From Blautia sp. (GTDB taxonomy: Bacteria > Bacillota > Clostridia > Lachnospirales > Lachnospiraceae): a stretch of DNA of 43,620 bases. The notes beneath the pieces are model-generated. The model was not told the origin of the DNA. It saw only the letters and a program-made list of their open reading frames with translations, and made no database searches. A program made the position numbers and the translations under genes. Of the stretch, positions 1 to 43,620 are shown in pieces. How positions within the stretch are numbered: position 1 is the stretch's first letter; every line of letters begins with the position of its first letter. The DNA lies in NCBI GenBank assembly GCA_017463155.1, contig JAFTPT010000050.1, positions 1 through 43,620 on the forward strand, read 5' to 3'.

Positions 1-231
1 ATCTACGCCCGGCTCTGCGATCCTCCTTTTAAAAACGCAGGTCGACGGGGCTTAGGTGGATGTTTTGCGCCCTTTTAGAATGAGCCAAAATAATGCGAAT
101 TTTTACTCATTCAGGTCTTGACATTTCACCGCTGGACTTTTTATATTCTTTCTCTAAAAATGATACATGGACATATGCAGGTTGTCAAGCAGCTTCCTGC
201 GAGGAAACCTTGGACCCTGGGTCCAGGATTC
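1..231. other. Host DNA left of the prophage, no gene recognised
   Basis: I see no convincing gene here. On the minus strand an AAAAGGAGGAT stretch (about 22-33) could be the ribosome site of a gene starting left of the window. On the plus strand TTGACA (118-123) and TATATT (142-147), 18 bp apart, form a possible promoter pointing toward the prophage end. A perfect odd palindrome, TGGACCCTGGGTCCA, lies at 211-225. Before integration this DNA was the 3' flank of the tRNA-Leu gene now at 23488-23572. Confidence 0.5.
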
Positions 232-283
232 CTTCCGCATAAAAAGGGCCTCAGCTTCTGCTGAGACCCCTCTTATGCGGAAG
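232..283 (-). terminator. Displaced tRNA-Leu terminator inside an inverted repeat
   Basis: Read on the minus strand, a 10-bp stem with one mismatch (246-255 with 260-269, loop TTCT) is followed by TTTTT (241-245), an intrinsic terminator. It is flanked by an 11-bp inverted repeat, CTTCCGCATAA (232-242) and TTATGCGGAAG (273-283). The right arm is part of the attachment core. The likely explanation is that this was the terminator of the tRNA-Leu gene before the prophage separated them by about 23 kb. Confidence 0.65.
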
Positions 284-289
284 ATGGGA
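275..289. repeat. attL core: 15-bp direct repeat of the tRNA-Leu 3' end
   Basis: ATGCGGAAGATGGGA at 275-289 is identical to 23487-23501, which is the 3' end of the intact tRNA-Leu gene. The integrase gene lies immediately inside the other copy. Integration into a tRNA 3' end that restores the tRNA is standard for tyrosine integrases, so these two copies are taken as attL and attR. Confidence 0.85.
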
Positions 290-360
290 AAAGTTCTCTT
301 TCCCCATGTTCCTTGAAAAGCCTTGCCATTCGCATGATCCATCAAATATTCTCTTCTGTT

Positions 361-379
361 ATGGGGCAAAAATGGGGCA
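361..379. repeat. Two ATGGGGCA repeats, candidate integrase arm sites (left arm)
   Basis: ATGGGGCA occurs at 361-368 and 372-379, 11 bp apart start to start. The same octamer pair with the same 11-bp step lies just inside attR. Direct repeats one helical turn apart, near both ends of an element whose integrase has an N-terminal arm-binding region, fit arm-type binding sites. Confidence 0.55.
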
Positions 380-385
380 GACTGT

Positions 386-1735
386 TCAAATTCCGAGTAG
401 TTTACCCCATGTCTTTACTCCGCAAACTCCGTCAACCACAAGGCCCATCTTTTTCTGATAACCTCTTAATGCGTAGTCTGTATTAGTTCCGTCGCTTCCG
501 TCAAGATTAAGGGTCTTTCCATCCTTACCCTTATAACCACCAACACGAAGTAATTTCTGCATCAGTAGGACCGAACTATTTTTGTTGCCGATTCTGACCG
601 TCTTTACCTCAAACATATAGCATCCACTCCCATCTGTCAATACGGTTTCACTCTCGTCCATGCTCTCATACCTCAAGACGTAATTCCAAGGGTAGTTACG
701 GTACGACCGGATCAGAATCTCTCTGCCGGTCTGATCCCCAGGCTCCCCGCTGGTAGCACCGCCACGCTCATTGATTGACGCCTCGACTTCCTTACCATTG
801 CCGCAGTACATCGCGGTGTGATGGACTGAATTGAGTAAAACATCCCCACGAATCAAGCCAGATCCAGTGCCAACATTGACCTTGGATGAGACATCTTTAA
901 AGCCACACTTGAGGAAAACAGACCGCATATTGCCGGTATAGGTTGCCCCATTGGACTTAACCGGCACACCTGCCTGCTCCCATGCGGTTATGACAGCGGA
1001 ACTGCAATCGTAGTCTCCTTTCTGCCCCCATCTGTAGATCTGATCATATCCATGAGCATCGTCTTTTGCAAGATTCTCCATCCACTCGATGGCCTTCTCG
1101 ACAGTGGATTTCTTGACTTCAACGATCAGCTGCTTGCTCGGAAGTGTTCCGAAGTAGTAGTTCATGTCGAGGTTCTTGCTGTATCCATTTATCCTTCCGT
1201 TGCTGGTATACTGCTGCATGATGCAGGGATAGTCGGGGCCTCCAGCGTAATCAGCAAGCCAAATGTCATACCGCTTGAGTGTCTCCTGTGTGTACCAGTT
1301 CCTCCAATAATCGATGTTGGTATAGATGCCTGTAGGATATCCTGCTGCCTTGACAGCATCACAGAAGGTGCGCGTGAACTGATTGCATTCCGCTGGTCTC
1401 AAAGTAACGCCTGCCGCTTTGGCTTTGGTAATCGTGTCATACTCGAAATCCGCCCAGATGACCGTTGTCTTCGGAAGTCCGACGGCTTCCACGTTCTTGA
1501 TGCAGGACATGGCTTCCTGTTTGGCCTGCTCATTGGTCAGTGCATAGATGAAATGATATACGCCAATTATTGGAACTCCCAGAGCCTTGAATGCATAGAG
1601 ATGCGTTTTGAACATATAGTCCTCACGCTGGCGGCATCCCTCGCGCAGGACAACAAAGTCAATCTGCTTGGAAAGCGTTGTGTAATCAATACCAGTGTTA
1701 TGCTCAGACAAATCTACGCCCTTGTAGTTACTCAT
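386..1735 (-). CDS. Endolysin: GH25 muramidase, second peptidoglycan hydrolase domain, cell-wall binding domain
   Basis: Lysis enzyme of 449 aa. Residues 1-200 match GH25 (Cellosyl-type) lysozymes: the start motif VDLSEHN, D8, and D96/E98 in WADFEYD are the expected acidic catalytic residues. Residues about 215-370 resemble the phage amidase/endopeptidase fold (Amidase_5 or NlpC/P60-like), with C244 in DYDCSSAV and H305/H306 as likely nucleophile and general base. The last 60 residues look like a PG_binding_1 repeat ending in YQKKMGLVVDGVCGVKTW. The start at 1735 is chosen because GAAGGTGAGG precedes ATG; the reading frame extends 22 codons upstream but without a ribosome site. It lies 22 bp after the holin gene, forming a lysis cassette. 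No signal peptide is visible, so export depends on the holin. Confidence 0.9.
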   Translation of the reverse strand: MSNYKGVDLSEHNTGIDYTTLSKQIDFVVLREGCRQREDYMFKTHLYAFKALGVPIIGVYHFIYALTNEQAKQEAMSCIKNVEAVGLPKTTVIWADFEYDTITKAKAAGVTLRPAECNQFTRTFCDAVKAAGYPTGIYTNIDYWRNWYTQETLKRYDIWLADYAGGPDYPCIMQQYTSNGRINGYSKNLDMNYYFGTLPSKQLIVEVKKSTVEKAIEWMENLAKDDAHGYDQIYRWGQKGDYDCSSAVITAWEQAGVPVKSNGATYTGNMRSVFLKCGFKDVSSKVNVGTGSGLIRGDVLLNSVHHTAMYCGNGKEVEASINERGGATSGEPGDQTGREILIRSYRNYPWNYVLRYESMDESETVLTDGSGCYMFEVKTVRIGNKNSSVLLMQKLLRVGGYKGKDGKTLNLDGSDGTNTDYALRGYQKKMGLVVDGVCGVKTWGKLLGI

Positions 1736-1757
1736 AAGCCTCACCTTCCTCGTTCTG

Positions 1758-2258
1758 TCACTTGCCATCATCTTCGAATCTGTCATCCTTGCGGATTGCA
1801 TCGGAAGTTTCCTTGATATCTTCAGGCAGGACTGCTATTTCGCTCGTGTTATTCTGCAGGAAACGCTTGATGGCCTCCCATATCTTTTCCACAGGCAGTC
1901 CTGATAGAGCCATATTTTTCAGGACAGACACAACTTCGTATATTACATATAGCAGGGCAAAAAATTCCATTATACCGATACTCTCAGCCGGCAGCACGGA
2001 TCTGATCTTCTCTGGCAGAAAGCCAATCAGGTTTATCTCCACGATCATATCCAGATACACCATGCAGACAAGACTGATCAGCATTCCTGCCTTGCGGATC
2101 ATTCCGTTGATGCCGATCGTGCTGTTGAATGACTTCTCGCGGATTGCCCGCAGGCACCCGAATATCACATCCATGACTACCAATACGATCAGGACCTGAA
2201 ACCATTTGCTCTGTCCAGCCGCGATTACGATCGGCCGGATCCATTCATCCATATGCAT
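1758..2258 (-). CDS. Phage holin (TcdE/Cph1, holin_4 family)
   Basis: A 166-aa membrane protein with three or four hydrophobic segments (about residues 18-36, 50-72, 85-112) and a charged C-terminus. The text FQVLIVLVVMDVIFGCLRA followed by a GING...KAG region is typical of the phage holin 4 / toxin secretion family. It permeabilises the membrane to release the endolysin encoded just downstream. The start at 2258 follows AAGGAGGAGAAGAAA; an in-frame extension to 2294 would run through the dispersed palindrome and is unlikely. The gene is preceded by an intrinsic terminator (2303-2328) and the palindrome (2281-2296), so lysis expression may be set by those elements. Confidence 0.85.
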   Translation of the reverse strand: MHMDEWIRPIVIAAGQSKWFQVLIVLVVMDVIFGCLRAIREKSFNSTIGINGMIRKAGMLISLVCMVYLDMIVEINLIGFLPEKIRSVLPAESIGIMEFFALLYVIYEVVSVLKNMALSGLPVEKIWEAIKRFLQNNTSEIAVLPEDIKETSDAIRKDDRFEDDGK

Positions 2259-2280
2259 TTTCTTCTCCTCCTTTTCCGCT

Positions 2281-2296
2281 TTGCGCCGGCGCAATT
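2281..2296. repeat. Dispersed palindrome copy 1, TTGCGCCGGCGCAATT
   Basis: A 14-bp perfect palindrome (TTGCGCC/GGCGCAA) with a TT extension on one side. It sits between a terminator and the ribosome site of the holin gene. Identical copies lie at 8269, 10524, 17998 and 21103, all in the same orientation and only in the prophage. The function is unknown; see findings. Confidence 0.9.
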
Positions 2297-2302
2297 AAGC
2301 AC

Positions 2303-2328
2303 ATAATAAAAGGACCGTTTCCGGTCCT
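2303..2328 (-). terminator. Intrinsic terminator upstream of the holin gene
   Basis: On the minus strand AGGACCG-GAAA-CGGTCCT forms a hairpin with a GNRA-type loop, followed by TTTATTAT. It would stop late transcription before the lysis genes unless transcription is made terminator-resistant. Confidence 0.8.
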
Positions 2329-2381
2329 GCTCTGATCAGCATCTTCATGCGCCTCCATTTCTTTCTTCATGCACACATATA

Positions 2382-2540
2382 TCAGTGATGATCTGTCTTC
2401 ACTTTCTCTTTATCAATCAAGCAATACAGCTGCGTCGTGTCCAGATCCTCATGGCCGAGGATTGGGCTACCTCCTCAATCGGCATGCCTTTATAACGCAC
2501 ATAATTTATCGCGTTACCTCGTGATCGGTAGTGCGTTATA
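2382..2540 (-). pseudogene. C-terminal fragment of a tyrosine recombinase, frameshifted
   Basis: In one minus frame the text is YVRYKGMPIEEVAQ. One base is then missing, and the next frame continues LGHEDLDTTQLYCLIDKEK and stops at 2382-2384. The joined text matches the end of tyrosine recombinases (the LGHxxLDTTxxY block with the catalytic tyrosine). The upstream catalytic region is absent or degenerate. This is not the active integrase, which is intact at 22237-23304. It is probably left over from another mobile element that inserted in the structural gene region and was then deleted with it. Confidence 0.65.
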
Positions 2541-2707
2541 TTCCACTTTAGCGAACGGCAAAGGGGCGGATATTGGCGATATAAGATACAAAATGAACAA
2601 CTATCGTATTGGTTAAGAGCGAGGTTTGTGACTTCCCTTCGGAGAATTATCAGTTGATGTTGAGCCTCAAACTTAGACGTGTTTCTTTTACTTTTTACTA
2701 CGCTCAT
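2417..2707 (-). pseudogene. Chimeric ORF: N-terminus of an MSVVKSKR-type protein joined to recombinase debris
   Basis: The first ~35 codons (2707 down to about 2602) begin MSVVKSKR and continue TSKFEAQHQLIILRREV, behind a near-perfect ribosome site (GGAGGTGAATT). From memory, proteins with this start are small helical proteins found near reverse transcriptases of phage diversity-generating systems. The rest of the frame is unrelated and runs into the recombinase fragment at 2382-2540. I take it as a deletion scar. The N-terminal family assignment is tentative; no reverse transcriptase or template repeat is visible here. Confidence 0.5.
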
Positions 2708-2764
2708 AATTCACCTCCTTCCTATTCATAAGTTTTTTATTGTAGTTCATATGTAACCTCTCTT

Positions 2765-3364
2765 TCATCGCCTTGCGGCATTCCTGATTGCGTCGTTGAT
2801 CGACGTGTTCTTACTTCCTGTGCTGCCTTCAGAACCGGATGCCGAGGAAGTGGATACCCTGTATCCGTTTCCTGTAAAACGCGGATTCTCCTTCAGGAAT
2901 TTGTCCGCGGCCTTCTTGAAATCAGTCTTGTCATCCATCAGCTGCTTCGCCTTGAACATGACATAGTCCAAGTCCTCGGTTTTGATGTTCTTATCCCGCA
3001 GGTAGTCTTTGTTATCCCGCTCCTCCAGCTGCGCTTTGTACTGGTCGCGCTCTTTCTCTATCGCGCTCGCATCCGGCTGTCTGGCTGCCTTGTCCTTCTT
3101 GTACTGTTCGAGGGCTGCTGCCGCTTCCTGTTCAGACAACCCCTGCTGCTGAAAATAGCTTTTCAGTGCCGCCTTGGAGGCCCTGTCAGCCCTGCTGGTC
3201 GCGATCTCGTCAAGCTGTTCATATGTAAAAGTTCCTCCGGTGTTCTCCCGGCCACCGTTGCCGGATCCGGCGTTTCCCTGGCCGCCGTTGCCAGTTCCGG
3301 CGTTCTGACCGCCGTTTCCTCCTTCATCAAACAGATGCAGGTTCATCATTTTTCTGTAGTTCAT
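2765..3364 (-). CDS. Phage capsid scaffolding protein
   Basis: A 199-aa protein with a Gly/Asn-rich N-terminal segment (repeats of GNGGQ type, residues about 13-42), then a long charged, predicted coiled-coil region (about 50-140) and a Ser/Gly-rich C-terminus. This is the usual build of phage scaffold proteins (GP20/DUF4355-like), which guide procapsid assembly around the major capsid protein. Its place after portal and minor capsid genes agrees. The start at 3364 is chosen because CGGAGGAGAAT precedes ATG; a longer frame starts at 3460 without a good site. The major capsid gene that normally follows is missing. Confidence 0.8.
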   Translation of the reverse strand: MNYRKMMNLHLFDEGGNGGQNAGTGNGGQGNAGSGNGGRENTGGTFTYEQLDEIATSRADRASKAALKSYFQQQGLSEQEAAAALEQYKKDKAARQPDASAIEKERDQYKAQLEERDNKDYLRDKNIKTEDLDYVMFKAKQLMDDKTDFKKAADKFLKENPRFTGNGYRVSTSSASGSEGSTGSKNTSINDAIRNAARR

Positions 3365-3427
3365 ATTCTCCTCCGTTTTAGGTGCGATAACCCTCAGTGC
3401 TTTTAGAGCCTTCATGGTTTGGGCATA

Positions 3428-3453
3428 AATAAAACCGCCTCCAAAGAGACGGT
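3428..3453 (-). terminator. Intrinsic terminator after the Prp-like gene
   Basis: On the minus strand ACCGTCTC (3453-3446) pairs with GAGGCGGT (3441-3434), with one T-G pair, followed by TTTATTTAT. The stem overlaps the stop of the Prp-like gene and lies just before the scaffold gene. Confidence 0.75.
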
Positions 3454-3737
3454 CAGACAAACGTTATGCAATTATACTGTTCATTGATCCTGCAGATACC
3501 CAGGAACCAGGTGTCAATAAGAATCTTGCCCTTGTCGGACAGCTTCTGCCATTCGATTATGGTCGTTCCGCTGCCGGTGTCGGCGCGGATCCGGTTGTCG
3601 GTCAGCTCCTGCAGTCCCATGATCAGGGTGCAGGTGAGCGCTGAGATCGCGCTGCAGACGATGTCCTGGCCGTTGATGCTGCATCCTGCATGGCCTTGCA
3701 TCCGGATTATGTTTTCTCTGATCATTACAGTGATCAC
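3453..3737 (-). CDS. Prp-like cysteine protease (YsxB family), phage copy
   Basis: A 94-aa protein with the signature of the Prp/YsxB family: GHAGCSINGQDIVCSAISAL, giving H16 and C28 as the catalytic pair. Host Prp trims the N-terminus of ribosomal protein L27 in Bacillota. Phage copies encoded beside head genes are thought to process head proteins, and this one sits directly before the scaffold gene. A GTG start at 3737 is preferred because GGATGGAGGG lies 6 bp upstream; a longer ATG frame (3779) overlaps the previous gene's terminator. Which protein it cleaves cannot be told from the sequence, since the major capsid gene is lost. Confidence 0.8.
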   Translation of the reverse strand: MITVMIRENIIRMQGHAGCSINGQDIVCSAISALTCTLIMGLQELTDNRIRADTGSGTTIIEWQKLSDKGKILIDTWFLGICRINEQYNCITFV

Positions 3738-3758
3738 GGTAATCCCTCCATCCGGGTA

Positions 3759-3790
3759 TAAAAATACCACCAGCATCACTTACTGGTGGT
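3759..3790 (-). terminator. Intrinsic terminator after the TM/PLD-like gene
   Basis: On the minus strand ACCACCAG (3790-3783) pairs with CTGGTGGT (3773-3766), followed by ATTTTTAT. The stem contains the end of the TM/PLD-like gene. Confidence 0.8.
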
Positions 3791-4507
3791 TAATGCATCT
3801 TCGCAAAACTCTGGATTATTCCATAGCTCATTGAAATAGTCGCTATAATACTCATACGCTGTTCCGAAGTTGTTATACTCAAATGATAACGTCTGTTGGC
3901 TCTGCTTATGGAACAAATATGGGCCTGTAAACAACCTATTGTTCATCAAAAACAGGAAATTCTGCGGCTGATGTGTGTGGTAGCGAATTGCTATCTTCCC
4001 CTTGTATTTTCTTGAATTCAGCCTCTTAGCCCATGCTATCAAGGATTCTATATCATTTGACATTTGCCCTGGGATCTGATCCTCGTCTGCTTCCCGCTGG
4101 GCCAGATTCTCGCACCCTGGCTTCATGGTGATTATCCGTATCATTCCACCACTTCGCAGTATGTTTTCAATAGCTTTTTCTTGAGAATCCCGCCATGATC
4201 TAAGCCCAAACGCAATGATATCAATCGACTTCGCTTTTTTGAGATAATAGTCACAGCTTTTATTCATCTCTCCGCGTGTTCGGTATACTCCTTCTAGCCC
4301 CCATTTTCTGGCCTCTCCTTGATCTCCTGTTCCCATTAGAACATCGGTCAGAAAAACTATGATCGCAGAGGCCAAGACGGAGACTCCGATGTCGGCGAGA
4401 ATTCCTCTTGTGGTCTGATCCACGATGATCAAGGCCAGTCCAACCAGGGCAATGATAATCTCTACAAGCGTCGCATTTTTCCTGATATATTTCCTTAATG
4501 CTTTCAT
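3776..4507 (-). CDS. Two-TM protein with phospholipase D-like C-terminal fold, cargo gene
   Basis: A 243-aa protein. Residues about 12-32 and 37-57 are hydrophobic and read as two membrane helices; the remainder is soluble. The soluble part has the strand texts IDIIAFGLRSW and RIITMKPG, and an ending like YYSDYFNELW, which recall PLD-like (HKD superfamily) domains that sit behind membrane anchors in some bacterial stress or defence proteins. A canonical HxKxxxxD motif is not visible, so enzymatic activity is doubtful. The gene is visibly more AT-rich than portal and terminase and lies between two terminators inside the late region, as cargo genes often do. The start follows AAAGGAGAAGGCGG. 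The role is unknown; superinfection exclusion or abortive infection is a guess. Confidence 0.55.
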   Translation of the reverse strand: MKALRKYIRKNATLVEIIIALVGLALIIVDQTTRGILADIGVSVLASAIIVFLTDVLMGTGDQGEARKWGLEGVYRTRGEMNKSCDYYLKKAKSIDIIAFGLRSWRDSQEKAIENILRSGGMIRIITMKPGCENLAQREADEDQIPGQMSNDIESLIAWAKRLNSRKYKGKIAIRYHTHQPQNFLFLMNNRLFTGPYLFHKQSQQTLSFEYNNFGTAYEYYSDYFNELWNNPEFCEDALTTSK

Positions 4508-4524
4508 CCGCCTTCTCCTTTATT

Positions 4525-4552
4525 AAAAACACCACCACCGCATGGGTGGTGG
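4525..4552 (-). terminator. Intrinsic terminator after the small ORF
   Basis: On the minus strand CCACCACC (4552-4545) pairs with GGTGGTGG (4539-4532), followed by TGTTTTTAATA. It closes the minor capsid / small ORF pair and directly precedes the ribosome site of the TM/PLD-like gene. Confidence 0.8.
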
Positions 4553-4604
4553 CAAATGCGCTGTCCTTCCAAAGATCGCCCGGCTCAGGTTTCTCTCTTT
4601 AAGA

Positions 4605-4778
4605 TTACTCCCGTATACCTCTAGCATGAAGGGCCTCTAACCTATTATGCTCTGCTGCTGCCATTGCAAGAAATCTAGGAGACGCGTGTTGCTCAATATA
4701 CTCCGAAAATTCAATTTCTCTATCGTCTTTCATGAAGGCTTCATATAGCCCCTGCAATTCTCTCTTCCACCATTCCAT
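4605..4778 (-). CDS. Small protein coupled to the capsid-metallopeptidase gene, candidate immunity protein
   Basis: A 57-aa frame beginning MEWWKRELQGLYEAF and ending HARGIRE. The ribosome site AGAAGGAT overlaps the stop codon of the upstream minor capsid gene, so translation is probably coupled. Composition is AT-rich like the 3' third of that gene and unlike its 5' part, suggesting both were acquired together. Small acidic proteins directly downstream of toxin-like domains are often immunity proteins. That role is inference from position alone; I do not recognise the family. Confidence 0.55.
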   Translation of the reverse strand: MEWWKRELQGLYEAFMKDDREIEFSEYIEQHASPRFLAMAAAEHNRLEALHARGIRE

Positions 4779-4782
4779 ATTA

Positions 4783-6639
4783 TTATCCTTCTTTCACAAG
4801 ACGATATATCTCTTTTGCCAGCTGGTTATCAACTTTTCCCTTCGCAGTTTCTATTGCGAAAGCAAAGATCTCTTTAGAATCCTCATATGCCTTATGTTCT
4901 TTTACAAGTCCAACAATTTGATACACCTGGCTTATATATGCCTTTGTTCCTTTTCGGAGTTTGAGATTTTTTCTCGCCTTTTCTAATATTTTAGCCGCGT
5001 AATCATATCCCCGCTCCACAGATCTAATATGATCCAGCATATGAGCTGATTCATGAACTCCAGTACCGTAGTCATACAATCCACTTTTTCCTACCCTGCT
5101 TTTCCCTAAAGTAAGGTCTATATCTCCATTCGCTGACATTCTGGGATTATAGCTGATTTCTCTAATCTTTCCATGAAGCACTGGAAATTCCTGAAGCATA
5201 TCATCGTAACCCGCAAGTGGAGATTGGACTCCAAGTGTTTCTTTGTTTTCAAAGCCCTTTACGGCAATACCATATTTCTGTTTAAAATAGTCAGCAATAT
5301 CCTTTTCTGATGACATTTTAATTATACTACTATTGCTTATCGCCTTCAAGTCGGATTCGTTTTTTATCAATCTGGCACGCTCCAAAACCTCTTTTCTTCT
5401 CGTGTTCCCATCAGAAGAATTACCTGCTGTTTCTTCTGTTTTCCTTGTCCCTCTCATATTTACTTTCAGCCCATCCTGGTAGATCCGCTCCTTCTGTGTC
5501 GGCAGATCCATTTTGTCGCTGAATGCTACGTATTCCTGAAGGATTCCCTGGTACCGGGCTTTCTTCAATGTGATCTGCTCGTCGATGGCTGCTGCCGCCT
5601 CTCCTTCGATCCCATCCTTGCTCTTCTCCAGGAGATACACATCCTCCCTGTACTTCCTGGCCCTGGTCTCCAGCTGCCGCTGACGCTGCAGGGCTTCATA
5701 AGTGGTGTATTCCTTGCCATTGTAGATCCTTGTCGCGTTCTCCTTCTCGTGGATCCGCTCCAGCTCCTCGTCAGTGTATGTACGGACGGATACTCCCGGA
5801 ATAAAGGCATTATAATCGTGATAGCAGTTGGCGCCGTGGAGCCCGGTTACGGTACCCAGACCACAGACGTTCTTCAGCTGCTCCATAGTCCAGACCTTTC
5901 CTTCCCATATCTGATGTGTCGGCCTGGCTCCGATATGCACGGTGACCTCGTAGGAGTCTGTTCCCAGCTCTCTGGCCACCTGCTCGTTGATCTTTCCCTG
6001 CACCTGCCGGAAGCCGGTCATGACAGCCCTCCTGGCTGCCACAGGAACGCGGTTATGATGGCCGCTGTCATAATCGATCCACCGAATCCCGGATGCGGTC
6101 ATGTCCTCGATCGTTCTCTGCACCACCGTGCTGTAATCGAATGCTCCCGAATGGATGTCGTACATGGCATCGTCAAGTGTTCTGACATAGAATTCGCTCA
6201 GTGTTATGAGCTCCGCGCCTCCCGTTGCGCCTTTCTTGACAAACCCCATGGTCCCGGTAATATTCCGCAGTTCCTCGTTCGTCTGCTTTTTTATGCCATC
6301 GATCAGCTGCTGAAGCTCCTGGTTTTCTTCGAACGGGATCTGCTGCCTGCCATAGACATCATATCCGCGGCCCTGCTTCATGTATTCCTCATAAGTGGTG
6401 TCCGAATAGATCTTTTCGATTTCCTCCTCGGATACCTCAAGCGCCATCCTGACCCACTCTTTAATCTCCTTCTGGGACATGCCGAGCTGCTGCAGCCTCG
6501 TGAACTGCCAGTCGGCCGACGCTGTTGAGAAGCTGTTGATCCGGATCCGCCGGACGATATCGTCCATGATACGGATCTGCAGCTGGTTCATCGCCCTCTC
6601 GATGCCTGCAGGGAGCTTTTCCAGTTCGCCCTGGGTCAT
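4783..6639 (-). CDS. Phage minor capsid protein (min_cap2-like) with C-terminal zinc metallopeptidase-like domain
   Basis: A 618-aa protein. Residues 1-400 resemble the phage minor capsid protein 2 / head morphogenesis family placed directly after portal genes: ASGIRWIDYDSGHHNRVPV, then HIGARPTHQIWEGKVW and GLHGANCYHD. After a linker (about 395-425) the C-terminal ~190 residues are a different domain containing VHESAHMLDH (HExxH, near residue 526) and a later EIFAFAIET, which could supply the third zinc ligand. This is a metallopeptidase layout like polymorphic toxin tips carried by phage head proteins. The DNA for this part is clearly more AT-rich than the first 1.2 kb, supporting a domain swap. 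A small gene is coupled downstream. The start overlaps the portal stop by 4 bp. The head-protein call is firm; toxin activity is inference. Confidence 0.8.
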   Translation of the reverse strand: MTQGELEKLPAGIERAMNQLQIRIMDDIVRRIRINSFSTASADWQFTRLQQLGMSQKEIKEWVRMALEVSEEEIEKIYSDTTYEEYMKQGRGYDVYGRQQIPFEENQELQQLIDGIKKQTNEELRNITGTMGFVKKGATGGAELITLSEFYVRTLDDAMYDIHSGAFDYSTVVQRTIEDMTASGIRWIDYDSGHHNRVPVAARRAVMTGFRQVQGKINEQVARELGTDSYEVTVHIGARPTHQIWEGKVWTMEQLKNVCGLGTVTGLHGANCYHDYNAFIPGVSVRTYTDEELERIHEKENATRIYNGKEYTTYEALQRQRQLETRARKYREDVYLLEKSKDGIEGEAAAAIDEQITLKKARYQGILQEYVAFSDKMDLPTQKERIYQDGLKVNMRGTRKTEETAGNSSDGNTRRKEVLERARLIKNESDLKAISNSSIIKMSSEKDIADYFKQKYGIAVKGFENKETLGVQSPLAGYDDMLQEFPVLHGKIREISYNPRMSANGDIDLTLGKSRVGKSGLYDYGTGVHESAHMLDHIRSVERGYDYAAKILEKARKNLKLRKGTKAYISQVYQIVGLVKEHKAYEDSKEIFAFAIETAKGKVDNQLAKEIYRLVKEG

Positions 6640-8063
6640 TCGATCACATCCTCATCCATGCTCACATGGGCTTTTGCGGTTGCTTCGTCCTCGTTATACC
6701 ATTTCATGCGGTATTCCCACAGAGGCATGGCGCCCATGGCGACGTCCTGCCTGTCTGTGTTTCTTTCCGCAGTCTTATCCTCGATGATCGAATCATCGAA
6801 CTTGATGTCGATCTGGACATCCTCATTGAGGCCGGTGCCGATCGCGTTCCCCAGACGGATGATGATCCTGCAAAGCTCCTGAAGCACACTTTCCAGAATG
6901 ATCTCATGCTTTTTGAGTTTTCTGTACATGTCCGAGTTCTCAGAGATCACCTCTGTCGCTGTCTTCACCTGACCATTTTCAAACCTGTAATGCTGCGGGC
7001 CAAACCCGCACTTCATCGACAGGTAGTTCAGGTCATCATTGATCGCCTTGCTGTGTTCTTCCACCCGCAGGGTCAGATCCACTTCATGGATCATTCCCTC
7101 CGAGGAGTCTTTCTCGGCATAATCGTCCGGGAGTTTATAGAAAACCGTGTCCTCCGGATCAAACGCTGCAGATCCGTCATTATTCCGGAGCATCTCCGGC
7201 GCCACGAAGATCCTTTTCCTTCCCAGTTCGAATTCATTGCTGTAGCTGTCGAACTTCACATCCAGGGAACGGAGGACATCCAGCGTATTGGCAAAGATCG
7301 CGACTCCCAGCGGGTTGCTCTCATCCTCATCTGCGTTGTTGACCATATTCAGGCGCTGGAGCACGTACTGTGGCGCTCCGGATCCTGTCTCCATGCGCGG
7401 TGCCAGATTCTCGAACGGACGAAGCTGCTGCCACCTCTCCGGTGTCAGATCCGTCCAGCTTTCTCCGGTGGTTCCGCGCTCCACGACACTGTTCTCGATT
7501 ACGTAAAAGCCCTGCGCATTCTTCCTGTGGTGCTGGAGATGGATGTATTTCTTCCTGTCCACCGTCTTTGGAAACGCGAAGATAACTTCTGTGACATTCC
7601 CATTGTTCCAGGAGACAGGAAAGATGTTCCCTGCGCTGACATAATCGATTCCGATCCTTCCGGAGAGCATCCGGCCGTCTCCGTCCGTCTCTGCGTCATA
7701 CAGATACGGGACAAAGGCAATCGTCCCCGTATAAGCCATGCGCTCCTGGTAATCGTTTCCAAGCACCCAGAAGTTATTTTCATCCAGCACCCGGATGACA
7801 TATTCCTCTGCGGTCCGGTCAGAGATCACGATCTCCACGCGCTCGTTGATCAGCAGATCGGCTATGTCCTCACAGACCATCTTTGCCATCCCAAGCGATT
7901 TCCTGCGTCTTCGCACCTTCTCGCCCTGGCCTGTGTAGATATAGTATGTGGAATGCCTGGGTACATTCGAGTTGTACCAGCTCTTCCAATCCGCAATTTT
8001 GCGGTAGAATGACGCGTCCGCCGTCTCGATCCCCTTCTTGCGGAAATATTCAAAAATCGTCAT
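6636..8063 (-). CDS. Phage portal protein (SPP1 gp6-like)
   Basis: A 475-aa protein forming the dodecameric DNA-entry ring at one capsid vertex. The text VCEDIADLLINERVEIVI, followed by a middle region with RKRIFVAPEML and the helical KTATEVISENSDMYRKLKKHE, is typical of the SPP1-type portal family, and the length fits. It lies between the terminase large subunit (14-bp overlap) and the minor capsid gene (ATGA overlap), the standard order. No frame damage is seen. Confidence 0.88.
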   Translation of the reverse strand: MTIFEYFRKKGIETADASFYRKIADWKSWYNSNVPRHSTYYIYTGQGEKVRRRRKSLGMAKMVCEDIADLLINERVEIVISDRTAEEYVIRVLDENNFWVLGNDYQERMAYTGTIAFVPYLYDAETDGDGRMLSGRIGIDYVSAGNIFPVSWNNGNVTEVIFAFPKTVDRKKYIHLQHHRKNAQGFYVIENSVVERGTTGESWTDLTPERWQQLRPFENLAPRMETGSGAPQYVLQRLNMVNNADEDESNPLGVAIFANTLDVLRSLDVKFDSYSNEFELGRKRIFVAPEMLRNNDGSAAFDPEDTVFYKLPDDYAEKDSSEGMIHEVDLTLRVEEHSKAINDDLNYLSMKCGFGPQHYRFENGQVKTATEVISENSDMYRKLKKHEIILESVLQELCRIIIRLGNAIGTGLNEDVQIDIKFDDSIIEDKTAERNTDRQDVAMGAMPLWEYRMKWYNEDEATAKAHVSMDEDVIE

Positions 8064-9435
8064 CTTCTTCCTCCCTGTCCAGCGGATTCATCCACTCTTC
8101 CTCTTTTTCCGTCTCCGGGAGCCAGCGCTTCACCTTGCTCCAGGCTCCCATTACCATGTACCGGATTGCGTCCATGCAATGATCATTTTCCTTTACCGGT
8201 ACTTCCTTTCCCTTCTCTATGGACTTTTTGTCATATTCATACGTGCCGAACTCGTCAATGGCATTCTTTTGCGCCGGCGCAATTTTGAGAATGTCATAGG
8301 TCAGACATTTCTGCACCCGGCTGATCCCAAGTGCAACATCATTCTCTGCCTTCTTCAGATGTACGGCAAAGGGAAGGGACAAATCCCTCACCTTTCTGCG
8401 GACCTCTTCCATGAGTCCTGCTGCCGACGGATCCAGATACATATAAAACACCGTCGCCCCATACTTTTCATGTACATCTTCCATCAGCCGGATCGCCTCC
8501 ATGGCATATTCAGCCGGCGTCTTCTGCTTCCCGCTGTCCCGGCCGCTGTGGTAGAATTCACCGCATCCCCGGAGGCGCCTCTCATAGGTGTCCAGAAGAA
8601 ATGCCTCATATGTTGTAGCGTTCAGCTGCCCGTAGTCGCCACCGATATAGCAGGTTTTGAATGTCCTGTCTCCCGGTGGCTTCTCCTTGTGCCGATCCGA
8701 AAACATGTAGTAGATCGCTTCGTCGATGCCGACCGGAACTCCCAGCCACACCCAGCGGTATTGCCTCTCATCCGCCCGCTTCAAGGCCTCTGCCGATGCG
8801 ATCAGGTCATCTCCCAGCCACTCTGCCGGCACGTCCCTGTAATCCGTATGGATGTGGATCACATCGTCTCTCTGTTCCATCTCGCGGCACCACTTATTGA
8901 TCGCCGCGTTCGGATTCTTCGGTGGATTGTACAGATAGATCATCTGGAACCCGGACCGGTTCCCTCTTACGAAGGTCGCTTCAATATTCTGCAGTTCATC
9001 TGCTCCCTCGCCGTCATCAAAGAATTCCGTCAGCTCGTCCAGGATCACCAGCTTGATCGGATGCTCCTCGTCAATAATGCCCTTCGTGTCATCAATGCCG
9101 TCTGATCCTGCGAAATACATGGTTGCCCCGGTCTTCAGGTATGTGATCTCCATGGGCGACTTCGTGATCAGGAACTTCGATTTTGGAATCCCCAGACGGT
9201 TGATCCCACGCAGCATCTCTTTGTACACGGTCTTCCGCAGCTTATTATGCCGCTTACGCAGGACGATCACGCTGGCGTCCGGATCGGAAACCAGTGTGAA
9301 GTCTCCTCTGATCGCCGCAAAGCTGGACTTCGTCCCGGCCCGGCCGGACGTCAGGATAATATGCTTGATCCGCCGGTTATTGAAAACCTGCAGATATTTA
9401 TCGATCACTATCTCCGAAATCCTGACCTGGCGCAT
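8050..9435 (-). CDS. Terminase large subunit
   Basis: A 461-aa packaging motor of the PBSX-like terminase family. The N-terminal ATPase has a Walker A-like GRAGTKSS (residues about 31-38) and a Walker B, LVILDEL. The C-terminal RNase H-like nuclease has acidic residues in YIGGDYGQLNATT, FYMYLDPSAAG and KENDHCMDAIRY. The start overlaps the small subunit by 38 bp. Dispersed palindrome copy 2 (8269-8284) lies inside the coding sequence and is translated as KIAPAQ in minus frame, so the sequence is kept in spite of coding demands. Confidence 0.92.
   Translation of the reverse strand: MRQVRISEIVIDKYLQVFNNRRIKHIILTSGRAGTKSSFAAIRGDFTLVSDPDASVIVLRKRHNKLRKTVYKEMLRGINRLGIPKSKFLITKSPMEITYLKTGATMYFAGSDGIDDTKGIIDEEHPIKLVILDELTEFFDDGEGADELQNIEATFVRGNRSGFQMIYLYNPPKNPNAAINKWCREMEQRDDVIHIHTDYRDVPAEWLGDDLIASAEALKRADERQYRWVWLGVPVGIDEAIYYMFSDRHKEKPPGDRTFKTCYIGGDYGQLNATTYEAFLLDTYERRLRGCGEFYHSGRDSGKQKTPAEYAMEAIRLMEDVHEKYGATVFYMYLDPSAAGLMEEVRRKVRDLSLPFAVHLKKAENDVALGISRVQKCLTYDILKIAPAQKNAIDEFGTYEYDKKSIEKGKEVPVKENDHCMDAIRYMVMGAWSKVKRWLPETEKEEEWMNPLDREEEDDDF
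8269..8284. repeat. Dispersed palindrome copy 2, within the terminase large gene
   Basis: An exact copy of TTGCGCCGGCGCAATT in the same orientation as the others. Being inside a conserved gene, it cannot be a simple intergenic relic. Confidence 0.9.
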
Positions 9436-9901
9436 CGTTTATGATCTCCACTCCATCGTCTATATCGTCCGTCCACACAAATCCGTTTGCCCTCCAGGCC
9501 TCCGGCTTTCTGTTCTTCAGCCAGAATATCTGCGCGGTCGTATCCGCGGGGATGTGGACTTCATCGATTCCTGTCTGCAGTTCCTCCCGCTCCCTGATCT
9601 TCTTGCCTGTCTTCTTGTCATAGTCCACGATCCGGACCTTGAATGTCTTTTTTACTTCGACTGTATACCCTTTGGCTTTCCGCAGAAGGGCGTTCTCTAC
9701 TTCCCGGTCAACTATTTCCTTCCCCTTTTTTAGGGTGTCCGAAATGTCCGGATACTTTTTCTTCCACTCATTCAGGGTGGACCGGCTGATGTGCATCTTT
9801 TCTTTCGAGATCTGCTCATCCGTTAGGCCGTCCCGCGCCCATCCCTCCAGGAGCAGCAAGCCCTCCGGTGTCAGCCAGTACTCATACTTGCCTTTGGCCA
9901 T
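9398..9901 (-). CDS. Terminase small subunit
   Basis: A 167-aa DNA-recognition subunit. The N-terminal helix-turn-helix reads WARDGLTDEQISKEKMHISRS, then a helical oligomerisation region and a C-terminal ADTTAQIFWLKNRKPEAWRAN, a signature of this small-terminase group. It directs the large subunit to the packaging site. The ATG at 9901 is preferred because GGAAGGTGAG precedes it; a GTG three codons upstream would touch the ribosome site. It follows the late regulator and a terminator (9940-9970). Confidence 0.88.
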   Translation of the reverse strand: MAKGKYEYWLTPEGLLLLEGWARDGLTDEQISKEKMHISRSTLNEWKKKYPDISDTLKKGKEIVDREVENALLRKAKGYTVEVKKTFKVRIVDYDKKTGKKIREREELQTGIDEVHIPADTTAQIFWLKNRKPEAWRANGFVWTDDIDDGVEIINDAPGQDFGDSDR

Positions 9902-9939
9902 CCGGCTCACCTTCCTATCCTGTATTCTGTTTTAAGCAG

Positions 9940-9970
9940 CAAAAAGAGCCCTCCGTTTTTGAAGGGCTCT
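9940..9970 (-). terminator. Intrinsic terminator between late promoter region and terminase
   Basis: On the minus strand AGAGCCCT (9970-9963) pairs with AGGGCTCT (9952-9945), followed by TTTTTGC. It lies downstream of the proposed late promoter and before terS, so late genes need read-through. Confidence 0.8.
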
Positions 9971-9991
9971 CCGCTAAAGGGGTACTTTCAT

Positions 9992-10021
9992 GATGAAGAT
10001 CGTTCTGACACTTTCTTCATC
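9992..10021 (-). ncRNA. Hairpin at the start of the late leader transcript
   Basis: On the minus strand GATGAAGA (10021-10014) pairs perfectly with TCTTCATC (9999-9992) around a 14-nt loop. If transcription begins near 10022 this is a 5'-terminal stem-loop, followed about 20 nt later by the terminator. The arrangement recalls antitermination leaders; this is inference. Confidence 0.4.
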
Positions 10022-10029
10022 GTAATAAT

Positions 10030-10082
10030 AACATAGATTTTTGTGGAATTTGTGGAAAGTTTCAGTTTTTTGTGGAAAGTTT
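10030..10082 (-). promoter_or_regulatory. Proposed late promoter with TTGTGGAA direct repeats
   Basis: The repeat TTTGTGGAAAGTTT (plus strand) occurs at 10049-10062 and 10069-10082, 20 bp apart; a third short copy, TTGTGGAA, is at 10041-10048. On the minus strand TTTCCA (10058-10053) and TATGTT (10035-10030) with 17 bp between would be a weak promoter overlapping the repeats. Position directly before terS, overlapping the end of the late regulator gene, suggests activator binding sites at the late promoter. Confidence 0.45.
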
Positions 10083-10484
10083 TCGATTGATCCTCTTCCC
10101 GACGTTTGAAAACTCCATGTTTAACAATACACCCACATCCCTGTATGTCTTCCCCTGTATGAATACCAGATCGAAGATCAGCCTGTCGGTGCTGTCCGGG
10201 ATCGACTGTATATACTGTTCGATCCGGAGCAGCTGCTCTTCTGCTGCCTTCTTTCGTGCCTTCTTGATCCGGATCCGCTTCAGGATGCGCTCTGCTTCCA
10301 CCGGATCCGACTGCTCAACCGTTACATGCGTCCGAACATACGGGAAATCTTTCATGGATGACTGAACCTTTCCTTTGACCACGGGCACCTCATTCAGCTG
10401 CTCCTGCAGTTTTTCGATCGATTCCTCCAGCATGGCTATCTCCCGCTTCAGTGCTCTGTACTGCCTGAGTGTCTCCTTATCCAT
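10062..10484 (-). CDS. Late gene regulator, RinA/ArpU-like
   Basis: A 140-aa protein with an N-terminal coiled coil (LKREIAMLEESIEKLQEQL, residues about 12-31) and a C-terminal sigma-region-4-like helix-turn-helix (DRLIFDLVFIQGKTYRDVGV and on to KRINRKL). Proteins of this shape and position, just upstream of the small terminase, are activators of late transcription in Gram-positive phages (RinA/ArpU, DUF1492 group). Its 3' end overlaps the repeat array at 10041-10082, its likely binding region. The start follows ATAGGAGTGTGTA. Confidence 0.72.
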   Translation of the reverse strand: MDKETLRQYRALKREIAMLEESIEKLQEQLNEVPVVKGKVQSSMKDFPYVRTHVTVEQSDPVEAERILKRIRIKKARKKAAEEQLLRIEQYIQSIPDSTDRLIFDLVFIQGKTYRDVGVLLNMEFSNVGKRINRKLSTKN

Positions 10485-10523
10485 TACACACTCCTATCCG
10501 TCCTGCTGCCCGGCCGGCATTTT

Positions 10524-10539
10524 TTGCGCCGGCGCAATT
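10524..10539. repeat. Dispersed palindrome copy 3
   Basis: TTGCGCCGGCGCAATT in the gap between the relE terminator and the late regulator gene. As with copy 1, it follows directly after a terminator in the direction of transcription. Confidence 0.9.
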
Positions 10540-10542
10540 TTC

Positions 10543-10578
10543 CAAAACAAAATGGGCGCTGCATATTGCGCAACGCCC
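10543..10578 (-). terminator. Terminator of the relBE module
   Basis: On the minus strand GGGCGTTGC (10578-10570) pairs with GCAGCGCCC (10562-10554), with one T-G pair, followed by ATTTTGTTTT. Confidence 0.75.
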
Positions 10579-10584
10579 TTCCTG

Positions 10585-10857
10585 CTATCTTCGATATACT
10601 TCTCTTCTATGCCCGATCCTGATCACATGAATGACTATCTCCTCATCATGGATCACTGCCAATACGCGGTAATCTCCGATTCTGTATCTCCATTTGCCGC
10701 TTTTATCTGCCGTCAGCCCTTTTCCATGTGCCCTTGGATCTGTACATCCGACAAGATTCTTCTGGATCCATCCGAGGATCATCTTCTGTGTGGCCTTATC
10801 CATCTTCTTGAGTTGTTTAACGGCCTCCGGAGCATAATCCACCCTATATTCACTCAT
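10585..10857 (-). CDS. relE: RelE/ParE-type toxin
   Basis: A 90-aa basic protein beginning MSEYRVDYAPEAVKQLKKMD, with a C-terminal WRYRIGDYRVLAVIHDEEI and HRREVYRR. This is the RelE fold, a ribosome-dependent mRNA endonuclease; the conserved basic and tyrosine residues of the active site (R in WRYRIGDYR, final R/Y) are present. It overlaps the antitoxin gene upstream by 8 bp. With its own promoter and terminator the pair is a free-standing module in the phage, probably for maintenance or phage competition. Confidence 0.88.
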   Translation of the reverse strand: MSEYRVDYAPEAVKQLKKMDKATQKMILGWIQKNLVGCTDPRAHGKGLTADKSGKWRYRIGDYRVLAVIHDEEIVIHVIRIGHRREVYRR

Positions 10858-11074
10858 CTGTCTCCAGCATCCTCCAAACTTCCTCCTGGGAATAGGTCAC
10901 CGGGTTCTTTCTCCATTCCTCGATAGCCTTATCTAATTCAGCCAGGTCAAATTCGTCTTCGATCTTCTCCAGCATGGCACGTCTGGCGAAATCAGATACT
11001 GAAATACCGTGCAGTTTTGAATATTTCTTGATAAGTGTCAGATCCTCATCTGATATTCTCACGGAAATAGCCAT
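10850..11074 (-). CDS. relB: RelB-type antitoxin, ribbon-helix-helix
   Basis: A 74-aa protein. The N-terminus MAISVRISDEDLTLIKKYSK, with HGISVSDFARRAML, is a ribbon-helix-helix DNA-binding domain; the acidic C-terminus (FDLAELDKAIEEW) would wrap the toxin. The start at 11074 follows AGGGGGTGTGATAG; the upstream frame is not used. It should repress its own promoter at 11100-11127, where ATACAATGTAT is palindromic. Confidence 0.85.
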   Translation of the reverse strand: MAISVRISDEDLTLIKKYSKLHGISVSDFARRAMLEKIEDEFDLAELDKAIEEWRKNPVTYSQEEVWRMLETDE

Positions 11075-11099
11075 TCTATCACACCCCCTGCTGTAATAC

Positions 11100-11127
11100 A
11101 TTGTATCACACTGGCAGTCTTTGTCAA
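11100..11127 (-). promoter_or_regulatory. relBE promoter and operator
   Basis: On the minus strand TTGACA (11127-11122), 16 bp, then TACAAT (11105-11100). The -10 lies in the odd palindrome ATACAATGTAT, a likely RelB operator. It makes relBE independent of the late and early promoters. Confidence 0.75.
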
Positions 11128-11169
11128 GCGTTGCCCAATATGCAGTTGCCAAGGTTCATGCTCCGGCTT

Positions 11170-11364
11170 CTATTCGTTTATTTCGATCTCCGGCCATGTC
11201 TTCGGTGATATCTTCCACCAGTTGCAGACTTTCCTTCCTGCTGCATCTCTCCGGAAAACGCAGTCCACGCACATCGGATGCTCCAGGCAATATCGTCTCA
11301 TCTCCATGTACGCATCTCTGGCCGCTTCATCGCTGACCTGCTGCCGGTCAATGATCTCGATCAT
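11170..11364 (-). CDS. Small cysteine-containing phage protein
   Basis: A 64-aa protein, MIEIIDRQQVSDEAARDAY onward, with HPMCVDCVFRRDAAGRKVC; the CxxC and a later Cys suggest zinc binding. It has a good ribosome site, AAGGAGAAAACC. It starts 17 bp inside the end of the gene at 11348-11698. It is one of a run of short early genes with cysteine clusters; the function is not recognised. Confidence 0.65.
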   Translation of the reverse strand: MIEIIDRQQVSDEAARDAYMEMRRYCLEHPMCVDCVFRRDAAGRKVCNWWKISPKTWPEIEINE

Positions 11365-11698
11365 GGTTTTCTCCTTTCCCTATCCTGTCGTGGAAATACA
11401 CTCTCACGTAAGAGCCCGGAACATCCGTTTTAAAGTAAAGGAACCCCAGATACCCGCCTGGCTCGACCGGATCCTCCCACTGAGTCACATAATAATCATC
11501 CGTACTGTATTCCGCGATTACTTCTTCTCCCTGAAGGAGACAGGATCCGTCTTCGGATTCTGTCAGTCTGTCAGCAAATTCTGTCTTTCCCCAGTCCACT
11601 CCGTCAAGCGACGGAACTTTCTCAGCCAGCTTCATGGCCCAGGCTCTGACTGCCTTCATCGATATAGCGATCATCTCCGGTTCACTGTAAATGTTCAT
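11348..11698 (-). CDS. Hypothetical phage protein
   Basis: A 116-aa protein starting MNIYSEPEMIAISMKAVRAW after AGGAGGATAAACAGG. The middle is acidic with many aromatic residues (YYVTQWEDP, GYLGFLYFKTDVPG). No membrane segments, no known motif. It overlaps the end of the small cysteine-rich ORF upstream (11682-11831) and the start of the next gene, so it belongs to the same co-translated early block. Confidence 0.6.
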   Translation of the reverse strand: MNIYSEPEMIAISMKAVRAWAMKLAEKVPSLDGVDWGKTEFADRLTESEDGSCLLQGEEVIAEYSTDDYYVTQWEDPVEPGGYLGFLYFKTDVPGSYVRVYFHDRIGKGENHDRDH

Positions 11699-11831
11699 CC
11701 TGTTTATCCTCCTCCTGGTATTCCTTCTGCCAGAACCGGCATGCATGGTCATCATCCTCTACAAAGACGCCTTTTCTGTCGCATAGGCCGTCCTCGTTCC
11801 AAATACACGTTCCGCACGATCTAGCGATCAA
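11682..11831 (-). CDS. Short cysteine-rich ORF with TTG start
   Basis: A 49-aa frame starting at TTG, MIARSCGTCIWNEDG onward, with C6, C9, C17 and C31 spaced like a small zinc site. The start is supported by AAGGAGGGG seven bases upstream, inside the end of the preceding gene, and by its exact fit into the otherwise empty 122-bp gap. The sequence resembles its neighbours in cysteine content. Function unknown. Confidence 0.6.
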   Translation of the reverse strand: MIARSCGTCIWNEDGLCDRKGVFVEDDDHACRFWQKEYQEEDKQDEHLQ

Positions 11832-12027
11832 GATCCATCCCCTCCTTCGGCACCCAGAACGGACAGGATCCGCATAAGTGTTTGGGCGTCAGTAAGATCC
11901 CTTTGACCATAGAGGTCTGCCGGCAGGTCGGCTCCACAAATACCGCGTACTGTCCGATCGATTTCACGTGTATACATGTCTCATACCGCGGTTTCTCATC
12001 CTTCCGGGAACTCTTCTTCGCCGACAT
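11821..12027 (-). CDS. Small cysteine-rich phage protein
   Basis: A 68-aa protein, MSAKKSSRKDEKPRYETC onward, with four cysteines (C18, C35, C52, C55; the last two as CGSC) that could hold one zinc. The start follows GGAGAGGACATGT and overlaps the gene upstream by 32 bp. Function not recognised; its position in the early block suggests a role in host takeover or DNA metabolism. Confidence 0.6.
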   Translation of the reverse strand: MSAKKSSRKDEKPRYETCIHVKSIGQYAVFVEPTCRQTSMVKGILLTPKHLCGSCPFWVPKEGMDLDR

Positions 12028-12772
12028 ACATGTCCTCTCCTTTCTCCGGTTCCGGCTCTCCTTTCTCGTATCTCTTGCAGTTGACGGCCGGGCATCCCCT
12101 CATATGCCCGGTGATCCCGATGTAGTTGCAGGTTCCATGGTCTGTGTTCGTCGTCCTGTAACGGCAGTCTTTGCATGGAATATGCTCCTCATCCATTTTG
12201 TGGCGCTTGTTCCATCCGGCAACTGTCGAGATGGCAACACCGAAATGCTTCGCTATCTCCCGCTGGCTCTTCCCTGCTGCCAGCAGTTTTAGCATCTCTT
12301 CATCATCGATCTTTGCATTCTTCGGCTTCCCTTTCCTGGCCTTCCTGGGCTTTTCCTCCGGATTTTGGGCACTTTCATCCTCAGTCTGGGCACTTTCAAC
12401 CTCTGTTTGGACACTTTCGCCCTCTGTTTGAGTACTTCCATCCTCGGTTTGGGTATTTTCACCCTCAGGCATCTCGATCGGGCCATCAAAAACCACCATC
12501 GGCTCCTGTTCCTCTTTCAGCTCATCTTCAATAAGTTCCATGATGTCCTTCGCCAGCCCACGGATCGGAAGCTCCCCTGACCTTTCATTTTCCAGATCCG
12601 GTTCTTCAAACTCACCAATGAGTCTGATGCCCTCAAAAAGATCATCCAGAATCAGTCCTAACGGGACCAGCTGCTGCCGGCCTTGTTCATCCTTATCCGG
12701 AAGGATGGCCCGGATATCCGCCCCTCTTGCATATTCTTTTAAAGCTCTTTCTGCCTCCAGCTCCTTCAGCAT
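11996..12772 (-). CDS. Helix-turn-helix and cysteine-cluster protein with seven-residue QTE repeats
   Basis: A 258-aa protein. Residues 1-105 are acidic and helical; about 106-137 form four to five seven-residue repeats around the core QTE, encoded by 21-bp units at 12366-12470. Then a basic stretch (KARKGKPKNAK), a helix-turn-helix (GKSQREIAKHFGVAISTV), and a cysteine-rich C-terminus (PCKDCRY, GTCNY, GCPAVNC) that likely binds zinc. It is probably a sequence-specific DNA-binding protein. The start at 12772 follows AAGGAGGAAGAACAG. The exact function is unknown. Confidence 0.65.
   Translation of the reverse strand: MLKELEAERALKEYARGADIRAILPDKDEQGRQQLVPLGLILDDLFEGIRLIGEFEEPDLENERSGELPIRGLAKDIMELIEDELKEEQEPMVVFDGPIEMPEGENTQTEDGSTQTEGESVQTEVESAQTEDESAQNPEEKPRKARKGKPKNAKIDDEEMLKLLAAGKSQREIAKHFGVAISTVAGWNKRHKMDEEHIPCKDCRYRTTNTDHGTCNYIGITGHMRGCPAVNCKRYEKGEPEPEKGEDMYVGEEEFPEG
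12366..12470. repeat. Five 21-bp tandem repeats inside a coding sequence
   Basis: Units at 12366, 12387, 12408, 12429 and 12450, consensus TGGGCACTTTCACCCTCTGTT on average, encode the QTE repeats. The frame-preserving length suggests slippage-driven variation in repeat number. Confidence 0.8.
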
Positions 12773-12785
12773 CTGTTCTTCCTCC

Positions 12786-13133
12786 TTATTCCAGATAGTT
12801 CTTTCCGAATATCCTGATAAAATCCCTCCTGCTACCGACCTCTGCTTCAAATGCCTGCTGCCCTATCCTATGCAGTTCATCCGAGGTTGCCTTACATCCA
12901 TGTGCTGCCTTTGGCCCCGTCCTGTGGCAGGATAAGCACAGATGGACTTTCAGGCCATATTCTTCCGATGCCCGCCGGTTCGGTCCTCCGAATATATGAT
13001 GCTCTTCGGTCCTCTTCGGCATCTCGCAAAGGTAGCACCACGCAGGCTGGTCGCCAGGGATGATGCTCCGGGGATGATGCTTCCTCTTTTTCTTCTGCAC
13101 CTTTTTCGGAAACAGAAGCCCCTTCTGCTCCAT
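12786..13133 (-). CDS. HNH-like zinc protein
   Basis: A 115-aa protein with a basic N-terminus and a core CYLC..EEHHIFGG..HLCLSCHRTG, i.e. two Cys pairs around HH, as in small phage HNH nucleases and recombination proteins. Ribosome site AAGGAGAAAC. It lies 13 bp upstream of the HTH/QTE protein gene. Likely DNA binding or nicking; activity is not certain because the second half of an HNH motif is weak. Confidence 0.65.
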   Translation of the reverse strand: MEQKGLLFPKKVQKKKRKHHPRSIIPGDQPAWCYLCEMPKRTEEHHIFGGPNRRASEEYGLKVHLCLSCHRTGPKAAHGCKATSDELHRIGQQAFEAEVGSRRDFIRIFGKNYLE

Positions 13134-13215
13134 GTTTCTCCTTTCCGGGGCAGGATCCCGCCTGCCCCTGTGTATTTGTGATATATTTTTCTTCCGGGAG
13201 TCCCGGAAAGCACCC

Positions 13216-14538
13216 TTATTCCGTATAACCCACGCCTTCCGTATCGTCTGTATAATCCGTCACCTTGATGCCCAGAATGCAATACCCCTCCTCGAGGCCT
13301 GCGTAGTCTTCAAGCATGTAGGCGATATCCGCATGGATCAGTCTTCCTGTCTCTATACCTTCCTTGAATTCCACCATTTCCAGCATATGGCCGGTCCTGT
13401 ACCCGCGGTCATTCTTACGCAGTTCAAACGTCTTCCGACCCGAAAGAACGTCGTCATAATAGGAGGATGCCAGGCGGATCCTGTGCACCTTCGTTCCTTC
13501 ATCACTTGGAAGATGCTCCATCTTTTCAGCGTCTTCCCGTTCCCGGAGCTTCGCCCTGGTTTCCCGGTCGATCCGATCCTGCTCCGCGTTGTATTTCTGT
13601 TCTTCCGTCATTTCATGGCTTTGTGCAGGCGCATTCATGCGCTCCGGTCCTATCTCTTCCGGAACTTCCTGCCCTGCTGCCGGCGGCTGTCCTGCTGCCG
13701 GATCCTGCGCTTCAGGCGCCGGCGGCATGACCTCCGGGTGGTTCTCGATCGAATCCTGCCCCGGGATCTGATCATCTTCCTCACCAAAGCAGCTTTTCCA
13801 GGTGATCTGCCCCGGGATATCCTCGAATATTTCCTTCATTCGTTCAAAGAATTCATGCCATGTCAGTGTTTTGGGGCTTTCTCCGAACCGGTTGATCATA
13901 AGGCCTTTTTCATAGCCATAGAAGATCAGGAACCTGGTCTCCTTGCGGAAATGCATACTTCCGGAAGGGTTGATCAGTTCCGCCATGCCCTTTTCATCAC
14001 CTTCGGCATATTCACGGCTGGCAAACAGTTCGTCCATGATCTCCGGATTTGCCCGGAAAAATTCCTTGACCGCGATGCCGAAATCATCTTCCGGATCTTT
14101 CATCCAGTTCATCAGGTTCTCCGGATTCCCGTCATTCTCTTTCTGGAAAGCTTTGAATTCCCTGATCGTCTCCCTCTTGACCTCCGGCTGGAACATGGCC
14201 TGGTCTTCCTCGCTGATCTGCAGAAGTTCTGTCAGCTGGGAGAAATTGTATTCCCTGTATTGCTCCTTGAGAGCCGGTGTGTCCCCCTCTACCGAGTACC
14301 GCTCATAGACTTCCATGAACCGCGACACCCCTGACGGTGTCATGCCATATTCCGCTTTTGCAAATTCCGCGATCGTCTTGTAGCCGTCAAGCTGGTATGC
14401 TTCGGACCGGTTGATCCTGGACAGCTGCCAGCCTACCCTTACAAAGCTTTTTACGATCCCGCTCAGATCCTTCTTGATCTCTTCCTTAGCCTCCCTGTAC
14501 TGTCCCAGGTCCATTGTCAGCTGTGTGTATTCTTCCAT
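13216..14538 (-). CDS. Phage protein with C-terminal ASCH/DUF3850 domain
   Basis: A 440-aa protein. The N-terminal ~110 residues (AKEEIKKDLSGIVKSFVRVG, then AKAEYGMTPSGVSRFMEVY) look like a ParB/DUF3102-type DNA-binding regulator. A Pro/Ala-rich linker follows. The last ~85 residues (HRIRLASSYYDDVLSGRKTF, ELRKNDRGYRTGH, EGYCILGIKV) match DUF3850, an ASCH-like RNA or nucleotide binding fold common in phages. The start at 14538 follows CAGGAGGTAGAACA. The joining of the two parts in one polypeptide suggests a regulator that senses or binds RNA; this is inference. Confidence 0.7.
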   Translation of the reverse strand: MEEYTQLTMDLGQYREAKEEIKKDLSGIVKSFVRVGWQLSRINRSEAYQLDGYKTIAEFAKAEYGMTPSGVSRFMEVYERYSVEGDTPALKEQYREYNFSQLTELLQISEEDQAMFQPEVKRETIREFKAFQKENDGNPENLMNWMKDPEDDFGIAVKEFFRANPEIMDELFASREYAEGDEKGMAELINPSGSMHFRKETRFLIFYGYEKGLMINRFGESPKTLTWHEFFERMKEIFEDIPGQITWKSCFGEEDDQIPGQDSIENHPEVMPPAPEAQDPAAGQPPAAGQEVPEEIGPERMNAPAQSHEMTEEQKYNAEQDRIDRETRAKLREREDAEKMEHLPSDEGTKVHRIRLASSYYDDVLSGRKTFELRKNDRGYRTGHMLEMVEFKEGIETGRLIHADIAYMLEDYAGLEEGYCILGIKVTDYTDDTEGVGYTE

Positions 14539-14542
14539 TGTT

Positions 14543-14902
14543 CTACCTCCTGAAATCTTCCCATGATTCATATGCTCTCGATGCAAGGCATCCCATCGCA
14601 TACAGCTCCAATTCCGACTCTTTTTTGAGCCATGCGCAGTACTTCCGGCAGTGGGCTTTTATGTCCTCCAGCAGGCTCTCAAGCCCGTTCTCTCGTATGA
14701 TCGCTTCTGCCTGCTGCCTCCAGGCAGCCTTCGTCATGTCTCCCGCCTTTGTAGAAAAGCCCTGTTCCGTCGTACTTTTGTATCGGATCTTGCCCCGCCG
14801 GTCATCGTATTTCATGCTCGTTCCTGTCGTGATCATTATTTCGTACCTGACCGCCAGGTGCTCCAGCGGCCAGGCCTCTTCTGTGAAAAAGAAAACGTTC
14901 AC
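14543..14902 (-). CDS. Hypothetical phage protein
   Basis: Up to 119 aa. It could start at GTG 14902, five bases after the PcfJ-like stop, by coupling. Alternatively it starts at the internal ATG of MKYDDRRGKIRYKSTTEQ, which has AGGA upstream. The C-terminal half is helical (MTKAAWRQQAEAIIRENG, KKESELELYAMGC). No family recognised. The upstream neighbour is the PcfJ-like gene, and the downstream gene starts 4 bp beyond its stop, so it is part of the same operon. Confidence 0.5.
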   Translation of the reverse strand: MNVFFFTEEAWPLEHLAVRYEIMITTGTSMKYDDRRGKIRYKSTTEQGFSTKAGDMTKAAWRQQAEAIIRENGLESLLEDIKAHCRKYCAWLKKESELELYAMGCLASRAYESWEDFRR

Positions 14903-14906
14903 CCCC

Positions 14907-16979
14907 TTATACTGCTGCCATGATCCGGATCCGCGTAGCCGCTGCCTTTTTCTTGATCCGTTTATCTACCTCGCGGCTGTATCCGGCCATGAAGTCCGTC
15001 ACTTCCTTCGGCGGTTGTGAGTTCCGGACTGCCCTGCACTGGATAATCCTGCTGCCGTCCATCTCAACGGTACAGAAGGCTTTGTCCGGCTCTTCTTTCC
15101 TGCGGAGGAACAGGACAACACTTTCTCCTTTCAGCATTTTGTCAAAATAGCTGCCGCCTACGCAGTTGTGGTTTTCCCTTCCTTCACGGTTGAAATCCTC
15201 CTTGCAGGTCGGCAGAACCATCAGATAGCCCTCATTCTTCGTTCCTTCATAGATCTCCCGGAGCTCCGGCAGCATTCCCTGCAGGATCCGGTCTTTCTCC
15301 GCGATCCTCCTGATCTTCAGTTCCTGCTCACGTTCCTGCCGCTGTTCAGACAGCCGCTCATGGGCCGCCTGGAAATTCCTTGGAAAGATCACGTCGTTCG
15401 TCGGTTCCACCTTCAGCACGCGGATATCATCAAGATAATCCACATAGTCCAAAACTGCTGTTTTCTGCTGCTTCTGCAGTACCTGCAGATACTTCATCAT
15501 TTTATCGGGATGGCCATACCACAGCAGCCGGCCTGTAACCTGTGCCCCCGCTTCACTCGCATACCATTCCACCTGCTGCCTTGTCAGCCTGATCTCAAGC
15601 ATCCTGGCCGCCTGAAGGGTAAGGAGCTGCCGTTCCGAGATATTCATCCGGATGCACATTTCCAACTGCTGCCGGTCTATCCACAACGCTTCCCATGGCT
15701 TTCTCTTTTGGAAATTCACACCCCTGTTGTCTCCCGGTTTTCCTCGGTATGTAAGGTCCCACGCCAGGCGATACAGCTTCAGCTTGATCAGGTATTCCAT
15801 CTGTGGAGTCTTCCGCAGTCCATACAGCTGGTCGATCACATAGCTGTAGCATCCCTCATTGTGCCGGAAGAGATCCTCGATCGGGATATACTGTAATTCC
15901 GTTCCTCTTCGAAGCCTCCGCAGGTTCCGATAGTACAGGATGCATTCATCTGTCGGGCCCTCATAATACCCATGGTTTATTGCAGAGCACCATCGAAGCT
16001 CATTCTCATACCTGTTTTTGAAATGCGCCCATTCATAGATTCCCTCCGGTTCAAAATTCCTGCTTAGAAAAAAGCGGTATTTCTCGCAGAGCAGGGAATC
16101 CTTCGTGCTCAGCTTGTAGTCTCCGCCCTTCCATCTTTTGATCTTGCTCTCAAAGATCCGGAGGACGTATCCGTTCCCGTCCTTCCTTTCCTGCAGGATC
16201 CCTGGCTTCTTCCAGTCCGTGATCTGTCCCTGCTTGTTCCAGGACAACGCGATCACTTTCTTTCTGCAGGCCGGGCATCGGACCATTTCCTGATGCTTTA
16301 CCTGCCGCGGCAGTTTCACATTCCTTCCACAGAGCGTGCACCAGCCTTTATGTTCTTTATCGCCATAGCGGTACAGCATATACTGTGATCTTGAATAAGC
16401 TGACTTATATACCCAGTCCTCAAAGTCCTTCGGAAGAGGCGGTACCTGCTCCATGGCCTGGTCGATCCGTGCTTTTTCTTTCTGATGGCGTCCTTTCAGG
16501 CGTTTGATCTGCAAGATCTGCTGGTAGCTCTTGATCGCCTGGAATACATTCACATCATTCCAGCCAAAATACTGGTTCACAAGCATTCTCGCCCCTTCTT
16601 CCTCCCACAGCTCCATCGTGCAGTTATCGAAGCACCGGTTCCATCTTGGCCCGTCATGTGGGATCGGCTGACTGCCAATCTGTCCTCCTGACCACTTGTT
16701 TTCCATGGGAAGGTATGTCAGGTGTTTCTCCTCTCCGGCAGATACATACACCTCATACCTTGGCCGACGTTCTCCTTCCTTCATGTCCTTCCTGCAGAAG
16801 AATGCCACCTTCAGGATCCCGTCCTCGATGCGGACACGAACAAACAGCTCCCGGAACACTTTTCGCTCCGACGCCCAGGAATAAATCTTCCTTTTCCGGC
16901 CCCTGTCCCGCCTTGCTGCCGCGATCATCTCATCCGTCGCCAGCAGCTCCGGCATGGCCAGCAGATCCCTCTTCTTCAT
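14907..16979 (-). CDS. PcfJ-like protein
   Basis: A 690-aa protein. Near residues 215-245 is a CTLCG...RCPACRK zinc ribbon. The C-terminal region has the PcfJ signature NHNCVGGSYFDKM, then VVLFLRR, CTVEMDG and IIQCRAVRNSQPP. PcfJ-domain proteins were named from the enterococcal plasmid pCF10 and are common in Clostridia plasmids, ICEs and phages; their biochemical role is not established. It overlaps the AcrIIA9-like gene upstream by 4 bp, a pairing I recall from other elements. Length and frame are intact. Confidence 0.8.
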   Translation of the reverse strand: MKKRDLLAMPELLATDEMIAAARRDRGRKRKIYSWASERKVFRELFVRVRIEDGILKVAFFCRKDMKEGERRPRYEVYVSAGEEKHLTYLPMENKWSGGQIGSQPIPHDGPRWNRCFDNCTMELWEEEGARMLVNQYFGWNDVNVFQAIKSYQQILQIKRLKGRHQKEKARIDQAMEQVPPLPKDFEDWVYKSAYSRSQYMLYRYGDKEHKGWCTLCGRNVKLPRQVKHQEMVRCPACRKKVIALSWNKQGQITDWKKPGILQERKDGNGYVLRIFESKIKRWKGGDYKLSTKDSLLCEKYRFFLSRNFEPEGIYEWAHFKNRYENELRWCSAINHGYYEGPTDECILYYRNLRRLRRGTELQYIPIEDLFRHNEGCYSYVIDQLYGLRKTPQMEYLIKLKLYRLAWDLTYRGKPGDNRGVNFQKRKPWEALWIDRQQLEMCIRMNISERQLLTLQAARMLEIRLTRQQVEWYASEAGAQVTGRLLWYGHPDKMMKYLQVLQKQQKTAVLDYVDYLDDIRVLKVEPTNDVIFPRNFQAAHERLSEQRQEREQELKIRRIAEKDRILQGMLPELREIYEGTKNEGYLMVLPTCKEDFNREGRENHNCVGGSYFDKMLKGESVVLFLRRKEEPDKAFCTVEMDGSRIIQCRAVRNSQPPKEVTDFMAGYSREVDKRIKKKAAATRIRIMAAV

Positions 16980-17470
16980 TTCCCGGCGCCTCCCTGGTAG
17001 TATTCACGGATCAGGCGCCTGGCATCCCTGCTGCCCGGCACGCCGAAGTCTACGCGGCCGGCTGAGATCTTTGCCTCCTTTACGATTTCCTTATCTACCT
17101 GCTGCCGATTCGCGAAGGAATAAGCCAAGAGAGAAGCCATACAGCTTTTCAGGCGCTTCCCTTTTTTGCGGACAGCTGCTGCCATGTCCAGGTTTTCCAT
17201 AGTGAGCCCGCGGATATACTCGCACCAGTCCTCCATGAGTCCCTTCGGCTTCAGTTCCTCGCATTCCAGATCCAACTTCCCGTTGGCGGCCGTGATCTCA
17301 TCCGTCAGGAACGGGATCGCATTCCCCGTATACATCTCTACATACTCCTCCGGGATCCCGTTCTCCTTCGCCATGGTCTTTAATCCCTCAATGTCCCCTT
17401 CCTTCAGCAGGTTTTCAGCCCGCTCATTGATCTCCTTTGCGGAGTCCATCTCTCCAAACTTGTCAAACAT
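16976..17470 (-). CDS. AcrIIA9-family protein, candidate Cas9 inhibitor
   Basis: A 164-aa protein. The N-terminus MFDKFGEMDSAKEINERAEN, with LLKEGDIEGLKTMAKENGI, is acidic and helical. The C-terminal half (AAAVRKKGKRLKSCMASLL, RVDFGVPGSRDARRLIREYY) matches, from memory, the group annotated as Cas9 inhibitor AcrIIA9 family, frequently encoded directly before a PcfJ-domain gene as here. AcrIIA9 was found as an inhibitor of type II-A CRISPR. The start at 17470 follows AAAGGAGAAAAAGAA. Whether this homologue blocks Cas9 is untested, and the family may also have other roles. Confidence 0.65.
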   Translation of the reverse strand: MFDKFGEMDSAKEINERAENLLKEGDIEGLKTMAKENGIPEEYVEMYTGNAIPFLTDEITAANGKLDLECEELKPKGLMEDWCEYIRGLTMENLDMAAAVRKKGKRLKSCMASLLAYSFANRQQVDKEIVKEAKISAGRVDFGVPGSRDARRLIREYYQGGAGK

Positions 17471-17546
17471 TCTTCTTTTTCTCCTTTCCTGGCATGCCCG
17501 AAAGACAAGTTTCGGACAAGGAATCTTTCTGTTTTGCACGCTCTTT

Positions 17547-17699
17547 TTTCGTAAAAGCGCGGACTTTCGTAAAAATCTGTCCGCGGTTTTCAGGTAAAAA
17601 CGCCTGAAAGCCTTGATTTCTTTCTGTCTCAGCGTGTCCGCGGGTATTCTTCCGGTTTATCTACACCGAATGGCCTCAAAACGTTGATTTCTTTCTGTC
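17547..17699. repeat. Repeat-rich gap: direct and inverted repeats, candidate origin or control region
   Basis: The 240-bp gap before the AcrIIA9-like gene contains TTTCGTAAAA twice (17547-17556, 17565-17574), an inverted repeat CGCGGAC (17558-17564) / GTCCGCG (17579-17585), and a hairpin TTTCAGG (17588-17594) / CCTGAAA (17603-17609). The 16-mer TTGATTTCTTTCTGTC also occurs twice, at 17613 and 17684. It lies 0.4 kb downstream of the HUH replication gene. It could be the replication origin or an operator cluster. A 26-codon frame (MLPGQKEINVLR onward) also crosses it. Confidence 0.45.
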
Positions 17700-17710
17700 C
17701 CGGCAGCATT

Positions 17711-18094
17711 TCATTTGTACATGTCGAGATTTTCGTAGCGGTACCGGATCGCATGACCTTTCTGAAGCTGACGCAGTTCCTCCCAAAGATCCGCGTTCTT
17801 TACCGGTGCCCCGTTGGTCCTCCTCCATCCGTTCTGCTTCCACTGATCCAGCTGCCCCTGGCTCTGGATCAGGTAATTGCTCTCCGTCCATACGGTGATC
17901 AGGGACAGCTTCTTCATCCGCTTCAGGGCTTCAATCAGCGCGATCAGGACGACGCGGTTCCCGGTGGTGTCTTCCACCCTCCCGCTTCCCGTGATCTTTG
18001 CGCCGGCGCAATTCATGATGTATTTGAAGCCTGCTGCCTTTACCCTCTCCGGTCCTCTGGCCTTCGTAAGGATCATGATCGATACTTCCTGCAT
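17711..18094 (-). CDS. RNase H-like protein
   Basis: A 127-aa protein resembling the second half of RNase HI: RVVLIALIEALKRM with the helix-borne glutamate, LITVWTESNYLIQ at the strand where RNase HI has its catalytic aspartate (here TES rather than TDS), then WKQNGWRRTNG and KNADLWEELRQL. The substitutions suggest altered or lost nuclease activity; the substrate is unknown. It is encoded 1 bp after the HUH replication gene. Palindrome copy 4 is translated inside it as MNCAGAKI. Confidence 0.68.
   Translation of the reverse strand: MQEVSIMILTKARGPERVKAAGFKYIMNCAGAKITGSGRVEDTTGNRVVLIALIEALKRMKKLSLITVWTESNYLIQSQGQLDQWKQNGWRRTNGAPVKNADLWEELRQLQKGHAIRYRYENLDMYK
17998..18013. repeat. Dispersed palindrome copy 4, within the RNase H-like gene
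   Basis: An exact copy of TTGCGCCGGCGCAATT in the same orientation as the other four. Confidence 0.9.
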
Positions 18095-18856
18095 TTAATT
18101 CCTCCTTCTCTTCAGCCGGACCAGCGTGTAATGCCGGTACAGGTATCCCGTGACCGGGTTCACTCCCATCCGCACACTGTCCGGATCCACATAGTACCCC
18201 TTCCTGGCCGGCGGATACCGCATGTTTCCCTTCCGGTCCGCCAGGCTTCTCCTCCGGATCACATTGTCCTTCGGCTCCCTGCGGACCAGGTTCCTGGACG
18301 GATGGAAGCGCTTCAGGTCCAGAGGCTCCCATTCCTCCAGTGGTTTGGCTATATATTCCGCCAGTTCCTTGTATCCGCCGGCGTCATACGTCGGCCGTAT
18401 ATTCACATGGCCATAGCTCCAGCATTCCTGCAGGATGATGTCGGTGCCGGTCTGATCGTTCGCGAACCGATTCACAAGGACATGGACATGGGGACCGCCC
18501 TTCTTGCCGATCGCCAGCCTGTAGATATACTTCAGCTCTACTCCCTGTTTCCGGTACCTTCTCTTCACCTTCGCAAGCATATTCTGGACATGCTTCATCA
18601 TGACCCTGTGATCCGGCCTCTCTCCCTTCCGGTATGTCAGCGTCACCCAGTAATCCCTCTCACCAAAATTCCATTTGATCAATCTCCGGAGATCCCTCTC
18701 CCTCTTCCACTGGTTCTGTCTCCGGATGTCTTCAGGAGTCGGATCCTTCCTTCGGCTCCGCGGCTGCCCAGGTGCTCCATACCTTCCTGTGTGTTTTTCC
18801 TCAATCTCCAGGGTGTCCTCGAACTCCCATGTCTGTCTTATATACCCCCGCTCCAT
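18095..18856 (-). CDS. HUH-type replication initiation protein
   Basis: A 253-aa basic protein. Motif I-like YWVTLTYRKG (69-78), the HUH motif in GGPHVHVLV (H123, H125), and a tyrosine with lysine in LAEYIAKP (Y168, K171) are the three signatures of rolling-circle Rep endonucleases with a single catalytic tyrosine. Such proteins nick at an origin hairpin and stay covalently attached to the 5' end. No separate helicase or primase gene is visible in the prophage. Ribosome site GAGGTAGAGC. The candidate origin region at 17547-17699 is nearby. Confidence 0.78.
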   Translation of the reverse strand: MERGYIRQTWEFEDTLEIEEKHTGRYGAPGQPRSRRKDPTPEDIRRQNQWKRERDLRRLIKWNFGERDYWVTLTYRKGERPDHRVMMKHVQNMLAKVKRRYRKQGVELKYIYRLAIGKKGGPHVHVLVNRFANDQTGTDIILQECWSYGHVNIRPTYDAGGYKELAEYIAKPLEEWEPLDLKRFHPSRNLVRREPKDNVIRRRSLADRKGNMRYPPARKGYYVDPDSVRMGVNPVTGYLYRHYTLVRLKRRRN

Positions 18857-18924
18857 GCTCTACCTCGTGAACGTAACTCTAATACGCCTGATCAGGCTTT
18901 TAAGGGCTCCCGGAAAGCCCCAAA

Positions 18925-18964
18925 ATAAAAGGCCGTGAAAGCCTTTTCCCTTGACTTCACGGCC
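18925..18964 (-). terminator. Intrinsic terminator before the HUH rep gene
   Basis: On the minus strand GGCCGTGAA (18964-18956) pairs with TTCACGGCC (18939-18931), followed by TTTTATTTT. Its right arm overlaps the -35 box of the small RNA promoter on the other strand. Confidence 0.75.
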
Positions 18965-18980
18965 CGCAGCGGTATATAAT
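18951..18980 (+). promoter_or_regulatory. Promoter of the phage small RNA
   Basis: TTGACT (18951-18956), 18 bp, TATAAT (18975-18980). It points away from the early operon. Predicted start near 18986-18988. Confidence 0.75.
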
Positions 18981-18985
18981 GAACG

Positions 18986-19057
18986 TGTCAGAAATATACC
19001 CCTGACAGGCCGAAAGGCATCTGGCTCATGCGTTGCCCCGCATGAGCTTTTCTTTTG
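18986..19057 (+). ncRNA. Candidate phage small RNA, about 72 nt
   Basis: Between a sigma-A promoter and a terminator there are three consecutive hairpins and no sensible reading frame. They are TGTCAG/CTGACA (18986-18991 with 19002-19007, 10-nt loop), GCC-GAAA-GGC (19009-19018, GNRA loop), and GCTCATGC/GCATGAGC (19024-19031 with 19040-19047) followed by TTTTCTTTT. It runs opposite to the early operon in the gap between the HUH gene and a 49-aa ORF. I do not recognise the RNA. It may regulate phage or host mRNAs. Confidence 0.7.
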
Positions 19058-19059
19058 TC

Positions 19060-19209
19060 TCAGTGGATCTCATAGCTGCTGCCTCTGGCTCCCGCCCTGG
19101 CGGCCTCTTCCGCTTCCTCCCGGCTCCCCAGGCAGCTCTGCATCCGTCCGTCCGAATACCGGATGATCCAGATATTCAGATCTTTATTCTCTTCAGCTAT
19201 CCTTGACAT
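19060..19209 (-). CDS. Small hypothetical phage protein
   Basis: A 49-aa protein, MSRIAEENKDLNIWIIRYSD to EIH, with an alanine/glutamate-rich helix. Ribosome site GAGGAACG; the longer frame to 19290 lacks one. It converges with the small RNA. Function unknown. Confidence 0.55.
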   Translation of the reverse strand: MSRIAEENKDLNIWIIRYSDGRMQSCLGSREEAEEAARAGARGSSYEIH

Positions 19210-19517
19210 CGTTCCTCTGCTCCTCCATAATCTGTGTGCAGGCCTGACACCTCCGCGAGAATGGAGGTGAACGCCGATAAAGAAATACACCTATTCTTCG
19301 GAAGAGATGCAGTCTCTTCTGAAGGAGGGATGGACACTGCTCTCCATGAGCCGTTTTGTGAACGGATCAGGTGAGTGGCTGTTCATTCTCTCCAAATAAT
19401 TCTCTTCTGTAACCATCAACCCTGCATGCAGGCCTGCATGCGGCCCTGCCGGCTTCGCCCCCGGCGGGGCTTTCTTTATCGACGCTCAACTCCATCCTCG
19501 CGGAGGCTCTTTTCTCC
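19210..19517. other. 308-bp early-region gap with a strong palindrome and a plus-strand terminator
   Basis: There is no confident gene. A perfect 18-bp palindrome, GCATGCAGGCCTGCATGC, lies at 19424-19441. It is followed by a plus-strand hairpin GCCCTGCCGG (19443-19452) / CCGGCGGGGC (19461-19470) and TTTCTTT, an intrinsic terminator. Two minus-strand short frames (41 aa from MVTEENYLERMNSHSPDP; 42 aa from MELSVDKESPAGG) are possible but have weak ribosome sites. Confidence 0.5.
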
Positions 19518-19805
19518 TTATGGCATGATCCTGCTGACCTGGATCCAGGTCGTGTATGTCCTGTCTCGGTTCCGCATCCGGAATTCATGTGCGATCTCTT
19601 CCTGCTCCTCTTCCTCCAGTTCGGCCAGCCGCTCCTCTTCCAGGGATTTCAGATCCGCCATCCTGTACCCGATCGAGGCCATGAGCAGATTCATGAGCAG
19701 CAGGAACAAGACCAGTTCCCATGCCGGACTGTCCAGGGCACAGCCAGTCAGAACAACGCCAAATACTCCCGTGCAGAAAAGCACCCATCCGATCTTCATC
19801 TTCAT
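19518..19805 (-). CDS. Small membrane protein
   Basis: A 95-aa protein with two hydrophobic helices (about residues 5-22 and 29-47) and then an acidic coiled segment (SLEEERLAELEEEEQEEIAH). Ribosome site TAAGGAGGGAAAACA. It is 12 bp after the HTH gene. The shape fits a small phage membrane protein (exclusion or envelope stress), but no family is recognised. Confidence 0.6.
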   Translation of the reverse strand: MKMKIGWVLFCTGVFGVVLTGCALDSPAWELVLFLLLMNLLMASIGYRMADLKSLEEERLAELEEEEQEEIAHEFRMRNRDRTYTTWIQVSRIMP

Positions 19806-19817
19806 TGTTTTCCCTCC

Positions 19818-20198
19818 TTATGCGGTCCGCAGTCCTTCCAGCAGGATCTCGCGGATCAGCTGCTTGATCTCTTCTCTGTCGATCTTCGGTTCCTCTACTG
19901 CGGGACAGTCCCACTCCTTCATGGCCAGCTCCCGGATGATCTTCTTCGGATCATAGGGCGGCACCTGCCTGGACATGTTCTTGTCCCGCAGCTTCTCCCG
20001 GTTTCGCATGTAATCTGCAAACGCCGGCCTGTAGACCAGGACCAGGTTCGTCTGATCGATCACTGCAAGCTCTCCATACCGATCGCGGAGCTCTCGGAGC
20101 TCCTTTAACCTGGACTGAACCGTCTTGGACGTCAGGCTGAACTCCTCTGCAATCTCCTTCTGCTGCCTATACATCGCAGGACTCGGTCTTCTTGCCAT
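19818..20198 (-). CDS. Phage early regulator with helix-turn-helix
   Basis: A 126-aa protein, MARRPSPAMYRQQKEIAEEF, then SLTSKTVQSRLKELRELRDR, a helix-turn-helix; the middle RYGELAVIDQTNLVLVYRP may be a winged segment, and the C-terminus is helical and acidic (IDREEIKQLIREILLEGL). Ribosome site AAGGGGGTGCGAGTA. A second copy of the repressor operator (20237-20255) lies just upstream, so it is probably controlled by the repressor or Cro. It could be an antirepressor or excision control factor; this is not resolved. Confidence 0.6.
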   Translation of the reverse strand: MARRPSPAMYRQQKEIAEEFSLTSKTVQSRLKELRELRDRYGELAVIDQTNLVLVYRPAFADYMRNREKLRDKNMSRQVPPYDPKKIIRELAMKEWDCPAVEEPKIDREEIKQLIREILLEGLRTA

Positions 20199-20236
20199 TA
20201 CTCGCACCCCCTTCGCATGAATAATTAAACCCAATT

Positions 20237-20255
20237 GTCTAACATGTTGAACATT
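20237..20255. promoter_or_regulatory. Operator copy O2
   Basis: GTCTAACATGTTGAACATT, 18 of 19 bases identical to 20494-20512. It contains the palindrome AACATGTT. It lies between the Cro-like gene and the next early gene. Confidence 0.65.
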
Positions 20256-20446
20256 TAGCTTAAAAAAATTTCGCTTACTTTAAGCCCCAGAGCTTCGGCA
20301 ATCCGTGACAGAGTCTTTGTCGTTGTTACAGTAATAGAACCGTTCTCCAATCCAGAGATTATTGCACGGGATACACCTGATTTCTTGGACAACTGCTCCT
20401 GTGACATGCCAGCTCTTTCCCGGCTTTCTCTTATTCTATATTCCAT
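20255..20446 (-). CDS. Cro-like Xre family regulator
   Basis: A 63-aa single-domain HTH_3 protein: MEYRIRESRERAGMSQEQLS, then KKSGVSRAIISGLENG. It is the first gene of the minus-strand early operon, divergent from the repressor, as expected for Cro. The start at 20446 follows GGAGGTGATAAGA; the longer frame runs into the promoter. It should compete with the repressor for O1 and O2. Confidence 0.8.
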   Translation of the reverse strand: MEYRIRESRERAGMSQEQLSKKSGVSRAIISGLENGSITVTTTKTLSRIAEALGLKVSEIFLS

Positions 20447-20492
20447 TCTTATCACCTCCATTCGTGTTATGTCCACTATCCTGTACAATTGA

Positions 20493-20521
20493 AGTCTAAC
20501 ATGTTGTACATTGTTTGTCAA
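20493..20521 (-). promoter_or_regulatory. Early promoter with operator O1
   Basis: On the minus strand TTGACA (20521-20516), 17 bp, TAGACT (20498-20493). The operator GTCTAACATGTTGTACATT (20494-20512) covers the -10 and spacer, and GTACAA...TTGTAC forms a wider inverted repeat (about 20483-20510). Repressor bound here would silence the early genes. Confidence 0.65.
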
Positions 20522-20540
20522 CAGCTTTTGTTTAATTTAT

Positions 20541-20569
20541 TTGACATATAGCCAATGCAGTTGTATAAT
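20541..20569 (+). promoter_or_regulatory. Repressor promoter
   Basis: TTGACA (20541-20546), 17 bp, TATAAT (20564-20569): a consensus sigma-A promoter driving the repressor gene, divergent from the early promoter. Confidence 0.8.
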
Positions 20570-20603
20570 AAACTAAACAACTAGACTAAAAGGCGGTGAT
20601 TTA

Positions 20604-21050
20604 ATGACATTAGGAGATATTATAAAAAGATTCCGAGATGAGAAAGATATGAGTATGGACACCTTTTCTGAGAAGAGTGGTATAAGCAAAGCATATATAT
20701 CTATTTTAGAAAAGAATAAGCATCCGAAAACCGGAAAGCCCATTGCCCCCTCAATAGGCACAATTAAGCAGGCTGCTGATGGAATGGGACTAGATTTCAA
20801 TGTTCTATTTAATATGATAGATGGTGATGTTGATCTATCTTCTTCGTCTATCTCAGCGTCTCCGATGGATCAATGCTCTTCCGATCCCGTCCCCTCCGGC
20901 CTCCGGATCGATGAACAGGCTCTCCTCCGTAATTATAATCAGCTTAATGATGCCGGAAAAGAAAAGGCCCTCGAGTATGTCGAGGACCTCACTGGTAATT
21001 CGAAGTATGCTTCCGGCTCCTTCGAACCGGCAAAAAAAGAGATGGCATGA
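20604..21050 (+). CDS. Prophage repressor, Xre family
   Basis: A 148-aa protein with an N-terminal HTH_3 (DIIKRFRDEKDMSMDTFSEK, then GISKAYISILEKNKH) and a C-terminal helix YNQLNDAGKEKALEYVEDLT typical of short Gram-positive phage repressors. There is no LexA-like peptidase domain, so induction would not be by RecA-driven self-cleavage. Ribosome site AAAAGGCGGTGATTTA. It maintains lysogeny by binding O1 and O2. Confidence 0.8.
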   Translation: MTLGDIIKRFRDEKDMSMDTFSEKSGISKAYISILEKNKHPKTGKPIAPSIGTIKQAADGMGLDFNVLFNMIDGDVDLSSSSISASPMDQCSSDPVPSGLRIDEQALLRNYNQLNDAGKEKALEYVEDLTGNSKYASGSFEPAKKEMA

Positions 21051-21102
21051 ATCAATAATTAAATGTAAAGGGAAAATAGTTTTCTATGATTTTGGAAGAT
21101 GA

Positions 21103-21118
21103 TTGCGCCGGCGCAATT
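21103..21118. repeat. Dispersed palindrome copy 5
   Basis: TTGCGCCGGCGCAATT between the repressor gene and the candidate AbiF RNA promoter. Confidence 0.9.
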
Positions 21119-21161
21119 ATATTAGACCTGTTTCTTGAATATTGAAAAATCAAAAAATCTG

Positions 21162-21190
21162 TTGTTTTTGGATCCATTCTCGTGTATACT
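21162..21190 (+). promoter_or_regulatory. Promoter of the candidate AbiF RNA
   Basis: TTGTTT (21162-21167), 17 bp, TATACT (21185-21190). Predicted start near 21197. It drives the RNA and possibly read-through into abiF. Confidence 0.5.
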
Positions 21191-21196
21191 TACATT

Positions 21197-21266
21197 AACA
21201 GAGCTGCCCAGAAGCTGAAAGGCATTGGGGGCCGGCCGGATCCTTGGATCCGGCCTTTTACTTTTT
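21197..21266 (+). ncRNA. Candidate AbiF-associated structured RNA
   Basis: About 70 nt between a promoter and a strong terminator directly before abiF, same strand. The 3' part is a 10-bp perfect hairpin, GGCCGGATCC-TT-GGATCCGGCC (21234-21255), with TTTTACTTTTT. The 5' part has complementary segments (GCCCA near 21206 with TGGGGGC near 21226) that could form a stem or pseudoknot. Published comparative work, from memory, describes an abiF RNA motif upstream of abiF genes, and RNA antitoxins for AbiF HEPN toxins. The match to that motif was not checked. Confidence 0.6.
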
Positions 21267-21280
21267 AGAGGACTAATACA

Positions 21281-22177
21281 ATGCTCAAAAAACCTTCTAC
21301 TTTGGATGAACAGATAACCATCCTTAATGATCACCGAATCGCTATAAATGATCCTGTGGCTGCGAAAGAGATTCTTCGGCAAATTGGCTATTACCGTTTT
21401 TCCGGATATGCGCTTCAATTTCGTCAAGCCTCTTCCAGCAGCACTTGTATAGATAATACTACCTTTGAATCTATCTATGATGCATACTGTTTTGATCAGG
21501 AACTGCGTGGAATTCTTCGGAATTATCTGGAAATTGCTGAAGTGTATTATAAAGCTCAGATTGGTTACTGGTTTGCTTTGCAAAAATGTTTAAATCCGCC
21601 GCATGACCAGCACTATGACCGAAATAACTATTTTAATAAATCAGGATTTGATTCCATTATGAACAGCTTTCAAGCTAAAGGTGCGAGCTATTATCAGGAC
21701 AGCCTTATCATGAAACATCATCAGGTAAAGTATCACGGGAAAATGCCTCTCTGGGTTCTGTTAGAGCTATTATCATTCTCAAATGCTTCTATGCTGTTTA
21801 ATGCTATGTATATATCTGAACAGGATGCTATTGCTGGTTCTGTCGGGGTGAGCCGACAGACTCTCGTAAACCATTTGCACTGTCTCTCTGTATTGAGAAA
21901 TAGATGTGCTCATGCTGCCCGATTATACGACACTGCGTTAAGGCCTCCTGTTAGATTCAATTCAACTTTTTTGAGAAAGCATCCGGAAATCGCACCGACA
22001 GACACTGTGTTCTGTTATGTTCTGTTATTGCTACGACGCCTTCCGTCGTATGAAGATAAAAACAGATTTTTTGCGGAGATCATGTCACTTATGGATAAAT
22101 ATCAGGAGAAAATATCCTTAGACAGAATCGGATTTCCAGAAAACTATCAACTCATATTTAAGAACAGCCTCTGCTGA
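21281..22177 (+). CDS. abiF: AbiF/Abi_2-family HEPN protein, abortive infection
   Basis: A 298-aa protein of the Abi_2 (AbiD/AbiF) family. The N-terminus (STLDEQITILNDHRIAIND, ILRQIGYYRFSGYALQFR) and FDQELRGILRNYLEIAEVYY are family signatures. RNRCAH (R206 to H211) is the RX4H motif of HEPN RNases, placed as in characterised members. AbiF proteins block phage growth and are regarded as relatives of the ancestors of Cas13. The gene is visibly AT-rich against the integrase, as expected for cargo. The start at 21281 has AGAGGAC upstream. Here it would protect the lysogen from other phages, with the RNA just upstream as likely partner. Confidence 0.85.
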   Translation: MLKKPSTLDEQITILNDHRIAINDPVAAKEILRQIGYYRFSGYALQFRQASSSSTCIDNTTFESIYDAYCFDQELRGILRNYLEIAEVYYKAQIGYWFALQKCLNPPHDQHYDRNNYFNKSGFDSIMNSFQAKGASYYQDSLIMKHHQVKYHGKMPLWVLLELLSFSNASMLFNAMYISEQDAIAGSVGVSRQTLVNHLHCLSVLRNRCAHAARLYDTALRPPVRFNSTFLRKHPEIAPTDTVFCYVLLLLRRLPSYEDKNRFFAEIMSLMDKYQEKISLDRIGFPENYQLIFKNSLC

Positions 22178-22236
22178 TACTGCTAAATATAAAACCGGAT
22201 CACAAAGTCCAAATCTTTATGAAGGAGGTTCCTTTT

Positions 22237-23304
22237 ATGTGGGTTGAAGAACTATCTACCGGCAAGTTCCGCGCTGTGGAGCGCTATATTGACCCTATGA
22301 CGGGCAAAAGCCGCAAGACGTCCATTTGTATCGACAAGAATACCAGAAGTGCCAGGAAGGCCGCTGAGGACATTCTGAGGGCAAGGATTGAAGAGTTAAG
22401 CAAGCCCAAGACCAATGAGACTACGACCCTGGAGGACGTCATCGAAGCTTACAGGGCCGATCAGAAGCTTACCGTCATGCCTTCCACATACACCCGGAAC
22501 TATTATGCCGCAGAAACGATCCTGGCCTTATTGGGGAATGATACGCTTGTATCCAGGCTCACAGCCCCTTATATCCGTCAATCCATGATCGAGTCCGGGA
22601 AAGAGCCGGGAACGCTCAACGAGCTTCTGAAACGTTTCCGGGCCCTTATCAGATGGGGCTATAAGAATGACATGATCGACAGCATTGACTTTCTGCAGAA
22701 GCTTGACGGCTTCAAGGAGCGTCCTCACCGGGAAGCGATCCAGTTCAAATACCTGGAGACGGACGAGCTGAAGATCCTTCTCGACCATATGGCCGTCCCG
22801 GTTTGGAGACTGTTCACCGAGTTCCTGGCGCTCTCCGGCCTGCGGATCGGCGAAGCCATCGCTCTGGAGCCATCCGACATCGATCTGGCCACCCATCAGA
22901 TTCATGTTTCCAAAGCCTACGACAGCGTCAACAAGCGAGTCAGTTCCGCCAAATCACTATGTTCCATCCGCGACGTCTTCATACAGCCTCAGCTGGAAAA
23001 CGTGATCCGGCAGCTTGATACCGAAATGAAGCGCCGCCGGCTCCGGTACGGGATCCGGAAAAAGAAGCTTCCCTTCCTCTTCTCGGAGGATGGCACTTAT
23101 CTCAAATACTATGCCTTCAACAAATACTTCAGGGAAAATACCGAGAAATATGTCGGCCGGCCGCTGACGCCGCATGCCCTCCGGCATACCCATGCTTCTT
23201 TGATGCTGGAAAAAGGTGTCCCGATCGATGTGATCTCCCGCAGGCTCGGACATGAGAACAGCCGGATCACCCGGGAAATCTATCTCCATGTGACAAAAAG
23301 CTGA
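22237..23304 (+). CDS. int: Prophage tyrosine integrase
   Basis: A 355-aa protein. The N-terminal ~45 residues (TGKFRAVERYIDPMTGKSRK) are an AP2-like arm-binding domain; about 60-145 the core-binding SAM-like domain; about 160-350 the catalytic domain with R in SGLRIGEA, HALRHTHAS (HxxR), LGHENSRIT, and Y in REIYLHVTKS. The start at 22237 follows AAGGAGG; six codons upstream another ATG overlaps the ribosome site. It acts on the tRNA-Leu 3' end and the arm repeats at 361-379 and 23353-23382. No separate excisionase is identified with confidence. Confidence 0.92.
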   Translation: MWVEELSTGKFRAVERYIDPMTGKSRKTSICIDKNTRSARKAAEDILRARIEELSKPKTNETTTLEDVIEAYRADQKLTVMPSTYTRNYYAAETILALLGNDTLVSRLTAPYIRQSMIESGKEPGTLNELLKRFRALIRWGYKNDMIDSIDFLQKLDGFKERPHREAIQFKYLETDELKILLDHMAVPVWRLFTEFLALSGLRIGEAIALEPSDIDLATHQIHVSKAYDSVNKRVSSAKSLCSIRDVFIQPQLENVIRQLDTEMKRRRLRYGIRKKKLPFLFSEDGTYLKYYAFNKYFRENTEKYVGRPLTPHALRHTHASLMLEKGVPIDVISRRLGHENSRITREIYLHVTKS

Positions 23305-23352
23305 AAGAAAAGGACGATACCCTCATTTCCAAGGTCTCGATCCTGTAAATCC

Positions 23353-23382
23353 GTGGGGCTCTCATGGGGCAGCCATGGGGCA
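23353..23382. repeat. Three phased TGGGGC repeats, candidate integrase arm sites (right arm)
   Basis: GTGGGGCT (23353-23360), ATGGGGCA (23364-23371) and ATGGGGCA (23375-23382), exactly 11 bp apart. They share the octamer with the left arm at 361-379. Confidence 0.6.
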
Positions 23383-23386
23383 AAAA

Positions 23387-23422
23387 GAGGGAGAACCCTT
23401 TCCACCAGGTTCTCCCTCTTTT
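23387..23422. terminator. Bidirectional terminator after the integrase gene
   Basis: GAGGGAGAACC (23387-23397) pairs with GGTTCTCCCTC (23408-23418), an 11-bp perfect stem, with TTTT after it on the plus strand and a T-run on the minus strand. It separates int from the tRNA-Leu transcript. Confidence 0.85.
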
Positions 23423-23486
23423 CCCCTGAAGCCCAGTAAAATCAAGGCTTCCAGGCTTCCGGCTCCGTCCGTTCGGGCATTAAAAA

Positions 23487-23501
23487 ATGCGGAAGATGGG
23501 A
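23487..23501. repeat. attR core, 3' end of tRNA-Leu
   Basis: ATGCGGAAGATGGGA, identical to 275-289. It covers the acceptor stem 3' strand and part of the T arm. Confidence 0.85.
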
Positions 23502-23572
23502 CTTGAACCCACACGAGCGCATTGCTCACAAGATCCTTAGTCTTGCTCGTCTGCCAGTTCCGACACTTCCGC
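23488..23572 (-). tRNA. tRNA-Leu (anticodon AAG)
   Basis: An 85-nt class II tRNA. The acceptor stem GCGGAAG pairs with CTTCCGC, discriminator A; the anticodon stem CAAGA/TCTTG encloses loop CTAAGGA with anticodon AAG (reads CUU, and possibly CUC/CUA after inosine formation). The long variable arm and the T arm GTGGGTTCAAGTCCCAT are intact. CCA is not encoded. Its 3' end is the prophage attachment site and is restored by the prophage. Confidence 0.93.
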
Positions 23573-23621
23573 ATATCGCATTTCGTGGGAAATTGTTGTC
23601 CTTTCCCTCGCGACAAGAAAC

Positions 23622-23650
23622 AGTATAACAAAAGCGTTCACTAAAGTCAA
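23622..23650 (-). promoter_or_regulatory. tRNA-Leu promoter
   Basis: On the minus strand TTGACT (23650-23645), 17 bp, TATACT (23627-23622), with an extended -10 TGT. A strong sigma-A promoter as usual for tRNA genes. Confidence 0.8.
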
Positions 23651-23692
23651 CACTTTTCTTCTGCTTTTTTGGACCACTTTTCGTTTGTTTTT

Positions 23693-24970
23693 TCAGAACA
23701 GTTTTGCGATATCATTATACAGGATAAAGACCATGAACCCGAGCAGGAGCATGACACCCGCCACATTGATCATACCCTCCAGTTCCCGGTTGCCGGGCTT
23801 ACGCCGGATGGCCTCGATCAGCAAAAAGATCAGCCTGCCGCCATCCAGTCCCGGGATCGGAAGCAGGTTCATGACGCCCAGGTTGGCCGACAAGAGCACG
23901 ACCAGATTCATCATGTTCAGAAGAACGACGAACGCGCCCTCGCTTTTGCTGTTCTCGTAGGTTTCGCCGACAACGTTGACGACTCCGACAGGGCCGCTCA
24001 TCTCCTTGACGCTCAGCTTACCTGTAAACAGCTCCTTCAGGCCGAGGATCGTGGACTTTACCGTATATTTCAGTTCGAGGAATCCGTACTTGAAAATGGA
24101 AAGTCCGGACTGCTTTTCATTCCACACCGTTGAAAAGCCGAGGATCGGGATCCGGTCCTCCCCCGGTGTGACGGACACCTCATACGAAAGGCCGTCTCTC
24201 TCATAGGTGATCGTGACCGGCTCTTCGGATAACGGATTCTCGGAAAGATATGCATCCAACGTGTCCCCGGTCACCGCCGTCCCGTTGATCGCCGTGATCA
24301 GATCCCCCGCCTTTATTCCGGCATCCTCCATGCCCATCCCCGGGATCACGGAGCTGACGAGTGCCGCGTTTTCTTCATCCTTATAGTATCCCATCAGATA
24401 CCGGATGTTCACATCCGGTTCATAGACGATATCCACCGTCTGTCCGTCTCGTCTGACCTTGAGACTGACCTGCTCTTCACTCAGCGGATTCAGGTACAGA
24501 TACAGGTAGAGTTCCTCTGTCAGATCCACCTTATGGCCCTGGAAGCTTGTGATCAGATCTCCCTCCTGAAGCCCTGCCTTCATGGCGGCAGAATCCTCCG
24601 CGACCATGCTGACGCGGGAGGGACCGGAGCCGTACAGGCCGACGATCAGGGTCGCCAGCACAAAAGCCAGGATAAAGTTAAAAACAGGGCCGGCGGCCAC
24701 CGTCGCGATCCTGCCCCATACAGGAGCAGCGGAGAATGCCCCGGGCTGTGTATCATCCAGATCTTCGCCCAGCATCGCACAGGAGCCTCCGAACGGCAGC
24801 AGCTTCAATGAATAGCGGGTTCCCCCGCGTTCAAAGCTGAAAAGCCGCGGTCCCATGCCAAGCGAAAACTCCGTAACGCCTATATGATTCGCCTTCGCCA
24901 GCAGGAAATGCCCCAGCTCGTGAAACAGGACGATTGCGCTGAGCAGAAGGATTGCAATTATGATCTTCAA
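23693..24970 (-). CDS. rseP: Site-2 zinc metalloprotease RseP/RasP
   Basis: A 425-aa intramembrane protease. HELGH in the first membrane segment is the zinc site, NLLPIPGLDGG in the last supplies the aspartate, and two PDZ-like regions lie between (around 120-290). It cleaves anti-sigma factors and signal peptide remnants in the membrane. A TTG start at 24970 follows GCAGGTGG and comes just after the dxr stop; the frame extends further upstream inside dxr without support. It is the last gene of the frr-uppS-cdsA-dxr-rseP block; ispG, which often follows, is absent here. Confidence 0.9.
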   Translation of the reverse strand: MKIIIAILLLSAIVLFHELGHFLLAKANHIGVTEFSLGMGPRLFSFERGGTRYSLKLLPFGGSCAMLGEDLDDTQPGAFSAAPVWGRIATVAAGPVFNFILAFVLATLIVGLYGSGPSRVSMVAEDSAAMKAGLQEGDLITSFQGHKVDLTEELYLYLYLNPLSEEQVSLKVRRDGQTVDIVYEPDVNIRYLMGYYKDEENAALVSSVIPGMGMEDAGIKAGDLITAINGTAVTGDTLDAYLSENPLSEEPVTITYERDGLSYEVSVTPGEDRIPILGFSTVWNEKQSGLSIFKYGFLELKYTVKSTILGLKELFTGKLSVKEMSGPVGVVNVVGETYENSKSEGAFVVLLNMMNLVVLLSANLGVMNLLPIPGLDGGRLIFLLIEAIRRKPGNRELEGMINVAGVMLLLGFMVFILYNDIAKLF

Positions 24971-24971
24971 A

Positions 24972-26114
24972 TTACCACCTGCTTTCGATCCATTCCCGGA
25001 CTTCTTTTTCGGTCTCCAGGATCTCGTCAAGATCCGGGTCCGTGATCAGGGAATGGCGGTCCATTGCGCTCCTGATGATCTCGTAGATCGTGAGAAAACC
25101 GATCTTTTCTTCGAGAAAGCGCCCCACGGCCGCCTCATTGGCCGCATTGAACACGGTCGGCATGGAGCCGCCCGTCCTGGCCGCCTCGATGGCCATCGGA
25201 AGTCCCAGGAAGGTATCCATGTCGGGCGTTTCAAAGGTGATCTGAGACAGCGTCGTGAAATCCAGTCGTTCTCCGGGAAGATACCGACGCTCCGGATAAA
25301 ACAGCGCATACTGGATCGGAAGGCGCATATCCGGCGTCCCCAGCTGCGCCATCACGGCTCCGTCCGTGAATTCCACCATCGAATGAATGATGCTCTGGGG
25401 CTGCACAACGACCTGGATCTGGTCCAGATCCACATCGAACAGCCATCTGGCTTCCATGACCTCCAGGCCCTTGTTGACCAGTGTGGCCGAATCCACCGTG
25501 ATCTTCCTGCCCATGACCCAGTTGGGATGCTTCAGCGTATCCTGAAGCGTCACCGTCTCGAGATCCTTTCGGGACTTTCCCCGGAAAGGTCCTCCGGAGG
25601 CCGTGATCAGGAGCTTGTGAATCTGCCGTCTGTCCTCGCCATGCAGAGCCTGGAAGATCGCGCTGTGCTCACTGTCGACGGGAAGGATCTGTACGCCCTT
25701 CTCTTTTGCCAGAGGCATCAGCAGATGGCCGGCCGTCACCAGCGTCTCCTTGTTGGCCAGGGCGATGTCCTTCCCGGCCTTGATGGCTTCGATGGTAGGC
25801 CGGATGCCGATCATGCCCACGATCGCCGTCACCAGGATATCACTTTCCTCCATGGCGGAAAGAGCCAGAAGGCCATCCATCCCGGATACGACTTTTGTGC
25901 CGGTATCCGCGACCCGCACCCGAAGATCCGCCGCCGCGGACTCATCGCCGACAGCCGCGAGAAGCGGATGGAATTCCCGGATCTGTTCCTCCAGAAGCCG
26001 GATATTTCTTCCTGCGCTGACGCCCAGGACCTTCAGATCAGAGTTTCTCCGTACCACATCGAGTGTCTGCGTCCCGATGGAACCGGTGGAACCAAGTATC
26101 GCAATATTTTTCAT
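24972..26114 (-). CDS. dxr: 1-deoxy-D-xylulose 5-phosphate reductoisomerase
   Basis: A 380-aa enzyme converting DXP to MEP with NADPH, the committed step of the non-mevalonate isoprenoid pathway. The N-terminal NADPH motif is LGSTGSIGTQTLDV; ANKETLVTAG, the metal-binding PVDSEHSAIFQ and the flexible-loop region ITASGGPFR are all present. Ribosome site AAAGAGGTTACCTG. It is followed immediately by rseP and preceded by cdsA in one operon. Confidence 0.96.
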   Translation of the reverse strand: MKNIAILGSTGSIGTQTLDVVRRNSDLKVLGVSAGRNIRLLEEQIREFHPLLAAVGDESAAADLRVRVADTGTKVVSGMDGLLALSAMEESDILVTAIVGMIGIRPTIEAIKAGKDIALANKETLVTAGHLLMPLAKEKGVQILPVDSEHSAIFQALHGEDRRQIHKLLITASGGPFRGKSRKDLETVTLQDTLKHPNWVMGRKITVDSATLVNKGLEVMEARWLFDVDLDQIQVVVQPQSIIHSMVEFTDGAVMAQLGTPDMRLPIQYALFYPERRYLPGERLDFTTLSQITFETPDMDTFLGLPMAIEAARTGGSMPTVFNAANEAAVGRFLEEKIGFLTIYEIIRSAMDRHSLITDPDLDEILETEKEVREWIESRW

Positions 26115-26144
26115 CAGGTAACCTCTTTTATCATTGATCTGTGA

Positions 26145-26936
26145 TCACAGGATCACGATCGCCAGCAGATAGATCACCGGCGCCGTGAAGATCACGCTGT
26201 CAAAACGGTCGAGTATCCCTCCGTGACCCGGGATCAGTTTACCATAGTCCTTGATATCCCTGTTTCTCTTGATCGCGGAGGCTGCCAGGTCTCCCACCAT
26301 GGAGATCAGGGCTCCGATGGCACAGATCAGCCCGTATTCCAGGACCTTCCCGCCGGTTGCCGCCGCATAGATCATGCCCAGAGCCGCCGCACCGACCACG
26401 CCGCCTACGGCGCCCTCGATGGACTTTTTGGGGCTCAGGACCGGAGCCATCTTATGCTTGCCGATCAGCATGCCCACACAGTAGGCGCAGGTATCGCAGC
26501 CCCAGGAGCAGAGGAAGATCAGCCACACCAGATATACGCCGCCGTCCGGCAGCATCCTGGTCAGATAAATGAAGGAAAGCATGACCGCCACATAGACCAC
26601 GCCGAAGAAAGCCGCCATCACCTGCTCCGCGTGGTATTCCGGATAGCGGAACACATAGACGGCCATGAGAAGGATCACGGAAACCACGATCATGACGGCC
26701 CCGAATTTCTGAAAATCCCTCATCATCATAATATAATACAGGATCGCTCCCAGATAGCCCGCTCCGGCCAGCAGCCAATCATCCTTTTTCTGTACCTCCA
26801 TGGCCCGGTAAAGCTCAAACATGCCGATCAGGGAGATGAGCAAAAGTGTGCCGAAAAGGACGTAGCCTCCGCTGATGATCGTCGCAAGCGCGATCGCTAC
26901 CAGGATGATCCCGCTGATCAGTCTTGTCTTGAACAC
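26145..26936 (-). CDS. cdsA: Phosphatidate cytidylyltransferase (CDP-diglyceride synthase)
   Basis: A 263-aa membrane protein with about eight hydrophobic helices. The family signature near the C-terminus reads SAIKRNRDIKDYGKLIPGHG, then GILDRFDS. It makes CDP-diacylglycerol from phosphatidate and CTP. GTG start at 26936 after AAGGAGGAAGCATC, located within the end of uppS (19-bp overlap). Confidence 0.95.
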   Translation of the reverse strand: MFKTRLISGIILVAIALATIISGGYVLFGTLLLISLIGMFELYRAMEVQKKDDWLLAGAGYLGAILYYIMMMRDFQKFGAVMIVVSVILLMAVYVFRYPEYHAEQVMAAFFGVVYVAVMLSFIYLTRMLPDGGVYLVWLIFLCSWGCDTCAYCVGMLIGKHKMAPVLSPKKSIEGAVGGVVGAAALGMIYAAATGGKVLEYGLICAIGALISMVGDLAASAIKRNRDIKDYGKLIPGHGGILDRFDSVIFTAPVIYLLAIVIL

Positions 26937-27646
26937 GATGCTTCCTCCTTTATGCCGCCGTACCTGCGGTCCCGGCCGTTATAAACCTCGATCGCTTCGA
27001 CCAGTTCCTTTTTGTGAAAATCCGGCCAGGCCACATCCGTGAAATACATCTCCGTATAAGCCATCTGCCAGAGCAGGAAATTGGAGAGACGCATCTCCCC
27101 GCTGGTACGGATCAGCAGATCCGGATCCGGCACACCGGCCGTATCAAGATACCCTTCCAGCGTCTCCTCCCCGATGTCGGACGGAGCGATCTTTCCGTCC
27201 GAAATATCCGCCGCCAGTTTCCGGATCCCGCGTACAAGCTCGTCACGGCTTCCGTAATTCAGGGCGATCTGGAAATACAGTTCGTCATACTGGCTGGAAT
27301 AATCCTCCAGCACGTGAATACTGTCCTGGATATCCTGGTCAAAGGCGCTGATATTGCCGATGATCCTGACACGCATCCGGTTCCGCTCCGCGATCTTGAG
27401 ACAGCGCTTCAGGTAACTCCGGAACAGCTTCATCAGCCCTTCCACTTCCTCCCTGGATCGTTTCCAGTTTTCTGTGGAAAAGGCATAGACGGTCAGATAT
27501 TTGATCCCCAGCTCTTTGACGTCATCGCAGATCGATTCCAGATTGGCGCAGCCCTTCATATGGCCGTAGCTTCTGGGCATGCCCTTGGCTTTGGCCCACC
27601 GGCCGTTCCCATCCAGGATGATCGCAACATGATTTGGAATGTTCAC
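26918..27646 (-). CDS. uppS: Undecaprenyl diphosphate synthase
   Basis: A 242-aa cis-prenyltransferase making the C55 lipid carrier for cell-wall synthesis. HVAIILDGNGRWAK has the catalytic Asp; GHMKGC, YAFSTENWKRS, and the C-terminal LIRTSGEMRLSNFLLWQ with YTEMYFTDVAWPDF are diagnostic. A GTG start at 27646 is chosen because GGAGGTGAACCT precedes it; the frame upstream runs through a hairpin. Confidence 0.95.
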   Translation of the reverse strand: MNIPNHVAIILDGNGRWAKAKGMPRSYGHMKGCANLESICDDVKELGIKYLTVYAFSTENWKRSREEVEGLMKLFRSYLKRCLKIAERNRMRVRIIGNISAFDQDIQDSIHVLEDYSSQYDELYFQIALNYGSRDELVRGIRKLAADISDGKIAPSDIGEETLEGYLDTAGVPDPDLLIRTSGEMRLSNFLLWQMAYTEMYFTDVAWPDFHKKELVEAIEVYNGRDRRYGGIKEEASCSRQD

Positions 27647-27662
27647 AGGTTCACCTCCGCGG

Positions 27663-27692
27663 AAAAACAGAGAGCTCCTTGATAGAGCTCTC
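27663..27692 (-). terminator. Hairpin between frr and uppS
   Basis: On the minus strand GAGAGCTC (27692-27685) pairs with GAGCTCTC (27677-27670), followed by TGTTTTT. It is a terminator or attenuator within the operon just before uppS. Confidence 0.7.
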
Positions 27693-27728
27693 CGTATGGT
27701 CACTGTTGATGGAGACGATCCGCCTTTT

Positions 27729-28283
27729 TCAGACGGTCATGATCTCTTTTGACTTCTTCTCGACGACAGAATCAACTTCCTTGATATACTTGTCGGTAAG
27801 CTTCTGCACGTCCTCTTCCAGTTCCTTGATGGAATCCTCGGAAATATCCTCAGCCTTGCCCAGCTTCTTGAAGGAATCGTTGGCGTCACGGCGGATATTG
27901 CGGATCGCGACCTTGGAGGCCTCGCCTTTCTTCTTAACGTCTTTTACCAGATCTTTACGGCGTTCCTCGGTAAGCTCCGGGAATACCAGACGTATGATCT
28001 TGCCGTCATTGTTGGGATTGATGCCCAGGTCGGATGTCAGGATCGCTTTTTCGATCTTTTTGATCAGGCTGGATTCCCAGGGCTGGATCTGCAGCATACG
28101 GGCCTCCGGAACCGTGATGTTCGCTACCTGCTGGAGCGGTGTCTGTGTTCCGTAGTAATCCACGGTTATACGGTCCAGAATATGCGGATTGGCACGTCCG
28201 GCACGGATCGTACCCAGTTCGGATTCCAGATTCGCGATGGTCTTCTGCATCTTATCTTCGTATTTCTGTACACGTTCGTCCAT
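27729..28283 (-). CDS. frr: Ribosome recycling factor
   Basis: A 184-aa protein that, with EF-G, splits post-termination ribosomes. [20 protein letters not shown], with [20 protein letters not shown], is the family signature; the length is exact. Ribosome site TTGGAGGGAAGAGACT. It follows pyrH as in most Bacillota. Confidence 0.97.
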
Positions 28284-28308
28284 AGTCTCTTCCCTCCAAT
28301 TTCAGCTT

Positions 28309-29010
28309 TTATACAGTTACCTTTGTACCATGGAAATTTCCATGGACCGTATTCACGATACTGTTCTCCTCATCAAGCGCAAACACCAGCATGGGCATGC
28401 GGTAGTCCTTGCACATGATGGAAGCCGTCAGATCCATGGCCTGGAGTTCTTTCTCCACGACCTCCTCGATCGAGATCTCGTCATAACGGACCGCATCCGG
28501 ATTCTTTTTGGGATCGCTGTCATAGATGCCGTCGATCGCCTTTGCGAGAAGGATCACGTCGGCTCCGATCTCGAGCGCCCGCAGCGTGGTCGCCGTATCG
28601 GTCGAGAAGAACGGATGGCCCGTGCCTCCAGCAAAGAAGACGATCTTTCCTTCCGCAAAGCTCGCTTCCACAAGGTCCTTGCTGTACCGGGTGGTCATTC
28701 CCTCCACGGCGAATGGCGTGAACACCTCCGTCTTCATGCCGAGATACCGGCAGATGTTGGATACGAACAGACAGTTCATAACCGTAGCCAGCATACCGAT
28801 CTGGTCCGATTTTGTCCTCTCGATGACCTTGCTGCTCTCCCGGCCCCGCCAGAAATTGCCGCCGCCGATCACGATACCGATCTCCAGACCTTCCTCGGCG
28901 ACTGTCTTGATCTGCTCTGCCACCTTGATCACGGTCTGCTCATCAAAACCCCGCTTTGTTTCGCGTTCACCCAGTGCTTCGCCGCTGAGTTTCAAAAGTA
29001 CTCTTTTCAT
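28309..29010 (-). CDS. pyrH: UMP kinase
   Basis: A 233-aa kinase phosphorylating UMP to UDP. LKLSGEALG, GIVIGGGNFWRGRE, FFAGGTGHPFFSTDTAT and LLAKAIDGIYDSDPKKNP are the conserved blocks of bacterial UMP kinases. It heads the pyrH-frr-uppS-cdsA-dxr-rseP run; the 36-bp gap to the lipoprotein gene upstream holds no clear promoter. Confidence 0.96.
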   Translation of the reverse strand: MKRVLLKLSGEALGERETKRGFDEQTVIKVAEQIKTVAEEGLEIGIVIGGGNFWRGRESSKVIERTKSDQIGMLATVMNCLFVSNICRYLGMKTEVFTPFAVEGMTTRYSKDLVEASFAEGKIVFFAGGTGHPFFSTDTATTLRALEIGADVILLAKAIDGIYDSDPKKNPDAVRYDEISIEEVVEKELQAMDLTASIMCKDYRMPMLVFALDEENSIVNTVHGNFHGTKVTV

Positions 29011-29046
29011 ACTGACCCCCTGCGTTTCTTTTATTGTTACGGATAC

Positions 29047-30015
29047 TTACCAGATCCCTCCGACCACTTCCTCATCGCCGTCCATAAAGGTCGAAACGGT
29101 AAAGGAACCATAATAATGGTAGCCGGTCATGCCGGTCTCCGGTTCGTCCACGTATTCGCTGCTGTCCGCTGCCCCGAGCGAGCTCTCCAGGCTCGAGAGA
29201 GACTGACCGATAAAGCTTTCGGCCTGCTTGATCCTCACGTCGTCCGCATCCCCGTCGCCGGCGTTGGCATCCTCATTATGATCGGGCGTCACGGCCGGTG
29301 TCGGCGTCGGTGTCCCCGCTGTTTCCGCCGGTGTCGGCGTCGGTTCCGGCTCCTCCTGGTCTTCACTGTCCAGAAGTCCGAGACGCTTCTTTACTTCCTC
29401 CAGGGTAGAATATTCCCTGCTGCCGGTCGATGTAAGATACCTGGCATAAGGGATACTGTCCTCCCCGGTCCCGTCCATGCAGAGCCTGAGCTCCTTCATG
29501 ACCGTAAGCGGCAGCCTTCTGAAAAAGCACTCATTCCTGTCCACATCCGAATAGCTTACACGGATGTCGTAGCTCGTAATGACCTGCCCTTCCTCATCCT
29601 TCCGGCTTCCGTCGTAATAATAGACTGCTTTGTCCCCGTTCGCGAGCACAAATCTGTGCCCCGTCTGTTCGTCGCCCCACTCGTCACTGTCCTCACCGGC
29701 CGGAAGAGCCGGACGGATAAAAATGTCCGCGATCTCACTCCCGGTCTGATTGATCAGCACGACCTGGGACGCAGTCTGTGTCTTTGTGCCCATCTCATTC
29801 TGGATCTCTTCCGCCGGAGCTGCCGCGACCGTCGTAGGCGTCGGTTTTTCCATCTCGACAAGAGATCCCTCCGCGGCTTCAGCTTCAGCCTCGGATAGCT
29901 TTGCGGTTTCCTCCTTTGCCGCCTCCCCCTGTTCCTGTCCTGCCTTTTTTCCGCAGCCGGCAAGTGCCAGGATGAGTACCGCGAAAACGGCAAAAAGATA
30001 GTATCTTTTTTTCAT
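29047..30015 (-). CDS. Lipoprotein with Pro-Thr linker repeats
   Basis: A 322-aa protein. The signal peptide MKKRYYLFAVFAVLILALAG ends at a lipobox (LAGC, C21). Then there is an acidic Ala/Glu segment, a globular region (about 80-215, with QVVLINQTGSEIADIFIRP and FVLANGDKAVYYYD), two PTPTP stretches (PEPTPTPAET, GTPTPTPAVTP), and a C-terminal domain (ESFIGQSLSSLESSLG). Exported and membrane anchored. The family is not recognised; its own promoter is at 30074-30102. Confidence 0.75.
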   Translation of the reverse strand: MKKRYYLFAVFAVLILALAGCGKKAGQEQGEAAKEETAKLSEAEAEAAEGSLVEMEKPTPTTVAAAPAEEIQNEMGTKTQTASQVVLINQTGSEIADIFIRPALPAGEDSDEWGDEQTGHRFVLANGDKAVYYYDGSRKDEEGQVITSYDIRVSYSDVDRNECFFRRLPLTVMKELRLCMDGTGEDSIPYARYLTSTGSREYSTLEEVKKRLGLLDSEDQEEPEPTPTPAETAGTPTPTPAVTPDHNEDANAGDGDADDVRIKQAESFIGQSLSSLESSLGAADSSEYVDEPETGMTGYHYYGSFTVSTFMDGDEEVVGGIW

Positions 30016-30073
30016 CTGACTCCCCTCCTGTTGACCGGAATCTTCGCGTAAATCGTCCCCTTACTCCTTGTTC

Positions 30074-30102
30074 ATTATTGCAGAGGAAACGATTCTTGTC
30101 AA
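30074..30102 (-). promoter_or_regulatory. Lipoprotein gene promoter
   Basis: On the minus strand TTGACA (30102-30097), 17 bp, AATAAT (30079-30074). Confidence 0.7.
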
Positions 30103-30142
30103 CCAAACCGGGTCGTAATTCATAGAATTTTCATGATTCCAT

Positions 30143-33100
30143 TCAGCTGAGCTGCCAGGATACCATGCTGCCTGTGCGGTCTCTTGTGACCAGCAGCTGG
30201 TCCTCGATCTCCTGCTTCAGCTCGGACACATGGGAGATCAGGCCTACCAGCCTTTTTCCTCCGGCCATCTGCTTGAGTACGCGTACAGCCTGGTCCCGTG
30301 CGTTGTCGTCCAGCGAGCCGAAGCCTTCGTCGATAAACATCATGTCCAGATGAATGGCTGCCGCACTCTCCTGGATCTCATCAGCCATCCCGAGAGCCAG
30401 GGAAAGCGCTGCCATAAAGGACTCTCCCCCCGACAAAGTCCGGACTTCACGCTCCTTGCCCGTAAGCGTAGAATAGACCATCAGGTCCAGACCCCGGTTT
30501 CGTCCTTCGCCGGCCATCTCCATGCTGCAGAGGCGGAAGGAGAACTGTCCCGAGGACATCTCCTCAAACCGGCGGTTTGCGGCATTCAGAATCCGTTCGA
30601 GATATTTTCGCTGCACATAGGTCTCAAGATCCATCCGCGCCCCGGTCACCTTTCCGGCGAGTACAAGGTACAGATTCTCAAGCTTCTGGAATTCCCGCAG
30701 CATTCCGGCACGTTCCTCCATGCGCGGCGTAAGTGCATCAAAGACCTCTCTGTTCCGCTGCAGAAGCTCCCTGCACCTGTCATAGCGGACCGTGTCTGTC
30801 CCGAGTCTTTCCTCCGCTTCCAGGACTTCCTGTGCAAGTCTTTCAAGATCCGGCTTATCATTATCCCCGATCGCGGTCACGGCTTCCTCAAAAAGCCGGC
30901 CGGCGGCGGCCCTGCCGCTCTGGAATCTCTCTGCTTCCTGCCGGAGCAGCTCCACCGATTCAAGGGAAAAGCGTTCTGTAAGATCCTGCCACTCCTTTTC
31001 CGAAAGCCCGGCTTTTTGGCAGCCGGCTTCGTACAGGGACTTCCGGTGATCCGCATCCTCCCAAAGACGGGGAAGTTCTCGCTGGTACTGCAAAAGAAGT
31101 GTCCTGCAGCTGTCGGCCTCTTTTCTGGCCGCACGTGCTTCTTTTACGGCAGCCTCATATCGCGCCGCCGCCTCCTTCCTTTCCTTCCGGGCTTTTTCTT
31201 CTTCCAGGACAGCTTTTTCCACCGTATCATAAGGGAGCGACTTTGTCAGTTCTTCCAGCGTACTACGCTCTTTTTCGGCGGCTGTAAGCAAGGTCCCCGC
31301 ATTCTCGGTGGACTTCAGCACCTCGCGGCGCAGATGCTCTGTATCCTGCACAGCCTTTTCAATCTGCTGCTGCAGCCGATTCAGCTGACGCGCCGCTTCC
31401 TGCCTCTGTTTTCCTTCTTTTTCCAGTTCCTCACAATACGTCCGGAAAGCCGCTTCCAGTTCTGACAATCCCAAATCCGACGTAATACCGGATACACCAC
31501 GATCCGCCATCTGCCGGGAAAGCTTCTGTATCTGTCCCGCAAAGCCGTTCTTCCGCTCCTCGGCCACCATGAAGGCCGCATGGCTTTTTGCGGCGGCCTT
31601 CTCCTGCCGTCCTGACGCGGTACGAAGCTCCTTCTCCAGCTGATCGACGTTTTCCCTGGTGAGTTCAGGTTCTGTCTCATGTGTCATGCATGGCGCCGGA
31701 TGCTCCTTCGAGCCGCAGACCGGGCACGGTTCTCCTTCAATCAGATCCGCGGCCAGAAGCCCCGCCTGGGCGTTCAGGAACCGTTTCCGGAGCTCCTCGT
31801 AGCGCAGCTGCGCTTTTTCATAATGCGAGCAGGCCTTTTTATACTCTTCTTTCAGGCGGTCGGCCTCTACGGCGCTTTTTTCCGCCTCCCCCTTAAGGGT
31901 ACGGACCTCCTCAAGTTCCCGGGTAATATCATCCGCGGCCTTAGCACGCACCTTGAAAAGTGCCAGCTGCCGGTCGGCGTCCTCAAGAACCTCCCGCTCC
32001 TTCGTCCATCTTTTCACGGATTCCCCGAGATCCCGAAGTTCTTTTTTATATCCTTCGGTCGCTGCTTCGGCCTGCCGGCAGTCGCGTTCTTTTTCTTCCA
32101 GCCTTTTCCGGCATTCATCGATCCTTGCAAACAGTGCAAGTGCTTTTTTTGCCTGCTCTTCGATCCGGGTGCTTTCCTTCAGCTGTTTCTCGTTACGGTC
32201 GGCAGCTTCCTTTTCGGCGTCTGCCGTGCTCCCGGCCTTCTGAAGAAGCTCCGGCAGCCTTTCTTCTTCGGTGCGGGCTCTGTCTTCGGTTTCCGAAGCC
32301 ATCTTGCGGGCGTCTTCAAATCGTCTGTACAGGCTCTGTACATCGTACGCGCTTCGGATCTGCCGTCCAAGCACCTGTTTCTGTCCGATGTCCGGTTCCT
32401 GCATGGCAAAGCCGTCAAGCTCCTTTGCCGCGCGTTCCTTCTGGTCAAACAGAAGCGCCAGGTTCTTTGCCCGGGCGTTTTCTTCTTTTTTTTCGTCGCG
32501 GATCGTTCTGCTCTTCTCAAAGCGTTCCGATTCCCCTGCAAACGCATCCTGCAGGAAGTCCAGCATCTGTGCCAGGGAAGAAAGGAGTGCTTCCATATCC
32601 GTGACAGAGAACCTCTCCGACAGAAGGACCTTGTCCATGCCGGCCCGGACAGCCTCCGCGTTCTCATACTCCTCCGGCACAAGAATGCGTGCAGCCTCCG
32701 TCTGGCAGATCGTCCTGATCCGGGCGATATCCTGCAGTTTTTCCTTTCTCCTGCCCGCCAGTTCCTCCACAATGGCCTGATACCGTTCCGTCCGGAACAG
32801 CTTCCGAAAAACGACCTTTTTGTCTTCCGATCTGGCCCGTAAAAGCTCCATAAACTCGCCCTGCGCGATCATGGCCACCTGCATGAACTGTGCCTTTGTG
32901 AGTCCGATGATCTCCAGAAGCCGGCGGTCCGCCTCCTTCTGAGGATATTCCCTTCCGTCGGGCATCAAAAGGGAGACGCTGCCCGCTTCCTCCTTGGTGC
33001 CCGTCCCTCTTTTTAACGGACGGACGTGCCTCGGCGAACGGCGTACGGTATAGATCTCCTGCCTTCCGCCGCTCTCCTGGCTGAAAACAAGCTCTACAAA

Positions 33101-33334
33101 CGGCGTAAGCCCCAGATCCGCAAACTGGCTCTGGAGCTCTGTCCCATCCTTTTTATTGTTCAGCGAACTGGCCTCCCCGTACAGGGCGAACACGATCGCG
33201 TCAAAGATCGTCGTCTTTCCGGCTCCCGTATCTCCCGAGATCAGGAACAGGTTCTGACGCACTTTCGTAAAATCGATCACGGTCTCACCGGCATAAGAGC
33301 CGAAGGCCTGCATCGTTATCTGTAACGGTCTCAT
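30143..33334 (-). CDS. sbcC: Exonuclease subunit SbcC
   Basis: A 1063-aa SMC-like ATPase of the Mre11/Rad50-type nuclease. Walker A GDTGAGKTTIFDA near the N-terminus; long coiled-coil arms; the zinc hook CPVCG near residue 536; the C-terminal signature VRTLSGGESFMAALSL and Walker B MMFIDEGFGSLD. With SbcD it cleaves DNA hairpins and protein-blocked ends. ATGA overlap with sbcD. Confidence 0.95.
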   Translation of the reverse strand: MRPLQITMQAFGSYAGETVIDFTKVRQNLFLISGDTGAGKTTIFDAIVFALYGEASSLNNKKDGTELQSQFADLGLTPFVELVFSQESGGRQEIYTVRRSPRHVRPLKRGTGTKEEAGSVSLLMPDGREYPQKEADRRLLEIIGLTKAQFMQVAMIAQGEFMELLRARSEDKKVVFRKLFRTERYQAIVEELAGRRKEKLQDIARIRTICQTEAARILVPEEYENAEAVRAGMDKVLLSERFSVTDMEALLSSLAQMLDFLQDAFAGESERFEKSRTIRDEKKEENARAKNLALLFDQKERAAKELDGFAMQEPDIGQKQVLGRQIRSAYDVQSLYRRFEDARKMASETEDRARTEEERLPELLQKAGSTADAEKEAADRNEKQLKESTRIEEQAKKALALFARIDECRKRLEEKERDCRQAEAATEGYKKELRDLGESVKRWTKEREVLEDADRQLALFKVRAKAADDITRELEEVRTLKGEAEKSAVEADRLKEEYKKACSHYEKAQLRYEELRKRFLNAQAGLLAADLIEGEPCPVCGSKEHPAPCMTHETEPELTRENVDQLEKELRTASGRQEKAAAKSHAAFMVAEERKNGFAGQIQKLSRQMADRGVSGITSDLGLSELEAAFRTYCEELEKEGKQRQEAARQLNRLQQQIEKAVQDTEHLRREVLKSTENAGTLLTAAEKERSTLEELTKSLPYDTVEKAVLEEEKARKERKEAAARYEAAVKEARAARKEADSCRTLLLQYQRELPRLWEDADHRKSLYEAGCQKAGLSEKEWQDLTERFSLESVELLRQEAERFQSGRAAAGRLFEEAVTAIGDNDKPDLERLAQEVLEAEERLGTDTVRYDRCRELLQRNREVFDALTPRMEERAGMLREFQKLENLYLVLAGKVTGARMDLETYVQRKYLERILNAANRRFEEMSSGQFSFRLCSMEMAGEGRNRGLDLMVYSTLTGKEREVRTLSGGESFMAALSLALGMADEIQESAAAIHLDMMFIDEGFGSLDDNARDQAVRVLKQMAGGKRLVGLISHVSELKQEIEDQLLVTRDRTGSMVSWQLS

Positions 33335-34482
33335 CCTTCCGATTCCCCCCAGACCTTCCGGATCACATCCTGCAGGATACGCTGTTCTTCGTCATCGGGA
33401 TCCCGCAGGAATTCACAGCAAAGGGCATACGGATCCGGCTCAGCTGCCATCTCTCTTCTGTGGTCGTCCTGCCCGGCACGAACCTGCTCCCGGCGGATCT
33501 CCAGCAGATAGGGAAAGGCCGCCCGCAGCCGGTCCTGCACGTCGATCTCCCCCTCCTCCGGAAGACCGGTGAGGATCACGGTCACGTAATCCTCGCATGC
33601 CATGGACAATACCTCCGCAAGAGTCCCCTGAAGGATCCTCACCTGCCGAAGCGGCAAAAGCGGCAGACGGCTGATGGAGATTTCCCCTTTTTGGGGCATG
33701 TCGACCATGACAAGGGATTTTTCCTGCCCTGCTTCACTTACGGAACATGCATAGGGTGTCCCTGAATACAGAGCATGGCTGCTCACCTTCATGGGCTTGT
33801 GGATATGCCCGAGGGCGGCATAATCAAACCTCTTCAGCACCTTCGAAGATACCTCGTCGATGTTGCCGAGGATCCGGATCTCCGAATCCATCCGCTCCAC
33901 ATCCTCCGCCGTCCTTCCGGCCGGAAGGTAAAACTGGTGGCTTACCAGCACGTTCCGCGCATCCGGATCATACTCCTCCCGTTCGAGAAGCCTTTGAAGA
34001 GTCTCCTCGTAGGAATACAGGTTTCCGTTCTCCTGCGTCCCGACGACCTGCTTTACCATGGACGGCCTGACAAAGGGAAGCAGATAGAAATGCACCGGTC
34101 CGGCCTCATCGGTGAGCGTGACCTTCTGGATATGCTGCTCCTCCGTTTCGGGCGGAAGCCCGATCATGTATACATTCTGTTTTTTCAGTACATTCCGGAA
34201 ACAGTTGACCCGCGGTGCACTGTCGTGATTGCCGCTGATCAGCATCAGCGCCGTCTTTGGAAGGCTTTCGGCCAGTTCTCCGATAAAACGGTCAAAAACC
34301 TCGACCGCCTCCACCGAAGGGACCGCCTTGTCATAGATATCCCCGGCGATCACGACCGCGTCCGGTTTCTCCCTTTCCGCCAGTGTCACGATCTGCCCGA
34401 GCACATGCTCCTGGTATTCCCGGAGATCCTGGTTCAAAAGCTTCAGGCCGATATGCAGATCCGATAAATGGAAAAATCTCAT
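33331..34482 (-). CDS. sbcD: Exonuclease subunit SbcD
   Basis: A 383-aa Mre11-like metallophosphoesterase: SDLHIG, AGDIYD, ISGNHDS, GHIHKP give the metal ligands. It is the nuclease partner of SbcC, encoded directly before it and 14 bp after smpB. Confidence 0.95.
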   Translation of the reverse strand: MRFFHLSDLHIGLKLLNQDLREYQEHVLGQIVTLAEREKPDAVVIAGDIYDKAVPSVEAVEVFDRFIGELAESLPKTALMLISGNHDSAPRVNCFRNVLKKQNVYMIGLPPETEEQHIQKVTLTDEAGPVHFYLLPFVRPSMVKQVVGTQENGNLYSYEETLQRLLEREEYDPDARNVLVSHQFYLPAGRTAEDVERMDSEIRILGNIDEVSSKVLKRFDYAALGHIHKPMKVSSHALYSGTPYACSVSEAGQEKSLVMVDMPQKGEISISRLPLLPLRQVRILQGTLAEVLSMACEDYVTVILTGLPEEGEIDVQDRLRAAFPYLLEIRREQVRAGQDDHRREMAAEPDPYALCCEFLRDPDDEEQRILQDVIRKVWGESEG

Positions 34483-34496
34483 CCCTGGCCGCTCCT

Positions 34497-34964
34497 TTAC
34501 AGGTTCCTGACCTTGAATTCCCGTTCCGCCTCGCGTCGCTGGTCTTTCTTCGCGATGTCCTCCCGCTTGTCATAGAGTTTTTTGCCCCTGGCAAGTCCGA
34601 GCTCCACCTTGACCAGACTGTCCTTGAAGTACACCTGCAGCGGGATCAGGGTAAGCCCCTTCTCCTTCAGCTTTGACTCGATCTTGCGGATCTCGTACCT
34701 GTGCAGCAGAAGCTTCCGTACGCGAAGGGGATCCTTGTTGAAGATGTTGCCCTTCTCATAGGGGCTGATATGCATGCCGTAGACCAGCACTTCCCCGTGC
34801 TCCACCCTGACAAAGGATTCCTTGATGCTGCACTTTCCGAGCCGCAGGGATTTGACCTCCGTCCCCGCCAGGGCGATCCCGGCTTCGTATTTTTCATCGA
34901 TAAAATAATCATGATAAGCCTTTTTGTTGTTGGCGATCAGGCTTGTCCCTTTTTTCTTTGCCAT
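34497..34964 (-). CDS. smpB: SsrA-binding protein SmpB
   Basis: A 155-aa protein that delivers tmRNA to stalled ribosomes. [40 protein letters not shown] and the basic tail [20 protein letters not shown] are diagnostic. First gene of the smpB-sbcD-sbcC operon. The tmRNA gene is not in the window. Confidence 0.96.
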
Positions 34965-35001
34965 CTTCCGTCCTCCGGTTTTACTTTTCTTTAAGAAACA
35001 G

Positions 35002-35030
35002 AAAACACTCTTGCAGGATACAAGAGTGTT
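35002..35030 (-). terminator. Terminator between secG and smpB
   Basis: On the minus strand AACACTCTTG (35030-35021) pairs with CAAGAGTGTT (35013-35004), followed by TTCTGTTTCTT. Confidence 0.75.
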
Positions 35031-35066
35031 TCAGATTTTGATTCTTCTGTCTCTGTCCGTGACCCA

Positions 35067-35303
35067 TCAGAAATTGAGGTTCAGGATGATCGCAAATACA
35101 AAGAAAAGCACAGCCATAATGGTGGTCGCTCTTACAAGGCCGCCCTCCATGGAACGTCCTTTGTTCTTGCCCCAATAGGAATCAGCTGCTCCGGCGATCG
35201 ATCCAAGTCCCTGCTGTTTGCCTTCCTGCATCAGAACGACTACGGTCAATGCGATACAATCTATCACGAAGAGAATCGTCAGAATAACTCGTAAAACACC
35301 CAC
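35067..35303 (-). CDS. secG: Preprotein translocase subunit SecG
   Basis: A 78-aa protein with two membrane helices (about 4-22 and 55-74) and the conserved loop VVLMQEGKQQGLGSIAGA. It is an accessory subunit of the SecYEG channel. GTG start after AGGAGGTGTACGTAA. Confidence 0.92.
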   Translation of the reverse strand: MGVLRVILTILFVIDCIALTVVVLMQEGKQQGLGSIAGAADSYWGKNKGRSMEGGLVRATTIMAVLFFVFAIILNLNF

Positions 35304-35333
35304 TTACGTACACCTCCTAATCAACTAAAGGCT

Positions 35334-35362
35334 ATTGTACCATAGCCAGATGGGGATTTCAA
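35334..35362 (-). promoter_or_regulatory. secG promoter
   Basis: On the minus strand TTGAAA (35362-35357), 17 bp, TACAAT (35339-35334). Confidence 0.7.
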
Positions 35363-35370
35363 CTTCTTTT

Positions 35371-36477
35371 TTAAACGAATAAAGCTTTACGGTTACTATT
35401 CACGGCAGATTCGATGACTCCACCGCCGACAACAATGTCCCCGTCGTAGAGAACGACCGCCTGGCCGGCCGTGATCGCCCGCTGGGGCTCCTCAAAACGG
35501 ACGTGCAGTTTCCCGTCCTCCGTCTGCCAGGCAAGTGCGTCCTGTTCTTTATGCTTATAGCGGATCCGGGCTTTCACATGCATCGGTTCCTTCAGTTCAT
35601 CCACGGAGATCAGGTTGACATCCCCTGCCGTAAGCTCCCTGGAAAAAAGATCTTCATTCTCTCCGAGCACCACCTCATTGGTATCTGTCCGAAGCTCGCA
35701 TACATAGATCCGCCGTCCCGCCGGCAGGCCGAGGCCGCGCCGCTGGCCGACCGTGTAATGGGTGATCCCCTTGTGGCGGCCGAGAACGGTGCCCTGCCGG
35801 TCCACAAAATCGCCCTCCGGCAGCCGGACCCCCGTATGCCTTTCAATAAAGGAGGCATAATCCCCGTCCGGCACAAAGCAGATATCCTGGCTGTCGTGCT
35901 TCCGGGCATTGACAAACCCGTTCTTTTCCGCGATCGCACGGACTTCCTCCTTGTGAAGAGTGCCCAGCGGGAACCGGACATGCGCCAGCTGCTCCTGTGT
36001 AAGGGTGTAGAGGACGTAGGACTGGTCCTTGTTCCCATCGACAGCCTTCCGAAGCAGGTACCTGCCCCGTTCTTCATCATACTCCGTTCTGGCATAGTGT
36101 CCGGTCACGATATAGTCGAAACCCAGCTCCTTCATACGATGCAGAAGCTTCTCAAATTTCAGGTACCGGTTGCAGTCGATACAGGGATTCGGCGTCCGCC
36201 CGTGCAGATACGCGTCGCTGAACCGGTCCATAACCTCTTCACGGAAACGATCCGTAAAATTGAACACGTAAAACGGGATGCCGATCCGGTTCGCGACGCT
36301 TCTTGCGTCCTCCACGTCCGATAAAGAGCAGCAGGATTTTTCCTTCTCGATCCCGACGTCCTCGTTCTGAAAGAGCTTCATGGTCGCCCCGATGCACTCA
36401 TCCCCTGATTCCCTGACCAGAAGAGCGGCTACCGAGCTGTCGACGCCTCCGCTCATGGCTATGATCGCCTTTTTCAT
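35371..36477 (-). CDS. mnmA: tRNA 2-thiouridylase MnmA
   Basis: A 368-aa enzyme thiolating U34 of tRNA for Lys, Glu and Gln. The PP-loop motif AMSGGVDSSVAALL at the N-terminus; the Cys of NPCIDCNRYLKF and the Cys of SQDICFVPDGDY are the catalytic pair; VGQRRGLG in the C-terminal half. The start at 36477 follows GACAGGAGAG; the longer frame reaches into hemB and is not used. It is the last gene of the hem operon, 14 bp after hemB. Confidence 0.95.
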   Translation of the reverse strand: MKKAIIAMSGGVDSSVAALLVRESGDECIGATMKLFQNEDVGIEKEKSCCSLSDVEDARSVANRIGIPFYVFNFTDRFREEVMDRFSDAYLHGRTPNPCIDCNRYLKFEKLLHRMKELGFDYIVTGHYARTEYDEERGRYLLRKAVDGNKDQSYVLYTLTQEQLAHVRFPLGTLHKEEVRAIAEKNGFVNARKHDSQDICFVPDGDYASFIERHTGVRLPEGDFVDRQGTVLGRHKGITHYTVGQRRGLGLPAGRRIYVCELRTDTNEVVLGENEDLFSRELTAGDVNLISVDELKEPMHVKARIRYKHKEQDALAWQTEDGKLHVRFEEPQRAITAGQAVVLYDGDIVVGGGVIESAVNSNRKALFV

Positions 36478-36491
36478 GAAAAACTCTCCTG

Positions 36492-37475
36492 TCAGCCGAT
36501 ACGCCCTTCCTGCATGAATCCGGCCAGTTCCTTCGCGTAGTATGTAATATAGATGTCCGCACCGGCTCTGTAGGCGGCTGTCGCCATCTCGCACACGATC
36601 CGTTCCTCATCGATCCAGCCCTTCAGGGCTGCCGCCTTGACCATGGCATACTCTCCGCTCACACTGTAGGTAGCCACCGGAAGGTCGATGCAGTCGCGCA
36701 CCTCGCGCACCAGATCCAGGTAGGACATCGCCGGCTTGACCATGATGATGTCGGCGCCTTCCTCCACATCGAGAAGTGCTTCCTTGATCCCTTCCCTGCG
36801 GTTGTGCGGATCCATCTGGTAGCTCTTGCGGTCTCCGAAGGAAGGCGCAGAGCCGGCCGCGTCACGGAACGGGCCGTAAAAAGCCGAAGCATATTTCACC
36901 GCATAGGACATGATCGGTGTATTCTGAAAGCCGTTTGCATCCAGCTTTTCCCGGATCGCGCGGACCCGGCCGTCCATCATGTCGGAAGGAGCTACCATAG
37001 CCGCTCCTGCCTGCACATGGGACAGGGCTGTCTTTGCAAGGAGTTCCAGCGTGGGATCATTATCCACGTCATGGTCGCACAGAACGCCGCAATGACCGTG
37101 GGAGGTATATTCACACATACATACGTCCGTGATCAGATAGAGCTCCGGATAATCCTGCTTTGCCTTCCGGAGAGCCCTCTGTACGATGCCGTCCTCCGCG
37201 TAGGCCTGGCTTCCGACCTCATCCTTGTGCTCCGGGATCCCGAACAGCATGACGTTCGTTACGCCTGCCTTCAGCAGTTTCTCCAGCTCTTCGCCCATCC
37301 GGTCGACCGTGTAACGGTACTGTCCGACCAGCGACGGGATCTCCTCCGCCTTGTTTTCCCCGTCCATCACGAACATGGGATAGATCAGGGAAGCCTTGTC
37401 CATGCGGGTCTCCCGTACCATGCGGCGGATCGCCTCTCCTCCGCGAAGTCTTCTTGGTCTCATTGTCAGATCCAT
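36492..37475 (-). CDS. hemB: Delta-aminolevulinic acid dehydratase
   Basis: A 327-aa enzyme (porphobilinogen synthase) joining two aminolevulinates. The cysteine-rich metal site reads DVCMCEYTSHGHCG, a zinc-type enzyme. The Schiff-base lysines lie in SYAVKYASAFYGP and IIMVKPAMSYLD. Third step before uroporphyrinogen. 5 bp after hemC. Confidence 0.96.
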   Translation of the reverse strand: MDLTMRPRRLRGGEAIRRMVRETRMDKASLIYPMFVMDGENKAEEIPSLVGQYRYTVDRMGEELEKLLKAGVTNVMLFGIPEHKDEVGSQAYAEDGIVQRALRKAKQDYPELYLITDVCMCEYTSHGHCGVLCDHDVDNDPTLELLAKTALSHVQAGAAMVAPSDMMDGRVRAIREKLDANGFQNTPIMSYAVKYASAFYGPFRDAAGSAPSFGDRKSYQMDPHNRREGIKEALLDVEEGADIIMVKPAMSYLDLVREVRDCIDLPVATYSVSGEYAMVKAAALKGWIDEERIVCEMATAAYRAGADIYITYYAKELAGFMQEGRIG

Positions 37476-37480
37476 CGTCC

Positions 37481-38371
37481 TTATCCTTCCTTTCTAAGCG
37501 TATCCGCCAGTTTTCGTCCAAGATCTTCCGCCTGCCGGCGGTCCTGAACGCTTTCCTCCATGACGCCCGTACGGTGCTCATGGGTCTCCTCATTCCAGTA
37601 TAATCCCCGGAGAAGGATGTGTCCGTCCTTCACCTGTGCATGCGCTGCGACCGGTGAACTGCAGCCTCCGTCCAGCTCCGTCACAAATCCACGTTCGCAG
37701 ATGGCCGCAAGGGCTGTGTCCCTGTCCTCATACCCTTCCAGATAGGGATGCTCTTCGCCGGCTCTTCCCTGCACCGCCAGGATCCCCTGGCCGCCGGCCG
37801 GGATCATCTCCTCCGGTGAAAAATACCGGAAGATCCGATCTGCAAGGCCCAGCCGTTTGAGGCCGGCCGCCGCCAGGATCAGCCCGCCGAACTGTCCTTC
37901 ATCCAGCTTCCGGAGCCGCGTCTGCAGATTCCCCCGCACCGGCTCCACCTTGTGATCCGGAAACAGAGCACGGAGCTGCAGCTGTCTTCGCAGGCTCGAG
38001 CTTCCGATCGGAAGAGCCGGATCCAGCTCTTTTGCCCCCTCCGGAAGGACAAGCACATCCCTCGGATCCTCTCTTTTTGAAAAAGCCAGCAGCGGCAGAT
38101 CCTCCGCCACCTCCATCGGCACATCCTTCAGGCTGTGGACCGATATATCCGCGCGATTCTCGCGAAGCGCGATGTCCAGTTCCTTGACGAACAGGCCTTT
38201 CCCGCCGACCTTGTCAAGCGTGCGGTCCAGGATCTTGTCTCCCGTCGTCTTCAGCGTCACAAGCGTGGTCGCCACATCCGGATGGTTTTCCTCAATAAAT
38301 GCCATCAGGGAGCGGCTCTGTACCACGGCAAGGCGGCTCTCCCGGCTCGCAACGCGTACTTCCTGTTTCAT
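37481..38371 (-). CDS. hemC: Porphobilinogen deaminase
   Basis: A 296-aa enzyme polymerising four porphobilinogens to hydroxymethylbilane. VASRESRLAVVQS, LFVKELDIALRENRADISVH, SLRRQLQLRALFPD, and the dipyrromethane cofactor cysteine in ELDGGCSSPVAAHA are all present. Ribosome site GGAGGATAGCC. Confidence 0.96.
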   Translation of the reverse strand: MKQEVRVASRESRLAVVQSRSLMAFIEENHPDVATTLVTLKTTGDKILDRTLDKVGGKGLFVKELDIALRENRADISVHSLKDVPMEVAEDLPLLAFSKREDPRDVLVLPEGAKELDPALPIGSSSLRRQLQLRALFPDHKVEPVRGNLQTRLRKLDEGQFGGLILAAAGLKRLGLADRIFRYFSPEEMIPAGGQGILAVQGRAGEEHPYLEGYEDRDTALAAICERGFVTELDGGCSSPVAAHAQVKDGHILLRGLYWNEETHEHRTGVMEESVQDRRQAEDLGRKLADTLRKEG

Positions 38372-38396
38372 GGCTATCCTCCATATACTTTTATAT

Positions 38397-39512
38397 TTAT
38401 CGATCTTTCCGTCTTCGTTTAAGAAAATGGTTCAAAATCCCACCGGCCAGGATCACGGACACGCCCAGGAGCAGCACCTTCTTGGCGGCTTCCTGCGGGA
38501 TCTCGCCCTTGGCCCCGATCGAATCCTCGTAGAAGGTCAGCGTATAGGCGATCTCGAGCGGATCTCCCATGGCCGTACTGTCCGCGATCACAGGGATCGG
38601 TTCATCCAGCACCGTGATCGGGATCTCAAAGGTAGAATTCCCGCCGTCGGTGGTTTCATTTAAATACTTTTCGCTTCCGAGGAGCATATAATCATAGTGT
38701 GCGCTGCTCCAGAGAAGTGTTGCATAGGCCTTCCCCTGGCGGATGGTGAGAAGCGTCGGAGAACTGATGCTGGCTCTTCCGCTTCCTCCGGTCATATTCA
38801 CCTCGATGGAGTATTCCCCGTCCGCCCTTGTCATTTCGACCGGCTCCGGGGTTTCCGTCCCGAGGCCGTTTCCGGATTCATCTTCGTCTTCAGCAGGCTG
38901 ATAAGCCGCCACCGCCTTCCGGATCAACGTATAATCCGGAAGAAGGACCTTAAGCGCCTCCTCCGGCAGGGAATCCGCCCTGAACACGATCCGTCTGTCA
39001 TACCACCGCTGTTTTTTCTTACTGAACGCGGCACAGTCGAACTCCATATCCAGCCCCTCCACCGGAATATGGAAGGTACTCCGCTCATCTTCCTCGGTCC
39101 CGGAGATCCACTCCTCCTCGGGTGCATTCTCCGCTTCCTCCGCTGTTCCCATGAACACGTACGCATAGCTGTCACTGGTGATGGTCATATCGGCCATCAT
39201 CTCATCGCCCGTGTTCGTCAGGACCGCCTCCGCGATCTTAAAGAACACCGAGCTGGTCACAACCTCGACAGGATACGTTCCTTCGCTCACGTCCCGGGCA
39301 TAGATCGGCAGCATTCCGTAATCCGCTACTGCCCTCTGACGCTTCCATTCGTCAAATGCTGCCGCGGAAGATTCTGCAGGGGCTTCCGCCGCAGATCCAC
39401 CGCTTTTGATGACCAGTGCTTCTGCACGTTTCAGATCCATACAGGGCATCAGAAGACAGATCATCGCGAGCCACAGGCAGAACCTGCGGCCATATATCGG
39501 CTTTTCTCTCAT
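38397..39512 (-). CDS. Exported membrane-anchored protein with two NEAT-like regions
   Basis: A 371-aa protein with a signal peptide (residues about 10-32), two similar beta-rich regions (about 75-195: YPVEVVTSSVFFKIAEAVLT; about 225-345: YSIEVNMTGGSGRASISSPT), and a C-terminal membrane helix followed by KRRRKDR, as in a wall-facing protein. The two regions recall NEAT heme-binding domains (FEIPITVLDEPIPV, DPLEIAYTLTFYEDS). A conserved heme tyrosine pair (YxxxY) is not plain. It sits between an ABC transporter and hemCB, consistent with tetrapyrrole or metal uptake; heme binding is inference. Confidence 0.5.
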   Translation of the reverse strand: MREKPIYGRRFCLWLAMICLLMPCMDLKRAEALVIKSGGSAAEAPAESSAAAFDEWKRQRAVADYGMLPIYARDVSEGTYPVEVVTSSVFFKIAEAVLTNTGDEMMADMTITSDSYAYVFMGTAEEAENAPEEEWISGTEEDERSTFHIPVEGLDMEFDCAAFSKKKQRWYDRRIVFRADSLPEEALKVLLPDYTLIRKAVAAYQPAEDEDESGNGLGTETPEPVEMTRADGEYSIEVNMTGGSGRASISSPTLLTIRQGKAYATLLWSSAHYDYMLLGSEKYLNETTDGGNSTFEIPITVLDEPIPVIADSTAMGDPLEIAYTLTFYEDSIGAKGEIPQEAAKKVLLLGVSVILAGGILNHFLKRRRKDR

Positions 39513-39530
39513 CTCTTTATGCTCCTGTCT

Positions 39531-40262
39531 TCACAGATTCTTCTTTTTGTAAATGAACCAGATCGAGATCCCGGTAAATATGGCCAGATACAAAAGCAGG
39601 ATCACATATCCGATGTGTCCGGGATCCTCACCGGCCGAAATAGCCCTGATCATCCGGCTGGTCTGTGAAAGGGGCAGAAACCCGATTACCTGCCGGAACC
39701 CCGCGGGCATCTGGTCAGTCGAAAAAAAGGTATTGCAAAGAAAAGACATGGGCATAATGATATAGGACGTATATCTCGGCGCATCCGCGTAGCTCTTTGA
39801 TAAAAAGGACAGTACCAGCGCCAGCGTGGAAAAAACCGTCCCGTTCAAAAACATCAGAAGGAACGACCATCCGTTGAACACAAGCCCGGTCCGGATCGGC
39901 AATGTGAGGAGCAGGATCACGGTGCCGGCATACATTCCCCGGAGGCTTCCGCCGATGATCTGTCCCAGGATAAACTGCCACAGCGGCGTCGGGGAGACCA
40001 TCACCTGGTCCAGCGCTTTTTCATAGAGCCGCTGTACCGTCATATTCTGTGCAACCGCGCTGAAGCTTCCGGTCATGGTCGCCATGGCCACGATGCCGGG
40101 GATCAGAAAATGCAGATACGGCTCCCCATGGGACGTCGTCTGTATCCCCATTCCGAAGATGATCAGGTACATGAGCGGCGAGATCATGGCGGCAACGGTG
40201 ATCTTATAGAAATCCCGCCGGAATTCGACCCATTTTTCCCATAAGACCGTTATAATTCCCAT
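39531..40262 (-). CDS. ABC-2 type transporter permease
   Basis: A 243-aa protein with six hydrophobic segments and the ABC-2 block FLPLSQTSRMIRAIS; SPLMYLIIFGMGIQT near the N-terminus fits drug or lipid efflux-type permeases. It pairs with the ATPase upstream. The substrate is unknown. Ribosome site GGGAGAGCT, weak. Confidence 0.85.
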   Translation of the reverse strand: MGIITVLWEKWVEFRRDFYKITVAAMISPLMYLIIFGMGIQTTSHGEPYLHFLIPGIVAMATMTGSFSAVAQNMTVQRLYEKALDQVMVSPTPLWQFILGQIIGGSLRGMYAGTVILLLTLPIRTGLVFNGWSFLLMFLNGTVFSTLALVLSFLSKSYADAPRYTSYIIMPMSFLCNTFFSTDQMPAGFRQVIGFLPLSQTSRMIRAISAGEDPGHIGYVILLLYLAIFTGISIWFIYKKKNL

Positions 40263-40306
40263 AGTTTCATAGCTCTCCCTGTTATTTTTTTCGGATCCTC
40301 CGGGAA

Positions 40307-41149
40307 CTATTTTCGTGTCAGTCTCTGACCTACATGCTCCACGAATACATCCTCCAGCGTCGTACTCCGCATGGAGGCCTGTCCTCCTGCCGCGGAAAGA
40401 TACCGGATCGCTTCGTCACGGTCTTTAAAATAGCGGCTCCTGGTGTTGTCGTCAATGACCTCGTCGACCGCATAGGCGCCCAGATCCGCGATCAGATTGG
40501 CGGGCGTATCAAGGCTGCCCAGCTTTCCGCGGCTGACGAGAGCCACCCGGTCGCAGAGTGCTTCTGCTTCTTCCATATAATGGGTCGTGAGAACGATCGT
40601 CATCTGACGCACATTCAGCTGGCGCAGCAGATTCCACATCTGTCTGCGGGAAAGCGCGTCCATACCGGCCGTCGGCTCATCCAGAAGCATGATCTCCGGC
40701 TCGATCATAAGGGCCCGGCAGATCATCAGCTTACGCTTCATGCCGCCGGACAGATGCCGTACCGTCCGGTACCGGTATTCCAGAAGCCCTGCAAAATCCA
40801 GAAGCTCCTCGGTCTTTCGGCGGATCTCCTTTTTGGGCATAAAATACAGCCTTCCCTGGTATTCCATGACCTCGTCCATCGTCATATCCTGCCGCATGGA
40901 ATACTCCTGCGTGATCACGCTCAGCTTCCGTTTCTGGGCGGAAGCCTTCCGGTCCAGCCTGGTTCCGTCGATCAGGATCTCTCCCTCCGTCGGAAGAAGT
41001 ACCGTGGAAAGCATGCTGATGGTCGTGGTCTTTCCCGCTCCGTTCGGGCCGAGAAGCCCAAAGAACTCGCCGGTCCCGATCGTCAGGTTCAGGTGATCGA
41101 CCGCTGTAAAATCGCCGAATTTTTTTGTCAGGTTTTTGATCTCGATCAT
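40307..41149 (-). CDS. ABC transporter ATP-binding protein
   Basis: A 280-aa protein: Walker A GPNGAGKTTTISML, signature LSGGMKRKLMI, Walker B IMLLDEPTAGMD, and H in TTHYMEEAE. Of the DrrA/CcmA-like type that works with ABC-2 permeases. It overlaps cbiL by 4 bp, which couples transporter and tetrapyrrole methylase expression. Confidence 0.9.
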   Translation of the reverse strand: MIEIKNLTKKFGDFTAVDHLNLTIGTGEFFGLLGPNGAGKTTTISMLSTVLLPTEGEILIDGTRLDRKASAQKRKLSVITQEYSMRQDMTMDEVMEYQGRLYFMPKKEIRRKTEELLDFAGLLEYRYRTVRHLSGGMKRKLMICRALMIEPEIMLLDEPTAGMDALSRRQMWNLLRQLNVRQMTIVLTTHYMEEAEALCDRVALVSRGKLGSLDTPANLIADLGAYAVDEVIDDNTRSRYFKDRDEAIRYLSAAGGQASMRSTTLEDVFVEHVGQRLTRK

Positions 41150-41823
41150 TTTGCGATGATGAGGGAGAAGTAACCGGCGTCATCCGGAATCTCCTCGACA
41201 CTCCGGTACAGTTTTTCATTTTCCATGCAGCAGTTTTCCGCCGCCTGCACGGTCCGTCCGCTGCTTCGGAGCATGTCCTTCGTCTCTTTCATATGGCTGG
41301 CGGACTTCATCAGGACGTAGTTCCCATCCAGATTCAGCTTGTCCTCCAGTTTATGAACGGCGGGGATCACATGAAGAGGCTCGTTCCATTCCACCAGCGG
41401 AATGTTCAGCCTGGCTGCCGCCGCACAGAAGGACGGAATCCCGTTGACCAGCTGCACTTCATAGCCATCGGCCTCCATATAATGCTGCAGATAGGTAAAC
41501 GTACAATAGATCGTCGAATCACCCAGCGTGATATAGACAACGTTCTTTCCCTGATCCAGGTATTCTTCGATGATCTTCGCACCCTTTTTGTGGTTTTCTT
41601 CAATCTTCTGACGGTCCTTGACCATGGGCATATCGATCGCGATCAGTTCCTTATCCGCCAGTTCCGGAACCGCCTGTACCGCGATCTTGTAAGCAACAGA
41701 ATCTTTGGGCTCCGTACCGGGAACCGCGATCACATCATTCTCACGGATCAGCCGGATCGCCTTCAATGTCATCAGTTCCGGGTCGCCGGGGCCAACGCCC
41801 ACTCCATAAGCTATTCCTTTCAT
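41146..41823 (-). CDS. cbiL: Precorrin-2 / cobalt-factor-2 C20-methyltransferase
   Basis: A 225-aa SAM-dependent methylase of corrin synthesis. YGVGVGPGDPELMTLKA, YITLGDSTIYCTFTYLQ, NGIPSFCAAAARLNIPL and PAVHKLEDKLN are the family blocks. It methylates C20 of the (cobalt-)precorrin-2 ring. The start at 41823 follows AAGAGGAGGAAAT. No other corrin-specific gene is in the window; hemC and hemB of the shared early route are in the same operon. No cobalamin riboswitch is seen upstream. Confidence 0.9.
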   Translation of the reverse strand: MKGIAYGVGVGPGDPELMTLKAIRLIRENDVIAVPGTEPKDSVAYKIAVQAVPELADKELIAIDMPMVKDRQKIEENHKKGAKIIEEYLDQGKNVVYITLGDSTIYCTFTYLQHYMEADGYEVQLVNGIPSFCAAAARLNIPLVEWNEPLHVIPAVHKLEDKLNLDGNYVLMKSASHMKETKDMLRSSGRTVQAAENCCMENEKLYRSVEEIPDDAGYFSLIIAK

Positions 41824-41858
41824 ATTTCCTCCTCTTAAAAAACGAACTCTAATAACCC

Positions 41859-41897
41859 AGTATACACGAAAAAGCCGCACTGTACAAGCAGTACGGC
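41859..41897 (-). promoter_or_regulatory. cbiL operon promoter overlapping a hairpin
   Basis: On the minus strand TTGTAC (41887-41882), 17 bp, TATACT (41864-41859). A stem GCCGTACTG/CAGTGCGGC (41897-41889 with 41882-41874) followed by TTTTT covers the -35 and spacer. It may be an operator or a terminator of upstream transcription. Confidence 0.45.
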
Positions 41898-42052
41898 CTT
41901 TGCTTTATGACCTTTTTCCAGGAAGTGACCGGCACTTCAGCACCAGCTTCATTAAATTCCGTTTGCAGAATATATCTTTCCCGGTGATTCCGGTCTATAA
42001 TAAAACCAGATAACAGAACAGCGATCCTATACAGCATAAAAGGAGAAAACAC

Positions 42053-43192
42053 ATGAAAGCAGTCATCGCAATCGATTCTTTAAAAGGCTCTCTCACATCC
42101 CTCGAAGCGGGTGAGGCGATCCGCGAAGGCATACTCCGGGTGCATCCGAATGCGCAGGTGCAGGTGCGTCCCCTGGCTGACGGCGGAGAAGGAACCGTCG
42201 AAGCGCTCACGCTCGGCATGGGCGGAACACTCCGGCACGTGGATGTCACCGGTCCGATGGGCGAGAAGGAGACGGCCGCCTACGGCATCCTCAATGACGG
42301 CGTGACCGCAGTCATGGAAATGTCAGCTGCCGCGGCGATCACCATGGTTCCGGACAAGGAGAAGAATCCGCTTCTTGCCACAACCTACGGCGTAGGCGAA
42401 ATGATCCTCGACGCGATCCGCAAAGGCTGCCGGACTTTCATCGTCGGCATCGGCGGAAGCGCTACCAACGACGGGGGGATCGGCATGCTGCAGTCCCTCG
42501 GCTACGGCCTTTTGGATGCGGAGGGCCGGCCGGTTCCGTTTGGGGCGCAGGGCCTTAAAAAGCTCGCGAAGATCAAGAAAGACAAGGTTATTCCGGAGCT
42601 TGCTAAATGCACCTTCCGCATCGCATGCGACGTGACAAATCCTCTTTGCGGTGACAAAGGATGCAGTGCGATCTACGGTCCGCAGAAGGGTGCCACACCG
42701 GGTATGATCCTTCAGATGGACAGATGGCTCGCGGACTATGCCGCTCTGGCCAGGACCGTCTTCGAAGACGCTGATCCGGATTATCCCGGTTCGGGAGCGG
42801 CCGGCGGCATCGGCTTCGCGTTCCGGACCTTCACCAATGCCTCCCTTACAAGCGGGATCGATATCGTTCTGGAAGAGACAAAGCTGGAATCCTATATCAA
42901 GGATGCAGATATTGTGATCACGGGCGAAGGAAGACTGGACGGACAGACCGTGATGGGCAAAGCCCCGATCGGAGTCGCGAAGATAGCCAAGAAATACGGC
43001 AAGCGGGTTCTGGCATTTGCGGGCTGTGTCACGGAAGATGCGGTCGCGTGCAATGAACACGGCATCGATGCTTTCTTCCCGATCCTGCGCAGTGTCGTCA
43101 CACTGGAAGAGGCAATGGATCCCTCGAACGCGCGACGCAACATGGCGGCCACTGTAGAGCAGGTCTTCCGTCTGATCCCGGATCAATTCTAA
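42053..43192 (+). CDS. glxK: Glycerate kinase
   Basis: A 379-aa kinase of the GarK/GlxK family. AIDSLKGSLTSLEA, PLADGGEGTVEAL, VGIGGSATNDGGIGML, and VITGEGRLDGQTVMGKAP are diagnostic. It phosphorylates D-glycerate (2-phosphoglycerate-forming in this family). Ribosome site AAAAGGAGAAAACAC. A possible -10, TATAAT, is at 41996-42001, but the -35 is poor. It is divergent from cbiL and followed by a terminator. Confidence 0.93.
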   Translation: MKAVIAIDSLKGSLTSLEAGEAIREGILRVHPNAQVQVRPLADGGEGTVEALTLGMGGTLRHVDVTGPMGEKETAAYGILNDGVTAVMEMSAAAAITMVPDKEKNPLLATTYGVGEMILDAIRKGCRTFIVGIGGSATNDGGIGMLQSLGYGLLDAEGRPVPFGAQGLKKLAKIKKDKVIPELAKCTFRIACDVTNPLCGDKGCSAIYGPQKGATPGMILQMDRWLADYAALARTVFEDADPDYPGSGAAGGIGFAFRTFTNASLTSGIDIVLEETKLESYIKDADIVITGEGRLDGQTVMGKAPIGVAKIAKKYGKRVLAFAGCVTEDAVACNEHGIDAFFPILRSVVTLEEAMDPSNARRNMAATVEQVFRLIPDQF

Positions 43193-43204
43193 CGCCAATA
43201 ATAC

Positions 43205-43250
43205 AAAAAGTCCGGAGTTCCTCAAAAAGAAAGGAAATTCCGGACTTTTT
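43205..43250. terminator. Bidirectional terminator
   Basis: GTCCGGAGTTCC (43210-43221) pairs with GGAAATTCCGGAC (43233-43245, one bulge), with T-runs on both strands. It ends glxK on the plus strand and the rRNA/tRNA-Trp transcript on the minus strand. Confidence 0.85.
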
Positions 43251-43253
43251 CAG

Positions 43254-43324
43254 CAGGGGATGAGAGAATCGAACTCCCACCAAAGGTTTTGGAGACCCCT
43301 ATCATACCATTTGACCAATCCCCT
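43254..43324 (-). tRNA. tRNA-Trp (anticodon CCA)
   Basis: A 71-nt tRNA. The acceptor AGGGGAT pairs with ATCCCCT, discriminator G; the anticodon stem GGGGT/ACCTT (two G-T pairs) holds CTCCAAA with anticodon CCA; the T arm GTGGGAGTTCGATTCTCTC is normal. No CCA is encoded (CTG follows). It is 95 bp downstream of the 23S gene end. Confidence 0.92.
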
Positions 43325-43419
43325 GTAAACAAAAGAAAACTCCATGGGGAGTCTTCAATCGTTTAAAACTGCACCTTCAAAACTACATACATGTAAGACA
43401 TTTCCTTGAGAATCTTTTT

Positions 43420-43620
43420 GGTCAAGCCCTCACCCGATTAGTAGCAGTCAGCTGCACATGTTGCCATGCTTCCACCTCTGCCCTATCTACCTCGTCGTCT
43501 TCCAGGGGGTTAACTCTTGCGATGGGATAACTCCTCTCGAGGGGGGCTTCACGCTTCGATGCCTTCAGCGTTTATCCCTTCCAGGCTTGGCTACCCGGCC
43601 ATGGGGTTGGTACCCCACCC
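43420..43620 (-). rRNA. 23S ribosomal RNA, 3' end
   Basis: On the minus strand the conserved 3' terminus of 23S rRNA is visible (CTACTAATCGGGTGAGGGCTT, preceded by GGTGGAAGCATGGCAACATG), with domain VI helices toward 43620. The gene continues beyond the window. A small hairpin GACTCC/GGAGTC-like follows in the spacer at about 43336-43354. Confidence 0.92.

Follow-up and report, generated by a model that had tools for sequence, protein, structure and literature searches.

Palindromic Sites in the Prophage

The window, a stretch of 43,620 nt from Blautia sp. (contig JAFTPT010000050.1), contains a prophage in which TTGCGCCGGCGCAA, a perfect 14-bp palindrome, forms a repeat unit present in five copies (Table 1). 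All five were located at the coordinates given in an earlier note on this DNA. Three are intergenic and two, as had been reported, lie in coding sequence, namely the terminase large subunit gene and the RNase H-like gene. The minus-strand terminators described ahead of two intergenic copies are also present. The note had quoted a 16-mer, whose palindromic character holds for a core of 14 bp; its final TT does not belong to the dyad and is not conserved among relatives, and the orientation shared by all copies therefore carries no information. The position of site 2 within the terminase gene is kept in one relative (L156).

Table 1. Coordinates of the palindromic sites and of the surrounding prophage features in the window.
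Feature	Position	Strand	Remarks
Holin gene	1758..2258	-	phrog_199, holin; directly behind site 1
Palindromic site 1, TTGCGCCGGCGCAA	2281..2294	.	between terminator 2328-2311(-) and holin Shine-Dalgarno; 22 nt ahead of holin start
Terminator-like hairpin	2311..2328	-	precedes site 1
Palindromic site 2	8269..8282	.	within terminase large subunit gene, IAPAQ frame
Palindromic site 3	10524..10537	.	past terminator 10578-10554(-); 39 nt ahead of ArpU-like gene
Terminator-like hairpin	10554..10578	-	precedes site 3
ParB-like protein, 440 aa	13216..14538	-	HTH domain at the N-terminus, then a linker and a DUF3850/ASCH-like domain at the C-terminus; putative binder
N-terminal domain of ParB-like protein (first 150 residues)	14089..14538	-	HTH = helices 56-64 and 68-81
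PcfJ-like protein	14907..16979	-	same module as Rep
Small conserved module protein, without family	16976..17470	-	
RNase H-like gene	17711..18094	-	holds site 4
Palindromic site 4	17998..18011	.	within RNase H-like gene, CAGA frame
HUH-type Rep (REP_ORF2-G2P)	18095..18856	-	same module as ParB-like gene
Palindromic site 5	21103..21116	.	intergenic; 52 nt past repressor gene

Chance recurrence is indeed negligible, with shuffled sequences yielding a mean of 0.15 matches at two mismatches or fewer (maximum 1) against the 5 observed. The absence from host DNA extends to the whole genome (3,071,236 bases, 55 contigs), where exactly five copies occur, all in the prophage, and one further place matches with one mismatch. 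In a census of all 14-bp palindromes across 967 kb of fetched loci, with runs of N set aside, TTGCGCCGGCGCAA was found 50 times and any other palindrome at most twice, most of these loci having been chosen for carrying the site or adjoining a carrier locus. Forty control palindromes of the same composition had no copy in these loci.

The enrichment expected in related prophages was observed as well: the exact site recurs in other prophages of the genus and the family and is clustered in those genomes. It lies there both inside genes and at gene starts, in the order terminator, site, Shine-Dalgarno sequence. Sites within 40 nt of a Shine-Dalgarno sequence and start amount to 45/129, compared with 10.4% of random positions, and to 76/299 in a second, larger count, compared with 10.7%; the remaining 84 of the 129 are not near a gene start. 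Selection at the peptide level was rejected, as genic sites occur in either of two reading frames (APAQ, CAGA) and stand at non-homologous codons within one gene, and about one third of sites precede gene starts. Among 65 terminase relatives from IMG/VR, only L205 carries TTGCGCCGGCGCAA, and it also encodes a ParB-like protein 53% identical to that of the window; 63 of the 65 have neither a tblastn match to the window protein nor an exact site in the stretch covered.

A ParB-like Family With Matched Site Classes

The HTH domain of the window ParB-like protein begins near residue 1. Pfam gave no match to PF02195 (ParB_N, the CTPase domain) in this protein or in the 56 members of A6, which comprise N-domains only. 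The family showed no match to chromosomal ParB by hhalign. A PDB sequence search returned nothing except designed coiled-coil chains, and INPHARED yielded two weak matches. In Lachnospiraceae the family resides on phages and on elements of conjugative appearance, and it probably extends to other gut bacteria.

Sites of one class family are present in 152 of 175 ParB-like loci, and 7 of these 152 carry more than one class, counting the split GTGCGA/GTGCGG locus L330 as one. When the 4096 possible 6-nt arms are ranked by the number of loci that contain them, the top four (54, 47, 45, and 12 loci) are exactly the members of this class family, followed by TTTTTT (11 loci). On the protein tree the site class changes 13 times, as opposed to 67–83 times in shuffles. 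The domain profile leaves out row L302, interrupted by an internal TAG; the domain set leaves out identical-domain rows and eight loci without a domain match, which are second halves of split regions. The 28 of 175 rows without a single class label were excluded from the tree-change count, the column ranking and the residue-68 class count. Most genes of the family (142/165) hold a palindrome in their own ORF behind codon 105, with 221 palindromes in total against 31.0 expected. Of 299 genomes, 11 contain a predicted class, TTGCACCGGTGCAA; seven of these belong to the 39 with a protein match, and one of the seven (G143) had suggested the class beforehand. The palindromes thus appear to be parS-like cognate sites, being class-specific and covarying with the domain.

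This covariation is apparent at individual residues. Residue 68, which is P in the window protein, was equated to ParB residue 173 by hand alignment; it is R in 11/11 GTGCGA rows, which have G1, and in 1/136 other labelled rows. Comparison with palindromes in the own ORF gave R-G in 7/10 and Q-A in 6/7 cases, one palindrome being taken per ORF by a fixed rule that picks an unrelated one in some genes (e.g., L355). According to excerpts of PMC7383237, Q173 reads A1 of the NBS, and parS has G1 together with R173 in ParB. The R-G1 and Q-A1 pairings at residue 68 match this published ParB/Noc code; L353 is an example of a protein with R68 and L401 of one with Q68. Furthermore, R at residue 126 accompanies G5 (98/103), while residue 122 is K/R with C6 (72/78) and V/I with A6 (51/57). 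K at residue 68 had initially been taken as a mark of TTGCGAC, a view that was abandoned because K also occurs with TTGCGCC (9/42) and TTGCACC (33/44). A mutual-information ranking of columns, which phylogeny dominated, was set aside.

Proposed Function and Comparison With Known Systems

The palindromes are probably the cognate sites of the prophage ParB-like protein, which would act as a KorB-like, element-wide binder. Against this binder, many site-bearing groups and viral stretches, phages G028a, G066 and G083_1 among the cases, show no domain match: 16 of 27 site-bearing groups contain no copy of the protein, as do 67 of 82 low-GC viral stretches with sites, most of these stretches being partial. 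That the five-copy palindrome is a docking site of a phage protein resembling chromosome-partition proteins is very probable. We infer that each 14-bp dyad would be physically bound by a dimer through the ParB/Noc-type helix-turn-helix domain. Each lineage carries a palindrome of its own that recurs several times along the element, and one copy usually lies behind the domain within the gene for the protein. The fold of the protein counts in favour of this reading, as does ParA, encoded immediately upstream in 4 of the 175 loci. In the site-bearing prophage G028b the corresponding slot is occupied by ParA and a second protein, which matches ParB_N weakly and resembles the ParB-like proteins in its C-terminal part. 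As with KorB on plasmid RK2, the protein may occupy these dispersed sites and thereby silence or insulate transcription at gene starts, including those of lysis and head genes; it may also organise or segregate the element DNA. The earlier note had thought of dispersed regulator or partition sites, which fits in general, and had listed the N-terminus of this protein as one of four candidate binders; it is this candidate that the comparative evidence favours.

The KorB operators are described in excerpts of PMC11790492 as distributed in many copies along the element, some close to promoters and others distant from them, and the title of a reference therein counts 12 O_B sites on RK2. The Blautia prophage is similar in pairing a mobile-element ParB-like protein with many dispersed sites, five in the window and up to eight elsewhere. 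In contrast to KorB, a CTPase clamp working with KorA, the Blautia protein has no ParB_N/CTPase domain by Pfam. It likewise differs from Noc, whose NBS sites are chromosomal and not phage-borne, in that no CTPase domain was found, and from ParB/Spo0J with parS in the missing ParB_N match, the absence of ParA beside most genes and the lack of a sequence-level match. Mycobacteriophage stoperators, to which the sites had been likened, are repressor sites that number 20 to 30 in the genome of a temperate phage and whose motif differs among phages (PMC6550527, excerpts); the wide spread and the variable motif are shared. However, stoperators are described there as lacking dyad symmetry and as oriented with transcription; they are 13–14 bp long and bound by the immunity repressor, whereas the Blautia site is a perfect 14-bp palindrome, so that in symmetry, a defining property, the comparison fails.

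Taken together, the arrangement resembles a dispersed-site system of the KorB/Noc kind that lacks the CTPase domain. Only tentatively, and with somewhat more doubt than trust, can it be regarded as a previously undescribed, CTPase-less and mostly ParA-less ParB-like family that uses the ParB/Noc residue code as an element-wide switch silencing lysis and head genes. If true, partition machinery would have been converted into a phage-wide regulator. It would reveal what a conserved phage protein of unknown function binds, furnish operators ready for use in many mobile elements of the gut, and offer protein-site pairs from which changes of specificity could be followed through evolution. The conversion of ParB-type proteins into phage-wide regulators that lack a CTP clamp would become open to test. 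Outside subscription journals and preprints, no paper turned up when four of the palindromes were searched in full text, and no such system appeared by title or abstract among the topic matches listed.

Alternative Explanations

The same protein and sites could serve only the segregation, condensation or packaging of replicating DNA, in a parS or centromere role without gene regulation, and gene-start placement would then merely reflect the scarcity of other non-coding DNA. In B. subtilis, parS is situated inside spo0J, which the site in the protein's own gene recalls; Rep is encoded in the same module, and the majority of sites lie away from a start. In four loci, including a conjugative-looking element, the gene immediately upstream of the ParB-like one encodes ParA. 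Three ParA queries against 175 loci gave no more than these four, however, the window is not among them, and start-proximal sites exceed random positions in both counts, which makes this reading rather unlikely. Less probable still is an unknown host or trans-acting factor that reads the sites while the ParB-like gene is merely co-inherited. Such a factor would fit the groups, genomes and viral stretches that bear sites yet have no ParB-like match, but the site class shifts with the protein clade, the specificity residues covary, and the protein's own gene holds a site in most cases. Operators or stoperators of the CI-type repressor, another suggested binder, would be dispersed, near gene starts, after terminators and absent from the remaining host genome, as observed. 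Yet the identical site occurs in 26 other site-carrying locus groups, many of them short or partial contigs, with no tblastn match to the window repressor, and its perfect symmetry sets it apart from asymmetric stoperators; this origin is very improbable. The HTH/cysteine protein, also proposed, likewise has no tblastn match in those 26 groups; it has clustered members in 7 of 20 groups, the window included.

It is equally improbable that the HUH Rep uses the palindromes as origin, lagging-strand or nick sites, or that they serve some other protein of the Rep-PcfJ module. Although sites occur in 10/11 genus genomes with a strong Rep match and in 9/53 others, they persist in 74/82 ParB-like loci without a Rep match, and 24 of 112 loci of at least 15 kb have sites and no match to Rep, PcfJ, the 16976-type protein or ParA. 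Element L318-L319, with 8 sites, matches neither Rep nor PcfJ, these absences being scored by tblastn, which diverged homologues could escape. Rep, PcfJ and the 16976-type protein were thus rejected as binders: they correlate with the sites, which nevertheless persist where no match to them is seen. An RNA element, a hairpin ahead of the ribosome site, is the least credible reading. The position just upstream of many Shine-Dalgarno sequences would suit it, and RNA folding of two other classes is slightly stronger than that of shuffles (z about -2.2), but that of the window site is not (z -0.75; 0.36 with flanks), many copies are genic, and the fixed central CG is unneeded for a loop; Rfam over 1-23700 yields a tRNA and no other family. 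Recombination or module-boundary sites promoting phage mosaicism are about as improbable as the Rep and repressor readings, if anything slightly more so. Sites do lie between modules, and in the linker behind a domain that is swapped for a ParB-type one in prophage G028b. In RNase H genes, though, they stand at differing codons between phages without a matching insertion in the alignment, and their classes covary with a DNA-binding domain.

Distribution of the palindrome

The repeated site of the window prophage is TTGCGCCGGCGCAA, a perfect 14-bp palindrome whose five copies start where the earlier note had placed them; the 16-bp unit quoted there has to be shortened, as its final TT is not retained among relatives. 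Outside the prophage, the 3.07-Mb genome of the host carries no further exact copy, which extends the reported absence from host DNA to the full genome, and a single-mismatch version in one other place. Two of the five copies lie within genes and three between genes, two of the latter directly behind terminators, as had been described.

The exact site is present in 19 of 64 genomes of the host genus Blautia and in 15 of 299 genomes of the family (0/24 in other families of the same order). In several of the 19 Blautia genomes copies are grouped within one prophage-like region. The fetched loci (967 kb) hold 50 exact copies and 10 single-mismatch versions; none of 40 control palindromes of the same composition occurs there. 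An IMG/VR scan yielded at least 120 stretches with the site, 90 of which, among the matches listed, encode something resembling a protein of the site-bearing prophages. One viral contig stretch of GC 0.59 (L036), with three exact sites over 11.7 kb, gave no tblastn match to proteins of these prophages.

A ParB-like protein as the proposed binder

A comparison of 30 window-prophage proteins against 26 further groups carrying the site, together with a clustering of proteins from 20 groups, showed recurrence of Rep, PcfJ, the 16976-type protein and the ParB-like protein; the prophage repressor, also considered as binder, did not recur. Terminase relatives in IMG/VR set phage kinship apart from the site: only one of 65, L205, carries it, and L205 also encodes a ParB-like protein 53% identical to that of the window. 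Blautia genomes with a ParB-like match have the site in 10 of 11 cases, those without in 9 of 53. Across the family, 10 of the 15 site genomes have a match (overall rate 39/299), and in seven of these ten the site and the match lie close together on one contig.

Elements with a ParB-like homologue and without the window palindrome were then compared. A conjugative-looking element (G167, L318 17000 to L319 20000) has eight dispersed copies of GTGCGACGTCGCAC, seven of which read TGTGCGACGTCGCACA; by inspection, four of the eight directly follow a terminator-like T run, and a ParA gene stands immediately ahead of the ParB-like gene. A phage with the Rep-PcfJ module (G275) has four TGTGCG-4-CGCACA sites, one within its ParB-like gene, and further elements have half-sites GTTGCGAC or GTTGCACC. 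Such class sites occur in 152 of 175 loci with distinct ParB-like domains, at 306 in 3.09 Mb vs. 5 in 865 kb around the 63 terminases giving no match to the ParB-like protein. A class-free count over all 4096 6-nt arms put four of this family on top (TTGCGA 54, TTGCGC 47, TTGCAC 45 and GTGCGA 12 loci); for at most 26 of the 175 rows, carriage of the window site was the reason for inclusion, which biases toward the TTGCGC class only. On the protein tree (147 labelled rows) site class changes 13 times, as opposed to 67–83 times in 200 shuffles. A class site lies within the gene's own coding sequence in 124 of 165 complete genes (codons 121–356) and any palindrome after codon 105 in 142, with 221 such palindromes observed vs. 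31.0 expected from codon shuffles.

Against the ParB-like protein as binder stands the lack of a domain match in 16 of 27 site-bearing groups (11 have one), four of the 16 being regions of 60–80 kb, and of a ParB-like match in 9 of the 19 Blautia site genomes. Among the IMG/VR matches listed, a domain match was found in 15 of 82 low-GC stretches with the site (5 of 30 for those of at least 10 kb) and in 1 of 38 high-GC stretches. These missing matches may reflect partial stretches or contigs, module exchange, another binder or, in high-GC phages, chance. Conversely, G078 and G014-C3 encode the protein and lack a palindrome of this type throughout the sequence that was read, and the window ParB-like gene contains no intact site of its own.

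Placement of the sites

Among 129 distinct sites in loci with GC of at most 0.545, 45 have a Shine-Dalgarno sequence and start no more than 40 nt away on one side, compared with 10.4% of random positions, and 39 of these precede an ORF of 55 residues or more. Judged by eye, the usual layout is terminator, site, Shine-Dalgarno, gene. A scan of ten ORFs drawn from the 39, mostly picked for lysis-gene appearance, gave lysis-family matches for six. The remaining sites are mostly intragenic and fall in two reading frames. Within the RNase H-like gene, the codon at which the site lies varies between phages, and the alignment shows no corresponding insertion; such non-homologous codons point to selection acting on the DNA itself.

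Candidate recognition residues

Residue 68 of the ParB-like protein, singled out before the published work on residue 173 was consulted, was matched by hand to Caulobacter ParB residue 173 using the conserved HTH G and V. In that work adenine 1 of NBS is read by Q173, and ParB has R173 where guanine 1 is present in parS (PMC7383237). Column 68 is the best single-column predictor of site position 1: all 11 GTGCGA rows pair R68 with G1, and R68 occurs in 1 of 136 other labelled rows. Restricted to own-gene palindromes, R68-G1 holds in 7 of 10 (others 6/132) and Q68-A1 in 6 of 7 (others 4/135), the latter pattern having been noticed first on the data that gave its count. Residues 126 and 122 track site positions 5 and 6, respectively, and both sit where a helix begins that resembles, by eye, ParB helix 8, which likewise touches DNA (PMC7383237). 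The rows share ancestry and provide just two supported independent pairs, both of which agree with the expected direction.

Possible role

The nearest working model for a ParB-like protein with dispersed sites is KorB on RK2, a ParB relative described as having many dispersed operators and silencing genes near and far (PMC11790492). Silencing or insulation would fit site placement ahead of holin and head genes; a partition origin would fit the ParA neighbours and the own-gene site. In one prophage (G028b, L184 2553–5217) the ParB-like slot is filled by ParA and a protein that matches ParB_N weakly and whose C-terminal part is common to ParB-like proteins. The window's own genome (92% complete) gave no PF02195 or PF17762 (ParB) match; PF17762 was found in all six other Blautia genomes tried.

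Other features of the window prophage

In window 1–3400 a scaffold gene is followed by a holin gene without recognizable major capsid or tail genes, which may reflect a defective prophage or a collapsed assembly; the contig begins at window position 1. The tRNA-Leu beside the integrase gene is a likely attachment site.

Coordinates of features in the window prophage
Feature	Position	Remark
Palindrome copies (starts)	2281, 8269, 10524, 17998, 21103	
Holin gene	1758-2258	
Scaffold gene	2765-3364	
Putative RelE/RelB-like toxin-antitoxin pair	10585-11152	by look; adjoins ArpU-like gene
ParB-like gene	13216-14538 (-)	440 aa
36-nt inverted repeat	19250-19285 / 19471-19506	89% complementary; 185 nt between arms; early region
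Integrase gene and tRNA-Leu	22237-23573; tRNA-Leu 23487-23573	adjoining
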